From contig NZ_CP107939.1 of assembly GCF_036046055.1 (NCBI RefSeq), positions 2,294,001-2,358,000 of the forward strand: a stretch of 64,000 nucleotides of DNA, written 5' to 3'. Origin of the DNA: Nocardia sp. NBC_00403 (GTDB taxonomy: Bacteria > Actinomycetota > Actinomycetes > Mycobacteriales > Mycobacteriaceae). Shown here piece by piece: positions 1-64,000 of this stretch (its first letter is position 1; the number at the start of each line of letters is the position of its first letter). Both the position numbers and the translations under genes were made by a program. Below the pieces are notes generated by a model. The model was not told where the DNA came from. It made no database searches and saw only the letters and a program-made list of their open reading frames with translations.

Positions 1-64
1 ATTTAATCGGCTGCTCGGGCAGGTGTAGCCATCGAGAGGCTCACGCATCGCCTTCGAAAACTGT

Positions 65-98
65 AGAGGGTTCCGGTGATTCAACACCGGAACTCTCT
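65..98. terminator. Intrinsic terminator after mycP
   Basis: Two 14-base arms (65-78 and 85-98) pair around a 6-base loop with a single G-T wobble. On the minus strand the stem is followed by a short T run, so it fits as the mycP terminator. The plus side is also T-rich, so it may work in both directions. Confidence 0.7.
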
Positions 99-123
99 TC
101 TGTGTCTGGAGCGGACGCAGGCG

Positions 124-1536
124 TCACATATCGTCGCTGGACACTCCGAACCTGCGGCGGATCGGGAACGATGCGAGATAGCCCAGAATCAGTGCGGCCG
201 CGATGATTCCGGTGCCGATCAGTGCGACATTGCGGGCCCGGTGATCAGGTGGTGGGGCCGGTGCGGGCACCGAGAGCTGGGTGCTCTTGGCCTGGCTCGG
301 GCGCTTGGGCGGCAGCGGGCCGGTGACCTCGTTGGTCAGCGCTGCGATCGGGTCGACCGCTCCGTACCCGAGATATTGGTTCCAGCCTTCGGCCGGTGCG
401 TGCGCGGTGGCTTCGATGCGCTTGATGACATCCCGCGCACTCAGTTCCGGAAACCGCGCGCGAATCAGCGCGACAACGCCGGACACCAGTGGCGTTGCGA
501 AACTGGTTCCGCTGACAGGATTCTGCTGGCCACGCTGGTCGGCGACGGTAACGGCGGTACCGCTCCCGCGTGGATTGAGCGAGGTCATATTCTCGCCCGG
601 TGCGGCAACGCCGACCCAGGGACCGGGGATCGTGAACTTGGACGGAGCGCCGTTCGCATCGATCGACCCGACAGCGAGCGCATAGTCGTCCCAACGGGCC
701 GGGCTGATATTCCACTTGACCTTGCTCCAGGGATCGGCGGTCGGGGCGAGCGGATCTATTACCTCGTTGTCGCCTTTACATTTGTCGTCCACATTGCCCG
801 CCGCGACCACGACGACGACGTCCTTCACCACGGTGGCGTAATGGAGGGCCGCGCCGATCTTGTTGTCGGCGTCGGGGCTGGTCGTTCCGCACCAGACCTC
901 GGAGATATTGATGACCGTTGCGCCACGGTCGGCGGCCCGCACGATGGCTGATGCCATGGTGTTCAAGTCGCCATAGCTGTCGGGGAACGCCTCGGGTGCT
1001 TTCTCCCTGGAGCGGCCTTCCTGCTGATACATCTTGCTGGTCTGCCGGATCGTCATGATCCGTGCCTCTGGCGCTACCCCTGAGAATCCCTGGCCGTCCA
1101 CCTGAGATGCGGCGATGAGCCCGGCCACCAGCGTGCCGTGGCCATCGCAGTCCTCGGTGCCGTCGCCCGCATTGGCGACGAAGTCGCCGGCCGCTTCGAG
1201 TCCTCGGAGACGGGGATGCCGAGCCACTCCGGTGTCGATGACCGCGATGACCTGGCCGGCGCCCTTGGAGAATTTCCACGCGCGATCGAGGTCGAGTGAA
1301 CGTTGAGCGGTGGGGATGGCCGGCCCGTCGCCGCCGGTGCCGACGTCGGCACAGTTCGAATTCGGTGGACGCTCGGTCTTTTCGGGCGGAGCGGCGGGGT
1401 CGCCCGGCGGTACCAGACCCGGGTTGACGGCGGGCGGCCGGTCGGCATGTGCGACGCCGTACCCCGAGCCGAGACCGAATGACGCACTAAGGCCCAGCGT
1501 TACGGCGACGGCCGCGACGCGCAGGGTCGCGCTCAC
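124..1536 (-). CDS. mycP: Mycosin, ESX-4-type subtilisin-like serine protease
   Basis: This is the membrane-anchored subtilase of a type VII secretion system. The 470-aa product starts at a GTG overlapping the eccD stop codon by 4 bases (GTGA). A signal peptide covers about residues 1-31 and is followed by a Pro-rich propeptide-like stretch. The catalytic triad is visible: Asp101 in VIDTGV, His133 in DGHGT and Ser345 in SGTSFATP, with Asn248 (AAGN) as the oxyanion residue. One transmembrane helix lies near residues 438-458, followed by a short basic tail. Length and architecture match mycosins. The longer open frame upstream is the shadow of eccD. Because it neighbours eccD, eccC and, further on, rplM-rpsI-glmM, I assign it to ESX-4 (MycP4 type). 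Confidence 0.95.
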   Translation of the reverse strand: MSATLRVAAVAVTLGLSASFGLGSGYGVAHADRPPAVNPGLVPPGDPAAPPEKTERPPNSNCADVGTGGDGPAIPTAQRSLDLDRAWKFSKGAGQVIAVIDTGVARHPRLRGLEAAGDFVANAGDGTEDCDGHGTLVAGLIAASQVDGQGFSGVAPEARIMTIRQTSKMYQQEGRSREKAPEAFPDSYGDLNTMASAIVRAADRGATVINISEVWCGTTSPDADNKIGAALHYATVVKDVVVVVAAGNVDDKCKGDNEVIDPLAPTADPWSKVKWNISPARWDDYALAVGSIDANGAPSKFTIPGPWVGVAAPGENMTSLNPRGSGTAVTVADQRGQQNPVSGTSFATPLVSGVVALIRARFPELSARDVIKRIEATAHAPAEGWNQYLGYGAVDPIAALTNEVTGPLPPKRPSQAKSTQLSVPAPAPPPDHRARNVALIGTGIIAAALILGYLASFPIRRRFGVSSDDM

Positions 1537-2999
1537 AGCCCGCGAACGAGCGAGTAGAGCGAGGCCACCCAGAACACCAGCGGCAGTACGGCGGCGACGA
1601 ACGCGTACTCGAGCAGTTCTACGCCGCGGCGCATCGGCGGCGTCGCCGACTGGTTCGGGATGATGATGCCGAGAATGAGCGCGGCGATCAGGATGACCAT
1701 CGCGGCGCCGAAGACCATCAGCGGCTGCTCCATGCCGATGCTCGCGCCGATCAACATGATCAGCACGATGGCCGCGCCGCCCGCGATCAGCACCACGGCT
1801 TGTTCGGCGCCCGCGTAGGTGCGGCTGCGGAACATCAGCACGATCGCGCAGACCAGTGCGAGCGCGATGCCTTGCCAGTAGGGGCTTTCGGCGTCGGGGT
1901 CGGTGGCCGCCAGCGAACCCGCGACGGTGATGAGCGTGGTCGCCGCGACGAGTCCGCCGAGGTACATGCGGGCCCGTTCCGACTTGACCCGCAGTGCGTC
2001 CATGGTCGGCAGCGCGCGGTGGTCGTCCGGATCGTCCTCGGTCGGGTCGATCGGGGTGCCCGGCGAAGGCACCGGCGGCAGCGGCAGTTTGGCGAGCAGC
2101 ATCGAAACCCGAGGCGCCAGCGAGAGACCGCCGAGTCCGAGTGCGGCGGCGACCGCGCCGATGGCGGGCAGCGACTGCTCGGTGAGCAGACCGACCATCG
2201 CGGCCGGAACGGCGTACACCGCAAGGGTGCTCGCTCCGATGAACAGCGCCAGGCCGACACCGGTGACGCGCCACGCGAGGATCGCGGTGGCGCCGAGCAG
2301 GACCGAGCCGAGCAGGATATGTGCCCAGTCGTATTCGTCGGGCACCAGCAGCATGCCCGCGGTGAACGCCGCGGGCAGCGCACAGCCGGCGAGCACAAGC
2401 GCGGTGCCGGTGTCGCCGTACATGCGGCTGAACACCATGCCTGCGACGACGAGCAGGATGGCGACCGTCAGCGCGATCGATCCGCTCACGTAGCCGGGCA
2501 GCGCGTCCTTGGCCAGCAGCAGACCGAGGCAGCCGACGATCATGGTGATCGCGGCGAGGATAGAGCCGGTGAGTCGCGCGACCTTCGGACTCCAGCTGCG
2601 GTAGTGGTCGGTGTCCGCGATCGCGACGTTGTACATGATGTCGTCGAACAGCGGCATCGGCGCTGTGTGCGAGGCACTTTCGAGCATCAGCAGCTCGCCG
2701 TCGCGGACACCGTGTTCGCCGAGGCTCAGCGAGTTGGAGAACGGCGGATGGCCGATACGGGCGAGCACCCACTCGGCGGGCTCGAAGCGTTCGCCCTGGT
2801 TGTCGAAATCGTTGGTGCGGCTGTGCTGGGCGACCATGTCGACGACGCTCGGAATCACCAGGGCGACGGGAACGTCGACCGGGATCGCCATATCCACCTG
2901 AGTGTGTTTGGCCAGAATCGTCACTCGAGCCAGGTCCGGTGCACGGACGATTCCGCGCGAGGACTCTTCGTCGATGTGGTCAAGGCGCGCGTGCGTCAA
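1533..2999 (-). CDS. eccD: EccD, ESX-4 type VII secretion membrane channel protein
   Basis: EccD forms the main transmembrane part of the ESX inner-membrane complex. The product begins with a ubiquitin-like domain (about residues 20-100, starting near ARVTILAKHTQVD). About eleven hydrophobic helices then fill residues 140-488, including a Pro-rich cytosolic loop with SPGTPIDPTEDDPDD. I chose the TTG at 2999 because GGGGGA sits just upstream; the frame is open to 3071, so a start 24 codons earlier is possible. The 3' end overlaps mycP, so the two are translationally coupled. It diverges from eccC, leaving a 171-base shared promoter region. Family assignment is firm; the ESX-4 subtype is inferred from context. 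Confidence 0.92.
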   Translation of the reverse strand: MTHARLDHIDEESSRGIVRAPDLARVTILAKHTQVDMAIPVDVPVALVIPSVVDMVAQHSRTNDFDNQGERFEPAEWVLARIGHPPFSNSLSLGEHGVRDGELLMLESASHTAPMPLFDDIMYNVAIADTDHYRSWSPKVARLTGSILAAITMIVGCLGLLLAKDALPGYVSGSIALTVAILLVVAGMVFSRMYGDTGTALVLAGCALPAAFTAGMLLVPDEYDWAHILLGSVLLGATAILAWRVTGVGLALFIGASTLAVYAVPAAMVGLLTEQSLPAIGAVAAALGLGGLSLAPRVSMLLAKLPLPPVPSPGTPIDPTEDDPDDHRALPTMDALRVKSERARMYLGGLVAATTLITVAGSLAATDPDAESPYWQGIALALVCAIVLMFRSRTYAGAEQAVVLIAGGAAIVLIMLIGASIGMEQPLMVFGAAMVILIAALILGIIIPNQSATPPMRRGVELLEYAFVAAVLPLVFWVASLYSLVRGL

Positions 3000-3170
3000 G
3001 CTTCCCCCAACTCGTCTTCTACCTCGTGTTTCCGCAACCGGCATACCCAGGGGCCGAGCTTGCGAACCCACGGTTCGGGCAGCAGAATGCTGGTCGAACT
3101 GTACGACATGTCAGCTGCCGGCTCTACACTGAGCCCGAAGTACAGCTGCGTAAGGGGGATTTCTCGTCTG

Positions 3171-6100
3171 ATGAGTACCGTCCGGTTCCAGCGCCGTGCG
3201 CGACGAGAGATGCCGCGTTCTCCCGGCGGTGAAGTCACCTTGCAGCCGCCGCCCGAGATTCCCCGGGTAACGCCGGGCAGCTTGCTCAGCAAGATGATGC
3301 CGGTCGTGATGGTCGTCGGCATGGTCGGGATGATGGCCCTGATGTTCACCCAGGGCGGTGGCATCGCATCGAACCCGATGACCATGATGTTCCCGATGAT
3401 GATGGTCTTCTCCATGGTCGGCATGTTCGCCGGTCAGGGCGGTGGCAAGGGGCAGAAGGCCGCCGAAGCGAACGAGGACCGCAAGGACTATCTGCGCTAT
3501 CTCGACCAGGTGCGCAGGGATGTCGACGACACCGCAAGGCAGCAGCGCGCTTCCGTCGAATGGAGCCACCCGGAGCCCGGCCTGATCTGGATGCTGGCGG
3601 GCACCAGCCGGATGTGGGAGCGGCGTGCGGGGGACAAGGACTTCTGCCACGCCCGCATCGGTATCGGCGGCCAGCGCCTCGCCACGCGACTGGTCGCGCC
3701 GGAGACCGGTCCGGTCGAGGAGCTCGAGCCGATCGCCGCGGTGTCGCTGCGCCGTTTCGTGCGCGCCCACTCGACGGTCCCCGACCTGCCGACCGCGATC
3801 GCGGTGAAAGGCTTCGCGACCATCGCCCTGGACGGCGATCGGGTCGAAGCCAGGGAAATGACTCGCGCAATGTTGTTGCAGCTGTGCATGTTCCAGGCGC
3901 CCGACCAGGTGCTCGTCGCGGTGGTCTGCGGCCCGGACACGGCACGCGAATGGGAGTGGACCAAGTGGCTGCCGCACACCCAGCACCCCGACGCGCAGGA
4001 CGGCATCGGCACCCAGCGCATGTTCTACGGCTCGATTCGCGAGGCCATGACGGGTCTGCATCCGTTGCTGGCCAATCGTGTTCGGTACTCCCGTAATCAG
4101 CCTGCCAACGTCAATCTGGTGCACATCGTCATCGTGGTCGACGGCGGTCTGCTCGAGGCCGAGGACGATCAGCTGCGTGAATCCGGCTACGAGGGCGTCA
4201 CGCTCATCGACTTGTGCGGGTACGCACCGCGTTTGGCGGTATCGCGCGGCATCAAGATGGTCGTGGAGAACGGCGAGTGCGTCGGTCGCGGCGCCACCGG
4301 CAACCAGGAACGTTTCGCGCTGATCGACCGGATTTCCCCGCAGCAGGCTCAGCAGGTGGCACGCAGGCTCGCGCCGTATCGCGCGGCGACCCAGCGCAGC
4401 AGCGATGTCGAGGTCGACGACTCCGAGGTGATCTCGTCGTGGTCGCAGCTGATGAGTCTCGGCGACATCGGCACCTTCAATCCCGAACACGCCTGGCGCC
4501 CACGCTACGGCCGCGAGCGGTTGCGGGTCGCGTTCGGTGTCGGCGCGGACGGTCTTCCGGTCGAGCTCGACATCAAGGAAGCCGCGGAGAGCGGCATGGG
4601 CCCGCACGGATTGTGCATCGGCGCAACCGGTTCCGGTAAGTCCGAGTTCCTGCGCACCTTGGTGCTCAGCCTGCTCGCCACCCATTCACCGGACCAATTG
4701 AACCTGGTGCTCGTCGACTTCAAGGGCGGTGCGACCTTCCTCGGCCTCGACGGCGTTCCGCATGTCGCGGCGGTCATCACCAACCTCGAAGACGAGGCCG
4801 ACCTCGTCGACCGTATGAAGGACGCGCTGGCGGGCGAGATGAACCGCCGCCAGGAAGTGTTGCGCCAAGCGGGCAACTTCGCCAACGTCTCCGAGTACGA
4901 GAAGGCCCGTGCCACGGGCGCGGATCTCGATCCGCTGCCCGCGCTGTTCGTCGTGCTCGACGAGTTCTCCGAATTGCTCACCCAGCACCCGGATTTCGCC
5001 GAGCTGTTCGTGATGATCGGCCGCCTCGGTCGCTCGCTGCACGTGCACCTGCTGCTGGCCTCGCAGCGCCTCGAGGAAGGCAAGCTGAAGGGCCTCGAAA
5101 GCCACCTGTCCTATCGGATCGGTCTGAAGACCTTCTCCGCCAACGAATCTCGCCAGGTGCTCGGTGTCCCCGATGCCTACAACCTGCCGGGCGTTCCCGG
5201 TGGCGGCTATCTGAAGTCGGACTCGGGCGAAATCCAGCGGTTCCAGGCCTCCTATGTCTCCGGCCCGTATGTCGGCGGCGGTTCGCAGCGCGAGGTCACC
5301 AGTGCGGGGATCGCGGGCGGGGAAATCGATGTGAAGGCGCGCCCGTTCGCCGCCGTCCACGTCGACTTCCGGCCCGCCGACCGGATTCCGTTGCAGACCA
5401 CGCCCGCCAACGAGCCGGAGCAGCACTCCGACGACGGCGAACAAATTTCCAACGTGAACATGCTGGTCTCGCGCATCCGCGGCCACGGTCGTCCGGCACA
5501 CGAGATCTGGCTGCCGCCGCTGGATGAGGCGCCCACCCTCGATCAGCTCATCCCGCGCTCCATCCTCACCGGCGAGTACTCGGCCGTCGCGACGTTGCGA
5601 GCCCCGATGGGAATTGTCGACCGGCCCTACGATCAGCGCCGCGATCCGCTGGTCGTCGATCTGTCGGGTTCACGAGGCAACGTCGCGGTGGTCGGCGGTC
5701 CGCAGTCCGGCAAGTCGACCGCACTGCGCACCATGATCATGGCGCTTTCGCTGACCCACACCGCCGAGCAGGTGCAGTTCTACTGCCTCGACTTCGGTGG
5801 CGGCACGCTGGCCAGCCTGCAGGGGTTGCCGCATGTCGGTTCGGTGGCAAGCCGATTGGACGACGACAAGGTCCGGCGCACGGTCGCCGAGATGGGCACC
5901 ATCGTCCGGTCCCGTGAGGCGCGCTTCCGTCAGCTCGGCATCGAGTCCATGACCGAGTTCCGCCGCCTGCGGGCCATGGACCCCGCCAGCAGCCCGGCCG
6001 CTGCGGGCGCGCACGAGGATCCCTTCGGCGACGTCTTCCTGGTGATCGACGGTTTCGGATCCATCCGCCAGGACTTCGATCCGCTCGAGCAGCCGATCAT

Positions 6101-7211
6101 GAACCTTGCGGTGCAGGGTCTTTCGTACGGTGTGCATGTTGTCATCGCACTGGCGCGGTGGGCCGAGGCGCGTCCGGCGCTCAAGGACCAGATCGGCACC
6201 AGGATCGAGCTGCGCCTCGGTGACCCGATGGACTCCGACCTCGGCCGCAAGTTCGCCGCGCTGGTCCCGCAAGGGCGGCCGGGTCGCGGTATGACACCCG
6301 AATGCTTGCACATGCTGACCGGTCTGCCCCGCATCGACGGCAGCGCCGACCCCAACAATCTCGGTGCGGCGGTTGGTGAGGCGGTCGCGACGATCGCCCG
6401 TCTCACGCCGGGCCGGCACGCGCCCGCGGCCCGCATGCTGCCGGAGATGCTGCCGCGCGAACAGCTGTTGCAGCTGGCGGGCAACTGGCCGTCGCAGGTC
6501 GACCCGGACCGCAAGAACATGCGTATTCCCCTCGGTATCAACGAATCCGAGCTCGCGCCGGTCTACATCGACTTCAACGAGAGCCCGCACTTCATCGTCA
6601 TCGGTGACACCGAATCCGGTAAGTCGACATTGTTGCGTTCGCTCGTCGAGGGCATCGCCGCATCGAACACCCCGAATCAGGCGCGCTTCATCCTGGGCGA
6701 CTACCGGCGCACCATGCTCGGTTTGGTGCCCGACGGGTACCTCGCGGGTTACGGATCGACCGCGCCGCAATTCACCCAGAACATGTCCGATCTCGCCGCC
6801 TATGTCGCCCAGCGGACGCCGGGGCAGGACGTTACGCCGCAGCAGCTGCGCGATCGCTCGTGGTGGAGCGGACCGGAGTTGTTCGTCATCATCGACGACT
6901 ACGACCTGGTCGCCACCTCCATGGGCAATCCGGTGTCGGTGCTGGTCGAGCATTTGCCGCACGCTCGCGACCTCGGCTTCCACCTGATCATCGCCCGCCG
7001 CTCCGGCGGCGCGAGCCGCGCGATGTACGAGGCCACGCTGGCCAGGATGAAGGACCTCGGCTCGGCGGGCCTGATCATGAGCTGCAACAAGGACGAAGGC
7101 GTGCTCATGGGCACCACCCGTCCCGGCCCCAAGCCGCCGGGCCGCGGCACCTACGTCACGCGCAACACTGAGGATCTGATTCAGCTGGCGTGGATGCCGG
7201 CGGCGGAGTGA
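3171..7211 (+). CDS. eccC: EccC, ESX-4 FtsK/SpoIIIE-type secretion ATPase
   Basis: EccC is the motor ATPase that recognises WXG100 substrates. The product has 1346 aa. The cytosolic N-terminus (PPPEIPRVTPGSLLSK) leads into two transmembrane helices at about residues 42-90, and then three FtsK-like ATPase domains follow. Their Walker A motifs are GATGSGKSE (about residue 483), GGPQSGKST (about 842) and GDTESGKST (about 1144). The matching Walker B segments are LFVVLDEFSEL, VFLVIDGFGS and LFVIIDDYD. All three P-loops look intact. It is one polypeptide, as expected for EccC4, not the split EccCa/EccCb of ESX-1. The ATG at 3171 begins the family's typical N-terminus. The next gene starts on the last base of its stop codon (TGATG), indicating one operon. 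Confidence 0.96.
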   Translation: MSTVRFQRRARREMPRSPGGEVTLQPPPEIPRVTPGSLLSKMMPVVMVVGMVGMMALMFTQGGGIASNPMTMMFPMMMVFSMVGMFAGQGGGKGQKAAEANEDRKDYLRYLDQVRRDVDDTARQQRASVEWSHPEPGLIWMLAGTSRMWERRAGDKDFCHARIGIGGQRLATRLVAPETGPVEELEPIAAVSLRRFVRAHSTVPDLPTAIAVKGFATIALDGDRVEAREMTRAMLLQLCMFQAPDQVLVAVVCGPDTAREWEWTKWLPHTQHPDAQDGIGTQRMFYGSIREAMTGLHPLLANRVRYSRNQPANVNLVHIVIVVDGGLLEAEDDQLRESGYEGVTLIDLCGYAPRLAVSRGIKMVVENGECVGRGATGNQERFALIDRISPQQAQQVARRLAPYRAATQRSSDVEVDDSEVISSWSQLMSLGDIGTFNPEHAWRPRYGRERLRVAFGVGADGLPVELDIKEAAESGMGPHGLCIGATGSGKSEFLRTLVLSLLATHSPDQLNLVLVDFKGGATFLGLDGVPHVAAVITNLEDEADLVDRMKDALAGEMNRRQEVLRQAGNFANVSEYEKARATGADLDPLPALFVVLDEFSELLTQHPDFAELFVMIGRLGRSLHVHLLLASQRLEEGKLKGLESHLSYRIGLKTFSANESRQVLGVPDAYNLPGVPGGGYLKSDSGEIQRFQASYVSGPYVGGGSQREVTSAGIAGGEIDVKARPFAAVHVDFRPADRIPLQTTPANEPEQHSDDGEQISNVNMLVSRIRGHGRPAHEIWLPPLDEAPTLDQLIPRSILTGEYSAVATLRAPMGIVDRPYDQRRDPLVVDLSGSRGNVAVVGGPQSGKSTALRTMIMALSLTHTAEQVQFYCLDFGGGTLASLQGLPHVGSVASRLDDDKVRRTVAEMGTIVRSREARFRQLGIESMTEFRRLRAMDPASSPAAAGAHEDPFGDVFLVIDGFGSIRQDFDPLEQPIMNLAVQGLSYGVHVVIALARWAEARPALKDQIGTRIELRLGDPMDSDLGRKFAALVPQGRPGRGMTPECLHMLTGLPRIDGSADPNNLGAAVGEAVATIARLTPGRHAPAARMLPEMLPREQLLQLAGNWPSQVDPDRKNMRIPLGINESELAPVYIDFNESPHFIVIGDTESGKSTLLRSLVEGIAASNTPNQARFILGDYRRTMLGLVPDGYLAGYGSTAPQFTQNMSDLAAYVAQRTPGQDVTPQQLRDRSWWSGPELFVIIDDYDLVATSMGNPVSVLVEHLPHARDLGFHLIIARRSGGASRAMYEATLARMKDLGSAGLIMSCNKDEGVLMGTTRPGPKPPGRGTYVTRNTEDLIQLAWMPAAE

Positions 7212-8668
7212 TGTCCGTCGTCGACCTGGTGGTCACCGACACGCGTATCTGGGCGTGCGGTCCGGCCACCCATTGGGATGTGCCGCCGTCGGTTGTGCTC
7301 GGCAGCAACGGGAATCTGGTCGTCGGTGAGCCGTTGACGCCGCCGACCCAGGTCAGCTCCGCCGTCCAGTTCGTCACGGGGGAGCGGATCGCACTGCTGC
7401 CACGGGTGCCCGCCGTCGCCGAGGCGATGACAGCGATCGTCGGCACTGTGCTGCAGAACCTCGGCGTCGCCACCCCCTGCGGCCGGGTCACCGTCGCGTG
7501 TCCGACGGAGTGGGGCGCGCGACGGCGTGCGGTTCTCGAGGCCGCACTGCGCCGCTTCGCCAACGATGTCGTCTTCGAGGACATGGCCGTTCGCGCGGTG
7601 GCTGCCGATGAGGGCGCCGACCGCAGCAGCCGTACGGTGGTGCTGGAATTCGGCACGCTGTCGACCACCGCGAGCACCGTCGTGCGCAGCCATCAGGGCA
7701 CGCATGTCGAATCATGTGAGCACGAACCGAATCTCGCGCTGGCCGACCTCGGCCCAGACCCGCAGGCCGCCGACGATCTTGCCGCGCTCGTCGGCCGGCT
7801 GCTCGCGGGCCGCCCGGCCGATGTCGTTCAGGTGGTGGGTGTTTCGGATCCGGCGAAACTCGAGGTGATCCGTTCGGTGGTTCCGCCGATCGCTGGACCG
7901 GCCGTCGAACTGCGGCCGATCGCAGGCGCCGACCTGGTGCGCGGGCCGCGGCCGGACCCCGACTATCGGACCGAGGCTGTCTCGGCGCTGCCGACCGCGG
8001 AGTGGATGCAGCCGCTTCGACAGCGTGCGGCCGCTGTCGGGGGCCCCGACCGTCGCCGCACCGGATACCTGGTCGCCGCGGTCGCCGGTGTTCTGGTGGT
8101 CGCCGCCGCCGCGGTGGGAGCGGTCGTCGTCCTCGGCGGCTCGCAGGACACTCCCGCGGTGCCTGCGGGAGCTTCGGCGTCGGTCCACGCCACCGCGCAA
8201 GCGACGGCCGACGGCCAGCCTGCGCCACCACCTGGAGGCGCACCGTCATCGGAAACCATTGGGCGCGTGCGTTTTCAGACACCGGCGGGCTGGCGTCTCG
8301 CGCAGGCTCCTGACCCGAGCAAGCCACGCGTCGACCTCGTACCGGAGGACGGCAGCCGCATGCGGATCACCGTGATCCAAACGCCGGTCGCCGCCGGGAT
8401 CGGTTATGAGCAGGTGGCCAGGAGCCTCGAGGCGCAGATGCGGCAGAAGCCGAATGGTGCGTTGACCGATCTGAAGCATGACCAGGTGTTCGGCGGAAAG
8501 TCGGGCCTCGCCTATATCGAACGGCCGGGTGATGGTTCCACGGTGCGTTGGCATGTGCTGGTCGAACACGGGCTTCAGGTCAGCACCGGATGTCAGTTCC
8601 TCGGCGAGTGGGAGTCGATTGCGCCGGCCTGCGAACAGTTCGCGGCCTCGGTGCAGGTGACTCCGTAA
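7211..8668 (+). CDS. Type VII secretion-associated protein (Rv3446c-like)
   Basis: This 485-aa product occupies the position of M. tuberculosis Rv3446c in ESX-4 and resembles the proteins annotated as type VII secretion-associated (TIGR03931; recalled, not searched). The N-terminal half resembles a degenerate actin/Hsp70-like fold (VDLVVTDTRIWACG at the start, VVLEFGTLSTTAST near residue 145). A single transmembrane helix lies at about residues 288-310. After a Pro/Ala-rich linker comes an exported domain of about 140 aa beginning near RVRFQTPAGWRL and containing two Cys. The start overlaps the eccC stop, so expression with eccC is expected. Its molecular function is unknown. It is the last gene of the eccC operon and faces the esx pair. 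Confidence 0.85.
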   Translation: MSVVDLVVTDTRIWACGPATHWDVPPSVVLGSNGNLVVGEPLTPPTQVSSAVQFVTGERIALLPRVPAVAEAMTAIVGTVLQNLGVATPCGRVTVACPTEWGARRRAVLEAALRRFANDVVFEDMAVRAVAADEGADRSSRTVVLEFGTLSTTASTVVRSHQGTHVESCEHEPNLALADLGPDPQAADDLAALVGRLLAGRPADVVQVVGVSDPAKLEVIRSVVPPIAGPAVELRPIAGADLVRGPRPDPDYRTEAVSALPTAEWMQPLRQRAAAVGGPDRRRTGYLVAAVAGVLVVAAAAVGAVVVLGGSQDTPAVPAGASASVHATAQATADGQPAPPPGGAPSSETIGRVRFQTPAGWRLAQAPDPSKPRVDLVPEDGSRMRITVIQTPVAAGIGYEQVARSLEAQMRQKPNGALTDLKHDQVFGGKSGLAYIERPGDGSTVRWHVLVEHGLQVSTGCQFLGEWESIAPACEQFAASVQVTP

Positions 8669-8725
8669 AACGTTGTGCCCGTGGAGAATCAATCCATGGG
8701 GCATCGACACCGGATAAAAATTCGT

Positions 8726-8750
8726 GCCCCCGGCAGAATCTGCCGGGGGC
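8726..8750 (-). terminator. Intrinsic terminator of the esx pair
   Basis: The arms GCCCCCGGCAGA and TCTGCCGGGGGC form a perfect 12-bp inverted repeat around one base, so the real loop is formed by opening the centre. Reading the minus strand, a TTTTT run follows a few bases after the stem. This is a strong terminator for the WXG100 operon and separates it from the convergent eccC operon. Confidence 0.85.
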
Positions 8751-8774
8751 GCGAATGGTCTGAGTTGTTCAGTG

Positions 8775-9074
8775 TCAGAAGAGGTTCGCCAGGGCGCTAT
8801 CCGTGCTCTGCAGCTCGGAGTTGCCCTTGCTGACCAGCTGACCGGCACCGACCAGCGTCGCATTCAGCTGTTCGACATTCTGGTTCCAGGTGGTCTGCAT
8901 CTGGCCGAATGCATCGTTCGCTGCACCCTTCCAGTTCTGCGTGATGAATTCCTCGATCTTCTTGTGGAAGGAGGTCAGTTCGTCTCGAATACCCTCGGCG
9001 CGCTTGATGATCTGCTGCGCTCCATCGGCGACTCCGTCGAAATTGGCGGAGATATTCTGCGAGCTACCGGCCAT
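8775..9074 (-). CDS. WXG100 family protein (EsxA/ESAT-6-like)
   Basis: This 99-aa protein has the helix-turn-helix layout of ESAT-6-type secreted substrates: helix 1 (about residues 8-42), a turn with the W-x-G motif (NWKGAAND, about 47-54) and helix 2 (about 55-92). It lacks an obvious C-terminal YxxxD/E secretion signal, so its partner probably supplies it. It is the second gene of a two-gene operon, 30 bases after the 111-aa WXG100 gene, with a terminator right after its stop. By position it could correspond to esxT or esxU of ESX-4, but the strand is opposite to the mycobacterial arrangement and sequence alone does not settle orthology. Confidence 0.9.
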   Translation of the reverse strand: MAGSSQNISANFDGVADGAQQIIKRAEGIRDELTSFHKKIEEFITQNWKGAANDAFGQMQTTWNQNVEQLNATLVGAGQLVSKGNSELQSTDSALANLF

Positions 9075-9104
9075 TCTTCAGGCTCCTTTGTTGCGAGTTT
9101 CGAA

Positions 9105-9440
9105 TTAGACGGCGGGAAGGTCGAGGCTGGATACCTGAGCCTGAACCTGCCGGGAGAAGTCGGTGTCCTGATCTTCGAAGGACGAGCCGGCCTTGATGAG
9201 CTTCTCCGAGGTCTCCATCAGCTTGTCGTTGAGCTTGTCGGCCTGGAAGTAGTAGCGCTCCATGAAGGCGTTGAACGCGTCGCGCGCCTGGCCCTTCCAG
9301 TTGGCGCCGTTGGTGACATTGTCCTCGTCGGTCTTCAGCTGCCGGATGGCGAGCATCAGATTGTTGTGCTGCTCCTGGAACTCCTTCGCCTTCTGCGCGA
9401 TCAACTCGGGACTAGCATCGAGATGCCCTGCTTCCGCCAT
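9105..9440 (-). CDS. WXG100 family protein (EsxB/CFP-10-like)
   Basis: This 111-aa protein is the first gene of the esx pair. The W-x-G motif is NWKG (about residue 48) between two long amphipathic helices. A tail of about 20 residues extends beyond helix 2 (FSRQVQAQVSSLDLPAV), like the extended partner of an EsxAB heterodimer. A Y-x-x-x-D pattern (YFQAD) occurs, but in helix 2 just after the turn, not in the tail where the export signal normally lies. A good ribosome-binding site (GAGGAGG) precedes the ATG. It is expected to pair with the 99-aa protein and be exported by the EccC/EccD system next door. Confidence 0.9.
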   Translation of the reverse strand: MAEAGHLDASPELIAQKAKEFQEQHNNLMLAIRQLKTDEDNVTNGANWKGQARDAFNAFMERYYFQADKLNDKLMETSEKLIKAGSSFEDQDTDFSRQVQAQVSSLDLPAV

Positions 9441-9848
9441 TGCGGCTCCTCCTCTTTCTTCTCATGATCAACGTTGCAGGTGCCAGCTGACCTGTTCATA
9501 GTGTTTGGACGCGTGCTCTGCTCGATCGGTTCCATCGATTTCGAAAAATGTTGGCCGTCATCGAGTTTCGTCGCCCTGCGCGTTGTCGACTGGCTGCACC
9601 GTGGCCAGAGTGCCCTGGATGAGATCCCCCCGGACGTTCTCGACCGCGGTACCGTCGCATCGGTCGCTGCCAGCGCTCTGCTCCCCTCCTTCCCCCTGTG
9701 CTCGCTACCACCTGAAACTGGCGAGTGGGCTGGCTGGGCATCACCCTACCGAATGGCGTGCTGGAGCGCTACCGGCATCGATCAGGCGGCAGAGCGGCCG
9801 ACGGTGCTCGGCTGGGACCTATCAAGGGTCGTCTTGCGTTGCGCAGGT
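9441..9848. other. Intergenic region between kinase gene and esx pair
   Basis: This 408-base stretch probably holds the promoter of the esx pair (minus strand). The open frames in it (for example on the minus strand at 9496-9744) give basic, low-complexity products without recognisable domains, and I do not call them genes. I saw no clear repeat or RNA structure. Confidence 0.5.
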
Positions 9849-11426
9849 TTACTTCACGACCTTCGCGATCGTGGGGACCATCTTGTCGATGAGGGCGCTC
9901 TGGGACTGATCGGTCCAGACTTGAAACGCCTGCACGGTCGAGGGATCGTCCACTACCACGATCTTGGCCGTACTCTGCAGTATGGAGTTCGGCAGGCCGC
10001 GCAGGCCGCCGTTCTTCGCCTCGCTGTCGGACCTCAGCACGATGACGACTTCGGAATCAATGTCGATCGAATAGCTACTGACCGACAGCGCTCGTGGTGA
10101 CTTCTCGTCGCCGACCGCCTTGTACTTGGGGCTGTACTGGAAGCCGATGTTCTGCAGGAATTTGGCTTGTTGGCTGGGGTTGAGCGCCGCCGAGAGCGTG
10201 GCATTGCCGAAACTGAAGGCGGTCACCGTTTTTCCCGCGAATTGCGGGTTGGCACTGCGGACCAGAGCCAGCTGGTCGCCGTCGGCGCCGGCCTCCGACG
10301 CGCGGCTGGTGAAGAAGAAAGTGCCCGCCGCGACGGCGACGACGACGACGGCCAGGATCGCGGGCACCAGAAATCGGCGGGCCAACGATGGCTTGTGGTT
10401 GTTCCGCGTGGTCGCGACAAGTCGTTGGTCGGTGTCTTCCCGTTGCTGCGGTGCGTATCCGGCAAGGGGTGCGCGCGGATCGGTGGTAGGTCCGGTGATG
10501 GGAATGCGGGGATCGGTGACGGGTGCGATGTGCGGCATTCGCGTGTCGGTCGAATAGCCGGCCTCGGGCGCTCGGAACTGGTTGCCGTACAAGGCTGCTT
10601 CGGCCGCCTGAGTGAACTCCCGGCAGGTGGCGTAGCGGTGCGCCGGGTCCTTGGCCATCACCTTCTCGATCACGCCGTCGAGCGTGGCGGGCAGGCCGGG
10701 GCGAACCGAACTCAATTTCGGTGGCGGCTCGTGCAAGTGCCCCATCATGACCACTGCGGGCATGGTCGACGGGTAAGGGTTCTGGCCGGTCAGCAGCTTG
10801 AAGAAGGAGCAGCCGAGACTGTAGATATCGGCGCGGTGGTTCAGACTGGTCCCGACCAATTGCTCAGGCGGCGCGTAGGCGACGGTGGCCATGAAATTGC
10901 CTGTCGCCGTGAGGTCTTGGCCGTCATCCGAGGATTTCGCGACTCCGAAGTCGGTCAGCAGGATCCGCTCGTCGTCGCCTTCCTCCGCGGCGGAGAGCAA
11001 GAAATTGGCCGGCTTCACATCGCGATGCAGCAGTCCGCGCCGGTGGGCGTAGTCGAGTCCCTTGCCCACCTCGGACACGATCCGCAGGGCTCGCTGCGGG
11101 GTCATGACCGCCGGCCCCTTCTTCGCCTCCTCCGAGGCGTCCGTGCCCTCGACATACTGCATGGCGATCCACAGCTGACCGTCCTCTTCGCCACGGTTGT
11201 ACACCGCGACGATATTCGGATGGTCGAGTCCTGCGGCCAGATTCGCCTCGCGCTCGAACCGGGCGCGGAATTCACCATCGGTGGACAGGTCGGCGCTGAG
11301 CACCTTCAAAGCGTCACGGCGGGGCAGGATCGGGTTCTGCGCCAAGTACACGGTGCCCATTCCGCCCGCGCCGAGGACCTGAAGCACCCGGTAGCCGCCA
11401 ACGATTGCGCCGGGCCGCAACGCCAT
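9849..11426 (-). CDS. Transmembrane Ser/Thr protein kinase with extracytoplasmic sensor domain
   Basis: This is a PknB/PknD-like receptor kinase of 525 aa. The cytosolic kinase domain (about residues 10-275) keeps the Gly loop GAGGMG, Lys41, catalytic HRD at 134-136, DFG at 159-161 and the activation segment ending in AYAPPEQ. A Pro-rich juxtamembrane linker with repeated TDPR-type units follows (about 290-350). One transmembrane helix lies at about 352-373. The extracytoplasmic domain has about 150 aa and matches no family I know; it is not a PASTA or beta-propeller domain. The ATG at 11426 follows GGGAGGA and begins the usual kinase N-terminus. It lies downstream of four lipoprotein genes on the same strand and near two FHA proteins, so it may phosphorylate those. 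Confidence 0.93.
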   Translation of the reverse strand: MALRPGAIVGGYRVLQVLGAGGMGTVYLAQNPILPRRDALKVLSADLSTDGEFRARFEREANLAAGLDHPNIVAVYNRGEEDGQLWIAMQYVEGTDASEEAKKGPAVMTPQRALRIVSEVGKGLDYAHRRGLLHRDVKPANFLLSAAEEGDDERILLTDFGVAKSSDDGQDLTATGNFMATVAYAPPEQLVGTSLNHRADIYSLGCSFFKLLTGQNPYPSTMPAVVMMGHLHEPPPKLSSVRPGLPATLDGVIEKVMAKDPAHRYATCREFTQAAEAALYGNQFRAPEAGYSTDTRMPHIAPVTDPRIPITGPTTDPRAPLAGYAPQQREDTDQRLVATTRNNHKPSLARRFLVPAILAVVVVAVAAGTFFFTSRASEAGADGDQLALVRSANPQFAGKTVTAFSFGNATLSAALNPSQQAKFLQNIGFQYSPKYKAVGDEKSPRALSVSSYSIDIDSEVVIVLRSDSEAKNGGLRGLPNSILQSTAKIVVVDDPSTVQAFQVWTDQSQSALIDKMVPTIAKVVK

Positions 11427-11577
11427 TCGGTCCTCCCTCAACGATGTCGAAAAGCCCGAACATGCGAGCCTCCGGAAGGAATCTAGCAAGTCACCGCCGG
11501 GTATTCGACTTGCATCCAGGTGCGGACGAGCGTGGCCGCGGCGACCAGGTGCAAGTCCTTGCCGCATGCGATCGTCC

Positions 11578-12834
11578 TCAGCTACTCGTGATCAGGGCAT
11601 ACTGCGCGGAAATCTTTTGATGGAGGTCCTGCAACTGTTTGCCGGAGGCCTGCACGAGGTACCGGTCGACATGAAAGCTGCAGATATTCATGACCACGGT
11701 CTGCGTCTCACCGGATTTGGCCATCTCGGCGTAGCATTCGACCTGCTGTGCTAGTGCGGAAGGGGAGTCGACCATCTTTTCATTCGGCTCGAGGGTGGTG
11801 GACGGCTGCCACTCTTTCCAGAGTGTCTCTGCACCCTTGTCGGATCGGCTTCGAAACACCACGGCGTCGCCGAACGCGACGAGGTCGACTTCACCCTGTT
11901 CCAATGCCGTCAGTGACGACGGACGGGCCCGCAACAGCGACAGTGTGCCGCGGCCGGTATAGACGCCGTCCGGTTCGGCGCGCAGTGGCGATTCGGGATT
12001 GCTCGGCAGGGTGCGCCCGAGTAGACGCTGTGGATCGAGGGCGACATGTTTCAGCTCGTCGGCGGGTGTCGGCTGGAACTTGTCGATCAGTGGAATCTGC
12101 ACGTCGAGCATCCGCTCGACCTGGTTCGTCAGGGCCGGGAGGTCCGGCGCGGCGGTGTCGTCGACGACCTTGACGAAGATGACATACCGATCGTGCACGG
12201 TCCACGAGCCGATCGAGGAGATGTCCGGCCGCCAATGTGCCGTCGTGCTCGGATGTTTGGTGATCGGAACCGGCTCGTTGTCGCGGTTGTAGGTGAAGTC
12301 GTCGTGTTCGAGTGCCGGGCCGACTGCCGATGCTGTCTTCGCGTCCGGGAACATCAGCACCGCGACATTCAAGGTGCGGCGCTTGGCCTCGGGTTCGCCT
12401 CCGGTCTGCCAGGCATTGACCCAGCCGGCCACCAAATCCTTCGCGACATCATCGAAGGTGTCGTTGATGACGAGGTTGCCCAAGGTTTTTCGGTTGAGTA
12501 CGACGTGCGGACGGATGAGCCACGCGTCCTCGACATAGGACGGATCGGCTTCGAAGGGCAGGGCGACATAGTCGGACAACCGCTGTGCTTCGCGGGCACG
12601 AGCCTGCCGGTCGCTTCTCGCGTTACCGATCTCGCGTGGCTTTGTCTGGTAATTGCCGACATCGAGCTTCGATACGTCGGACGGTACTCGCGTAGGCATT
12701 CCGGTCACCGCCGAGCCACAGGCGCCGATACCGATCGTCAGCGCCGCGGCCGTGAGCAGGATTCCGGCGGCTCGAACCGGCGTCGATCCAACGGCGAGCA
12801 TCACGACCTTCCCCTTCGTTCGCGTAGTTCTCAT
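11578..12834 (-). CDS. Lipoprotein, paralogue 1 of 4 (DUF7373-like)
   Basis: This predicted lipoprotein of 418 aa has an N-terminal signal and lipobox IGACG, so it should be anchored outside the membrane. It shares with the three upstream genes the mature N-terminus LDVGNY, a central block ending QPTPADELKHVALDPQRLLGR, and the C-terminus ISAQYALITSS. The family resembles lipoproteins labelled DUF7373 in nocardial genomes (recalled); function is unknown. The ATG at 12834 directly abuts the preceding stop (TAGATG), so coupling is likely. A second start at 12801, after AAGGGGAAGG, is possible and would shorten the signal peptide. It ends the lipoprotein run, 151 bases before the kinase gene. Confidence 0.85.
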   Translation of the reverse strand: MRTTRTKGKVVMLAVGSTPVRAAGILLTAAALTIGIGACGSAVTGMPTRVPSDVSKLDVGNYQTKPREIGNARSDRQARAREAQRLSDYVALPFEADPSYVEDAWLIRPHVVLNRKTLGNLVINDTFDDVAKDLVAGWVNAWQTGGEPEAKRRTLNVAVLMFPDAKTASAVGPALEHDDFTYNRDNEPVPITKHPSTTAHWRPDISSIGSWTVHDRYVIFVKVVDDTAAPDLPALTNQVERMLDVQIPLIDKFQPTPADELKHVALDPQRLLGRTLPSNPESPLRAEPDGVYTGRGTLSLLRARPSSLTALEQGEVDLVAFGDAVVFRSRSDKGAETLWKEWQPSTTLEPNEKMVDSPSALAQQVECYAEMAKSGETQTVVMNICSFHVDRYLVQASGKQLQDLHQKISAQYALITSS

Positions 12835-14034
12835 CTAGTGTCCGTAGGCAAGTAGCTTGTACTGAGCCGCAGTCCGCTGATAGAGCTGCTGCACGCTGCT
12901 GGTCTGCACCCGCGCGGCGTATCGGTCATATCCGAAATAGCACACCGGCGAATAGCGGTCCTTGCTCGTTTTCGGATCCTTGGTGTCGAAACACTTCACC
13001 CCGGACATATGTGGTGGACCTTCGATTGCCTTATAGCCCTTGGCTTCCTGATCGATGAAAGCGGCGATCAAGCGCTCCGGGCTTTCGGTATCCCGGGTTC
13101 GATAGAGCTGACCGCCGGAAAACGCGACCAGATCGACGCCCGCGTCGTCGAAGGCGGCCTTGGTGAGATTGGGGTAATGATCGGTGTGTAGTGCTGCCTG
13201 CCTGGGCATCACCATCGACAGATCACCGCGGTCGGTGGGCTTCCCTTGGTCGTCCAGCGGCAGCGTGCGGCTGAGCAGGCCTTCGACGTCGAGTGGTAGC
13301 GATCGGAGTTGATCGACAGGGGTAGGCGTATAGCCCTTCAATCCTTCGATCTGCTTACTGAAGGTTTGTTGCGTCAGATCGACGAGCCGTGCCGTGTCCA
13401 CGGGTTCGCTTACCGGATCGTCGACGTGAACGAGCAGGAGGATGGGACCGGCTACCAATTGCGAATCGAGATATCGACTTTTCGGATTCCATTTCGCACG
13501 GGCGTCGGGCCGTTCCGGAATTTTGATGGCCTCACCGGGGGAAGACTCTTGCTGGCGGTCCGCGATTCGTGCGGCAGCTGCCTGGGCTAGCGCGGCATTT
13601 TCGAATCGCAATGTGTACAAATCTAATACAGTACCGAGGCCGACTTGTTCGCGGCGCTGGCCACGCGATTCCCAGCCGGCGATGAAGCCGGGGGTGAGGT
13701 CATTGAAGTCTCTGCTGTTGAGTGACGGAAGTGCCGTGGGATCACCGGGAGTAATCCGTCGGTCCCAATATATGCTCGTTTTGAAGGCGAACTTTCCGTC
13801 TACGTCCGCTGGGAGGGGGGTTGCGTTACCGATTCGGATGGCTTCCTGGCGTGCTCCCGATATCTCCGTTCGGCTCGCTTCGATATCTCGCGGAACCGTC
13901 GCGTAGTTGCCGGAATCCAGCGCAGCCGCATCGATGGTTCGAGTGGCTGTGTCATTGTCACCGTCACCGCAGCCTGCGGATATACCGATCGCAGCGGTCA
14001 TGATGACGCACCAGATATGTCGAGATCGCATCAC
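12835..14034 (-). CDS. Lipoprotein, paralogue 2 of 4 (DUF7373-like)
   Basis: This 399-aa lipoprotein has a short signal peptide and lipobox SAGCG at the N-terminus. It has the same plan as its neighbours: LDSGNY after the signal, YTPTPVDQLRSLPLDVEGLLSR in the middle, a Cys pair near the C-terminus (VKCFDT and PVCYFGYDRYA) and the ending TAAQYKLLAYGH. Its start (GTG at 14034 or ATG at 14031) lies 4-7 bases after the preceding stop, and its own stop abuts the next start, so it is tightly co-translated. Its sequence is clearly divergent from the other copies, so this is an old duplication. Molecular function is not known. Confidence 0.85.
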   Translation of the reverse strand: MMRSRHIWCVIMTAAIGISAGCGDGDNDTATRTIDAAALDSGNYATVPRDIEASRTEISGARQEAIRIGNATPLPADVDGKFAFKTSIYWDRRITPGDPTALPSLNSRDFNDLTPGFIAGWESRGQRREQVGLGTVLDLYTLRFENAALAQAAAARIADRQQESSPGEAIKIPERPDARAKWNPKSRYLDSQLVAGPILLLVHVDDPVSEPVDTARLVDLTQQTFSKQIEGLKGYTPTPVDQLRSLPLDVEGLLSRTLPLDDQGKPTDRGDLSMVMPRQAALHTDHYPNLTKAAFDDAGVDLVAFSGGQLYRTRDTESPERLIAAFIDQEAKGYKAIEGPPHMSGVKCFDTKDPKTSKDRYSPVCYFGYDRYAARVQTSSVQQLYQRTAAQYKLLAYGH

Positions 14035-14038
14035 GGCC

Positions 14039-15244
14039 TCACTCGCTCTTTGCCAGAATTGCGTACTGGGCGGCGGCTCGCTGGTACAGTGCCGGATCCG
14101 ACCGCGCAGAGTAGGGTGCTTTCGACATCACCACGGCCACGTACCGTCCATAGACCACTGCGCACAGCTCGTCATACGACCGGAATGGGTCGGACGAGTC
14201 GAGTTTCAAACATCTGACATCGGGTAGTCCTGGCGGCGGGGCCAACTCCTCATCATTCTTTCCGGCCTTGACCAGCACGTTCTGCAGGTGGAACGCGGCA
14301 GCGAGATCGCGCGTCCGATAGATGATCCCGGCGCGTCGTCCGACCAGATCGACCCCGCTTTCTTCGAATGCTTTCCCGATTTCGACAGGGTTGCGCTCGA
14401 AATGAAGCTGTCCGGATGGTTCGTACGGACCGAAGTCGTGATCGAAGATGAACGGATCGCTGTAATCCTTCGCTTTGGGGAGCGCTCGTCGCATGATGCT
14501 GTCCGGATCAGTGGGGAGGTCCAGCACATCATCGAGCGGCGTGGGCTTTTGCTGATCCAAACGGGCGAGTTGTTGATCGATAGTCTTCCCGATAATGCTC
14601 GAAAGGGAACTCGGATTCGGTTCCGGGACCGCGGCATTGGCCAGAATGACATATGGGCCGTGTGACACGAACGAGATGGCCGTAATATCGTCTGCTGATG
14701 ATGTCCTGGCATCCGGGCGGTTCTCGATCGGAATCGGGTGACGCCCGGGATCCGCGTTGGTGATCTGATCGAATTCTTCGGTTGCTTTTCGGCCGGCAGC
14801 TTCGGTGGGGAACCGTAGTACGGAAATGATCAACTTTTTCCGGTGCCGGAGGTCGCCGTTGGTTCGCGAAACATATGCGCCGGCAATCAGGTTGTTGTCG
14901 ACAGCAGCAGGCCGATACTGCTGTGGAAATGTATCCGACGTGACCATCTGTTCGCCATCGAAGAACAGCTCTACATCGTTGAGGACGGTGATGTCACTGT
15001 CGATATCGGACGGATGCACCAGGTAGTTGAGCATCCGACGCGCCTCCACGAGGCGCAATTTGCCCGGAGTACTGATCTCCGCGTCATATCCGGTGGGTTC
15101 GGGCGAGTACGCCCCTACCTTCAATGTCGGAAGATCCACCGGCGTCAATCCCGGCTCGGGGCTTCCCGAGACGCTGGTCGAGCAACCAGCACTCGCCACA
15201 GCTACCACGATGACCAGCGCCGCCAGCCCGCCTCTGTACTTCAT
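14039..15244 (-). CDS. Lipoprotein, paralogue 3 of 4 (DUF7373-like)
   Basis: This 401-aa lipoprotein is anchored through lipobox SAGCS. I chose the ATG at 15244 because GGGGGAAGT precedes it and a classical signal peptide (MKYRGGLAALVIVV) follows; the longer frame upstream has no signal. Shared family features are LKVGAYSPEP, the QKPTPLDDVLDLPTDPDS block, the paired Cys (VRCLKL and ELCAVVYGRYVAVV) and the ending RAAAQYAILAKSE. The paired Cys suggest one disulfide outside the membrane. It is separated from paralogue 4 by 163 bases, so it may have its own promoter. It begins the tightly spaced three-gene unit 3-2-1. Confidence 0.85.
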   Translation of the reverse strand: MKYRGGLAALVIVVAVASAGCSTSVSGSPEPGLTPVDLPTLKVGAYSPEPTGYDAEISTPGKLRLVEARRMLNYLVHPSDIDSDITVLNDVELFFDGEQMVTSDTFPQQYRPAAVDNNLIAGAYVSRTNGDLRHRKKLIISVLRFPTEAAGRKATEEFDQITNADPGRHPIPIENRPDARTSSADDITAISFVSHGPYVILANAAVPEPNPSSLSSIIGKTIDQQLARLDQQKPTPLDDVLDLPTDPDSIMRRALPKAKDYSDPFIFDHDFGPYEPSGQLHFERNPVEIGKAFEESGVDLVGRRAGIIYRTRDLAAAFHLQNVLVKAGKNDEELAPPPGLPDVRCLKLDSSDPFRSYDELCAVVYGRYVAVVMSKAPYSARSDPALYQRAAAQYAILAKSE

Positions 15245-15407
15245 ACTTCCCCCGTCCCGGCAGATCCCTCGCCATCGTCCGTTCGTCGGTCCGGGACGAC
15301 GGCCAGCGTCACACCCACCCCTCGTTCTGTAGTTCTCGCGGGATACTACTTCACTCGCACGTGCCGCACCGAGATCAGTTTTCCAGCGGAAGCTTCGTTC
15401 GCTGGTA

Positions 15408-16610
15408 TCAGAGACTGTTGGCGAGCAGCGCGTATTGCGCCGCGACCTTCTGCCGGACATCGGGCTCTTTGTCACTGGTCACCACGCCGACGTACTGCTT
15501 GTACGGCACATAGCACCGGTATTTGTATTCGCGGTCCGGATCGCCTTTGCCATTGAGCTCCAGGCACTTTGCGCCGGGAACATCGTTGGGTGCGCCGATC
15601 GGGTCGAACTGGCTGCCGGCGCTGCCGATGAGTCCGCTGATGAGTTTCTCGGCAGCGGCGGAATCGCGCGCCCGCGTCACGGAGCTGGCATCGACGATGG
15701 CGACGCGGTCGACACCGGTCTCCTCCATCAGGCGTTTGCGGACGCCTTCGTCCTCGGAGGAGCTGATCATGAAATTCGCTCCGTAGATGGCGAAGCTGAT
15801 GCCGTCGGGGGTATGTCCCTTGCGGTCGGCGACCGCGACCCTGGCCAGTAGGCCGTCGGGGTCGACCTTCAGGGTGCCGAGCTTGTTCTGTGGAGTGGCC
15901 TGGAATTTGTCCAGCGCGGGGACCTGGGCGGCGAGGGTCTTGTCGACCCAGCTCAACAGGTCGGGGCCGTCGGCCTTCGGGCGCTGGACGAAAAGCGAGA
16001 TGACGAATTCCTTGTAGGCCATGAAGGTGCCGATGGTGGGAACGCCAGGGCGCCAATGGTTATAGGAGTCGGGGAATTTCGTCGACTGGAGTTTGCGGTT
16101 GTCGGGGGAGACCGCGAGATCGGTGTCCTCCAACTCCCTGGCGGCGAGCTTCGCGGTGGCCTCGTCGGGGAAGCGGAGCACGACATTGGTGACGGAGGTG
16201 GCCTCCGGCGACGGCCGCTTCTCGCCGGGCGGATCCGGCCGGTCCGCGCCGATGGCGGCGTAGCCGACGACCATCTTGCGGTTCTCCAGGATCGGTTTGG
16301 ACACGTTGGCCAGAAATTCGATGGCATCCTCGGCGGTGGCGAGCAGCGTGCTGCCGCGCCCGTAGCTGAGTACCGGGTCGATCCGCACGGTCGGGACTAC
16401 GAACTCCGACATCCGCATGCCCTCGAGCAGCGCCCCGTTGCTGCCCGCGTCCTGTGGGTACTTGTGACGGTCGACCTGATAACTGCCGACCTCCAACTTG
16501 CGGACGTCCAGTTCCCCGGCGGTCGGCGTCCCCGGCACGCTGCATCCGGTCACGACACCCGCCAGTCCGATACAGGCCGCGGCCAGCGCAATGCGCGAAA
16601 TCCGAACCAT
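15408..16610 (-). CDS. Lipoprotein, paralogue 4 of 4 (DUF7373-like)
   Basis: This 400-aa lipoprotein has a clear signal peptide (MVRISRIALAAACIGLAGVV) and lipobox VTGCS. The ATG at 16610 follows GAGGGG. The family blocks are LEVGSYQVD, FQATPQNKLGTLKVDPDGLLAR, paired Cys (AKCLEL and YRCYVPYKQYVGVV) and the ending KVAAQYALLANSL. It is the first lipoprotein gene of the minus-strand run and diverges from the FHA gene on the plus strand, with about 145 bases between them for promoters. The family is found in the cell envelope of actinobacteria by annotation, but I know of no assigned function. Confidence 0.86.
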   Translation of the reverse strand: MVRISRIALAAACIGLAGVVTGCSVPGTPTAGELDVRKLEVGSYQVDRHKYPQDAGSNGALLEGMRMSEFVVPTVRIDPVLSYGRGSTLLATAEDAIEFLANVSKPILENRKMVVGYAAIGADRPDPPGEKRPSPEATSVTNVVLRFPDEATAKLAARELEDTDLAVSPDNRKLQSTKFPDSYNHWRPGVPTIGTFMAYKEFVISLFVQRPKADGPDLLSWVDKTLAAQVPALDKFQATPQNKLGTLKVDPDGLLARVAVADRKGHTPDGISFAIYGANFMISSSEDEGVRKRLMEETGVDRVAIVDASSVTRARDSAAAEKLISGLIGSAGSQFDPIGAPNDVPGAKCLELNGKGDPDREYKYRCYVPYKQYVGVVTSDKEPDVRQKVAAQYALLANSL

Positions 16611-16755
16611 GACAGGCCCCTCATTCCTCCCGTTTGTACATGTGAAGTTACCGGAGTCACGCGCAGAAGGTTCAATAGATCGTGTCGCTCGTATTGCCAT
16701 ACTCTGGTGTCGTGAGGACGAACCCGCACTCCACAGCCGTCGGGGGCCGATACCG

Positions 16756-18051
16756 TTGAGGGATCGGCAGGTTGAGGTCGTCGCCGGAGGTCACGCGGTC
16801 GCCAGGGTCGGGGGCGCGGTGGTGGTCGTCGCCCATCGCGGGCCGGGCAAGCCGACTCCGCAATCACCTGCTGTGCTGGCCCTGGAATCGATCGCCGAGC
16901 TCATCCGTACGGCCGCCGAGCAGCAGCCCGCCGGGCCGGGCGCGCTGGTGGCACGGCAGGCCACCCGCTGGTTGATGAAGCACGCCGAACAGATCAGCCC
17001 GGGGGAGCCGATCGATTTCGGTGTGCTTTCCGCGGCCGAGGCCGGCGGGGTGGCGATTTTCCTGCACGGTTCGGTTACCGCGGTGCTCGCCGGAGACGGC
17101 ACAGTCGAGCGATATCGAGGCAGCGACGCGGCCTTCACCGTCGATCGCGTCGCGAGCGTCCCGGCACGGGCGGTCGCATTGTTCGTCGACGATGCCAAGG
17201 GTCGCGTCCCCGAGCTGCCCGCCGAGCGGGGGATCGGCTGGCTGGTGGAGGGCATCGCACAGGCAGGCGGCGCCATCGTCTGGTCGGATCCGGTGCGCGG
17301 TAGGTCCGGCGGGGTCGGACCTACCGCCGGCCATCGGCGCATCGCGCCGCCGACCGCGCATATTGATGCGGCGCCCACGCCTGCCTCCGAATCGGATGCG
17401 GACCCGTATCCGACCGGCACACAGGCGTCGACGGCGATGCTCGATGCCGCCCAGGATCAGCACGGCATCGACCTGCACTACGCGCCCACTCAGGCAGGCG
17501 GCACCAACCCGGCGCCGCTACCGGATCCGGATCTGCAGCGCAGGCTGGAGGCCACCGCCAAGGCCACCGTCCTCACGGTGAAAGTGCTCGGATTCAAGTG
17601 TGCGCGTGCCCATCCCAGCGATCCGCGCTCGGCGTTCTGCACCGTGTGCGGGATGCCGGTCGACCAGACCCAGCAGTTGATCGAGGTGGTCCGTCCGCCG
17701 CTCGGCATGCTGATCCTCGACGACGGCAGGACCTACATGCTGGCCGCAGACGCCGTGCTCGGCCGCGACCCCGAGCATTCCGAGCAGGCACAGCGCGGCC
17801 TGATTCCGCTCGAGGTCAAGGACTCCTCCGGCGGTATGTCCCGCGCGCACGCCGAGATCATGCTGGTGAATTGGGATGTGTCCGTGGTGGATCGGGGATC
17901 CACCAATGGCACCCGCACCCGCCTGCCCGGCTACCGCGATTGGGTGCGGCTGCCACCGAATCAGCCGCTGGTGCTGGTGCCGGGCACCGAGATCCTGATC
18001 GGCAACCGCGTCCTGCGATTCGAACCCGCCGCCCCGCCGCCCTTCGGCTAG
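16756..18051 (+). CDS. FHA-domain protein with a Cys/His cluster
   Basis: This cytosolic protein has about 431 aa. The N-terminal half (about residues 10-190) is an alpha/beta region without a family I can name. A disordered linker follows, then a Cys/His cluster of form C-x3-H-x9-C-x2-C (KCARAHPSDP and FCTVCGMP), probably a zinc site. The C-terminal FHA domain shows VLGRDPEHSE, MSRAHAEI and DRGSTNGT, the usual phosphothreonine-binding residues. The start is uncertain: the TTG at 16756 has GGGGG upstream. A short overlapping frame from GTG 16712 ends exactly at this TTG. Given the nearby kinase, it is a likely phospho-reader; this is inference. Confidence 0.8.
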   Translation: MRDRQVEVVAGGHAVARVGGAVVVVAHRGPGKPTPQSPAVLALESIAELIRTAAEQQPAGPGALVARQATRWLMKHAEQISPGEPIDFGVLSAAEAGGVAIFLHGSVTAVLAGDGTVERYRGSDAAFTVDRVASVPARAVALFVDDAKGRVPELPAERGIGWLVEGIAQAGGAIVWSDPVRGRSGGVGPTAGHRRIAPPTAHIDAAPTPASESDADPYPTGTQASTAMLDAAQDQHGIDLHYAPTQAGGTNPAPLPDPDLQRRLEATAKATVLTVKVLGFKCARAHPSDPRSAFCTVCGMPVDQTQQLIEVVRPPLGMLILDDGRTYMLAADAVLGRDPEHSEQAQRGLIPLEVKDSSGGMSRAHAEIMLVNWDVSVVDRGSTNGTRTRLPGYRDWVRLPPNQPLVLVPGTEILIGNRVLRFEPAAPPPFG

Positions 18052-18120
18052 CGCACTGCGTGTACGAGTACTGTCACGCCCCGACCGGCGGCCAGGACGG
18101 TCAGCGGCTCGGTTCTGCGG

Positions 18121-19566
18121 TCACGAATATCGCGACATACAGGTCTTTTCGCCGTTGATGACGCCCGCGCGAAACGCGTCGACACGAGAGAATCCACTTC
18201 GCACGGTCTGGCCCTGGACGTCGCTTGCTGCCAGTCCGTCTGTCAGCAATCCTGATACTGCTTCGTCGAGATCGCCTGCGGCGAGGGTGATATCGCCCTG
18301 TGAGATCGGACGCCCCGCTTGGGCGAGTTTCCCGGTGACCACCCCGGACAGGCAGGCCGCACGCAATCCGGTCTTGGCGCCGACCAGCTGCTGGCCGTTG
18401 CTCTGCTGTACGGCAAGGGTGTATCGGGAGATGAAGACGACGTAGCCGTTGTAGTCGCCGGTCACCTTCAATGGCAACGGATTGTCGATGTCGGCGTTGG
18501 AGGTGCCGCGCTGCGCGAGTTCCGGGATATCGGTCGCGATGGTGTTCGCGGCGGGACAGTAGGAGACGGGTTCGGTGGTGACGCCGTCGCGGCAGTCGAT
18601 CTTCGCGCCGGAGTAGTTATAGGTCGGTGTCTGCTCGATCGGCAGGATCGCGGCGAGCGCCTTGCTCAGCTCGATCAGGTTTTCCTTGGTGATCGGGTAT
18701 TCGCCGCGGCCCTGGTCGCCGGTGAAACTCTGTGGCAGATTGCCGCGCCGCCGCGCGATCTCGTTGATATCAATAGCCTTGCAGGCCTTGGGTCCGTCGG
18801 TGAAACCGACCTGCACCGCGGTGACCCGTTCGAAGGCCGAGCCGTGCACGCTCTCCGGATCGTCGGGGTCGGCATCGCGGATCGCGACCGTCGCGGCGAG
18901 CACCGAGTTGAGGCCATCGGAGGTGTTGATGGTGAAATGCGCGGCGCCGCCCTCGGCCACATGCCGCATGAACGAGCCCGCGAAGCAGTCGGCCTGCTGT
19001 TCCTTGACGATCACCGGGTCCTTGGGCGCGACGATCTTCGCCATGCTCTGGATCGCGTGCCCGTATTCGTGAGCGAGCACCATGACCACCGACATTTTGC
19101 CGAAAGTGTCCTCCATGGTCGGCAGCAACACCGAACGGTCCCAGCCGATGGAGTTGTCCAGTCGGCAGTACGCGGCGTTCACGAGGTGATAGGTGGTTTC
19201 CTTACAGAACTCGGGAGCCTGACTCTTCTGCGCTTTCGCGCTCCAGGAGATGAGCTTGTCGACCGGCTTGAACTCGCCCTGGAATTCTTTGCCGAATTCG
19301 CCGCGCCAATAGGTTTGGATATCGTCGACGGCGTTGAGGGCGAGGGTGTCGGTCGCGCTGCCATCGCCGTTGGTTGCCGTGAGTCCGGTATCGGGGACGC
19401 CGGCGCGCGGTCCGCTCGGTCCGCTGGTGGTCGGCAGCCCCGCCACTTTGAATGGATCGTCGTAGACCGAGACCGCCCTGCCCTGCACCGAACGGGTGCA
19501 GCCGGCCAACAGCGTCACCGCGCACAGGACGGCCGTAAAGAGGGCGGTCGCTTGGAGTTTCGGCAA
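18121..19566 (-). CDS. Lipoprotein neutral zinc metallopeptidase
   Basis: This 481-aa lipoprotein has lipobox LLAGC after a short signal. The TTG at 19566 is chosen because GGGGGAGCC lies immediately upstream and a signal peptide starts there; the frame upstream lacks both. The catalytic zinc motif HEYGH (in VMVLAHEYGHAIQ) and a third-ligand candidate Glu in KEQQADCFAGSF place it with the neutral zinc metallopeptidases of the YpfJ-like family (PF04228 by recall). Several Cys in the C-terminal half suggest disulfides. It converges with the FHA gene and diverges from the FHA-ABC exporter gene. Its substrate is unknown; an envelope or secreted protein is likely. Confidence 0.88.
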   Translation of the reverse strand: MPKLQATALFTAVLCAVTLLAGCTRSVQGRAVSVYDDPFKVAGLPTTSGPSGPRAGVPDTGLTATNGDGSATDTLALNAVDDIQTYWRGEFGKEFQGEFKPVDKLISWSAKAQKSQAPEFCKETTYHLVNAAYCRLDNSIGWDRSVLLPTMEDTFGKMSVVMVLAHEYGHAIQSMAKIVAPKDPVIVKEQQADCFAGSFMRHVAEGGAAHFTINTSDGLNSVLAATVAIRDADPDDPESVHGSAFERVTAVQVGFTDGPKACKAIDINEIARRRGNLPQSFTGDQGRGEYPITKENLIELSKALAAILPIEQTPTYNYSGAKIDCRDGVTTEPVSYCPAANTIATDIPELAQRGTSNADIDNPLPLKVTGDYNGYVVFISRYTLAVQQSNGQQLVGAKTGLRAACLSGVVTGKLAQAGRPISQGDITLAAGDLDEAVSGLLTDGLAASDVQGQTVRSGFSRVDAFRAGVINGEKTCMSRYS

Positions 19567-19672
19567 GGCTCCCCCTGGTCGGCCGGAAAGACGTTCACAT
19601 CGGTCGCCGGATCGGGGTAATGGCGCATCGGGGGCACCGCCGATGTCCGGGTGATGGAATAGTATCCGCTGC

Positions 19673-22162
19673 ATGTCTTCACCGGGGGCGCAGACCATCA
19701 CCGTGCGCCATGATGGAACCGAACGGGTTTTCGATTCGAGCAATCCGATCACGATGGGCCGCGCGCCGGAAGTGACGCTGTTCGTCGACAGCCCGCTCGT
19801 CTCACGAGTGCACGCGACGCTGACCTGGCAGGGGAGTGCCTGGGTGCTGACCGACAACGGCAGCACGAACGGCGTTTTCGTGGATGCGCGCAGGCTAGGC
19901 CAGCCCGTTTCGATCGATCGGCCGACTCAGGTTCGGCTCGGTGATGCCATCAGCGGCCCACTGCTACATCTGCTTCCCGCTGTTCCCTCGCCCCGACAGG
20001 CGCGCACCCACTTGGCGCCGCCGCCGGGCCACCACCACCAGCAGCGGCAACCGCCGCAGTCGGGGCAGCTGCCGCCGTCCGCGCAGTTGCCGCAGTCGGG
20101 GCAGTTGCCACAGAACGTGCCGTCGCAGCAGCTCAATATCAATATGACGACCAGGGCCGACACCTCCTCACTGCCGCCGCTGCGGGCCAGACCGTCCACT
20201 TCGCAGATCGCCCGCGGCGACCGCCTGCCGCCCGGCGGCCTCGACATCGGCCGCACCACCGACAACCAGATCGTCGTCAACGACCCACTGGCCTCGCGCA
20301 AGCATGCCCGCCTCGTCGCAGCCAAGGAGGGGCTGACGATCGAGGACCTCGGTTCGGCGAACGGCACCTTCGTCAACGGCCGCCGCGAGCAGCGCACGGT
20401 GCTGCGCGAGCGCGACATCATCACCATCGGCAATATCGACTTCGTCGTCCAGCAGGGCACTTTGGTGCATCGGCAGAAGCCGGTCGCCGAGCAAGGCCTG
20501 CACGTGCACGGCGTCGGGTTCACCGTCGAGGGCAACAAGCAGCTGCTCGTCGATGTCAATATGCAGGCCGGGCGCGGCACGCTGACCGCGCTGATCGGAC
20601 CCTCCGGTGCGGGCAAGTCGACGCTGTCCAAGCTGATCGCGGGCACCACCAACCCCTCCGGCGGTGTGGTCACCTTCGAAGGGCGCAACCTGCACGCCGA
20701 GTACGAGGCATTGCGTTCCCGCATCGGCATGGTGCCGCAGGACGACGTGCTGCATCGGCAGCTCACTGTGCGTCAGGCGCTCGGGTATGCCGCGGAACTG
20801 CGCTTGCCGCCCGACAACAGCAAGGCCGATCGCCAGCAGGTGATCGACGGTGTGCTGAAAGAACTTTCGCTCACCGAGCACGCCGACACCAGGGTCGACC
20901 GGCTCTCCGGCGGTCAGCGCAAGCGTGCCTCGGTGGCGCTGGAGCTGCTGACCGGTCCGTCGCTGCTGATCCTGGACGAACCGACCTCGGGTCTCGACCC
21001 GGCCCTCGATCGCCAGGTGATGGTGATGCTGCGCGAGCTGGCCGACGCCGGTCGCGTTGTCATCGTGGTGACCCACTCGGTGGCCTGCCTCGACATGTGC
21101 GATCAGGTGCTGCTGCTCGCACCCGGCGGCAAGACGGCCTTCTGTGGCCACCCGGCCGGGGTCGGTGGCGCGCTCGGCACCAGCGACTGGGCGGAGATCT
21201 TCGCCAAGGTCGCCGCGAACCCGGACCAGGCGTTCGCCGCCTACCGCTCCAGACAGGCCGCTGTGCCGCCGCCACCGCCGCCCGCGCAGACCGGGCATGC
21301 GGGTAGCCCACCCCAATCCAGTGGTGGCAAACAGTTCTCCACCTTGGCGCGACGGCAGGTGCGCCTGATCTTCGCCGACCGCGGATATCTGGCGTTCCTG
21401 GTGATCCTGCCGTTCATTCTCGGTGTGCTGTCGCTGGTGGTGCCCGGCCAGAACGGCTTCCAACGCGGCGCGCTCGCGGCGCTGCCGGACGGCACCTTCG
21501 CCCCGACCGGAGGTAGCGAGACCCAGCAGCTGTTGGTGGTGCTCATCCTCGGTGCCTGCTTCATGGGTTCCACGCTCACCGTGCGCGACCTGGTCGGCGA
21601 GCGCACCATCTTCTTCCGGGAGCGTGCGGTCGGACTGAAGCCCTCCGCGTACCTGATGGCGAAGATCGCCGTTTTCAGCGTCACGGCGTTCCTGCAGTCG
21701 GCGGTGCTCGTCGGCATCACCCTCGCGGGTAAAAAGGCGCCCGCCGAGGGGTCGGTGATCGCCAACGGCAGCGTCGAGCTGTACATCGATATCTCGTTGA
21801 CCGCGGTCTGCTGTGTGGTCTTCGGCCTGCTGCTCTCCAGCCTGGCCAGGTCGAACGAGCAGGTGATGCCGATGCTCGTGGTGATGATCATGGCCCAGCT
21901 CGTGATGGCGGGCGGCCTGATCCCGGTCACCGGCCGCGTGGTGCTGGAGCAGCTGTCGTGGCTTTTCCCGGCCCGCTGGGGATATGCCGCAGGGGCGTCG
22001 ACGGTGAATGTTCGCGAGGTCTTCCTCAACGCGCAACCGGACACGCTCTGGCAGCACAAATCCGACATCTGGGGACTGGACGTCGGTCTGCTCGTGGTGA
22101 TCACGGTGATCCTGGCGATCTTCACCTGGCGCAAGCTGCGGCTGAAGAAGTCGGCGGCGTGA
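19673..22162 (+). CDS. ABC exporter with two FHA domains (Rv1747-like)
   Basis: This 829-aa single-chain ABC transporter resembles M. tuberculosis Rv1747. FHA domain 1 (about residues 8-100) has TMGRAPEV, SRVHATL and DNGSTNGVF. A Gln/Pro-rich linker follows, then FHA domain 2 (about 180-265) with DIGRTTDN, SRKHARL and LGSANGTFVN. The ATPase domain (about 275-500) has Walker A GPSGAGKST, signature LSGGQRKR and Walker B LLILDEPTSGLDP. The C-terminal ABC2-type membrane domain (about 560-825) has about six helices. In Rv1747 a Thr between the FHA domains is phosphorylated by a kinase; here the transmembrane kinase gene nearby is the obvious candidate. The substrate is unknown; export of lipid or glycolipid is the family guess. 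Confidence 0.93.
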   Translation: MSSPGAQTITVRHDGTERVFDSSNPITMGRAPEVTLFVDSPLVSRVHATLTWQGSAWVLTDNGSTNGVFVDARRLGQPVSIDRPTQVRLGDAISGPLLHLLPAVPSPRQARTHLAPPPGHHHQQRQPPQSGQLPPSAQLPQSGQLPQNVPSQQLNINMTTRADTSSLPPLRARPSTSQIARGDRLPPGGLDIGRTTDNQIVVNDPLASRKHARLVAAKEGLTIEDLGSANGTFVNGRREQRTVLRERDIITIGNIDFVVQQGTLVHRQKPVAEQGLHVHGVGFTVEGNKQLLVDVNMQAGRGTLTALIGPSGAGKSTLSKLIAGTTNPSGGVVTFEGRNLHAEYEALRSRIGMVPQDDVLHRQLTVRQALGYAAELRLPPDNSKADRQQVIDGVLKELSLTEHADTRVDRLSGGQRKRASVALELLTGPSLLILDEPTSGLDPALDRQVMVMLRELADAGRVVIVVTHSVACLDMCDQVLLLAPGGKTAFCGHPAGVGGALGTSDWAEIFAKVAANPDQAFAAYRSRQAAVPPPPPPAQTGHAGSPPQSSGGKQFSTLARRQVRLIFADRGYLAFLVILPFILGVLSLVVPGQNGFQRGALAALPDGTFAPTGGSETQQLLVVLILGACFMGSTLTVRDLVGERTIFFRERAVGLKPSAYLMAKIAVFSVTAFLQSAVLVGITLAGKKAPAEGSVIANGSVELYIDISLTAVCCVVFGLLLSSLARSNEQVMPMLVVMIMAQLVMAGGLIPVTGRVVLEQLSWLFPARWGYAAGASTVNVREVFLNAQPDTLWQHKSDIWGLDVGLLVVITVILAIFTWRKLRLKKSAA

Positions 22163-22226
22163 ATCCCGCCGGTACCCGTGCCGGCGCCGACGCGCCGCGC
22201 ATGTCGGACACGCACCAGGCACACTT

Positions 22227-23981
22227 ATGCCTGTGACGGTGCGAGTAGGGGCGGTACATCTCGGTTGGGATGTGGTGTCCGTGGCTGCGGGCGGCGGCGG
22301 CACGCCGATCCGCCCGGTACAGGTGGAAGGTACGTATACGCCGCCCGCGTATCTGCTGGCGGATGCGTCGGGGCGGTTGCACACCGCCGGGGTGGAGCGG
22401 CAACGACCAGATCTGGGGATGGCCATCGCCGACGTGCGCGACATCCTCGGGCATCCGCAGATCGTGATCGCGGGCGCGACCTGGCCCGCGGAACTGGTGA
22501 TGCGGGCTCGGATGTACAACCCGCTCGCGGCCGTCGGCAAATACCTGCGCGGTAAGCCCGACGTGGTGGCCCTGCCCTTCCCGGACAGCTGGCCCGACGA
22601 GAAGGTCGAGGTGTTCGCCGAACTGGTCGAACAGCTCGATGTCACCGTCGAGCCGCTGCCGGAGAGTGTCGCGCTGTCGGGGTACGTGCGTGCGCTGGGG
22701 CTGGTCCGCGCGCCCGACGAGCGCAACTCGCGCGGTATCGGCGCCACCGGCGTGTACTCCGACGGCAGGACCATGCTGGTTGTCGCGGTGCACGGCGACG
22801 ACGAGCAGCCGACCGAATCGGTCGACGTCATGGTCAACGCGGAATCGATGCGTGATGCCCGCTCCGCGGACAACGTGGTGATCGAGGTGATGGCGGCGGC
22901 CCGCTCCATCGGCGCGGACACCTCGACGGTGCTGCTGTCGGGCAATGTGTGCTTCAACGACGCGCTGCGGCTGGCCTTCCAGAATCATCTCGGGCACCGG
23001 TTGCAGGTGGCCGATCATCCGATGCACGCGCTGGTGCTCGGCGCCGCGCACCTGCTGGCCACCGACAACGAAAACGGGGAGCCGGAATCGGCGGGCAGGC
23101 ACGCGGAACCGGGGCCGCAACGGCAGGCCGGGCCGCAGCTGTCGGCGCCGCCTCCGGTGCAATCCGCGCAATATCAGGCCGAAGCGGCTCAGCAGCATCA
23201 ACGTCAGGCGGAGCCACCGCAGCGTCAGCCCGAATCGGCGCAGCGCCAGGGCGAGGCGATGCAGGGCCGTCCCGACCAGTCGCAGCCACGACGGGACGCG
23301 GTTGTGCAGTACGGAGCCGGATACCCGACCGCCGGATCGCAGGACCCGAGCGAAGACGCGACCACCCGGGTCCCGCGCGAGGATGTTCCCCGCGGCCTGC
23401 CGCCGGGTTTGGCCGAGCTCGGCAGCCGTTTCACCAGGCCGCCCGGCCAGCAGCCCGACGAACAGCGCCCACAGAGCGCGCCGCCCGCACCCGCGCCGCC
23501 GCCCAGTGCGGGATCCGGTATCCAGGTGCCGCCGCTGGGTCCGCGTCACCCCTACGGGCCACCGCAGACCGGCCCGGAGCAGGTCCAGCACGGGCAGTGG
23601 CAGCCGCCACCGCCCGAATCGGACGACGACGGTAAAGCGCGCAAGGGCAAGCGGTGGAACAAGCTCAAGGACAACCTGTTCGGTGCGAACGTGGTGCTGG
23701 GTGCGGTGGCGTTGGCCGTCGTGGCCATGCCGTCCGACGGTGAGCAGGCCGGTCCGGTGCAGCTCGCATCGGCTTCCTGCACGCTGACCCCGCAGATCAC
23801 CAACGAGCACCGGCCGGGCGTCGCCTCGGCGCGCGGACACCAGGTCGGTGCGCTGGAGCGCGGTGGCGCGGAGGGCGACGCCGACGAGCCGGACTGTGCA
23901 CAACCGGGCATCGACACCCTGCGCTTCGTGGTGCCCGGCCCGCCGGGAGCCACCGACCCCGGTCCGCCCATCACGATCTGA
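22227..23981 (+). CDS. Hsp70/actin-fold-like membrane protein with Gln/Pro-rich linker
   Basis: This 584-aa protein begins VRVGAVHLGWDVVSVAAGG, like the first strand pair of an Hsp70/actin fold. The N-terminal about 275 residues are such a domain, but without clear nucleotide-binding signatures. A long low-complexity segment rich in Gln, Pro and Ala (about 285-465) follows. One hydrophobic helix (about 489-504) comes after a basic stretch (KARKGKRWNK), and a short extracytoplasmic tail with two Cys ends the protein. It follows the ABC exporter by 64 bases on the same strand. It resembles the protein encoded at 44207-45769 in plan. A role as regulator or scaffold for the secretion or export complex is speculation. 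Confidence 0.75.
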   Translation: MPVTVRVGAVHLGWDVVSVAAGGGGTPIRPVQVEGTYTPPAYLLADASGRLHTAGVERQRPDLGMAIADVRDILGHPQIVIAGATWPAELVMRARMYNPLAAVGKYLRGKPDVVALPFPDSWPDEKVEVFAELVEQLDVTVEPLPESVALSGYVRALGLVRAPDERNSRGIGATGVYSDGRTMLVVAVHGDDEQPTESVDVMVNAESMRDARSADNVVIEVMAAARSIGADTSTVLLSGNVCFNDALRLAFQNHLGHRLQVADHPMHALVLGAAHLLATDNENGEPESAGRHAEPGPQRQAGPQLSAPPPVQSAQYQAEAAQQHQRQAEPPQRQPESAQRQGEAMQGRPDQSQPRRDAVVQYGAGYPTAGSQDPSEDATTRVPREDVPRGLPPGLAELGSRFTRPPGQQPDEQRPQSAPPAPAPPPSAGSGIQVPPLGPRHPYGPPQTGPEQVQHGQWQPPPPESDDDGKARKGKRWNKLKDNLFGANVVLGAVALAVVAMPSDGEQAGPVQLASASCTLTPQITNEHRPGVASARGHQVGALERGGAEGDADEPDCAQPGIDTLRFVVPGPPGATDPGPPITI

Positions 23982-24125
23982 CCGGTTTCGGTTTGCGCTA
24001 TCGCGGCTGGTATCGTGGCCCGTTGGCGTGTGGAATGTTCGTCGAGGTCCGGGTCTCCACCGGCCGCCGGAATCGCCTCGACCGCACGCTTGGCCGGCAA
24101 CATCGACTACAGACAGGGAAGCACT

Positions 24126-24569
24126 GTGCCTACGTACAGCCCCAAGGCTGGTGACGTGACCCGCAAGTGGTACGTCATCGATGCCACTGACGTAGTGCTC
24201 GGCCGTCTTTCGGTCCAGGCAGCGAATCTGCTGCGTGGCAAGACCAAGCCGACCTACGCTCCGAACTTCGACGGTGGCGACTTCGTCATCATCATCAACG
24301 CCGAGAAGGTTGCCATCAGCGGCAACAAGAAGGCGGACAAGCTGATCCACCACCACTCCGGGCACCCGGGCGGCCTCAAGTCGCGCACTGTCGGTCAGGT
24401 GTTGGACACCCGCCCCGACCGTCTCGTGGAGAAGGCCATCAAGGGCATGATCCCGAAGAACAAGCTCGGTGACGCCATCGCGAGCAAGCTGAAGGTCTAC
24501 GCAGGCCCGACGCACCCGCATGCCGCTCAGCAGCCCATTCCGTTCGAGATCAAGCAGGTGGCCCAGTGA
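24126..24569 (+). CDS. rplM: 50S ribosomal protein L13
   Basis: L13 is an early-assembly protein of the large ribosomal subunit. The 147-aa product starts at GTG 24126 after GGGAAG, giving the normal N-terminus [19 protein letters not shown]. Family segments are visible: [26 protein letters not shown], and KSRTVGQV leading to the C-terminal HPHAAQQP. It overlaps rpsI by 4 bases, the standard rplM-rpsI operon. The pair next to an ESX-4 locus and glmM is the arrangement known from mycobacteria. Confidence 0.98.
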
Positions 24570-25081
24570 CCGCGCCCGAGGAATACACCGAAGAATTCGT
24601 CGAAGAGACCGTTGCCGAAGACGGCAACGTCGAGGTTGTCGACGAGGAATACGGCTACGAGGCCGAGCCCGCCACCTTCGCCCCGATCGTGATCGACCGT
24701 CCGGTGCAGACCGTCGGCCGTCGCAAGGAGGCCGTGGTTCGCGTGCGTCTGGTGCCGGGTTCCGGCAACTTCGTGCTCAACGGCCGCACCATCGAGGATT
24801 ACTTCCCGAACAAGGTGCACCAGCAGCTGGTCAAGTCGCCGCTGGTGACCGTCGAGCGGGCGGAGTCCTTCGACATCTACGCTCGCCTCGTCGGCGGTGG
24901 CCCCTCGGGTCAGGCCGGTGCACTGCGTCTGGCGATCGCCCGCGCGCTGATCGAGGTCACCCCGGACGATCGTCCCGCCCTCAAGCGGGCCGGCTTCCTC
25001 ACGCGTGACCCGCGTGCCGTCGAGCGCAAGAAGTATGGTCTGAAGAAGGCCCGTAAGGCGCCTCAGTACTCGAAGCGCTGA
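24566..25081 (+). CDS. rpsI: 30S ribosomal protein S9
   Basis: S9 is a small-subunit protein whose C-terminal tail reaches the P-site tRNA. The product has 171 aa with an acidic N-terminal extension of about 45 residues, normal for actinobacteria. The core runs from [16 protein letters not shown] to the basic C-terminus ending in APQYSKR, where the final Lys-Arg is the tRNA-contacting pair. It starts at GTG inside the rplM stop (GTGA). A strong hairpin lies 75 bases downstream. Confidence 0.98.
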
Positions 25082-25155
25082 TTTTGGCTACGTCGGCCGC
25101 CGTCTTCCGCCATCCTGGTCATGTCGGAGACGGTACGGTCGACGCGGCACCTGTG

Positions 25156-25194
25156 CGAGAGCAGGCTTCCAGCACGGCTGGGCGCCTGCTCTCG
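25156..25194 (+). terminator. Hairpin after rpsI
   Basis: The 11-base arms CGAGAGCAGGC and GCCTGCTCTCG are perfectly complementary around a 17-base loop. It stands between rpsI and glmM on the same strand. There is no real T run after it, so it may be a weak terminator or a processing hairpin that lowers read-through into glmM. Confidence 0.55.
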
Positions 25195-25301
25195 TGCTGT
25201 ATCAACAACTTGCGGCGTTTGCGGGGCCCGGCGTGGTGACACAGGCTACCGTCTCCGGGGCCCGTCGCGTACGCCGCGGAGCAACCGATGAGGGGCGAGG
25301 T

Positions 25302-26678
25302 ATGGGACGTTTGTTCGGCACCGACGGAGTCCGCGGGCTCGCCAACGAGTCGTTGAGTCCGGAACTGGCACTGCAGATTTCCGGCGCGGCCGCGCAGATC
25401 CTGAGTCGCGGCAAGAAGCGTGCGCTCGCAGTGGTCGGCCGTGATCCGCGCGCCAGCGGCGAGATGCTGGAGGCCGCGGTGACCGCAGGCCTGACCGCCG
25501 CGGGCGTGAATGTGCTTGCGGTAGGGGTACTTCCGACGCCCGCCGTCGCCTATCTCACCGGCCTGTACGACGCGTGCCTCGGCGTGATGATCTCCGCCTC
25601 GCACAATCCCATGCCGGACAACGGAATCAAGATCTTTGCCGCGGGCGGGCACAAGCTCGACGACGCGATCGAGGACCGGATCGAAGCGTTGATCGCCGAG
25701 GCGGCGCCGGTGCGCCCGATCGGCGCCGCTATCGGACGGGTGCTCAACGCATCCGGCGCGCGCGATCACGGCCTGGTCATTCCCGATCAGTACAGCGTGG
25801 CGGGCACCCACGAACGCTACGTCGAGCATCTGGTCGAGGCGACCGGGCAGGATCTATCCGGGCTGACCGTCGTGGTGGACTGCGCCCACGGTGCGGCCTC
25901 CGAAGTGGGTCCGGCCGCCTACCGCGAGGCGGGGGCGACGGTGATCGCCATCAACGCCGAACCCGACGGCCTGAACATCAATGACGGTTGTGGATCGACG
26001 CACCTGGACCAGGTCAGCCGTGCGGTACGTGAGCACGGCGCGGATCTCGGCATCGCGCACGACGGCGACGCGGACCGCACCCTGGCCGTCGATGCCGACG
26101 GCGCGATCGTGGACGGCGACGCCATCCTGGCGATTCTGGCCCTTGCCATGCACGAGGCGGGTGAGCTGGTCGAGGACACCCTCGTCGCCACCGTCATGAG
26201 CAACCTCGGTCTGCACATCGCCATGCGCGAGGCCGGAATCACCCTGCGCACCACCGCGGTAGGGGACCGCTACGTCTTGGAAGAATTGCGCCGCGGCGGG
26301 TTCAACCTCGGCGGCGAACAGTCCGGCCACGTGGTCTTCCCCGACTTCGGCACCACCGGCGACGGAATCCTCACCGGCCTGAAACTGATGGCGCGGATGG
26401 CACGGACCCGCCGCACTCTCGCCGACCTGGCGTCGGTGATCCAGACGGTGCCGCAGGTTCTGATCAACGTCCCGGTCGCCGACAAGTCGGTCGTCGCCAA
26501 CGCGGCCGAGGTCCGCGAGGCAGTGTTGGAGGCCGAGCGGGTGCTCGGCGACTCCGGGCGAGTCCTGTTGCGCCCCAGCGGAACCGAGTCACTCGTCCGG
26601 GTGATGGTCGAGGCCACCGACCCGGTCCGAGCCCAGCAGCTTGCCGACGATCTCGCGAAGCGAGTGGCGTCGGTCTGA
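25302..26678 (+). CDS. glmM: Phosphoglucosamine mutase
   Basis: GlmM converts glucosamine-6-phosphate to glucosamine-1-phosphate for peptidoglycan synthesis. The 458-aa product has the family N-terminus [11 protein letters not shown] and the active-site phosphoserine in ISASHNP (Ser100). The metal site is visible as DGDADR, the sugar-binding loop as GGEQSGH and the phosphate loop as [14 protein letters not shown]. The ATG at 25302 follows GGGGCGAGG. Together with glmS at 32832 it supplies the UDP-GlcNAc pathway. Its place after rpsI is conserved in actinobacteria. Confidence 0.97.
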
Positions 26679-26765
26679 TCTCGGCCTGCGCCGCAGTGGG
26701 CGGTCGATTCCGCACCATCGCTTCCTCAGGCACCGATGCAGTCGGCAAGCCGTAATTCCTGCCGG

Positions 26766-28424
26766 TCAGTCCTCGGTGAGGCGGCCGTTGTCCATGCGCC
26801 AGCGGCGAGTGGAGTGGACCGAGTCCAGCATGCGACGGTCGTGGGTGACGAGCAGCATGGTGCCGGTGAAGGATTCGACAGCCTGCTCCAGTTGTTCGAT
26901 GGCGGGCAGGTCGAGGTGGTTGGTCGGCTCGTCGAGGACGAGCAGGTTGACGCCGCGGGCTTGCAGCAGCGCCAGTGCGGCGCGCGTGCGTTCGCCAGGG
27001 GAGAGGGTTTCGCAGGCTCGTGTCACATGCGCGCCGCGCAGGCCGAACTTGGCGAGCAGGGTGCGGACCTCCGCGTCCGGCCAGTCGGGCATCTCGATAC
27101 CGAAAGTCTCTGCCAGCGGAGTGTTTCCGCGGAACAAGCCGCGGGCCTGGTCGACCTCGCCGATCTCGACACCGGACCCGAGTGCGGCAGTTCCGTTATC
27201 CGGCTGGATCTTTCCCAATAGCAGCGCGAGCAGCGTCGACTTGCCGGATCCGTTCGCGCCGGTCAATACGATGCGATCGGCCCAATCCACCTGCGTGGTG
27301 ATCGGACCCAGCGTGAAATCGCCGCGCGTGAGGGTCGCGTTCGACAGGGTGGCGACCACCGATCCGCTGCGCGGCGCGGCGGCGATCTCCATCCGCAGCT
27401 CCCATTCCTTGCGCGGCTCCTCCACCACGTCCAGTCGCTCGATGCGGCGCTGGGTTTGGCGGGCCTTGGCGGCCTGCTTCTCGGTGGATTCGGCGCGCAT
27501 CTTGCGGCCCGCTTTGTCGGAGTCGACCTTCTTCGGGTCGCGTACCTTGCGGCGGGCGTTGCGGACGCCGTGCTCGAGCCAGTTGCGCTGCATCTGTGCC
27601 CGAGCCTCGAGACCGGACTTGGTGTCCGCGTAGTCGTCGTAGGCCTCGCGGGCGTGCTGGCGGGCGATCTCGCGCTCCATCAGGTACGACTCGTAGCTGC
27701 CGTCGTAGATACCGACCTGCTGCTGCGCGAGATCGAGCTCGATGATCCGATTCACCGTGCGCGCCAAGAACTCCCGGTCGTGGCTGATCACCATCAGCGG
27801 TTCGCGGACGCCGGTCACGAACTGCTCCAGTCGCGCGAGTCCGTCCAGATCCAAGTCGTTGGTCGGTTCGTCGAGCAGCAGAATGTCGAAGCGGGACAAC
27901 AATACCGAGGCGAGTCCGGCTCGCGCCGCCTGGCCGCCGGAGAGTCCGGTCATGGGGGTGTCGAGGCCGCTCGCGAGGCTGTCGGCGAGGCCGAGGTCGG
28001 CAGCGACTTCTTCGGCGCGCTGATCGAGGTCAGCGCCGCCGAGCGCAAGCCACCGCTCCAAGGCCGGCGTGTAGTCGTCCGCACCGCCGTCGGCAAGACG
28101 CTCGGCGGCGGAATCCATCGCCTGCTGCGCCGCGGTGACTCCGGTGCGGCGGCCGAGGAATTCGAGCACAGTCTCGCCGGGGACGCGTTCGGGTTCCTGC
28201 GCCAAATATCCGATGGTGGCATCGGGCGGGCTCAGCGTGATGCTGCCGGTGGCGCTGGCCCGGTCGGCCAGCATGCGCAGCAGCGTCGACTTACCTGCGC
28301 CGTTCACCCCGACCAAACCGATCACGTCGCCGGGTGCCAGGGTGAGATCCAGGTCCTCGAACAGGGTGCGTTCGCCGTGGCCCGCGGACAGTCCGCGGGC
28401 ATGCAGAGTGGTGCTCACCTGCAT
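26766..28424 (-). CDS. ABC-F family ATPase
   Basis: This 552-aa soluble protein has two ABC domains and no membrane part. Domain 1 shows Walker A GVNGAGKST, signature LSGGQAARAG and Walker B LLLDEPTNDLD. Domain 2 shows GANGSGKST, LSPGERTRA and LLVLDEPTNHLD. Between them lies a basic coiled-coil linker (about residues 240-320) that in ABC-F proteins reaches toward the ribosomal peptidyl-transferase centre. Such proteins act in translation or in ribosome protection against antibiotics; sequence alone does not tell which. The ATG at 28424 has no good ribosome-binding site, while a CAGACT hexamer lies just upstream, so the message may be leaderless. A GTG two codons later is an alternative. Confidence 0.93.
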   Translation of the reverse strand: MQVSTTLHARGLSAGHGERTLFEDLDLTLAPGDVIGLVGVNGAGKSTLLRMLADRASATGSITLSPPDATIGYLAQEPERVPGETVLEFLGRRTGVTAAQQAMDSAAERLADGGADDYTPALERWLALGGADLDQRAEEVAADLGLADSLASGLDTPMTGLSGGQAARAGLASVLLSRFDILLLDEPTNDLDLDGLARLEQFVTGVREPLMVISHDREFLARTVNRIIELDLAQQQVGIYDGSYESYLMEREIARQHAREAYDDYADTKSGLEARAQMQRNWLEHGVRNARRKVRDPKKVDSDKAGRKMRAESTEKQAAKARQTQRRIERLDVVEEPRKEWELRMEIAAAPRSGSVVATLSNATLTRGDFTLGPITTQVDWADRIVLTGANGSGKSTLLALLLGKIQPDNGTAALGSGVEIGEVDQARGLFRGNTPLAETFGIEMPDWPDAEVRTLLAKFGLRGAHVTRACETLSPGERTRAALALLQARGVNLLVLDEPTNHLDLPAIEQLEQAVESFTGTMLLVTHDRRMLDSVHSTRRWRMDNGRLTED

Positions 28425-28580
28425 AGTCTGCCGTGCCCGCTTTTTCGGTCGGATCGGGGTTGGACCCTGAGGGTGGGCCGGGGAGAAATCAGGGTCGGGA
28501 TCGGTCATGGGACCGATGTGCCGACGGACGATTGCGCGGAAAGTGGAGAGTACCGAGATCGACACAAGAGAGAGAAGACC

Positions 28581-28772
28581 ATGACCGCACCCGCTCGCCG
28601 CCTTACCCGCTCCACCACCGACAGCTGGATCGCCGGCGTCTGCGGTGGCATCGCCGAATACTTCGGCTGGAACGCCAATGTCGTCCGACTCCTTTTCGTG
28701 CTGTCCTGTCTGCTGCCCGGCCCGCAGTTCATCGTCTATCTGGTGCTGTGGCTGATCATCCCCAAGACGTGA
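28581..28772 (+). CDS. Small PspC-domain membrane protein
   Basis: This 63-aa protein consists almost entirely of a PspC domain. The N-terminus RRLTRSTTDSWIAGVCGGIA is followed by AEYFGWNANVVRLLF and one hydrophobic helix ending in WLIIPK. Such minimal PspC proteins are common in actinobacteria and are thought to sense or act on envelope stress. It diverges from the ABC-F gene. AGAGAGAAG before the ATG serves as ribosome-binding site. A larger PspC protein is encoded at 60845-62803. Confidence 0.9.
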   Translation: MTAPARRLTRSTTDSWIAGVCGGIAEYFGWNANVVRLLFVLSCLLPGPQFIVYLVLWLIIPKT

Positions 28773-28892
28773 CAATCCTCAACAAGTAGGGCGTGGAGGC
28801 TGCGTCCGGGACTCGTGGATGACAGGATGGAGCGATACCCGCCATTCGGGTGAAATGCCGCACCATCACGCGAGTCTCGATGAGGAGGAGTC

Positions 28893-29201
28893 ATGGTCAC
28901 CTCGGGCGAATTCCCGGGCCTGGATCTACCGGGCGTCGACGCATCCTCCTCGCTGGAAGGTCTTGGTCCGGTAGAGCTGCACCACCCCACCCAGGACATC
29001 GACGGTGACGGCGCTCTCGACACCGTCACCACCTCCGGCCCCGAAGCGATGCAGGTCTGGTCGGACTATGACCACGACGGCGTCGCCGATCAGGTCACCG
29101 TCGTCGAAAAAGACGGCGACTATGCGGCATGGGAGTTCCACCACAACTCCGATGGCACCTCGGGGTGGGTGCGCACCGATCACGGGAAGATCGGTCAGTA
29201 G
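28893..29201 (+). CDS. Acidic DUF6802-like protein with Asp-rich repeats
   Basis: This 102-aa acidic protein has two Asp-rich segments, DIDGDGALD (about residue 31) and DYDHDGVAD (about 58). They resemble calcium-binding repeats of FG-GAP or EF-hand-like type. I recall similar short proteins in nocardiae as DUF6802; no function is known. There is no signal peptide. A strong GAGGAGGAG precedes the ATG at 28893. It lies alone between the PspC gene and the T7SS-like operon and may or may not belong with either. Confidence 0.75.
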   Translation: MVTSGEFPGLDLPGVDASSSLEGLGPVELHHPTQDIDGDGALDTVTTSGPEAMQVWSDYDHDGVADQVTVVEKDGDYAAWEFHHNSDGTSGWVRTDHGKIGQ

Positions 29202-29427
29202 AGCCGGAGCCGCGCGTTGTCCTGGCGATGGGGCAGATGCATACGGGGTTCGGCTGGTTGTAGGCGACCGCGCTTGCCAGTAGGTTTTGCTGGATGCGAC
29301 CTCGTCTGGGTCGGGGGTGGACTGGATGGAACCGAACGTGGGCCGGACGCGTCGAAGGAAGTATGGCGGTACTGGCGACCAGCGGTGGATCCAGCGCGGT
29401 GTACGCGCAGTGAGATGGAGGGTGTAG

Positions 29428-29766
29428 ATGAGCAGCACGCCGAGCCGAGCATCCATGCTCGGTGTCAGCACTGGCGAGTTGGGGAACTTGGCCAACGATA
29501 TTCGGACATCGGCCGGCGTGGTGCAGACCCAATCGAAGCGCGTGACCGACCACATGTTCGGTGTCGGTAACGACGAAGCCGGCCGAAACTATGCACAGGA
29601 GGGGATTGCCGTTCATGGGGGTTTCGAGACGATCGGTAATTGGCTCAGGAACTGGTCCGAGGCGGCGACTGCAATTGCCGACTCCGTCGGTGCTGCGGTG
29701 GTTGTCTACTCGACTACGGTCGAAGAGCATGCGAAACAGATCGCTGCTGCAGGCGACAAGAAATAG
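29428..29766 (+). CDS. Small EspC-like type VII secretion target
   Basis: This 112-aa helical protein is without signal peptide. Its C-terminal half (NWLRNWSEAATAIADSV, then VYSTTVEEHAKQI) resembles the EspC family of ESX-secreted proteins, including an aromatic-to-acidic spacing near the Y-x-x-T-D/E export motif (here Y-S-T-T-V-E-E, one residue longer). No W-x-G is present. GGAGGG precedes the ATG. It is the first of three plus-strand genes (29428, 29804, 31612), a plan typical of a small T7SS substrate with a larger partner. The family call is by pattern only. Confidence 0.7.
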   Translation: MSSTPSRASMLGVSTGELGNLANDIRTSAGVVQTQSKRVTDHMFGVGNDEAGRNYAQEGIAVHGGFETIGNWLRNWSEAATAIADSVGAAVVVYSTTVEEHAKQIAAAGDKK

Positions 29767-29803
29767 CACCCCGACGAACTCGGAATTGTGAGGGGCCGGC
29801 ACT

Positions 29804-31564
29804 GTGGCATACGAATATGCTGGTAAGAAGATCGATGAAATCCTGGACTATGGCGTTCACGGTCTGGAGTACTGGCGCAAGTTCCTTCCACTCTATGAAA
29901 AAGCGTTCAACAGCGGGCCTGGACAGTTCGGCGATCTGAACAAGCTGCAGGCAAAGTACGACGAGCAGCGTCGTATGGATCTGCCCAAGCTGGAAACCGC
30001 GGCGTGGGAATTGACCATGGCATTGAACGAGGCGGACGGACAGCGCAACACCCAGCAAGGTCAACTCACGAGCATGACCGAGATGTGGCAGGGCGAAGCG
30101 GCCACCGCGGCGACAACCATGATGGGCGACCAACTGAAGCTTGCGCTCGACGATATCAACAAGGCGCGAGTCGCTGCTGTTGCTATCGCGGCGATGGTGG
30201 AACCGTTGCGAAAGTCTGTCTACACGAAGGCCGACATTACGCTCGGGCTGCTTGAAAACGGGGCAAGTGGGACGCGTGAGATCAAGATTCGCGGTAGGAC
30301 TCCCGAAGACATCGAATTGATGATAGATGTCCGCAGTGCTACCGAATGGATCAGTGATGATCAGATCCGAAAGTTGGGTAGGGTTTTCGAAGAACTCGAC
30401 GTCCGAAGCGGTCAATTGGAGGATGAGAACTATATAAGCACAGGAATTGGGCAGAAGAGTTGGGAGGCTTGTGATAGCTGGATCAAGGATGTATTCAAGA
30501 AGGACGTAGAAGACAAGCTTGTCCGCTATAACGCAGCCTGCGAGACAACCGACAAGCTGTTCAAGGATCAGTATCAGATTGCCGTGAAGGCAATGAATCA
30601 AGTTGCCGAAGTTGCTTATCCGAGGCCTGCTGCTGCGCCTTCGGACAAGCCGAGTACCCCTGGTACGCCGGGTACTCCTGGTACGCCGGGTACTCCTGGT
30701 ACGCCGGGTACTCCTGGTACGCCGGGTACTCCTGGTACGCCGGGTACTCCTGGTACGCCGGGTACTCCTGGCACGCCGGGCACTCCTGGTACGCCGGGCA
30801 CTCCGACAACCCCTGCCAGCACCCCGACTTCTACGAATCCGACGTCGACCAACTCGCTAACAGGTCTCGCTTCCCTCAGCCAGGTCGCCAGCACGCTGTC
30901 GCCGATCGCGACGCAGCTCGCCAGCGCGGCAAGTCAAGGACTGACCTCGCTGAGTGGCACCATCAAAGAGGGTCTCGACCAGGTGCTGCAGCAGATCGAG
31001 AAGACGATCGATCCGACCAAGGCTGAAGATAAGGACGGCGACGGGAAGCCCGACGAGAAGCCCGACGACAAGAAGGCCGGCAAACCAGCTGCCGAATTCG
31101 ACCTGGCAGGCAGACACCTGAAGTTCGAGATGGGTCCGGACGGTCAATTGAAAGCGGTCGTGACCGACGCGGATGGGAAACCCCACGAGTACAGCATGAA
31201 GCTGGACGAGAAGGGAAACCCGGTCATCTCCAGCGGGGAGCCCAAGGGAGAAGACGGGAAACCGGCGTCACCGCCGGGGGACAACCCCGGCAGCCCCCTT
31301 GGTAACTCTGGCAGCCCGGGTGCGCCGGGCAGCCCTGCTGGCAACTCGGGCAACCCTGGCAGCCCCGGCGCTCCTGCCGGCCCCGCAGTCCCCGGAGGTG
31401 GTACGCCGCCGGAGAACCCGAATCAGCCCGGTGTTCCGACCGGTGCGCCGCCACCGCGGCGGGAGGAAGACGGTGAGCATCGCCCGCCTCCTATGTCCGC
31501 GCCTGAAGGGCAGCAACCGCCATTCGACAGTGGTGCCGAATTGGCAGAGGCCGGGCCGCTGTGA
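29804..31564 (+). CDS. Large WXG100-like protein with collagen-like repeats
   Basis: This 586-aa protein starts at GTG 29804 after GAGGGG. The N-terminal about 270 residues are helical, with MWQGEAA (about residue 95) as a W-x-G-like turn inside a long helical hairpin. About 16 copies of Gly-Thr-Pro follow (about residues 287-334), a collagen-like tract. Next come a Ser/Thr-rich spacer, a helical segment, and an Asp/Lys-rich segment ([16 protein letters not shown]). A small beta-like domain ([16 protein letters not shown]) leads to a second Gly/Pro/Ser-rich tail. There is no classical signal peptide. It is probably a T7SS-exported surface protein; that is inference from fold and neighbours. 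Confidence 0.78.
30662..30805 (+). repeat. Tandem 9/18-bp repeat coding for (GTP)16
   Basis: Sixteen in-frame 9-base units code for Gly-Thr-Pro. Two unit spellings alternate, GGTACGCCG and GGTACTCCT, so the true repeat is an 18-base unit that is nearly perfect; only the last few units drift (GGC for GGT). Such sequence purity indicates recent expansion. Copy-number change in units of 9 keeps the frame. Confidence 0.95.
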
Positions 31565-31611
31565 TGTCGGTCGAATGCACCGAAAATCTGTGATTATCAA
31601 GGAGGGTCGGG

Positions 31612-31965
31612 ATGGTTGACTACGTCGCCGAGGTCGAGCGCCTTGCCGAGGAGAGCCTTCGGCGGATGTCGGTGCTCCGAGAAGAACTCGAGGAGATCAA
31701 GCAGGAGACGGCTCGGCGAGACCAAGAATTCTCGGCGAACCTGGCCACCGCGATGAGTCAATTCTGGCAGGAGCACGCCGAAACCGAAGAGGCCGCTCGC
31801 GCCGAGGCCGAAGAGAAGGAACGTCTCGAGGCCGAAGCTCGCGAGCAGCGGGAGGCGATCGCGCGGTCGATCGCCGCTCGCAAAGCGCACGAACTCGTCA
31901 CCCCCGTGGACGAGGATGACGATCCGGAGGGCGAGTACTACCGCCGCAAGAGCTGGCTGATCTGA
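31612..31965 (+). CDS. Coiled-coil protein of the T7SS-like operon
   Basis: This 117-aa, highly charged product is dominated by Glu, Ala and Arg. Heptad-like spacing through about residues 5-95 predicts one long coiled coil. The C-terminus is acidic, then EYYRRKSWLI. No domain is recognisable. AAGGAGGG precedes the ATG. It lies 47 bases after the collagen-like gene and probably belongs to the same transcript; it could be a chaperone or structural partner of the two proteins before it. Its 3' end overlaps the convergent hydrolase gene by 28 bases. Confidence 0.75.
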   Translation: MVDYVAEVERLAEESLRRMSVLREELEEIKQETARRDQEFSANLATAMSQFWQEHAETEEAARAEAEEKERLEAEAREQREAIARSIAARKAHELVTPVDEDDDPEGEYYRRKSWLI

Positions 31966-32795
31966 CCCACCGAGAGTTTTGGCTTCTTCTCCTCGTCCCG
32001 GGGGGCGTCGGGGTCGATGACTGTGGTGTGCGGGATTACCGCCTCGGGGTCGGCGAAGGGGGCGTAGGTCTTGTCACCGAGGAGTTTGTGGAGCAGATAA
32101 CCGGTGAGCAGGGCGCGGGTGGTGCGGGCGGTTTTCGATTCGTGCCTGCCCGCGCCGAGGGCGGCAAGGGCGCGGCGGCCTTCGATGATGCCGTTATGGG
32201 AGGCGCCGTCGAGTTGGCGCAGGACAACAGCGCCGGCCCAGGCGGTGGCGAGGGGAATGGCATTGGAGCTGACGGAGTCGATGTCGGTGCCCGCGAGGAT
32301 CAGGGCGGGGGTGTCGATGTCGGGGGCCAGGGTCTCGGCGGAGGGCGCGGTGGGCGCCGGATAGAGGGCGGCGACCGCGGCGACCTTGCGCTGCGCGGCG
32401 GCGATGACCGCGGCGCCCGCGCCCATGGCATGACCGGCGAGGGCGAGCCGGTCGGGGTGCACGCTGATCGTGCCGTCACCGAGTCGGACACGAGTGCAGA
32501 TGTCCAGCGTGGTGAGCAGATCGGTGGCCAGGCCCAGATGTGACGGAATCGGCCCGCGCTCGGTATCAGGGGCCGCCACCACGAAACCCCAGGACGCGAG
32601 GTGCTCGAGCAGCCCGCGATAGTTCGAAGCACTGGTCAGCCAGCTGTGGCCGAACGCGACAGCGGGCAGGCTCAGCCCCGATTCAGGCGTGTACACCACC
32701 CCGGGCTGGCCTGCGATGGCCAGATTGCCGCGCAGCACCCGATGCGGGCCTTTGCTGGTCAGGGTGCTCAGAAGTGATTTCACAGACGCCGACAC
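31938..32795 (-). CDS. Alpha/beta hydrolase (chlorophyllase/dienelactone hydrolase-like)
   Basis: This hydrolase has about 285 aa. The nucleophile elbow is atypical: ALAGHAMGAGAAV has G-H-A-M-G, so Ala stands where Ser is expected. Other fold elements are present: VAFGHSWLTSASNY near the oxyanion region, the acid-turn region PALILAGTDID, and the His in DGASHNGI. The start is uncertain. GTG 32795 lies 7 bases after GATAAC and would be leaderless; GTG 32783 is an alternative. It diverges from glmS and overlaps the coiled-coil gene at the 3' end. Substrate is unknown. Confidence 0.8.
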   Translation of the reverse strand: MSASVKSLLSTLTSKGPHRVLRGNLAIAGQPGVVYTPESGLSLPAVAFGHSWLTSASNYRGLLEHLASWGFVVAAPDTERGPIPSHLGLATDLLTTLDICTRVRLGDGTISVHPDRLALAGHAMGAGAAVIAAAQRKVAAVAALYPAPTAPSAETLAPDIDTPALILAGTDIDSVSSNAIPLATAWAGAVVLRQLDGASHNGIIEGRRALAALGAGRHESKTARTTRALLTGYLLHKLLGDKTYAPFADPEAVIPHTTVIDPDAPRDEEKKPKLSVGQISQLLRR

Positions 32796-32831
32796 GACGA
32801 GAACGTTATCCGATAAGTACTCTGGTGAGCC

Positions 32832-34715
32832 ATGTGCGGAATCGTGGGGTACGTCGGGTACCGGGACGCCCTCGGCGTTGTCGTTGACGCGTTGCGCCGC
32901 ATGGAATATCGCGGATACGACTCGGCGGGGGTCGCGATCCTCGGTGGGTCGGGCGCGATCGCGGTGGAACGCAAGGCGGGTCGCCTGGCGAATCTCGAGG
33001 CGGAACTGGCCGAGAACGGCGTGGCGCGCTTCGCGGGCACCGCCGGTATGGGACACACCCGTTGGGCCACCCACGGCGCGCCTACCGACCGCAACGCGCA
33101 CCCGCACCGTGACGACAGCGGCAAGGTCGCCGTGGTGCACAACGGCATCATCGAGAACTTTGCGCCGCTGCGTCGCGAGCTCGAGGAAGCAGGCGTCGAG
33201 CTGCGCAGCGACACCGACACCGAGGTCGCCGTGCACCTGGTCGCCCGCGCGTATGCCGCGGGCCCGACCGCAGGTGATTTCGTGGCGAGCGCGCTGGTGG
33301 TGCTGCGCCGGCTGGAGGGCGCGTTCACGTTGGTCTTCACCCACGCCGACCACCCGGACCGGATTATCGCCGCCCGCCGCTCCACCCCGCTGGTGGTGGG
33401 TGTCGGCCAAGGCGAGATGTTCATCGCCTCCGATGTCACCGCGTTCATCGAGCACACTCGCGAAGCGGTCGAATTGGGTCAGGACCAGGCCGTGGTGATC
33501 ACCGCCGATGGCTACCAGGTCACCGATTTCGACGGCAACGACGCGAACGGACGCACCCGGCCGTTCACCATCGACTGGGATCTGGCCGCCGCGGAAAAGG
33601 GTGGCCACGACTACTTCATGCTCAAGGAGATCGAGGAGCAGCCCAGCGCCGTCGCGGACACCCTGATCGGGCATTTCACGCTCGACGAGACCGGTTCCGG
33701 TCGGATCGTGCTCGACGAGCAGCGGCTTGCGGATCAGGAACTGCGCGACTTCGACAAGGTCTTCGTCGTCGCCTGCGGCAGCTCCTACCATGCTGGCCTG
33801 CTGGCCAAGTATGCGATCGAGCACTGGACCCGGCTGCCCGTGGAAGTGGAGCTGGCCAGCGAATTCCGTTACCGCGACCCAGTTTTGGACCGGTCGACGC
33901 TGGTAGTGGCGATCTCGCAATCGGGGGAGACCGCCGACACGCTGGAGGCGGTGCGGCACGCGAAGGAGCAGAAGGCGCGGGTGCTCGCGATCTGCAATAC
34001 CAACGGTGCGCAGATCCCCCGCGAGTCCGACGCGGTGCTCTACACCAGGACCGGCCCGGAGATCGGTGTCGCGTCCACGAAGGCGTTCCTGGCCCAGGTG
34101 GCCGCGAATTACCTGGTCGGGCTGGCTCTGGCGCAGGCGCGTGGCACCAAGTATCCGGACGAGGTGGCCCGCGAGTTCGCCGAGCTCGAGGCGATGCCGA
34201 AGCTGGTCGAGCGGGTGTTGGAGACGGGGCCGCAGGTCCGGGCGCTGGCCAGGCAGCTGGCGCACGTGCCGACGGTGCTTTTCCTCGGCCGCCACGTCGG
34301 TTACCCAGTGGCGCTGGAGGGTGCGCTCAAGCTGAAGGAATTGGCGTATATGCACGCCGAGGGCTTCGCCGCGGGCGAGCTCAAGCACGGCCCCATCGCG
34401 TTGATCGAGGACGGGCTGCCGGTAATCGTGGTGATGCCGTCCCCGAAGGGGCGCGCCGTGCTGCACTCCAAGCTGCTCAGCAATATTCGCGAGATTCAGG
34501 CCCGCGGTGCGCGCACCATCGTGATCGCGGAGGAAGGCGACGACACGGTCCGCCCGTTCGCCGACGATCTCATCGAGATCCCCTCGGCGCCAACGCTGTT
34601 CCAGCCGCTGCTCTCGACCGTTCCGCTGCAGATCTTCGCCGCCGAGATCGCCCAGGCCCGCGGCTACGACGTTGACAAGCCCCGCAACCTCGCCAAGTCC
34701 GTCACCGTCGAATAG
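32832..34715 (+). CDS. glmS: Glutamine--fructose-6-phosphate aminotransferase (isomerizing)
   Basis: GlmS makes glucosamine-6-phosphate, the first step of amino-sugar synthesis. The 627-aa product starts MCGIVGYVGYRDA with Cys2 as the glutaminase nucleophile. The glutaminase domain covers about residues 1-240 (GHTRWATHG, HNGIIEN). Two SIS domains follow (about 300-430 and 470-610), with ACGSSYHAG and SQSGETADT in the first, and the C-terminus DVDKPRNLAKSVTVE is typical. I saw no glmS ribozyme upstream: only 36 bases separate it from the divergent hydrolase gene. It acts directly before GlmM, encoded 6 kb away. Confidence 0.98.
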   Translation: MCGIVGYVGYRDALGVVVDALRRMEYRGYDSAGVAILGGSGAIAVERKAGRLANLEAELAENGVARFAGTAGMGHTRWATHGAPTDRNAHPHRDDSGKVAVVHNGIIENFAPLRRELEEAGVELRSDTDTEVAVHLVARAYAAGPTAGDFVASALVVLRRLEGAFTLVFTHADHPDRIIAARRSTPLVVGVGQGEMFIASDVTAFIEHTREAVELGQDQAVVITADGYQVTDFDGNDANGRTRPFTIDWDLAAAEKGGHDYFMLKEIEEQPSAVADTLIGHFTLDETGSGRIVLDEQRLADQELRDFDKVFVVACGSSYHAGLLAKYAIEHWTRLPVEVELASEFRYRDPVLDRSTLVVAISQSGETADTLEAVRHAKEQKARVLAICNTNGAQIPRESDAVLYTRTGPEIGVASTKAFLAQVAANYLVGLALAQARGTKYPDEVAREFAELEAMPKLVERVLETGPQVRALARQLAHVPTVLFLGRHVGYPVALEGALKLKELAYMHAEGFAAGELKHGPIALIEDGLPVIVVMPSPKGRAVLHSKLLSNIREIQARGARTIVIAEEGDDTVRPFADDLIEIPSAPTLFQPLLSTVPLQIFAAEIAQARGYDVDKPRNLAKSVTVE

Positions 34716-34745
34716 GCCACCGCCGCAGATCTTTTCGCAGATGAG

Positions 34746-34774
34746 TCCGGCGGCGATCGGGGATCGCCGCCGGA
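34746..34774. terminator. Bidirectional terminator-like hairpin between glmS and MFS gene
   Basis: Two perfectly complementary 13-base arms (34746-34758 and 34762-34774) stand around GGG, between convergent genes. There is no T run on either side, as is common for GC-rich actinobacterial terminators. Confidence 0.7.
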
Positions 34775-34788
34775 GCCGGGGAGATGGG

Positions 34789-35988
34789 TCAAGGGTGGCC
34801 GGCGGGCACCAGTGCTTCGGCCGGCGTGGTGGATTCCCGGCGGTCGGCGGTGCGTTCCAGGCTGCCTGACAGCACGGCCAGTGCGAGTGCGCTGAGGGCG
34901 AGGATTACGCCGACCCAGTTGGGTGCGGTGTAGCCGAAGCCGGCCGCGATGACCAGGCCGCCGAGCCAGGCGGAGAGTGCGTTGCCGAGGTTGAAGGCGC
35001 CGATATTGACCGCGGAGGCCAGGGTCGATGCGCCTGCGGCTTGGTCGAGCACACGTTTCTGGAGCGGCGGGACGGTCGCGAAGCCGAGGGCGCCGATCAG
35101 CACCACGGTGACGGCGGCGGCGGGCTTGCTGTGGGCGGTGAGGGCGAAGAGGGCGAGCACGGCCGCGAGGGAGCCGAGTGCGACATAGAGCATCGGCATC
35201 AGGTGGCGGTCGGCGTAGCGGCCGCCGATCAGGTTGCCCGCGAACATGCCGATGCCGAAGAGTACGAGCAGCCAGGTGACGGAGGAATCCGCGTAGCCGG
35301 CCACCTCGGTCATCATCGGGGCGAGATAGGTGATCGCGGCGAAGACGCCGCCGAAGCCGAGCACCGTCATCGCCATCGCCAGCAGGACCTGCGGATTGCG
35401 GAACACGGCGAGCTCGTTGCGTAGCCGGGCGTCGTGCGGCGCCGGCTGCTCGGGGACCAGCGCGGCGACGCCGATCAGGCCGACCAGCCCGACCAGTGCG
35501 ACCACGAGGAAGGTGAGCCGCCACCCGAAATGCTGGCCGAGCAGGGTGCCCAGTGGCACCCCGATGACGGTGGCGACGGTGAGTCCGGTGAACATGGTGG
35601 CGATCGCGCCTGCCTTGCGGTCCGGGTTCACCAGACTTCCCGCGACGACCGCGCCGATGCCGAAGAAGGCGCCGTGTGCGAGCGAGGCGACGATCCGGCC
35701 GGTCATCATGAGGCCGAAAGTCGGTGCGGCAGCTGACAATACGTTGCCCGCGACCAGTAGTAGCAACATGCCCAGCAGCATGCGCTTGCGGGAGACTCGG
35801 GTGCCGAGTCCGGTCATCAGTGGTGCGCCGACCACGACGCCGAGGGCATACCCGGTGACCAGCAGGCCCGCGGTCGGGATCGACACGGCGTAGGTGTCGG
35901 CGATGTCGGGGAGTAGCCCGACGATGACGAATTCGGTGGTGCCGATTCCGAATGCCCCGAGGGTCAGAGCCAGGAGTGCGAGTGGCAT
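34789..35988 (-). CDS. MFS transporter, DHA1 drug-efflux type
   Basis: This 399-aa protein has twelve predicted membrane helices. The N-terminal FGIGTTEFVIVGLLPDIA and the loop motif GLGTRVSRKRMLLG after helix 2 are typical of the DHA1 AraJ/YdhP-type efflux family. I chose the ATG at 35988 because GGAGG lies 8 bases upstream; a GTG at 36003 would put that site inside the gene. It diverges from a MarR-type regulator gene across a palindromic intergenic region, so the regulator probably represses it. Substrate cannot be read from sequence. Confidence 0.92.
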   Translation of the reverse strand: MPLALLALTLGAFGIGTTEFVIVGLLPDIADTYAVSIPTAGLLVTGYALGVVVGAPLMTGLGTRVSRKRMLLGMLLLLVAGNVLSAAAPTFGLMMTGRIVASLAHGAFFGIGAVVAGSLVNPDRKAGAIATMFTGLTVATVIGVPLGTLLGQHFGWRLTFLVVALVGLVGLIGVAALVPEQPAPHDARLRNELAVFRNPQVLLAMAMTVLGFGGVFAAITYLAPMMTEVAGYADSSVTWLLVLFGIGMFAGNLIGGRYADRHLMPMLYVALGSLAAVLALFALTAHSKPAAAVTVVLIGALGFATVPPLQKRVLDQAAGASTLASAVNIGAFNLGNALSAWLGGLVIAAGFGYTAPNWVGVILALSALALAVLSGSLERTADRRESTTPAEALVPAGHP

Positions 35989-36006
35989 GGGTGGTGCCTC
36001 CACTTG

Positions 36007-36069
36007 TTGTTGCGCCTGAGCTTTACAGGCGTCAACAATAATTGCAGGCGCGTGTTAATTGCAAGCGCG
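36007..36069. promoter_or_regulatory. Candidate MarR operators between efflux and regulator genes
   Basis: Two structures are visible. At 36007-36038 there is an imperfect palindrome with core CGCCTG-n7-CAGGCG and outer TTGTTG/CAACAA. At 36040-36069 there are two direct copies of AATTGCARGCGCG with starts 17 bases apart. They lie in the divergent promoter region, where MarR proteins usually bind. Function is inferred. Confidence 0.6.
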
Positions 36070-36125
36070 GGCTATTGCGGAATTCGTCTATTCTGGAACT
36101 GCGACCACGACGCAGGAGGAACACC

Positions 36126-36617
36126 ATGACCGCGGATGCCGCTCTGACCGGCCTGGCAGATGGCTGGTACGCACTGTCGCTGCTACACGATCGGATCGAG
36201 GCGCATATCGAGCGCGCCCTGCAAACCGGTCACAATCTGAGCGTGCGCGAGTTCTCACTGCTGGTCGTGCTCAGCCGTCAGCACGACGGGCCCGGGGGCC
36301 ATCTGCGCATGAACCAAGTCGCCGACGCCGTCGTGCTCAGTCAGAGCGCGACCACCCGACTGGTGTCCCGGCTCGAAGATCGCGGCCTGCTCACACGCTA
36401 TCTGTGCGCCGACGACCGCCGCGGCATCTACACCGATGTCACGCCACCGGGCCAGGAACTACTCGAGCAGGCGCGCCCCACCCACGACGCGGCATTGTCG
36501 ACCGCATTGGGTCAAGCCGCCGCCGACCCGGAGCTCGCACCACTGGTCGCCGCTGTGGAGGCTATGAACACCGCGTCGACAGTGGGCCGGACAGTCGGGG
36601 TGTCCAGGCCGGTGTGA
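36126..36617 (+). CDS. MarR-family transcriptional regulator
   Basis: This 163-aa winged-helix regulator contains LSVREFSLLVVLSRQ (about residue 37), the recognition helix region MNQVADAVVLSQSATTRLVS and the wing motif LEDRGLLTRYLCADDRRG, all typical of MarR. AGGAGGAACACC precedes the ATG at 36126. Divergent from the DHA1 exporter gene, it probably controls that gene and itself through the palindromes between them. The inducing ligand is unknown. Confidence 0.93.
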   Translation: MTADAALTGLADGWYALSLLHDRIEAHIERALQTGHNLSVREFSLLVVLSRQHDGPGGHLRMNQVADAVVLSQSATTRLVSRLEDRGLLTRYLCADDRRGIYTDVTPPGQELLEQARPTHDAALSTALGQAAADPELAPLVAAVEAMNTASTVGRTVGVSRPV

Positions 36618-36775
36618 TCAGCAGCTTGCGCGCCGGGCTGCTCGCCGAGTTCCGAGCCGAGTTCGGTAGGCAGGGATGTCGGCCTATCCGGCCGACTCTT
36701 CCTCATCGCTGTGCTCAGTTGGGGCAGTCGACATAGGCAGCCGGGCCTGCTTACTCCACATGAGCGGGTCTCGCG

Positions 36776-37201
36776 CTATTCGACAGTGACGCTGCCGCGC
36801 ATCTGCGGGTGCAATGAGCAGAGATAGCGGTAGTTGCCCGGTGCGGTGAAGGTGTAGCTCCACTCGCCCTTGTCGAAGATGGGGCTGTTCAGGCCCATCG
36901 CCCGGTCGCCGATGCCCTGCACGTTGTGCGGCACGCTGTCGCTGAATTTCCAGGTCACGGTGTCACCGACCTTGACGGTGACCTCGGAGGGGGAGAACTT
37001 CATGTTGTCGGCATCGACGGTCACCGCGGCGGACTTCTTTTCGCCGGGCGCGGTGCTCGACGCGGCGGGCTCGGCCGACCTCGTTGTGGTCACCGTGGCG
37101 GATTTCGGCTCGTCCGAGCCGCAGCCGGACAGCAACATCGTCGCGGCCAGGCCGAGCCCGGCTACGACCTGAGTGGACCTCGCACGGCTGACCATCGGCA
37201 T
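36776..37201 (-). CDS. Cupredoxin-domain lipoprotein
   Basis: This lipoprotein of about 141 aa has lipobox LLSGC and a Thr/Ser/Ala-rich spacer. A plastocyanin-like copper domain follows. Candidate type-1 copper ligands are His in VPHNV and Cys, His and Met in YLCSLHPQM. It probably carries electrons or binds copper at the outer face of the membrane. Three in-frame starts exist (TTG 37210, ATG 37201, ATG 37195); none has a good ribosome-binding site, so I took the first ATG. It stands alone, divergent from nnr. Confidence 0.9.
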   Translation of the reverse strand: MPMVSRARSTQVVAGLGLAATMLLSGCGSDEPKSATVTTTRSAEPAASSTAPGEKKSAAVTVDADNMKFSPSEVTVKVGDTVTWKFSDSVPHNVQGIGDRAMGLNSPIFDKGEWSYTFTAPGNYRYLCSLHPQMRGSVTVE

Positions 37202-37304
37202 GACGGCCAAGCGTAGTCTGCTGACGGTGCGGGCTTACGCAGTGCCTGTGCGGCCGAGCCTGATCAGCAGCAGTGCCCGAGCAACGCAGTGGAGGCGAGC
37301 ATCC

Positions 37305-38792
37305 ATGTCCACCCAGCGGGGATTCTTCACCGCCGACGAAGTGCGGGCGGCCGAAGCCGAACTGTTCACCCGAGTCTCGGACGGCGTACCGATGCAACGC
37401 GCCGCGCACGGCCTGGCGACCGTTGTCGCGGGCGAGTTGCGGGCGCGGACCGGCGGGATCGCCGGGCGGTCGGTGACGCTGCTGGTCGGTTCCGGTGACA
37501 ACGGCGGCGACGCGCTGTGGGCGGGCTCGATGCTGCGTCGTCGCGGAGTTGCCGTCACGGCCGTGTTGCTGAATCCCGAACGGGCACATGCCCGAGGGCT
37601 GGCTGCGCTTCGGAAGGCCGGCGGTCGGGTCCGCGACGCCGGTGGTGCGAGAACGTCGGCGAAGAGTCTGCGCGGCGACGTCGGCGCACCGGATCTGGTG
37701 ATCGATGGCATTGTCGGGATCTCCGGACGTGGTCCGCTGCGTCCGAACGCCGCGGAACTCGTTGCCGCGCTCGACGCGCCGATTGTCGCCGCGGATCTGC
37801 CCAGTGGTGTCGACCCGGACACCGGTGCCGTCACCGGCCCCGCGGTCCGTGCGGATGTCACCGTCGCCTTCGGCGCGTACAAGCCGGTCCATGTGCTCGC
37901 CGCGCCGTACTGCGGGCGAATCGAACTGGTGCCCATCGGTTTACGGCTGCCCGAGCCGAACCTCGCGGCGCTGGATCCGGCGTCGGTCGGTGCGCTCTGG
38001 CCGGTACCGGGACCGCTCGACGACAAGTACACGCAGGGCGTCACGGGCGTCTGCGCGGGCAGCGGCACGTATCCGGGTGCGGCCGTGCTGTGCACCGGCG
38101 CGGCCATCGCCGCGACTTCGGGCATGGTCCGCTACGCCGGAACCGGCTCGGCCGATGTCCTCGCGCATTTCCCGGAAGTGGTTGCCGCCCAGAGCATCGC
38201 AGACACCGGTCGAGTCCAGTCCTGGGTGTTCGGCCCGGGCGCGGGCACCGACACGGACGCACACAAACGACTCGCCGAAGTACTCGCGACCGACCTTCCT
38301 GTCGTCGTCGACGCCGACGGCCTTACCCTGCTCGCCGCCGATCCCGATCTGCTTCGCGGACGCTGCGCACCGACCGTATTGACTCCGCACGCTGGCGAAT
38401 TCGCGCGTCTGACCGGACACGAGGTGGGGCAGGACCGGGTCGCCGCAGTCCGCGAGCTGGCCGATTCCTGGCAGGTCACCGTCCTGCTGAAAGGCCGCGC
38501 TACCCTCGTCGCCGCCCCTGACGCACCAGTGCTCGTCAACGAGGCAGGCGGCTCATGGGCCGCAACTGCGGGCGCGGGCGACGTCCTCTCCGGCATCATC
38601 GGCGCCCTCCTCGCCGCGGGCCGAGACCCGGCCTGGTCCGCCACGGCCGCCGCCCGCGCACACGCCCTGGCCGCCAACCTTGCTGCCCACGAAAACCACC
38701 TCGCCGGAGCTCCCACCTCGGCAACCCCGCTTCTACAGCACGTTCGACCGGCCATCCGCACCCTCCGCACCTTCGCCCTCGGCGAGTACTGA
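37305..38792 (+). CDS. nnr: Bifunctional NAD(P)H-hydrate epimerase / ADP-dependent dehydratase
   Basis: Nnr repairs hydrated NADH and NADPH. The 495-aa product has an N-terminal YjeF-type epimerase domain (about residues 5-215: VGSGDNGGDALWA, ADLPSGVDPDTG). The C-terminal dehydratase of ribokinase fold (about 230-490) has VFGPGAGTD, VVDADGLTLL, LTPHAGEFARLTG and the ATP-site motif AGAGDVLSG. The ATG at 37305 follows GGAGG. The order nnr then alr then the tsa genes is the same as in mycobacteria (Rv3433c, Rv3423c, Rv3422c-Rv3419c by recall). Confidence 0.95.
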   Translation: MSTQRGFFTADEVRAAEAELFTRVSDGVPMQRAAHGLATVVAGELRARTGGIAGRSVTLLVGSGDNGGDALWAGSMLRRRGVAVTAVLLNPERAHARGLAALRKAGGRVRDAGGARTSAKSLRGDVGAPDLVIDGIVGISGRGPLRPNAAELVAALDAPIVAADLPSGVDPDTGAVTGPAVRADVTVAFGAYKPVHVLAAPYCGRIELVPIGLRLPEPNLAALDPASVGALWPVPGPLDDKYTQGVTGVCAGSGTYPGAAVLCTGAAIAATSGMVRYAGTGSADVLAHFPEVVAAQSIADTGRVQSWVFGPGAGTDTDAHKRLAEVLATDLPVVVDADGLTLLAADPDLLRGRCAPTVLTPHAGEFARLTGHEVGQDRVAAVRELADSWQVTVLLKGRATLVAAPDAPVLVNEAGGSWAATAGAGDVLSGIIGALLAAGRDPAWSATAAARAHALAANLAAHENHLAGAPTSATPLLQHVRPAIRTLRTFALGEY

Positions 38793-39169
38793 CTGCTGCG
38801 GAAATCTCGCGGCTACAGCAAGTTCGGCCGCGCCCACACCCGCCCTGCGCTGTGCTCGTCGTGCCCACGAGGTGCGGCGGCAAAGCAGCATCGACGTCGG
38901 ACTCCGACTACTCACATAGCGGCGACCCAGTCCGCCAGTCCCCGATGAGCCGGTGATCATGGGGCAACCCGTACACGCCGATCAGGAACGTTGATCGTGC
39001 GGGTCGTTCACGTGCTGTGCTGGTGACCAAAGTGACACGTGTTATCACCAGAACGCGGGTAATCCACAGCTGGTACGCCGAGAACTCGGCCAGGTGCTCG
39101 ACCGCGGGCTCGCAATGGCACGATCGATGCACACCACGACCGGCAGATGACGCGGAGAGGCGGACAAGC
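38793..39169. other. Intergenic region upstream of alr
   Basis: These 377 bases hold no gene I can support. At 39021-39050 the ends TGGTGA and TCACCA form an inverted repeat, and an ACACGTGT palindrome lies at 39035-39042. Both could be regulator sites for alr, but neither is distinctive. Confidence 0.4.
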
Positions 39170-40297
39170 GTGAATGCGCAAGTGGAGGCGGTTGTCGACC
39201 TGAGTGCCATTGCGCACAACGTGCGGATCCTGCGCGAGCATGCCGGCGATGCCGCGGTAATGGCTGTGGTCAAGGCCGACGGCTACAACCACGGCGCGGT
39301 CGAGGTTGGGCGGGCGGCGCTGGGAGCGGGTGCGGCCGAACTCGGTGTCACAACGATCGATGAGGCCCTTCAACTCCGTGCGGCGGGCATCACCGCGCCG
39401 ATTCTGTGCTGGCTCAACAACTCCGACGCCGACTTCGGCGCCGCCGTCGCCGCCGATATCGAGCTCGGTGTCTCATCGCTCGCGCATTTGCGGGCAGTCG
39501 AGGCCGCGGCGCGTGCCACCGGTCGGACGGCAACCGCGACGGTGAAGGTCGACACCGGTCTCAACCGCAACGGCGTCTCGGCGCTCGAATACCCACGGGT
39601 GCTCGCGGCGCTGCGCGAGCTTGTCGACGAGCAGGTGGTGCGCTTCCGGGCGATCTTCTCCCACCTCGCGCACGCCGACGAGCCACAGCATCCGATGATC
39701 GATGTGCAGCGCGACCGCTTCCTGGAGGCGATCGCGACCGCCAAAGAACACGGCTTGGAACCGGAACTGGTGCATCTGGCGAACTCGGCCGCCGCGCTGA
39801 CCCGACCGGACCTGGTTTTCGACATGGTGCGCCCCGGCATCGCGGTGTACGGCCTATCGCCGGTACCGGAGATCTCCGATTTCGGGTTGCGCCCCGCGAT
39901 GACCTTCCAGGCCAGGGTCGCCCTGGTGAAACAGGTCGCCGCGGGTGAGGGCGTCTCCTACGGGCACGAGTGGGTCGCGCCGCAGGACACCACCGTCGCG
40001 CTCATCCCGGCCGGCTACGCCGACGGTGTGTTCCGCAACCTCGGCGGCCGTTTCGCGGTCGCGCTCGGGGGCGCGCAATACCCCAATGTCGGGCGGGTCT
40101 GTATGGACCAGATCGTCGTCGACCTGGGGGACAACGCGGCGGGTGTCGCGGAGGGCGACACCGCCGTCCTGTTCGGAGCGGGCCAGGACGAACCCCACGC
40201 ACAGGACTGGGCGGACGTGCTCGGCACCATCCACTACGAGATCGTGTGCTCCCCGCGCGGTCGCGTGGTCCGGCGACACGTCGGCGGCCTCGGATGA
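39170..40297 (+). CDS. alr: Alanine racemase
   Basis: Alr makes D-alanine for peptidoglycan. The 375-aa product has the PLP lysine Lys35 in [11 protein letters not shown], the TIM-barrel region and the second catalytic Tyr in GVSYGHEW. The C-terminal domain has [15 protein letters not shown] 39170 follows GGAGAGG, and translation from here gives the standard N-terminus [10 protein letters not shown]. Its stop codon overlaps the next gene (ATGA), so the hydrolase and tsaE are co-transcribed. Confidence 0.97.
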
Positions 40298-41394
40298 GAC
40301 AGCAGAAGCCGGCGGGCCATCGCATCACCGTGCTGCGTGGCGGGCTGGCGACCGCGGGCGTCGTCGGCGCCCTCGCCGGTACGCACGCTCTGCGCAGAAT
40401 GGGCGCCAGAGTGCTCTGGCCCGCGCGCCGCGATGAATACCGAGACGAGAACTTCGCGCTGTTCGACGACGACCGCTCCGGCGCCGTGCTCACCGAGGAC
40501 AGCGTGCGGCTGGCCACTCGCGAATGCGGTCCCGCGGACGCACCGGTCACCGTGATCTTCGTGCACGGCTTCTGCAACACCATGGAGTCCTTCCACTTCC
40601 AGCGTCGCGATCTGGAAAAGCGTTGGAGCGCAAGGGCCCGGCTGGTGTTCTTCGATCTGCGCGGGCACGGCGGCTCCGGCACCCCGACCACCGAGAGCTG
40701 CACCGTCGCCCAGCTCGGCCGCGATCTGGCCGCGGTCATCGAGGCCTGCGTGTCGACCGGTCCCGTCATATTGGTCGGCCATTCACTCGGCGGGATGGCG
40801 ATACTCGCCGCGGCCGCGCAGTTCCCGGAGCTGTTCGCGGCGCGGGTGATCGGCATCGGGCTGCTGTCCACCGCTGCGGCGGAGGTTACCTCCGCAGGCA
40901 TCGCCCAACTTCTGCGCCACCCGGCCGTCGACGGATTTCGATTCGCCGTGCACACCGCGCCCGCGCTGGTCCAGGCGGGCCGCGCCACCACGCGGCACGT
41001 GATCGCCCCGATCCTGCACGTCAGCTCGTATCACGGGCCGGTGAGCTCGACGCTGTCGCGGTTCACCACGATGATGATCGACCGGACCCCGGTCGAGACG
41101 ATCGTGAAATTCCTGAAAGCGATCGAGCTGCACGACGAATCGGCGGCCCTGCCCACGCTGGCGCACCTACCGGTGCTGGTGCTGGGCGGCGCCCACGATC
41201 TGGTGATCCCGTTCCGCAATTCCCGTGCCTTGGCCGCGGCGCTGCCCAATAGTGAACTCGTCCGGCTGGATGACGCCGCGCACATGGCGCACCTGCAATA
41301 CCCGGATATCGTCAACGCCGCACTCGACCGGCTGCTCATGCGCGCCGGTGCTATCGAACAAACCGCAACCGAATCGGAGGTCCTCGGTGGCTGA
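40294..41394 (+). CDS. Alpha/beta hydrolase between alr and tsaE
   Basis: This 366-aa protein has an N-terminal hydrophobic segment (about residues 15-35), likely a membrane anchor. The alpha/beta hydrolase domain that follows shows the oxyanion motif [10 protein letters not shown], the nucleophile elbow GHSLGG, the acid region [10 protein letters not shown] and the catalytic His in [10 protein letters not shown]. All triad residues are in place, so it should be an active esterase or lipase. A hydrolase in this slot is common in actinobacteria. It overlaps alr by 4 bases and tsaE by 8, so all three are translated together. Substrate is unknown. Confidence 0.9.
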
Positions 41395-41839
41395 ACGGCA
41401 ACAGCGCGTCTTGCCCACCGTCGCTGACACCGAGGCATTCGGCCGCGAACTCGCGGCCCAACTCGGTGCAGGCGATCTGGTGGTGCTGGACGGTCCGCTC
41501 GGTGCGGGCAAGACGGCGCTGACCCGTGGCATCGCCGCCGGACTCGGCGTGCAGGGCCGAGTCAGTTCACCGACCTTCATCATCGCGAGGCAACACCGGG
41601 CCGGGCAGCGTGAAGGTGCCACGCCGGTGCCGCTGGTGCACGTGGACGCATATCGGCTCGGCGGCGACCTGGACGAGCTCGACGCCCTCGACCTCGACAC
41701 GGATCTGCATCAGGCGGTCGTCGTGGTGGAGTGGGGCAGTGGTGTCGTGGAACACTTGGCCGAGCATCACCTGTATGTGTTGCTGTCGCGCGAACCGGAT
41801 TCCGAGGTGCGTACGGCGATCTGGGAATGGGTGCACTGA
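41387..41839 (+). CDS. tsaE: tRNA t6A synthesis ATPase TsaE
   Basis: TsaE works with TsaB and TsaD in making threonylcarbamoyl-adenosine at A37 of tRNAs. The 150-aa P-loop protein has Walker A DGPLGAGKTALTRG, SSPTFIIARQH and HVDAYRLGGDLDEL. GTG 41387 follows GGAGG and lies inside the end of the hydrolase gene. The tsaB gene follows after 77 bases, with a possible promoter of its own. Confidence 0.95.
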   Translation: MAERQQRVLPTVADTEAFGRELAAQLGAGDLVVLDGPLGAGKTALTRGIAAGLGVQGRVSSPTFIIARQHRAGQREGATPVPLVHVDAYRLGGDLDELDALDLDTDLHQAVVVVEWGSGVVEHLAEHHLYVLLSREPDSEVRTAIWEWVH

Positions 41840-41916
41840 TACGTGGCCGCAGCCCAGGTTGCTCTCGAGTAGCTCCGCACCGGCCGCACCTACCAACCGG
41901 TATCGTTAGGTCAATC

Positions 41917-42633
41917 ATGCTTGTACTAGCCGTCGACACCGCGACACCTGCCGTTACAGCGGGATTGGTGGAACTGGAGCAGGTCGCCGCTAGCGACTTG
42001 TCGCAGGTCGCTCGAAACAACACTGCCGCTGGGGTACGCACCCTCGCCTCCCGGGTGCGGGTCGATCCCCGCGCGCACGCCGAGGTGCTCACGCCGCAGA
42101 TCCTCGAATGTCTCACCGAGGCAGGCCGTTCCAGGGCCGATATTGCCGCCGTGGTGGTCGGCATCGGCCCCGGTCCGTTCACCGGACTACGAGTCGGAAT
42201 GGCAACTGCCGCCGCATTCGGTGACGCGCTGGGGCTGCCCGTGTACGGGGTGTGCAGCCTCGACGCGATCGCCGCCGACGCCGCGGCCGACCTCACACCG
42301 GACAGTGAGCTGCTCGTCGTCACCGACGCGCGCCGCCGCGAGGTGTATTGGGCGCGCTACCGCGACGGTGTGCGCATCGCCGGACCCGATGTGAGCAAGC
42401 CGGGCGATCTGGATGCGGCGCACGCCACAGTGATTGCCGGATCCGCCTCCCATGTCGACTTCTTCGATCTGCCGGTGCTGCCGGTGGAGACCCCCTCCCC
42501 GGCCGGGCTGGTGCAGGCGGCGGCTGCCGAGTTGCTCGGGCATATTGTGCCGGAACCGTTGGTCCCGCTGTATCTACGCAGGCCGGACGCGGTCGAACGC
42601 AGCTACCGCACGCTCGACCGGACGGGAGCGTGA
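41917..42633 (+). CDS. tsaB: tRNA t6A synthesis protein TsaB
   Basis: TsaB is the inactive ASKHA-fold partner that activates TsaD. The 238-aa product starts MLVLAVDTATPAVTAGLV and contains IGPGPFTGLRVGMA and DARRREVYWARY. The ATG at 41917 has no clear ribosome-binding site, while TATCGT and TTAGGT hexamers lie within 20 bases upstream, so a leaderless transcript is possible. It overlaps rimI by one base or more (GTGATGATG at the junction). Confidence 0.95.
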   Translation: MLVLAVDTATPAVTAGLVELEQVAASDLSQVARNNTAAGVRTLASRVRVDPRAHAEVLTPQILECLTEAGRSRADIAAVVVGIGPGPFTGLRVGMATAAAFGDALGLPVYGVCSLDAIAADAAADLTPDSELLVVTDARRREVYWARYRDGVRIAGPDVSKPGDLDAAHATVIAGSASHVDFFDLPVLPVETPSPAGLVQAAAAELLGHIVPEPLVPLYLRRPDAVERSYRTLDRTGA

Positions 42634-43148
42634 TGATGCTGTCGATCCGAATCGAACCGATGGACGGGGCCGACATCGAGCGTTGTGTCGAACTCGAACA
42701 ACTGCTGTTCCCCGAAGACGACCCGTGGCAGGCGGTGTCGTTTCGGTCCGAGCTGGCCGCACCACACAACCGGTACATCGTCGCCCGCGACGACGACGGG
42801 CGAATGGTCGGCTACGCGGGCGTCGCACTGCTCGGTGATGAGGAACACCCCGAGGCCGAGGTGCACACCATCGGCGTCGACCCGCACTGCCATCGCGCGG
42901 GTATCGGCACCGTGCTGCTCGAAGCGTTGCTCGCCGAGGCGGGCAAGCGCGGCGGACCGGTATTTCTCGAAGTGCGCACCGACAACGCCCCTGCGATCGC
43001 GATGTACGCCAAGCATGGCTTCCACATCATCGGACTGCGCAAGAACTACTACCACCCGAGCGGTGCCGACGCCTACACCATGCGCAGGCCCGCGCTGACC
43101 GGCGTGGGTGCGGCCTGGGACATGGCTCGCGGGGAGGTGCTGTCGTGA
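42633..43148 (+). CDS. rimI: Ribosomal S18 alanine N-acetyltransferase
   Basis: RimI acetylates the N-terminus of ribosomal protein S18. The 171-aa GNAT protein shows the acetyl-CoA loop [30 protein letters not shown] and [14 protein letters not shown]. Three starts overlap at the tsaB stop (GTG 42630, ATG 42633, ATG 42636); I took the first ATG. The stop overlaps tsaD by 4 bases. The tsaB-rimI-tsaD order is conserved in actinobacteria. Confidence 0.94.
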
Positions 43149-44188
43149 TCGTCATGGGCGTCGAAAGCTCTTGTGACGAAACCGGAGTCGGCATCGTGCG
43201 CTGGCACGACGACGGCACCTGTGAGCTGCTCGCCGACGAGGTCGCCTCCAGTGTCGAGCAGCATGCCCGATTCGGCGGCGTCGTCCCCGAGATCGCCTCG
43301 CGCGCGCACCTGGAGGCCATCGTGCCCGCCATGCGCAGGGCGCTCGCGGCCGCGGACATCGCCAAGCCCGACGCGCTTGCAGTGACCATCGGGCCGGGCC
43401 TCGCCGGTGCCCTACTGGTCGGCGCGGCCGCCGCGAAAGCCTATGCGGCAGCGTGGGATGTGCCGTTCTACGCTTTGAACCACCTCGGCGGACATGTCGC
43501 GGTCGACACGCTGGAACACGGATCGATGCCGCCGTGCGTCGCGCTGCTGGTGTCGGGCGGGCACACTCATCTGCTGCACGTCACCGATCTGGCCGAGCCG
43601 ATCGTCGAGCTGGGCAGCACCATCGACGACGCAGCAGGAGAGGCGTTCGACAAGGTCGCCCGGCTGCTCGGGCTCGGTTTCCCCGGCGGCCCCGCGCTCG
43701 ACGCGGTGGCGGCCAGCGGCGACCCGAAGGCGATCGCGTTCCCGCGTGGCATGACGGGTCCGCGCGATGCGCGCTACGACTTCTCCTTCTCCGGTGTGAA
43801 AACTGCCGTCGCCCGCTATGTGGAGGCAGCCCAGCGCAATGGTTTCACCGCGGCCGAACTGCCGATTCCCGATATCGCGGCGTCCTTCCAGGAGTCGGTC
43901 GCCGACGTGCTCACCATGAAGGCGGTGCGTGCGGCCCAGGATGTCGGCGTCGACACGCTGGTCCTCGGTGGCGGCGCGACCGCCAACTCCCGAATCCGTT
44001 CCCTCGCCGAGGAGCGTTGCGCGGCAGCAGGATTGACGCTTCGGGTGCCGAAACCCCGGCTGTGCACCGATAACGGCGTGATGATCGCGGCGCTCGGCGC
44101 CCACGTGATCGCGGGCGGCGCGAAGCCGTCACCGCTGACGGTGGCGACGGACCCCGGCCTGCCGGTGTCGGTCAGCCAGGTCGGCTGA
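43145..44188 (+). CDS. tsaD: tRNA N6-threonylcarbamoyladenosine transferase TsaD
   Basis: TsaD transfers threonylcarbamoyl to A37 of ANN-decoding tRNAs. The 347-aa product begins [16 protein letters not shown]. The metal-binding His113 and His117 are in NHLGGHVAV, and the ASKHA nucleotide loops are [16 protein letters not shown] and [11 protein letters not shown]. It starts at GTG inside the rimI stop and ends the alr-to-tsaD gene run. The convergent Hsp70-like gene stops 19 bases beyond. Confidence 0.97.
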
Positions 44189-44206
44189 CTGCGGCGGCGG
44201 ATCCGG

Positions 44207-45769
44207 CTAGCGCGCTGGAACCAATTGTTGCGGTGAGTTACCGCCGGCAGAACCGGAATTCGCTCGCGGCAGCAGCGGAACCCGCGATTTCGCTGGTTCC
44301 TGGGTCGATGCCGGAGGCGGTGGGGTGGGCGCGGTAGACGGGGCCGCAGTCTCTTCTCCCGGCTGGCTGTGTTCCGCCGGGTTCGAGGAGGACCCTGCCG
44401 GTGGGGCCAGCGGGTTGCCGAACAATGGGCCGAGCAGCTCCGGGAACGGGATCGGCGGCAGGTTCGGATCGGGACGCAGCGTGGGCTGCGTCGGCGTGGT
44501 GCTCGCGGGTGTCGGTGTGGTGCTCACTCGCGTGGTCGGCTGGCCGCGGTCCTGGGTGATGGACGGGAGACTGCTGCCGCTCGGCCGGTTCGTGCTCTCT
44601 CGAATTTGCCCGGTCGGTGTCGGCGGAACCGGCGCCGATGCCGACGGCATCTGGGTGCTGCTGGTGGTGCCCGCGGGGGAGACGTCGTCGCCAGAGGTCG
44701 GTGCGAAGGTCTTCACGCCATAGCCGATGATCAGTCCGACCACCACGATGGCCCCGGCCACTGTGCCGACCACCTTGGTGAAGGTGCCGACCGGCGCGTC
44801 GGAGGTGAGCGCGTTGACCGGGAACACCGCGGGCTGTGCCGCGTCGGCGACCAACGCGGCGCCCTTGGCGATCACCGCCTCCGGTTCGGGGACCGTGTGC
44901 ACGGGGATATCGAATTCATTGCAGAGCGTGGACACCACGGCGGGGATATTGGCCCCGCCACCGATCACCGTGACCGCCTGCGGGAACGTGGGCGCCCGCG
45001 CGAAGACCGCCGCGGCGTACACGCCGATCTCGCGCAGCAGATCAGCGATCAGCTCCTCGAAATCGGCTCGTGTCAGCTTGAGTGGCTGCCCGGCGACATG
45101 GTCGATGGTCACGGCAGGCGTGATGGACAGATGTTCCTTGGCGGCGCGGCCGCGATTGGTCAGCATGCCGCGGTTCGGGCGGGTGCCGCGCCGGGCGTAG
45201 TGCAGGTCGACCAGATGGTGGTAGATGAGTTCGTCGACGGCGTTGCCGCTGATCGCCGTGGTGCGCTCGCTGCGGAGCACGGTGCCGTCGGCCTGGTCGG
45301 CGACGGTGACGGTGAGACCGGACGCGCCGAGGTCGATGACGGCGACAGTTTCGTAGCGTTCCAGCAGACCGGTGTGGCGCAGGTAGGTCAGCGCTGCTGT
45401 GCTCTCCGGGATCAGCCGCAGGTCGCGCTGCTTGCCGGTCGCCGCGCGGATCAGTTGGGCCTGTTCCTTGCTGCGATAGGCGACCGCGACACTGGTCGGC
45501 GGCCGGCTGGAGGCCGATTCCAGCCCGATCGAGTGTGCGCCGGCGAACCGTGCGCCCACCGGGTGCACAACGTCGCGTGGTAGCTGCGTGGTCGGTAGCT
45601 GGGTCGTCATGAGCTCGATCGAGGACGCCACCAGATCGCCGAGATCGGAGTGGGCCGCGTCGGCGGAAACGACGCGGTAGTCGAAATTCTGGGCGCCGTT
45701 GGACGCGGTCGCGACCAGCGCCGAGCAAACGACCTCGTTCCCGGCGGAGATGCCGAGTGATGTTCGCAT
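44207..45769 (-). CDS. Hsp70-like membrane protein with Pro-rich exported tail
   Basis: This 520-aa protein has an N-terminal Hsp70/actin-fold domain (about residues 1-330). It begins RTSLGISAGNEVV, has AVIDLGASGLTVTVAD as phosphate loop 2 and VIGGGANIPAVVSTL as the adenosine motif, so it may still bind nucleotide. A transmembrane helix lies at about 343-362. The last about 155 residues are Pro/Ser/Thr-rich and should be outside. The usual Hsp70 substrate domain is absent. AGGGAGGTGAC precedes the ATG at 45769. It lies upstream of, and divergent from, the groES promoter, though 670 bases away. Its plan is like that of the protein at 22227-23981. Function is unknown. Confidence 0.82.
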   Translation of the reverse strand: MRTSLGISAGNEVVCSALVATASNGAQNFDYRVVSADAAHSDLGDLVASSIELMTTQLPTTQLPRDVVHPVGARFAGAHSIGLESASSRPPTSVAVAYRSKEQAQLIRAATGKQRDLRLIPESTAALTYLRHTGLLERYETVAVIDLGASGLTVTVADQADGTVLRSERTTAISGNAVDELIYHHLVDLHYARRGTRPNRGMLTNRGRAAKEHLSITPAVTIDHVAGQPLKLTRADFEELIADLLREIGVYAAAVFARAPTFPQAVTVIGGGANIPAVVSTLCNEFDIPVHTVPEPEAVIAKGAALVADAAQPAVFPVNALTSDAPVGTFTKVVGTVAGAIVVVGLIIGYGVKTFAPTSGDDVSPAGTTSSTQMPSASAPVPPTPTGQIRESTNRPSGSSLPSITQDRGQPTTRVSTTPTPASTTPTQPTLRPDPNLPPIPFPELLGPLFGNPLAPPAGSSSNPAEHSQPGEETAAPSTAPTPPPPASTQEPAKSRVPLLPRANSGSAGGNSPQQLVPAR

Positions 45770-46221
45770 GTCACCTCCCTTCGAGCGGATGGTCATGTGC
45801 TGCTGACCATCTCGAATGGACTACCGAACTTCTCGCGTGGATTGCGAGCGATTCGGACTCGGGATCCGGCCGACCCGTTGTCCGGATGGGTCGCGGGGAC
45901 CAGCCATGGATCACGTGTGGTCTTGCCCTCTGGTGAAGCTGGTTCTCTCAACGCTTGTACTGTGACGGCTGGGGCTACCGGGTACTGCTCGGCTTCCCCT
46001 GTGACGCTGGTTGTTTCATAGCTCTCCGTGCGCCCCCGATGACGCCGGCTCGTGATGAACGCAGCGCGCGGAGAACAACCGTCGTCCATACTGTCACAAT
46101 CCGTTACCCGAACGTTACAGATTTGCTGATCTCTTGGGAAGTCTTCAGGCCCTTCGGCATGGCGTGACACCGGCCACCGATCCGACACGCCGTCAGAATT
46201 GGCACAACCCAACCTTGAGCG
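45770..46221. other. Intergenic region upstream of groES
   Basis: About 450 bases lie between the Hsp70-like gene and the CIRCE element, with no supported gene. The first part probably carries the promoter of the Hsp70-like gene (minus strand). I saw no strong repeat here. Confidence 0.45.
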
Positions 46222-46248
46222 CTGGCACTCTCATGTATAGAGTGCTAG
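46222..46248. promoter_or_regulatory. CIRCE element (HrcA operator) of groES
   Basis: The sequence CTGGCACTC-n9-GAGTGCTAG is the classical CIRCE inverted repeat (consensus TTAGCACTC-n9-GAGTGCTAA). A TATAGA hexamer inside it and TTGAGC at 46215-46220 may be the promoter boxes, so HrcA binding would block transcription of groES directly. Confidence 0.93.
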
Positions 46249-46250
46249 TC

Positions 46251-46276
46251 GGCACTGTGAGTAGTGCTTTAGTGCC
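46251..46276. promoter_or_regulatory. Second, degenerate CIRCE-like repeat
   Basis: Three bases after the first CIRCE, GGCACT and AGTGCC are separated by 14 bases, and GCACT and AGTGC by 6 within it. It may be a second HrcA site or a relic; spacing differs from the 9-base consensus. Confidence 0.5.
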
Positions 46277-46441
46277 AGTTCGACCACTGAGCAGGTGTCC
46301 CGGCACCCGCGACGACGGGGCTATGCGCAGGGGTCGACATAGCTAGCGACTGCTTACAGGTCGCGCGAAACAACACGACACCGATGGTCCGGGACAACAG
46401 TTCCGGACGACCGTATATCCCCTGAAAGTGGAGGGCTCAAC

Positions 46442-46741
46442 GTGGCGAGCGTGAACATCAAGCCGCTCGAGGACAAGATCCTCGTCCAGGCCAACGAGGC
46501 CGAGACGACGACGGCCTCCGGCCTGGTCATCCCCGACACGGCGAAGGAGAAGCCGCAGGAGGGCACCGTCATCGCCGTCGGCGAGGGGCGCGTCACCGAT
46601 AAGGGTGACCGCATCCCGGTCGACGTCAAGGAGGGCGACACCGTCATCTACAGCAAGTACGGCGGCACCGAGATCAAGTACCAGGGCGAGGAATACCTCA
46701 TCCTGTCGGCGCGCGACGTGCTGGCCGTCGTCACCAAGTGA
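46442..46741 (+). CDS. groES: Co-chaperonin GroES
   Basis: GroES is the 10-kDa lid of the GroEL chaperonin. The 99-aa product starts at GTG 46442 ([19 protein letters not shown]) and has the mobile loop [19 protein letters not shown] and the end [19 protein letters not shown] lies upstream. CIRCE sites upstream indicate HrcA control. A 14-bp terminator-like hairpin separates it from groEL. Confidence 0.98.
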
Positions 46742-46800
46742 CCGAGCTCCGCGCGGTCGGCTGACCGCGCTGCCCGGCCATTGCCGGGATCGAGTCGTCA

Positions 46801-46843
46801 CGACACTGCCCCGGTTCCCCTGAGCGGGGCCGGGGCAGTGTCG
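46801..46843 (+). terminator. Terminator-like hairpin between groES and groEL
   Basis: Two perfect 14-base arms (46801-46814 and 46830-46843) flank a 15-base loop and are followed by TTT. This has the form of an intrinsic terminator in a place where the two chaperonin genes are normally one transcript, so it may lower groEL relative to groES or mark the end of a groES-only message. Confidence 0.8.
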
Positions 46844-46863
46844 TTTCAGCACTGGAACCCTAA

Positions 46864-48489
<1,626 letters not shown>

Positions 48490-48504
48490 GTTCGGTTCGA
48501 CATG

Positions 48505-48538
48505 CGAAGGCCCCTCGGAACATTCCGGGGGGCCTTCG
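48505..48538 (+). terminator. Intrinsic terminator of groEL
   Basis: Arms of about 16 bases (CGAAGGCCCC plus TCGGAA against TTCCGG plus GGGGCCTTCG, with one wobble) lie around a 2-base loop and are followed by TTTG. It ends the groES-groEL unit. Confidence 0.9.
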
Positions 48539-48678
48539 TTTGTGAACTTTATGAACAGAACAATGGATTTCGTACGTTGAGTTCAGGGAAATTCCTGGGT
48601 TGCTTCCGAAATCGACTATGCACCGAACGTTGGTTCGCGCGTGTTCTTCCCGATGCGCTCCGGCGCCGGGAATGAACG

Positions 48679-48930
48679 CTAAGAGGCGACGGGCGGTTGC
48701 TCGGCGGCGATGGCCGTGAGCAACCGCCCACGCAGGGCAGGGGGCGGCTGAACCGCTGTCACCGCCGCGAATGCGGCGAGGGCGTCTCTCGTCTCTTGCA
48801 CTTCGGCGAGGAATTCCGTACGTAGGGCGGGGTCCTCGCTATCGAGCAGGTTTTGTACCGCGTGATGGTCTTCGTCGTCGATCGATGCGAGCGCGACGGC
48901 GTGCGCGAGATCGATCTGGACTTCGTTCAT
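48679..48930 (-). CDS. Short RskA-type anti-sigma domain protein
   Basis: This 83-aa protein consists of the N-terminal anti-sigma domain only (DLAHAVALASIDDEDHHAVQNLL, then LRTEFLAEVQETRDALAAFA). Ordinary RskA proteins are about 230 aa, with a transmembrane helix and an exported half cleaved during signalling. Here the frame stops after LLTAIAAEQPPVAS, and I find no membrane segment in any frame downstream. It starts one base after the sigma gene stop (TGAGATG), so the pair is co-translated. It may be a soluble anti-sigma factor or a truncated relic. Confidence 0.75.
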   Translation of the reverse strand: MNEVQIDLAHAVALASIDDEDHHAVQNLLDSEDPALRTEFLAEVQETRDALAAFAAVTAVQPPPALRGRLLTAIAAEQPPVAS

Positions 48931-48931
48931 C

Positions 48932-49597
48932 TCACGTCACCCCCAAACTTTTTTTCAGTCGTGTCAGTCCGTCCCGGATACGGGACTTAACGGTTGGTAA
49001 CCCTACGCCGAGATAGGTGGCTACCTCTGCGTAGGTTCGCCCGCCGTAGTAGGCGAGCGAGATGGCCTCTCGCTGGGTCGGCGTCAATGTGGCGAGACCC
49101 GCGAGGACGGCCTGTTGTTCGAGCCTTCGCTCGACTTCTTCGGTGACCTCATCGAATTCGTTGCCGAGAACCCTTATCCCGTAGGCGACTTCGCGCTGGG
49201 TATGGGCTTGTTCGGCGCGAACCCGGTCGACCGCTCGCCGGTGGGCCAGCGTCATCAGCCACGTCACCGCCGACCCTTTCGCCGAGTCGAAACTCGCCGC
49301 AGTCCGCCAGATCTGCAGGAAGACCTCTTGGGTGGTCTCCTCCGCATATCCGGGATCATGCAGAACGCGGAGCACCAGACCGAAGACGCGCGCACACGTT
49401 CGGTCGTAGAGCTCGGCGAAAGCTTCCTGGTCGGACTGGCCGCAGCGCTCGAGAAGGGCGGCTAGCTCGATACTTTCGGCTGCGCGTGCCGATACCGCAG
49501 AATCCACACGAGGTGGGATGGCTTCTCTTCGGAACGAGTCGCCCTCTGCGGCCGTCGGCCGCGTTGTCACAACGCTCCATTCTGTGTCATCGGTCAC
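48932..49597 (-). CDS. sigK: ECF RNA polymerase sigma factor, SigK type
   Basis: This 221-aa sigma factor has region 2 with AFAELYDRTCARVFGLVLRVL and AEETTQEVFLQIW, and region 4 with LTPTQREAISLAYYGGRTYAEVATYLGV (quoted in part). An N-terminal extension of about 35 residues is present. The pairing with an RskA-type protein puts it in the SigK group (ECF19 by recall). The start is GTG 49597; later starts are possible in the extension. Mycobacterial sigK lies elsewhere in the genome, so this pair is not part of the conserved groEL-whiB3 synteny. Confidence 0.88.
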   Translation of the reverse strand: MTDDTEWSVVTTRPTAAEGDSFRREAIPPRVDSAVSARAAESIELAALLERCGQSDQEAFAELYDRTCARVFGLVLRVLHDPGYAEETTQEVFLQIWRTAASFDSAKGSAVTWLMTLAHRRAVDRVRAEQAHTQREVAYGIRVLGNEFDEVTEEVERRLEQQAVLAGLATLTPTQREAISLAYYGGRTYAEVATYLGVGLPTVKSRIRDGLTRLKKSLGVT

Positions 49598-49898
49598 TAC
49601 CGTAGCGTGCCGCTATGACTACCCTTCCGGTGGGGTGGCGGCAATCTACGTGTGGTCCAGCAACTTCGGCACACCGGGCGACTCCCCGAGGGACACGCCG
49701 TGGCACGCCGATAATTGTCGCGAAACGCCGAACCGACAGCTGGGTGGCTTCCGGCCGTTGCTGCGGCGGGCATATCGCTGGTGACAGCTACCGCTTGCGC
49801 GCCGACGCGATCGAAGGTGTTGTATTGGCCGGTCGTTTGCTAGAGATTCGGCGTGCCGCGCCGCGCGGATGGGATCGGATTCCGCGTGGCGCACTCGG
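49598..49898. other. Intergenic region between sigK and whiB3
   Basis: About 300 bases contain no supported gene. They should hold the sigma-gene promoter near 49600-49640 (minus strand) and the end of the whiB3 message. No clear hairpin or repeat was found. Confidence 0.4.
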
Positions 49899-50192
49899 CT
49901 ATACCGCCATACGGCGGCGGTTGCGGCGCGCGTGCATCTCGCGTTCCGTTTCCGACATTCCACCCCAGATGCCGTAGGGCTCGCTGACTTTCAGGGCGTG
50001 GCTGCGGCATTGCATCAGTACCGGGCAGCTCCGGCAGATTTCCTTGGCGCGCATCTCCCGTGCGGTGCGAGCGCGGCCGCGTTCGCCGTCGGGATGGAAG
50101 AACACCGCGGAATCCTGCCCGCGGCAAGACCCTCTCATCTGCCAGTCCCAGACATCGGCGTTCGGTCCGGGAAGGTGGGTCGGCATGGGCAT
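49899..50192 (-). CDS. whiB3: WhiB-family iron-sulfur regulator, WhiB3 type
   Basis: This 97-aa protein has four cluster-binding Cys: Cys23, Cys53, Cys56 and Cys62 (C-x29-C-x2-C-x5-C). The turn motif GIWGGMSETERE and a basic C-terminus MHARRNRRRM for DNA contact follow. The ATG at 50192 is preceded by GAGGAG; the upstream Met codons would add 18 residues without a ribosome-binding site. In mycobacteria WhiB3 is a redox-sensing factor between groEL1 and sigD, the same place as here. The WhiB3 subtype is therefore assigned from synteny and length. Confidence 0.92.
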   Translation of the reverse strand: MPMPTHLPGPNADVWDWQMRGSCRGQDSAVFFHPDGERGRARTAREMRAKEICRSCPVLMQCRSHALKVSEPYGIWGGMSETEREMHARRNRRRMAV

Positions 50193-50816
50193 GGTGAACT
50201 CCTCGTGGTGCGAGCTCGTCAGCGTTGTCGAGCAGTTGTTCTGCAAACAGTTGTGGCCACGGCGCTGGGTCGGCGGCGTGCCTATCGGCTCGCCCTTCGC
50301 GGTCGCTGTAATTTCGCGCGGCGCCGACCGTGGCGATGAGTTACGTTAGGTCCAGCCGCGAAATTACGTCAATAGTTCGACGCAGCAGTTTTCCAAATGT
50401 TGGGCTGCGAAATTTAACCTCTACGGTGTTTACTTTTGCATTGCTTCCGGTGATACTGGTCGGTTGATCGACGGCTCGCATCGAACCGTCTGGCTCGATC
50501 CGAGAGTATATCCGCAGGTGGGCGCGGTTTCGGCGGCTGGCTCCCCATGTCTGGGGAGCCATGGCTGCCGTGGGGGCGGTCACAGCGCCGATCGGGGCCG
50601 ATCGGACGTCGGATCGGAGATGGCGGAATCAGGGCGCTGAGGTTAATTGCGCGAAACGCATGTGAATTCCTATCGCGCGTGCCCGTTGATTGCCCGTACG
50701 AGATTTACCTGATGGAAACATGATGTTGGCATTCAAAATGCTGGATGGTTGCCGGGATGTCTCGGCGATGTTTCCGGGGACCCGGGCGTGCTCGTGGCGC
50801 ACGATAGAGTTCGGCC
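50193..50816. other. Long upstream region of whiB3
   Basis: About 620 bases lie between divergent whiB3 and the Rv3415c-like gene. Parts near 50340-50470 and 50640-50720 are less GC-rich than the surroundings, as for promoters. The short frames (minus 50341-50583 and 50629-50829) have no features I trust. A long untranslated leader for whiB3 is possible. Confidence 0.45.
50805..50810 (+). promoter_or_regulatory. Possible -10 box of a leaderless transcript
   Basis: TAGAGT ends 6 bases before the GTG at 50817. This fits the -10 pattern TANNNT with transcription starting at the start codon, and there is no ribosome-binding site. Confidence 0.45.
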
Positions 50817-51683
50817 GTGTCCGCGTCACCTATCCTTATATACAGCGAGTCGACACCGCTCGCCGCCGCCGCTTTCGGCGATCGTCGTGCCCTCGGCGCT
50901 GCCGAGTTGCCGGTGCCGCGAAGCGCCCTCGATTCATGGCATCGGGCGGTGATTCTCGGCGGCGGGGGCCACTACGCCGCAGCCCGCGCCGAACTCCGAT
51001 TACTGCGCTCGCGCACCACCGACCCGGTGCTGCTTTCGCTCGCCGCGAGCACCGAGGGTTCGCTGTTGCGCCAGCTCGGCTGGCATGCCCGCGCCGCGGT
51101 CGCCGACGGGCGGGCCGCGGCGCTCATCCTCCCCACTCGTGCCGAGGGCAGGAGCGGGGTCGGCCCGGACCGCACCGACGCTGTCTGCGATGCGCTGACC
51201 GGTCTCGCCGCCGATGCGCTCGGCACCGGCAGGCTCACGCTGGCCACCCATTTGCTGTGGCGCAGCCACGACGGCCTCGACCCCGAACAGCTGCGCTGGC
51301 GGCCTTGGGTGCGCTGGCACTGGGTTTCGGCGGAGACCGCCCTTGCCTCGGGCCGTGCCGACCCCGCGCGCACCCATGCCGAGGCCGCGGTGGAATTGGC
51401 CGAGCGTGGCCCCTCGATCCGGCACCGGATCAAATCCAGGCTGCTGGTCGCGGCGGCTGCCGCCGCCGGGGGCGACGCCGAGCATGCGCGTGTCCTCGCC
51501 GAGGCGGTCGCCGCCGAATGTCGCGAATACGGGTTGCTTCCGCTGCGCTGGGCGTGCGCCATGTTGCGTGCGGGCGTATCCGCCGACGCCGACGCCGCAA
51601 CCGCTGCCGGCACCGAAGCCGCCGAATGTGCCGCGGCTATTGCTCGGCGTGGCGGGCGGTTTCGGCCCGCGGGTGTTGCCTAG
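50817..51683 (+). CDS. Conserved helical protein (Rv3415c-like)
   Basis: This 288-aa, Ala/Arg-rich, all-helical product has TPR-like spacing (HYAAARAELRLLRSR, RAAVADGRAAALI, ARTHAEAAVELAERG and further repeats). No catalytic motif is visible. It holds the place of Rv3415c between whiB3 and sigD, and the conservation of this slot suggests a link to one of these regulators, though I know of no assigned function. The TPR likeness is by eye. Start GTG 50817 appears leaderless. Confidence 0.8.
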   Translation: MSASPILIYSESTPLAAAAFGDRRALGAAELPVPRSALDSWHRAVILGGGGHYAAARAELRLLRSRTTDPVLLSLAASTEGSLLRQLGWHARAAVADGRAAALILPTRAEGRSGVGPDRTDAVCDALTGLAADALGTGRLTLATHLLWRSHDGLDPEQLRWRPWVRWHWVSAETALASGRADPARTHAEAAVELAERGPSIRHRIKSRLLVAAAAAAGGDAEHARVLAEAVAAECREYGLLPLRWACAMLRAGVSADADAATAAGTEAAECAAAIARRGGRFRPAGVA

Positions 51684-51818
51684 GTCTTCCACTGGAGGCG
51701 ACCCGTGTTGCCCGGTTCCCGGCATTGTGTAGCTATTGTTAGATCCGTTCCGCCCCACCGGCGGAAGCACTGGTCATCCCCGACCGTGCCACTTGTAACG
51801 CCAGGAATTTCTCTGACG

Positions 51819-52397
51819 ATGACGAACATGGGCGAAGAGTTGGACCTCGCCGTCACTGCGGCTGCGCAGGGCGACAGATCCGCTTTAGCTCAGGTACTCG
51901 AAATGGTCCGCCCGCTGGTGGTGCGCTACTGCCGCGCGCGGATCGGCGCCGCGGAGCGAGGACAACTCTCTGCGGATGACGTTGCGCAGGAGGTATGTCT
52001 GGCTGTGATGACCGCCTTGCCCAGGTATCAAGACCAGGGCAGGCCCTTCATGGCCTTCGTATACGGAATCGCTTCGCACAAGGTCGCCGATGCTCATCGA
52101 AACGCCGCCCGTAACAAGGCGGAGGCGATGGCCGAAGTACCAGATGTCATATCCACCGACCATGGTCCGGAACAACGAGCTCTCGAATCAGAGACGAGCA
52201 GGCAGATGAACAGTCTGCTCGCGACTCTTCCTGAGAAACATCGGGAGATCCTGATCCTGCGATTGGTCATGGGTTTGTCAGCGGAAGAAACCGCAGTCGC
52301 CGTGGGCAGTACGGCGGGTGCGATACGGGTGGCCCAACACAGGGCACTCGCGAAACTGAAGTCACAAGTGGCGAGGGCAGGTGAAATGTATGGCTAG
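51819..52397 (+). CDS. sigD: ECF RNA polymerase sigma factor SigD
   Basis: This 192-aa sigma factor of SigD type has region 2 with RPLVVRYCRARIG, SADDVAQEVCLAVMTALP and PFMAFVYGIASHKVADAHRN. Region 4 has LPEKHREILILRLVMGLSAEETA and VGSTAGAIRVAQHRAL (quoted in part). The downstream gene, overlapping by 8 bases, encodes its anti-sigma RsdA. ATG 51819 is chosen over 51828, and neither site has an ideal ribosome-binding site. The longer frame upstream has no conserved sequence. In mycobacteria SigD acts in starvation and ribosomal or envelope gene control. Confidence 0.93.
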   Translation: MTNMGEELDLAVTAAAQGDRSALAQVLEMVRPLVVRYCRARIGAAERGQLSADDVAQEVCLAVMTALPRYQDQGRPFMAFVYGIASHKVADAHRNAARNKAEAMAEVPDVISTDHGPEQRALESETSRQMNSLLATLPEKHREILILRLVMGLSAEETAVAVGSTAGAIRVAQHRALAKLKSQVARAGEMYG

Positions 52398-53598
52398 GGA
52401 TGGCGAGCGCGGTCGGGGCGACTGGAAGGCGCGGCTTGGATCGCGAAATAGCGGTCCCTACGCCGAGAGCGTCGGTGACACCGGTCCGGTGGACATCGCA
52501 GCGGTACGCCGCGACGATGCGCTGATCGATGCCATCGCAAGCGATGGTCCGGTACGGACCGACAGCGCGGAGGAGTATCAGCTCGCGACGCTGTTGGCCG
52601 ATTGGCGGGCCGAGCTGTTCTCGGAGCCGATGCCGGGGGAACCGAGCCTCGATGAAATCGTGGCTGCGGTCAACCAGGAGATCGGTGCTCGACAAGTCCG
52701 CATCGGCGCACAGACCGGCGGACGACTACGGCTACTTCGCCCGATCGCGGGGACGGCTGCCGCACTGGCACTTGTCATCGGCGGTATGACGGCGTTCTCC
52801 TACAACGCGGAACCCGGTGATCCGCTATGGCGGGTCAAGGAGGTCGTGTTCAGCGAACAGGCCCAGACCACCGTGGTTCAGCGTGCCGGCGACTACCTGA
52901 CCGAGGCGCAGACACTGCTCGATTCGGGTAACCCCGAAATGGCGAAGGCCAAGCTAGAGGGCGCTCGGCAGAACGTGACTCAGGTCAACGACACCGATAA
53001 GCAGAGTGAGCTGACGGCGCGCTGGGAATCGGTCCTCGCCGAGCTGCGCAAGAAGGCGCCGGATATCGCGAGCTCGATCACGGCGACGCCGACGCGGCCC
53101 GCCGAGCCGAAGCCGAGCTCCGACACCTCCGGTACGAAGCCGACGACCGGCAACCCGCAGCAGACCATTCTGCAGTCGCCGGATACCTCGGGGACCAAGC
53201 CGCCGACGAGCGCGGACCTAACTGCTCCTGGCCTACCGTCGACTACAGTGCCGCCGGTGATTCCGCCGATCACGGCCGAGCCGACAACGCCCCCCACGCA
53301 GAATCCGCCATCGACGCAGGATCAAACACCCCCCGCCGTGCCGACCACGGTGGTCATCCAGCCGCCCGTTCCGCCAACGCAGCCCGCGACGCCTCCGTCG
53401 GCCGGCAACCCCGGATCTGTCGTGGTTCCCACCGGGACGGGCGGATCAACCGGGACGGGCGGATCAACCGGAACCGGCGGATCAACCGGAACCGGCGGGT
53501 CCACCGGAACGGGGGGAACCGGTGGAACTGGCGGGTCCACCGGAACAGGGGGAACCGGAGGTTTTGGTGGAACGGGCGGAGCAGGCCCCGCAACCTAG
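52390..53598 (+). CDS. rsdA: Anti-sigma-D factor RsdA with Gly/Thr repeat tail
   Basis: This membrane-bound anti-sigma factor has 402 aa. The cytosolic SigD-binding segment is about residues 25-70 (VRRDDALIDAIASDG, YQLATLLADWRAEL). A transmembrane helix lies at about 117-137. The outside part starts with a helical DUF5667-like region (FSEQAQTTVVQRAGDYLTEA), then a Pro/Thr-rich stalk, then a GTGGST repeat tail. The ATG at 52390 follows AGGTGA and overlaps the sigD stop. Release of SigD by proteolysis of RsdA is known in mycobacteria. The repeats may extend the exported part through the cell wall. Confidence 0.9.
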   Translation: MARDGERGRGDWKARLGSRNSGPYAESVGDTGPVDIAAVRRDDALIDAIASDGPVRTDSAEEYQLATLLADWRAELFSEPMPGEPSLDEIVAAVNQEIGARQVRIGAQTGGRLRLLRPIAGTAAALALVIGGMTAFSYNAEPGDPLWRVKEVVFSEQAQTTVVQRAGDYLTEAQTLLDSGNPEMAKAKLEGARQNVTQVNDTDKQSELTARWESVLAELRKKAPDIASSITATPTRPAEPKPSSDTSGTKPTTGNPQQTILQSPDTSGTKPPTSADLTAPGLPSTTVPPVIPPITAEPTTPPTQNPPSTQDQTPPAVPTTVVIQPPVPPTQPATPPSAGNPGSVVVPTGTGGSTGTGGSTGTGGSTGTGGSTGTGGTGGTGGSTGTGGTGGFGGTGGAGPAT

Positions 53599-53637
53599 GC
53601 TCGAGAACAACAACCGATAAAAAGACATCAACCGATC

Positions 53638-53659
53638 GCCGACCGGCGGTCGGCTTTTT
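53638..53659 (+). terminator. Intrinsic terminator of sigD-rsdA
   Basis: GCCGACC-GGC-GGTCGGC (53638-53654) is followed by TTTTT. This is a textbook terminator. Confidence 0.93.
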
Positions 53660-53741
53660 GTCTGTGTTCTTGCTTACAGCACGTCTGTGCGAGTCACGTG
53701 CTGTTCGCTCGGCTGGGCCGACCCTGTTGCTAACGGAAGGG

Positions 53742-54155
53742 TCAGCTGTCGAACCCGTCGAATCCGTCGCCGTGGAAAGCCTCGTTCATCGAGGCATCCG
53801 CGTAGCCCCTGCAATAGTCCCAGGTGACATACGCTTCCGGCGTCGGATCGTAGGCGGGCTCGTGCGGGCGCACGGTGCCGTCGACCAGCAGCTGAAGCAG
53901 GTTGGCGCGCAGCATATCCCAGTCGTGGTAGTGATCCTGCCTGCAGTCTTCGCAGCTGACCACGAGTCCACGGATACCGCGATGCGCCAGTAGTGCCTCA
54001 TACACTGCGAGATCGGCGAGATCCTCCTCGACCGCAAGGCGCTCGTGGGGATCCAGCGGCTCGCCGGGCTCGATGGCATCGAGCGCGGCGGACGGGTCGG
54101 AGGGGTCTCCGGCAAACGGATCCGGCGGCAAGCCAGGTGGTAGATGGTCACGCAC
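53742..54155 (-). CDS. DUF5319 family protein (Rv3412-like)
   Basis: This acidic protein of about 137 aa starts VRDHLPPGLPPDPFAGDP and has a helical middle (RLAVEEDLADLAVYEALLA). A Cys-containing segment CEDCRQDHYHDWDML follows, then DYCRGYADAS. The C-x2-C with nearby His and a later Cys could bind zinc. It matches in length and position the M. tuberculosis Rv3412 family (DUF5319 by recall), next to guaB2 and sigD. The GTG at 54155 is the start that gives this length, and the longer frame has no conserved sequence. Function is unknown. Confidence 0.82.
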   Translation of the reverse strand: MRDHLPPGLPPDPFAGDPSDPSAALDAIEPGEPLDPHERLAVEEDLADLAVYEALLAHRGIRGLVVSCEDCRQDHYHDWDMLRANLLQLLVDGTVRPHEPAYDPTPEAYVTWDYCRGYADASMNEAFHGDGFDGFDS

Positions 54156-54319
54156 ACCCCCACGGTACGCAGAACAGGGGGGTCTTCGCCAGCTATGCGC
54201 CACGCCAGTTTCGCCGGCGCGTCGAGTTGCGCGGGTGCGCGTCGCGAGTTGACCAGAGCCGCAGCCGCCCTCGCGCACCGCGATCGTGGGCGAGTTTGCG
54301 GGACAGATACCATGGGTGA

Positions 54320-55981
<1,662 letters not shown>

Positions 55982-56197
55982 TCGGCCCGACGGTAATGTA
56001 CTGGACCGGTCGGTCGGTGCATGATGGACCTGGCACGCGTGCCATTGCGGCGCCGAGCCAATAGTCGAGCGAAACGGTGGGTCAGGACATAGCGCCGGAC
56101 CCACCGCCCACAAGTAACCAGCAAAGTCGCGAGCATTACCCCGAACACACCCACTCGCCACGACAACGTCTTCCGAGCGAAGCGAGACCGAGCCCTA

Positions 56198-56295
56198 GAG
56201 TTCGCGGCCCGTCTAGCTTCCGAGCGGCCGAAGCGCATGCGCCGAAGGCGCGAGTCTCGGCCGCTCGGAAGCGAGACCAAGGGGGCCGCGAACTC
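56198..56295. repeat. Nested inverted repeat upstream of guaB3
   Basis: There are four levels of pairing. The outer 13-base arms (56198-56210 with 56283-56295) are perfect. The next 21-base arms (56211-56231 with 56257-56277) have one mismatch. In the loop are GCGCC-GAA-GGCGC (56239-56251) and the palindrome GCGCATGCGC (56233-56242). It can fold as one long hairpin in RNA or as a cruciform in DNA. GAAGCGAGACC occurs both just upstream (near 56179) and at 56269-56279. Function is unknown. Confidence 0.9.
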
Positions 56296-56314
56296 GCAGC
56301 GCCGCAGGCGCTGC
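56296..56314 (+). repeat. Small hairpin next to the guaB3 start
   Basis: GCAGCGCC-GCA-GGCGCTGC is a perfect 8-bp stem directly after the larger nested repeat and ending 23 bases before the guaB3 start codon. It is followed by an A-rich stretch that carries the ribosome-binding site AAGGAG. Confidence 0.85.
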
Positions 56315-56337
56315 AAATAAAACAAGGAGAACAGCCA

Positions 56338-57495
56338 GTGCGCGACATGGTCGAGATCGGCATGGGCCGGACCGCCCGGCGTACCTACGAGCTGGATGAT
56401 GTCGACATCGTCCCGTCGCGGCGGACTCGTTCGTCGAAGCAGGTATCGCTGTCCTGGCAGCTGGATGCCTACCGGTTCGAGATCCCGTTCCTCGCGCACC
56501 CCACCGACGCGCTGGTCTCGCCGGAGTTCGCCATCGAGCTCGGCCGCCTCGGCGGGCTCGGCGTCATCAACGGCGAGGGCTTGTGGGCCAGGCACGCCGA
56601 TGTCGCGGCGAAGATCGATCAGCTGGTCGAGCTGGTCGGCAAGGGCGGTTACGAGCGCGCCGTCGCATTGCTTCAAGAACTGCACGCCGCGCCGATGCAG
56701 CCGGATCTGCTGGCGGCCGCGGTGGCGCAGGTACGTGCCGCGGGTGTCACAGTGGCGGTGCGGGTGAGCCCGCAGAATGCCCGCGCTCTGACTCCGGCGC
56801 TGGTGCAGGCGGGTATCGACCTGCTGGTCGTGCACGGCACCATTATTTCCGCCGAGCACGTCGGTGACGGTGAGCCGCTGAACCTCAAGACCTTCATCTC
56901 CGAGCTCGATGTGCCGGTCGTCGCGGGTGGCGTGAGTGATCACCGGACGGCTTTGCACCTGATGCGCACCGGCGCGGCTGGTGTGATCGTGGGCTACGGC
57001 TCTTTCCCCGGTGCGACGACCACCGGGGAGGTGCTGGGCATCGGGGTGCCGATGGCCACCGCGATCGCCGACGCCGCTGCCGCGCGCCGCGACTACCTGG
57101 ACGAGACCGGTGGTCGCTACGTGCACGTCATCGCCGACGGTGACGTCGCGACCTCCGGTCAGCTGGCCAAGGCGATCGCGTGTGGCGCGGATGCCGCCAT
57201 GCTCGGTGTGCCGCTGTCGGTCGCCGCCGAGGCTCCGGGCCGCGGCTGGTACTGGCCTTCGGCCGCCGCGCATCCTTCGGTGCCGCGCGGCGCGCTGTTG
57301 CCGGTCGACGAGAGCTGGGTCGACGGCGAGGACGGCGACGTGGTCCGGCCGAGCCTGGAGCGAGTGCTGTTCGGGCCCTCCGACGACCCGTTCGGTTCGC
57401 TGAATCTCGTTGGTGGACTCCGTCGCTCGATGGCGAAGGCCGGTTACTCCGACCTCAAGGAATTCCAGAAGGTCGGGCTCAGCGTTCGCGCTTGA
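56338..57495 (+). CDS. guaB3: GuaB3 family IMP dehydrogenase-related protein
   Basis: This 385-aa barrel protein of the IMP dehydrogenase/GMP reductase superfamily starts VRDMVEIGMGRTARRTYELDD. CBS domains are absent. At the place of the catalytic loop (GPGSICTTR in GuaB) stands GYGSFPGATTTGEVLGIGVP, so the catalytic Cys appears to be missing. The phosphate-binding region (VIADGDVATSGQLAKAI) is kept. GTG 56338 follows AAGGAG. The family is conserved beside guaB2 in actinobacteria; its reaction is debated, and a role as a GMP reductase-like or regulatory protein is possible. Confidence 0.93.
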   Translation: MRDMVEIGMGRTARRTYELDDVDIVPSRRTRSSKQVSLSWQLDAYRFEIPFLAHPTDALVSPEFAIELGRLGGLGVINGEGLWARHADVAAKIDQLVELVGKGGYERAVALLQELHAAPMQPDLLAAAVAQVRAAGVTVAVRVSPQNARALTPALVQAGIDLLVVHGTIISAEHVGDGEPLNLKTFISELDVPVVAGGVSDHRTALHLMRTGAAGVIVGYGSFPGATTTGEVLGIGVPMATAIADAAAARRDYLDETGGRYVHVIADGDVATSGQLAKAIACGADAAMLGVPLSVAAEAPGRGWYWPSAAAHPSVPRGALLPVDESWVDGEDGDVVRPSLERVLFGPSDDPFGSLNLVGGLRRSMAKAGYSDLKEFQKVGLSVRA

Positions 57496-57543
57496 TCGGA
57501 CGCGCGGTTCGATTGCTCGAATGTCGCACTCGCCGAAGCTCGT

Positions 57544-57744
57544 TCAGCGTGCGTGACTCGGGGTGACTCGCTCACGCAGGAACCGCCGCATCGCGGTGTT
57601 CACCGGGTTGTCCGGTTCGGTGCCGGCGAGCCCCTGACTACACGGGCTGCGGCCGGCCACAACCAACAGAGTCGCGACAATCACCACCGACGTCCCTAGT
57701 CGCCCGGTGCCCCCTGTGGTGCGGTGAACTCGCGTCGCGCTCAA
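57544..57744 (-). pseudogene. Small ORF sharing the 3' end of the upstream hydrolase gene
   Basis: This 66-codon frame starts at a TTG overlapping the hydrolase stop (TTGA). It holds one hydrophobic segment (GTSVVIVATLLVVAG) and ends NPVNTAMRRFLRERVTPSHAR. That ending matches the hydrolase C-terminus PVNHAIQQFLRERTVPTRVR, and the DNA of the last 60 bases is also clearly similar. The likeliest reading is a remnant of a tandem duplicate of the hydrolase gene, but a short expressed membrane peptide is not excluded. Confidence 0.5.
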
Positions 57745-58547
57745 CGAACTCGCGTCGGAACCGTGCGTTCACGCAGGAACTGCTGGATCGCATGGTTCAC
57801 CGGTTCCGGGTGGGTCATGGTGACGGCCAGTCGCGCGCCCGCGATTTCGACGTAGGTCGATCCGGTCAGGCCCTGGGTGAGTTGTTGGGCGCGGTCGCGG
57901 GCGATGCCGCTGTCGGTGGCGTGAATCACCAAGGCGGGGCTGGTGATTTCGGGCAGTCGGTCCAGCACCGAATCCCGGCCGAGCAGGCAGCCCGCCGCGA
58001 CCTCGATGCCGCGGCGATCGCGCACCAGCCAGCGTTTGGTCCAGATCGATCGGTACCACTCGTCGTCGCCGATCAACCAGTGCGCCAGCTGGTCGACCGC
58101 GTCCTGCCTGGAGCTGTCGTCGTACCATTCGTCCAGAAATTTCTGGGTCGCCGTCGACTGTTCGGGAGTCGGTCCGTGTGCTTCGGTGCTGATGAGAATC
58201 AGCGCCGACACCCGTTCGGGTGCGATGAGCGCGGCGCGCAAAGCGGTGAAGCCCCCTTGCGCGGTCCCGCCGACCACGGCGCGTTCGGCGCCGAGGTGAT
58301 CCAGCACCGTCAGCGCGTCTCGCGCGGCGGTCCAATAGGTGAAGGGTAATCCCTGGTCCCTGGTGCGCCCGTGGCCGCGCGCATCCCAGGACACAATGCG
58401 GAATTCCGGTGCCAGCGCGGCCATTTGCGACGCGAACATCGTTCGGTCCATGAAGAATTCGTGCGCGAGTAGCACTACCGGACCGTGCCCGCCGCTGTCC
58501 TCATAGTGGATGTCGGCGTCGATCGCGCGGGCGAATGGCACGAGCAT
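57741..58547 (-). CDS. Alpha/beta hydrolase-fold protein lacking the nucleophile Ser
   Basis: This 268-aa protein of the alpha/beta hydrolase fold keeps the strand-loop patterns (VVLLAHEFFMDRTMF near the oxyanion hole, SWDARGHGRT), the acid region ALVIHATDSG and a His in TMTHPEPVNHAI. At the nucleophile elbow, G-x-S-x-G reads G-T-A-Q-G: the codon is GCG, Ala. Direct hydrolysis by the usual mechanism is thus unlikely. The ATG at 58547 fits the fold's start; the longer frame upstream runs into guaA. In M. tuberculosis choD lies in this interval, so this is a local difference. Function is unknown. Confidence 0.8.
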   Translation of the reverse strand: MLVPFARAIDADIHYEDSGGHGPVVLLAHEFFMDRTMFASQMAALAPEFRIVSWDARGHGRTRDQGLPFTYWTAARDALTVLDHLGAERAVVGGTAQGGFTALRAALIAPERVSALILISTEAHGPTPEQSTATQKFLDEWYDDSSRQDAVDQLAHWLIGDDEWYRSIWTKRWLVRDRRGIEVAAGCLLGRDSVLDRLPEITSPALVIHATDSGIARDRAQQLTQGLTGSTYVEIAGARLAVTMTHPEPVNHAIQQFLRERTVPTRVR

Positions 58548-58595
58548 GAGGATAACGAGCGGTGCGGGGGTGCGCGGGACGATTTGCGCCCTCAT

Positions 58596-58601
58596 TAAAC
58601 T
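58596..58601 (+). promoter_or_regulatory. Possible -10 box of guaA
   Basis: TAAACT ends 6 bases before GTG 58608, which is in the guaA frame and directly follows GTG 58602 and ATG 58605. This suggests a leaderless transcript starting at or near 58608. Confidence 0.45.
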
Positions 58602-58604
58602 GTG

Positions 58605-60188
58605 ATGGTGGCAGCTACTCAGAGACCGGTCCTTGTCGTCGACTTCGGCGCGCAGTACGCCCAGCTGATCGCCCGGCGGGTCCGCGAATCGAGTGTTTTC
58701 TCCGAGGTGATCCCGCATACCACCACGGTGGAGGAGATCGCGGAGAAGCAGCCGCTCGCGGTGATCCTGTCCGGTGGTCCCTCCAGCGTGTACGCCGAAG
58801 GCGCGCCGCAGTTGGACGCCAGGCTGTTCGATCTCGGCATCCCGGTTTTCGGCATCTGCTACGGCTTCCAGGCCATGGCGCAGGCGCTCGGCGGCACGGT
58901 CGCGCACACCGGCACCCGTGAATACGGCCGCACCGAACTCAGTATCGACGGCGGCCTGCTGCACGGCGGCTTGCCCACCATTCAGCCGGTGTGGATGAGC
59001 CACGGCGATGCGGTCACCGACGCGCCGGAGGGCTTCGAGGTCACCGGTACCAGTGCGGGTGCCCCGGTCGCCGCATTCGAGGATCGGGCCCGCAAGCTGG
59101 CGGGTGTGCAGTACCACCCGGAGGTACTGCACTCGCCGCACGGTCAGCAGGTGCTCAGCCGGTTCCTACACGACCTGGCCGGTATCCCGGCGACGTGGAC
59201 CCCGGCCAATATCGCCGACTCGCTGGTCGCCGCGGTGCGCGAGCAGATCGGTGACGGCCACGCGATCTGTGGTCTGTCCGGCGGTGTGGACAGCGCGGTC
59301 GCGGCCGCGCTGGTGCAGCGTGCCATCGGTGATCGGCTGACCTGTGTGTTCGTCGACCATGGCCTGTTGCGGGCCGGGGAGCGCGAGCAGGTGCAGCAGG
59401 ACTTCGTCGCCGCGACCGGCGCCAAGCTGGTGACCGTCGACGCGGTCGACAAGTTCCTCGGTGAGCTGAAGGGCGTCACCGACCCCGAAGAGAAGCGCAA
59501 GATCATCGGCCGTGAGTTCATCCGGTCGTTCGAGGACGCGGTGTCGGAGGTGGTGATCGCCGAGGGCGGCGCGATGTCGGACGGCTCGGGTCCCTCGGTC
59601 GAGTTCCTGGTGCAGGGCACGCTGTATCCGGATGTCGTCGAGTCCGGTGGCGGCGCGGGCACCGCGAACATCAAGAGCCACCACAATGTCGGCGGTCTGC
59701 CGGACGATCTGGAGTTCGAGCTGGTCGAGCCGCTGCGGCTACTGTTCAAGGACGAGGTGCGCGCGGTCGGTCGTGAGCTCGGGCTGCCGGAGGAAATCGT
59801 TGCGCGCCAGCCGTTCCCGGGTCCGGGTCTGGCCATCCGCATCGTCGGTGAGGTCACCGCGGACCGCCTCGACACCTTGCGTCAGGCCGATGCCATTGCC
59901 CGCGAAGAACTTACGGCCGCAGGCCTGGATCGCCAGATCTGGCAGTGCCCCGTCGTGCTGCTCGCGGATGTGCGCTCGGTCGGCGTGCAGGGTGACGGCC
60001 GCACCTACGGTCACCCGATCGTGCTGCGCCCGGTCTCCAGCGAAGACGCGATGACCGCGGACTGGACGCGGCTGCCCTATGAGGTGCTGGAGCGGATCTC
60101 CACGCGCATCACCAATGAAGTGGCGGAAGTCAACCGCGTGGTTCTCGATGTGACGAGCAAGCCGCCGGGCACCATCGAGTGGGAGTGA
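58605..60188 (+). CDS. guaA: GMP synthase (glutamine-hydrolysing)
   Basis: GuaA aminates XMP to GMP. The 527-aa product has a glutamine amidotransferase domain (about residues 8-200) with Cys85 in GICYGFQ and His/Glu in YHPEVLHSP. The ATP pyrophosphatase domain (about 210-400) has the P-loop [15 protein letters not shown] dimerisation domain ends [10 protein letters not shown] (part of [12 protein letters not shown]). Three start codons in a row (58602, 58605, 58608) leave the first residues uncertain; a -10-like TAAACT favours 58608. With guaB2 it completes GMP synthesis. Confidence 0.97.
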
Positions 60189-60194
60189 TGCGCG

Positions 60195-60343
60195 CCTGAT
60201 CGCGTTCGATCTCGACGGGTTCGGATCGTGTGGTCCGCGCGGTCCTGATCATGTTCGATCCCAACGAGGTTCGGATCGTGTGGATCGCGCAGTCCTGATC
60301 GTGTTCGATCCCAGCGGGATTCGTGGCGAGGCGGATCGCGGGT
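60195..60343. repeat. Three tandem 50-bp GATC-rich repeats
   Basis: Copies start near 60195, 60244 and 60294. Each begins CCTGATCRYGTTCGATCYC and the first two continue with TTCGGATCGTGTGG; the third drifts at its end. Each holds several GATC sites in inverted arrangement. The array lies directly after guaA and contains no gene. Confidence 0.85.
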
Positions 60344-60431
60344 GGGTGCTGTTCGCAGTCGAGGGAGGGGCGGCCGTACGCCCCGCGTCGAAGGTGTCGC
60401 GCCCTATCGACCGTGCGGTTCGGTCGCCGCC

Positions 60432-60602
60432 TCACTCCATCACAGTGGGTCCCGCCGGCCTGCCGAGGATGAACTGGCCGAGCAGCAGGCCACCGCCGAG
60501 GTAGGACCGGGTCGGCGTCAGCGGGATGATCCGTCCCACCGGGGTTCCCTGGTCGGTCGGTTCGTCGTCGGCCTCGGGTCGGTCGAACGGGTCTGTGGTC
60601 AT
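60432..60602 (-). CDS. Small protein of the PspC operon
   Basis: This 56-aa protein has an acidic N-terminus MTTDPFDRPEADDEPTDQ followed by a mildly hydrophobic Gly-rich part (SYLGGGLLLGQFILG) that could be a membrane anchor. GAGGAG precedes the ATG at 60602. It is the last gene of the minus-strand unit with the two genes upstream, 31 bases from the preceding stop. No family is recognised. Confidence 0.6.
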   Translation of the reverse strand: MTTDPFDRPEADDEPTDQGTPVGRIIPLTPTRSYLGGGLLLGQFILGRPAGPTVME

Positions 60603-60633
60603 CGCTTTCTCCTCGGTCATACTCGGTGGTCGG

Positions 60634-60852
60634 TCAGCGGCGTCTGCGTGGGGAGACCACCAGCAGGATGCCGATGACGATGGCGGCGATCACCACGATC
60701 CAGCCGAGTGGAATCACGCCGGTCGCGGGCATCGAGGTCGGGCCGACGAAGGCCCAGACGCTGACCGTGAGTGCGAGCAGACCGACGATCAGCAGCGAGG
60801 CGGACGGTCCGCGGCGGTCGGTCGAGTTGTTGGTCTCGGATTTGTCAGCCAC
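60634..60852 (-). CDS. Small two-helix membrane protein
   Basis: This 72-aa protein has a charged N-terminus ([15 protein letters not shown]) and two transmembrane helices ([19 protein letters not shown] and [17 protein letters not shown]) ending in SPRRRR. GGAGG precedes the GTG at 60852, inside the end of the PspC gene (8-base overlap), so it is translated with it. I know no function; the coupling suggests it works with the PspC protein. Confidence 0.75.
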
Positions 60853-62803
60853 GACGCACCTCCGCATTGCCTGCCCGGACGTTGACCTTCAGATCGAGCA
60901 CCGGTGCGCCGGGGGTGTTCGGGCCGGTAATCCCGGTGGGGCAGTTGACTTCCCCCATATTGACGGTGCAGACAGTGCGCACCGTCATGCCCGCGGGCAG
61001 CAGCACCTTGGCCTCGCCCATCTTGACCGCGAGATCTACGCTGCGGCTCTCGGTCAGATTCAGCGACCGCAGGTCCAGCGTGCCGGTTCCCATGGTCACC
61101 GCGTAATTCGCATTCAGCTCGGTTATCGACGCCGGCGCCCAGGTGCGCTCACCCATGGTGGCGTTGTCGAACTCGATCGGGCCGATCATCGAAGCCAGCA
61201 TGACGAACCCGGCCAACGGGGCGGTCACCACCAGCAGGCCGTAGCCCCGCCGCAGGAACGCGCCGAGCACCATGCCGAGGCCGATCACCGCCAGCGCCAC
61301 CGCTGCGATTCGCCCCGGCGTCATCCAGTCCACGCCCGAGGCTGCCGCCGCGCCTGCTCCCGCCGCGGCGAGGATGGCAAGGCCGAGCACCACTGGTGTC
61401 AGTCGGGAGCGTGGACGCTGCGGGGACGGCGCGACGATGGTCCGGGTGGGAGTCGGTTCGGGCAGATCCCAGGCGAGCGGGGCGACGCCGAGCGGATCCC
61501 AGGAGGGCGGAGTCCGGTCGCCGAAGGCGGCGTGGGTCGGCGTGCTCGTGGTCCTCGTCGGAAGCTGACCGGTCAGGGGCTTCGGAGTTTTTGTGCCGGA
61601 AGAAGTTTCGTCGGAGCCGAGGCTCTTGTGGACGGTTGCCGAGGCGGGCACCTCGCTGTCCGAAGCGCGGTCGGTGTCGGCGGGCGCGCCCTTGTCGAGC
61701 GACGGCGTTGCGCCCGAGCCGGATGGCGAGCCGCCTGTTTCGGGCGTCATCCTCGTCTCTGGTACCGGACCTCTGGTGTCGGACGACGGGGTCTCGGGCG
61801 TGGTGTTCGCCTCGGGTGTCGTGGAGTCCGACGGCTGGGTACCGGGCGTCGATGTGCCTGCGAACGGCGCTCCCTGTGGTGACAGCGTGCTCTTGTCGGA
61901 CTGTGCCGTGTCGGCGCGCTTGTCGAGTGGGACTGTCTCGGCTCCGCTCTTGTCGAGCAGGACAGTGTCGGTGTCGTTCTTGTCGAGCTGCGCTGTGTCG
62001 GTGGTGGTCTTGTCCAGCAGCGCTGCCTCGGCGTTGTTCTTGTCCAGCAGGACAGTCTCGGCATCGCCATTGTCGAGCAGCGCCGCATCGGGTGCTACGC
62101 GTTGCGCCTGAGCGCCTGCGCTGCGTTGAATCGGAGTTGCGGTCGCCTCGTCCTGCGGGACCGGTGTCGTCTCGTGCTGAACCGGTGTGTCCGGGACGTA
62201 GGCGTCCGGCAGCTTGGTGTACGGCGTGTACACGCTGGTCGACGGGACATCGGGGGAGTAGAAGTCAGCGGTGTTCGTCCGCAGCGGGGATCCGGAGGGG
62301 AACACCGTGCCGGGATAGCCGGTCGCCGCGATGCCACCGTCGGCGACGAAACCGTCGAACGCGCTGGTGCCGGGCGGCGGTGTCGGCTGCCGCATATGCA
62401 GCATCCACCAGCCTGCCAGCATCAGTGCCATGCTGATCAGCCCCGAGCCGGCCAGCCCGACCCCGACCGGGCCCATGGTGCTCACCGCGATGGCCAGCGC
62501 CACGATCAACACGATGGTCTTGGTTTGGGACTGCGAACTCTGCCCCTTGCCGAACAGCGACTCTGCCGCCGACGCCTGATCCCCGGCTTCACTCAGCAGT
62601 AGCCAGGCCAACAGGTACAGCACGATCCCGGCCCCGCCGAAGATCGTCGACACCACGAGCGCGACCCGCACCAGCACCGGATCGACGTTGTAGCGCCGCC
62701 CGAAACCGGCCGCGACGCCCGCGATCGGACCTTGCCGCGGCAAGCGGACGGGCCGCGTGTGCCACATCTGCTGGAGTTGATCGCCGAAGCTCGTTTTCGT
62801 CAT
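60845..62803 (-). CDS. PspC-domain protein with repeat linker and toastrack-like C-terminus
   Basis: This 652-aa membrane protein has a PspC domain at about residues 25-80 ([21 protein letters not shown]). Two or three further helices lie at about 95-140. A long acidic, Pro/Thr-rich linker includes seven 10-aa repeats of pattern LLDKxxxxTV. A second helix group (about 445-540) precedes a beta-rich domain ([21 protein letters not shown] and following) like the LiaF/toastrack domains of envelope-stress proteins. ATG 62803 begins [15 protein letters not shown] role in envelope-stress sensing is likely by family. It heads the operon with the two small genes. Confidence 0.85.
61892..62090 (-). repeat. 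Seven 30-bp tandem repeats inside the PspC gene
   Basis: CTTGTC(C/G)AG-type units recur at 61892, 61919, 61949, 61979, 62009, 62039 and 62069 (the last begins ATTGTCGAG), with a period of 30 bases and one of 27. They code on the minus strand for a 10-aa unit around LLDKN and drift in the third codon positions. The period keeps the reading frame. Confidence 0.9.
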
Positions 62804-62959
62804 GTTTCCCATAGTGGGCTTGACCAGCACTTCGGCACATCGGGGGTAACCCTGAAAAATTCACTGATCCTTTTGGACCATTCGGTCTGTACCTCGCGCG
62901 CGATCTAATCCCCGAACACCGTGCTCACGGCATGTGGGCGCGCTCAGGCGCATGGCCTC

Positions 62960-63187
62960 CTACCCAGCTGCGGCAGGCCCGACGCCCAGCCTCACCTCGG
63001 GCGAAATGTGACACCTAAGCGTGGAGGAGCAGTCCCAGGTGGTGAACAGTTCTTCGAATTGGTCCACGATCAGGAGTCGGTGCGGGTCGTCGGACCAGTT
63101 GTCGAGTGCGGTGGCCTGCGAAGGGGTTTCCGGCGCGTGGTGATCGGATTTCCCCCGGTCTTCGGCGGTGGTGTCCCCGGTCACCAC
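62960..63187 (-). pseudogene. Fragment of a STAND-type NTPase (Walker B region)
   Basis: The minus-strand frame contains NWSDDPHRLLIVDQFEELFTTW. The core LLIVDQFEELF is the Walker B block of the novel-STAND NTPase family that in actinobacteria is usually fused to WD40 repeats. The frame is only 75 codons, no Walker A motif lies upstream and no sensor repeats follow. I read it as a decayed piece of a much longer gene, but only this motif supports it. Confidence 0.5.
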
Positions 63188-63260
63188 GTGCGCCCGCCAC
63201 AGTTCTTGGGCAACACAGACATAGAGGCAAATCTAGCCGGTCGGCGGGGTTTCCACGCCG

Positions 63261-63294
63261 GAGCGGCGATGCGGTGGTGACCGCATCGCCGCTC
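63261..63294 (-). terminator. Terminator-like hairpin after the MspA-like gene
   Basis: Perfect 15-base arms GAGCGGCGATGCGGT and ACCGCATCGCCGCTC flank the loop GGTG and end 15 bases beyond the stop codon of the porin gene. There is no T run. Confidence 0.75.
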
Positions 63295-63308
63295 GCAAAC
63301 CGTCAGTC

Positions 63309-63953
63309 CTACAGGAAGATCGGGTCGCCGTAGATCGCGTCGCGGCCGTTGATCTCCCGCGATTGTGCTTCGATGATCGTGTAGGAACGGATGGTGAGCG
63401 GCCCGCCGCAGTTGTGCACGAGCAGGTGGAAATCGCGGCTGATCAGGTATCCCGTACTGCCCGGCGGCACCTCCTTCGTTCCCACCTCGAACTTCTCGAT
63501 CTTTCCCTGGGCGATCGATAGATCGATGCCGGCGCCGGCATGCAGGCTCGGACCAAGGTCTGTGCTCATGCTCGAGGTCGCCGAATCACCACTTGCGTTG
63601 ACCCCCACGTGGAATCCGGCGTCGATGCCGATACGGGCACCCAGCGTCACGGTCACGCTGATGTCGACCGCACAGGCGACGAGATATCCCGCTTTCAACG
63701 TGCCTGTCCCCGGGGCGTCGACACGGCCGTAGAAAGTGTCGTCCAGGAACACTTCTCGGTTGGTCGGCATGCCGTTGAGTGGGGCGATCGGATTGAAGGC
63801 CTCGTCGGTGTGACCGACGGTGAATTGGAATCCGTTGGGGCCGGTGACGGTCTTCTCGTGTGGCGCCATTCCACCCGCGTTGGCGAATGGTGTTGATGCG
63901 AGGGTGATCCCGATCATGGTGATCGCGGTGGCAAGTACCGACTTGATGTTCAT
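63309..63953 (-). CDS. MspA family porin-like secreted protein
   Basis: This 214-aa protein has an N-terminal signal peptide cleaved near PFANAGG. The mature part resembles MspA-type porins of mycolic-acid bacteria: GPNGFQFTVGHTDEAFNPIAPLNGMPTNREVF (in part), alternating beta segments, LKAGYLVACAVDISV and the end STGYLISRDFHLLVHNCGGPLTIRSY. These form water-filled channels in the mycolate outer membrane. GGGGAGAAGC precedes the ATG. It presence supports a mycolate envelope and a nocardial host. No partner gene is visible before the window ends. Confidence 0.9.
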   Translation of the reverse strand: MNIKSVLATAITMIGITLASTPFANAGGMAPHEKTVTGPNGFQFTVGHTDEAFNPIAPLNGMPTNREVFLDDTFYGRVDAPGTGTLKAGYLVACAVDISVTVTLGARIGIDAGFHVGVNASGDSATSSMSTDLGPSLHAGAGIDLSIAQGKIEKFEVGTKEVPPGSTGYLISRDFHLLVHNCGGPLTIRSYTIIEAQSREINGRDAIYGDPIFL

Positions 63954-64000
63954 TGCTTCTCCCCGATTTCCATTGCTCCCCCGGTGGAGCGAGTGCCGCA

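Follow-up and report, generated by a model that had tools for sequence, protein, structure and literature searches.

A receptor-type kinase, DUF7373 lipoproteins and FHA proteins beside ESX-4 in Nocardia: a possible split sensor system

Gene content of the ESX-4 locus

The window is the whole stretch of 64,000 nucleotides that was analysed, taken from the genome of Nocardia sp. NBC_00403 (8.73 Mb, a single contig). It contains a complete ESX-4 locus: mycP, eccD, eccC, an Rv3446c-type gene and a WXG100 pair lie inside the window, with eccB and eccE just outside its left end. The proteins EccB (TIGR03919), EccC, EccD, EccE (TIGR03923), MycP and the WXG100 pair all scored above the curated cut-offs, which assigns the locus to T7SSa/ESX-4. 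The rplM gene, the typical neighbour of ESX-4, is located past a block of 14.1 kb that runs from the kinase gene KIN (position 9849) to the stop codon of the gene named HSP (position 23981). The features are listed below.

124..1536, minus strand: mycP (mycosin); TIGR03921, 422.7 bits, cut-off 278.75
1533..3071, minus strand: eccD, start uncertain; TIGR03920, 441.7 bits
3171..7211, plus strand: eccC of ESX-4; TIGR03924 and TIGR03925 above cut-off (EccCa/EccCb)
7211..8668, plus strand: Rv3446c-type T7SS-associated protein; TIGR03931, 158.5 bits, cut-off 47.6
8726..8750, minus strand: terminator-like hairpin just beyond the WXG100 pair, 11 pairs (10 G-C) and a T tract; pattern scan
8775..9074, minus strand: WXG100 protein (esxB); TIGR03930, 47.6 bits, cut-off 44.85
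9105..9440, minus strand: WXG100 protein (esxA); TIGR03930, 45.8 bits, cut-off 44.85
9849..11426, minus strand: KIN, Ser/Thr kinase of the receptor type carrying an ectodomain of about 145 aa; Pkinase, 144 bits; ALK/HRD/DFG motifs
11578..12801, minus strand: LP1, DUF7373 lipoprotein; PF24088 and PF24092
12835..14031, minus strand: LP2, DUF7373 lipoprotein; PF24088 and PF24092
14039..15244, minus strand: LP3, DUF7373 lipoprotein; PF24088 and PF24092
15408..16610, minus strand: LP4, DUF7373 lipoprotein, divergent from the FHA gene; PF24088 and PF24092
16756..18051, plus strand: FHA protein; PF00498 in 23/23 members; GRD, SRAH and NG motifs
18121..19674, minus strand: ZNP, putative lipoprotein zinc peptidase; PF04228, 25.7 bits, cut-off 23.2; HEYGH, lipobox-like LAGC
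19673..22162, plus strand: FHA-FHA-ABC-ABC2 exporter (FHA-ABC); PF00498 (2 stretches), PF00005 and PF01061; FHA motifs present
22227..23981, plus strand: HSP, conserved protein of unknown family; no Pfam or NCBIfam match
24126..24569, plus strand: rplM, right-hand neighbour of the block; TIGR01066, 190.6 bits

A preliminary description of this DNA had proposed that about 14 kb is inserted between the esx pair and rplM, with a transmembrane Ser/Thr kinase, four lipoproteins, two FHA proteins (one an ABC exporter), a secreted zinc protease and an Hsp70-like protein. Curated profile matches confirmed the gene classes at their places, including the kinase with its ALK/HRD/DFG motifs and PF00498 in both FHA proteins, with the exception of the Hsp70-like label: no Pfam or NCBIfam family was assigned to HSP, and Pfam Hsp70 was found in 0/5 of its orthologues. 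Comparisons gave no support for HSP being an Hsp70 or a paralogue of the Rv3446c-type protein, and both candidates were dropped. The eccC gene, which is present in the window, was absent from the earlier gene list. The protease was recovered as a Zn_peptidase-family protein with HEYGH and the lipobox-like LAGC; its score against NCBIfam NF050010 was under the cut-off.

For the FHA protein, we adopted the start of the 431-aa form that occurs in a close relative (P0001, 98% identical); the longer ORF begins at 16609. Visual inspection of its N-terminal half hinted at a degenerate PP2C, but Pfam gave no phosphatase in 23 members, and the only PDB sequence match was at chance level (E 0.55).

The WXG100 pair is located on the minus strand, in the same direction as the kinase and lipoprotein genes, and is separated from KIN by 408 nt in the window. 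A single transcript for KIN and the pair is possible from this arrangement, if unproven. Terminator-like sites numbered 5 in 8.4 kb vs 6.0 in shuffles, so the hairpin at 8726..8750 is weak evidence alone. The pair was reversed relative to KIN in 2/27 named loci. Two types of WXG100 pair adjoin KIN, namely the window type (9105-9440) and a more divergent type (L080:10026-10689), which has profile scores of about 50 and 25 bits vs about 90-120 and faces KIN in relocated loci.

The KIN kinase and the DUF7373 lipoproteins

Both PF24088 and PF24092 were found in 4/4 of the window proteins and in 70/70 family members. The lipobox pattern matched LP1, LP4 and ZNP and did not match LP2 and LP3; the latter two are called lipoproteins because they belong to the DUF7373 family and the N-terminal cysteine is conserved in at least 90% of the 70 members. 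The predicted fold of DUF7373 is like that of the PknH sensor domain, the match being to a predicted model and tied with TiME. By sequence, none of the 70 members matched the PknH family.

The KIN ectodomain was modelled with pLDDT of at least 82 per block of ten (model md795d6d32b3f). In the fold search with KIN, kinase chains filled the list of matches, with PknF among the tied kinase-domain matches. In a set of 53 KIN proteins, Pfam families other than kinase-like ones were matched by 3 members at most, with E of at least 0.03. The idea that the KIN ectodomain and DUF7373 are the same domain was dropped, since profile comparison found no similarity between them. At the level of sequence profiles, KIN does not show a kinase, a TM segment and a PknH-like sensor in one chain as PknH does. 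Such a one-chain form was seen only in L202, from a related genus, where a natural kinase-TM-DUF7373 fusion occurs.

A kinase was counted as KIN-type when it contained the kinase domain plus the KIN ectodomain. A DUF7373 gene directly adjoins every counted KIN (67/67), namely 54/54 in named loci, a set which includes several strains of one species, and 13/13 in 18 loci elsewhere, of which L230-L233 and L194 had been picked by DUF7373 matches and not by KIN. KIN together with its DUF7373 lipoproteins is referred to below as module A, or the cassette. The number of KIN copies per named locus was 0, 1 and 2 in 8, 45 and 8 loci, respectively, as a minimum with 10 kb covered on each side. The window genome contains seven DUF7373 genes. 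Besides the four of the block, two adjoin a second KIN (L180), and one is flanked by two other kinases (L194).

DUF7373 was found in 45/121 genomes of the family that were searched. Outside Nocardia, 23 of 31 DUF7373 loci had no kinase beside or fused to the gene and no Hsp70 fusion, these 31 being a subset of the matches; two more inspected loci showed no DUF7373 gene. An 833-aa protein of genus g2 (L217:6143-8644) consists of an Hsp70/HscA-type ATPase, a proline-rich linker, a TM segment (recognized by eye) and a DUF7373 ectodomain. This fusion suggests that DUF7373 may be a general sensor joined to different cytosolic domains.

These associations bear on a rival reading, in which export of an envelope lipid is governed by a PknF-Rv1747-type switch made up of the kinase and FHA-ABC only, and DUF7373 carries the lipid instead of acting as a sensor. 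The position of DUF7373 directly beside KIN, also away from the block, argues against lipid carriage, as do its fusions, one with a kinase and another, elsewhere, with a protein of the Hsp70 type, which fit a sensor better; we consider the lipid-carrier reading improbable.

Between named loci (1323 pairs), the median identity was 81% for the kinase domain vs 53% for the ectodomain. The variable number of cassettes and the faster-changing ectodomain suggest that the input may have been diversified with the FHA/exporter output kept fixed. DUF7373 lipoproteins could also be polymorphic proteins of self-recognition or immunity, in a locus that changes fast and adjoins a secretion system; this seems to us very improbable.

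Conservation and breakage of the block

In the 112 genomes that have rplM and belong to the family but not to Nocardia, the spacing between eccC and rplM was mostly short: 1.4-14.6 kb with a median of 2.9 kb in 65 genomes and 12.9-19.1 kb in four genomes of the related genus g16. The two genes were at least 27 kb apart on one contig in 10 genomes and on different contigs in 22, and 11 had no eccC entry, among them G029, G100 and G112, whose distant matches (36-38% identity) were left out. These spacings and the block length agree with the proposed insertion. In Nocardia, eccC and FHA-ABC were found 8.6-23.7 kb apart on one contig in 88/127 genomes having both, and in 88/88 of these the KIN gene was within 12 kb of eccC. 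Together, these two counts indicate that the arrangement of the block is not due to chance.

FHA, ZNP, FHA-ABC and HSP beside rplM are referred to as module B. All 61 loci with the block's FHA protein in named genomes were from Nocardia, and the order FHA-ZNP-ABC-HSP-rplM was observed in 53 of them. Six of the other eight end at a contig edge; in L136 and L156, the DNA covered shows no ZNP behind FHA. A DUF7373 gene was located divergently beside FHA in 59/61. An extra or relocated Rv3446c-type gene was seen between the DUF7373 run and LP4-FHA in L136-L138, L140-L145, L153-L156, L177, L241 and L242.

Distant homologues of the FHA protein had been attributed to a PknG/glutamine-transporter locus. 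This was wrong: a small kinase of 269-290 aa adjoins them, and their other neighbours are a transporter set read by eye as pst genes, or an antiporter (the CPA2 family was tested in L048 only). A gene set encoding proteins of 517 aa and 147 aa and an FHA protein is open in genera g9 and g16, where it adjoins an antiporter and a small kinase and, in g16, is located at ESX-4. A broken remnant of this set is present in the window genome itself (L073, about 6.245 Mb), beside genes read by eye as nuo.

Among the inspected Nocardia genomes the block was broken at four places, in 14 loci; more may exist. Of 35 genomes with eccC and FHA-ABC on different contigs, only inspected ones were called broken, and breaks were counted per genome. 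In break (i) (G022, G096, G109, G169 and G213), eccC, the WXG100 pair, KIN and DUF7373 are together, and FHA, ZNP, ABC and HSP are at rplM; the relocated set lies near eno in G022, G109, G169 and G213, which are the four tested among these five. In break (ii) (G158, G167, G198, G206, G215 and G222), another site holds eccC and the Rv3446c-type gene (in G206 the eccC contig is only 18.5 kb long), and the WXG100 pair, KIN, DUF7373 and module B remain together, with rplM where the stretch extends that far. These six genomes, which have eccC alone and the WXG100 pair and KIN at rplM, led us to abandon the assumption that module A invariably accompanies eccC. No clear WXG100 gene was found in their eccC stretches (L160-L165), apart from one 12-bit match without WxG in L161; these Nocardia may have one machine using distant substrates. 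In break (iii) (G186 and G220), FHA travels with ESX-4 and KIN and the exporter remains at rplM. In break (iv), seen in G225, ZNP and the exporter are about 53 kb apart, with other genes in between. This stretch (G225:C1, about 1189300-1242700; L243-L246) contains many small ORFs and is perhaps a mobile element.

The WXG100 pair, KIN and DUF7373 were unseparated in 14/14 broken loci, and KIN was never further from the pair than 3 kb and two small genes. This linkage across four breakpoints speaks against the reading that the genes are neighbours without a joint function, i.e., an autonomous envelope-sensing KIN-DUF7373 cassette, which would often land in a variable region upstream of rplM, and a separate envelope-export module B, neither of which controls ESX-4. 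The same holds for G181, which has eccC, the WXG100 pair, ZNP and HSP but neither KIN nor any DUF7373 gene, and also lacks the FHA gene of the block and the exporter, and for cassettes which also flank a second ESX-4-like eccC in G130, G168, G187 and G221 (L182/183, L185/186, L187/188 and L189). In favour of separate functions, module B keeps its place at rplM where ESX-4 has relocated, and no ESX gene was matched within about 20 kb of the cassettes at L180, L181, L184, L190 and L192. Moreover, G082, G134 (78% complete) and G148 have eccC and the WXG100 pair without an adjoining KIN, and G082 and G148 retain module B. The genome-wide KIN search covered the best 150 matches, so a genome outside that list may hold a kinase of lower score, as G082 and G148 do (best E about 1e-95). 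On balance, we regard separate functions as a doubtful reading with a considerable chance of being correct.

The eccC of the second ESX-4-like locus in the four genomes (L182-L189) is at about 55% identity. The window genome also has a second ESX-4-like locus (L095), which lies to the left of the window at a distance of about 32-36 kb and has no cassette. This second locus may correspond to the ESX-4EVOL of PMC4791881.

The earlier proposal of a single phospho-controlled system tied to ESX-4 was thus upheld in part. The kinase-DUF7373 unit, its retention with the WXG100 pair and the joint loss in G181 agree with it. An obligate single system was not supported: module B remains at rplM when ESX-4 relocates, it persists in G082 and G148 with no KIN beside ESX-4, and cassettes also occur at sites without a matched ESX gene.

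Proposed function and comparison with known systems

The gene content and order, the KIN-DUF7373 neighbourhood, the natural fusion, the predicted fold, the conserved motifs of the kinase and FHA proteins and the linkage of module A with the WXG100 pair across broken loci allow us to propose the following mechanism. DUF7373 lipoproteins on the outer face of the membrane would most likely be detached, exchangeable sensors that switch KIN on, presumably by binding to its ectodomain. KIN would phosphorylate its targets, and the FHA protein as well as the exporter, through its FHA domains, would read the phosphothreonines. Such reading could tune envelope export, and the WXG100 linkage would extend the control to ESX-4 output. 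For this scheme of sensing by KIN-DUF7373, reading by the FHA protein and FHA-ABC, and tuning of ESX-4 secretion and envelope export, we hold the chances to be evenly balanced. Against it count the points given above for separate functions, the 23 of 31 non-Nocardia DUF7373 loci that lack a kinase and an Hsp70 fusion, the lack of profile similarity between the KIN ectodomain and DUF7373, the tie with TiME in a fold match to a predicted model, and the prior existence of PknH-like sensor lipoproteins in M. tuberculosis (PMC4118811). Within the scheme, a role of the DUF7373 lipoproteins as exchangeable sensors is likely, and envelope signals would by this route tune secretion and export via phosphorylation. 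Only tentatively do we suggest the stricter version, a sensory kinase circuit for a T7SSa system, in which a split receptor kinase of Nocardia, made of KIN and a changeable panel of PknH-fold DUF7373 proteins and multiplied in cassettes next to the WXG100 pair, gates ESX-4 and is coupled by FHA readers to the FHA-ABC exporter.

To our knowledge, the activators of bacterial receptor Ser/Thr kinases and the role of ESX-4 are open questions. The adjacency of KIN and DUF7373 and the WXG100 linkage provide a concrete hypothesis of ligand, kinase, reader and machine with defined partners, and DUF7373 gets a first likely role. In the open PMC literature, the name DUF7373 was not found, and neither a pairing of DUF7373 with a kinase nor an ESX-4-linked kinase/FHA circuit of Nocardia turned up. 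The parts are known separately; their combination was not found in that literature.

The closest arrangement is PknF-Rv1747 of M. tuberculosis, a kinase and an FHA-ABC exporter (PMC3908365). Like it, the Nocardia block has an FHA-FHA-ABC-ABC2 exporter in one chain near a receptor-type kinase. Unlike that two-gene operon, KIN (minus strand) and the exporter (plus strand) are about 8 kb apart on opposite strands, with DUF7373 lipoproteins, a second FHA protein and a zinc peptidase in between, and ESX-4 is next door. PknH-like sensor lipoproteins of M. tuberculosis have been described, namely LpqQ, LprH, LppH, LpqA and Rv3705c (PMC4118811); DUF7373 differs from them in having a second half, DUF7373_C, and the cassettes adjoin a kinase with a different ectodomain. 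In the GlnH-GlnX-PknG system, a lipoprotein sensor has been proposed to relay an external signal to a Ser/Thr kinase (PMC6069109). However, GlnH is a solute-binding protein acting via the membrane protein GlnX, whereas KIN has its own TM segment and ectodomain and the lipoprotein is PknH-like. Finally, kinases, PPM phosphatases and FHA proteins occur in the WXG100/FtsK-type clusters T7SSc-j, for which phospho-regulation has been proposed (PMC11217815). In the Nocardia locus, too, kinase and FHA genes accompany secretion genes of the WXG100/FtsK type, but the locus is a canonical T7SSa ESX-4 whose EccC matches T7SSa models, and its FHA domains belong to a separate protein and to an ABC exporter.
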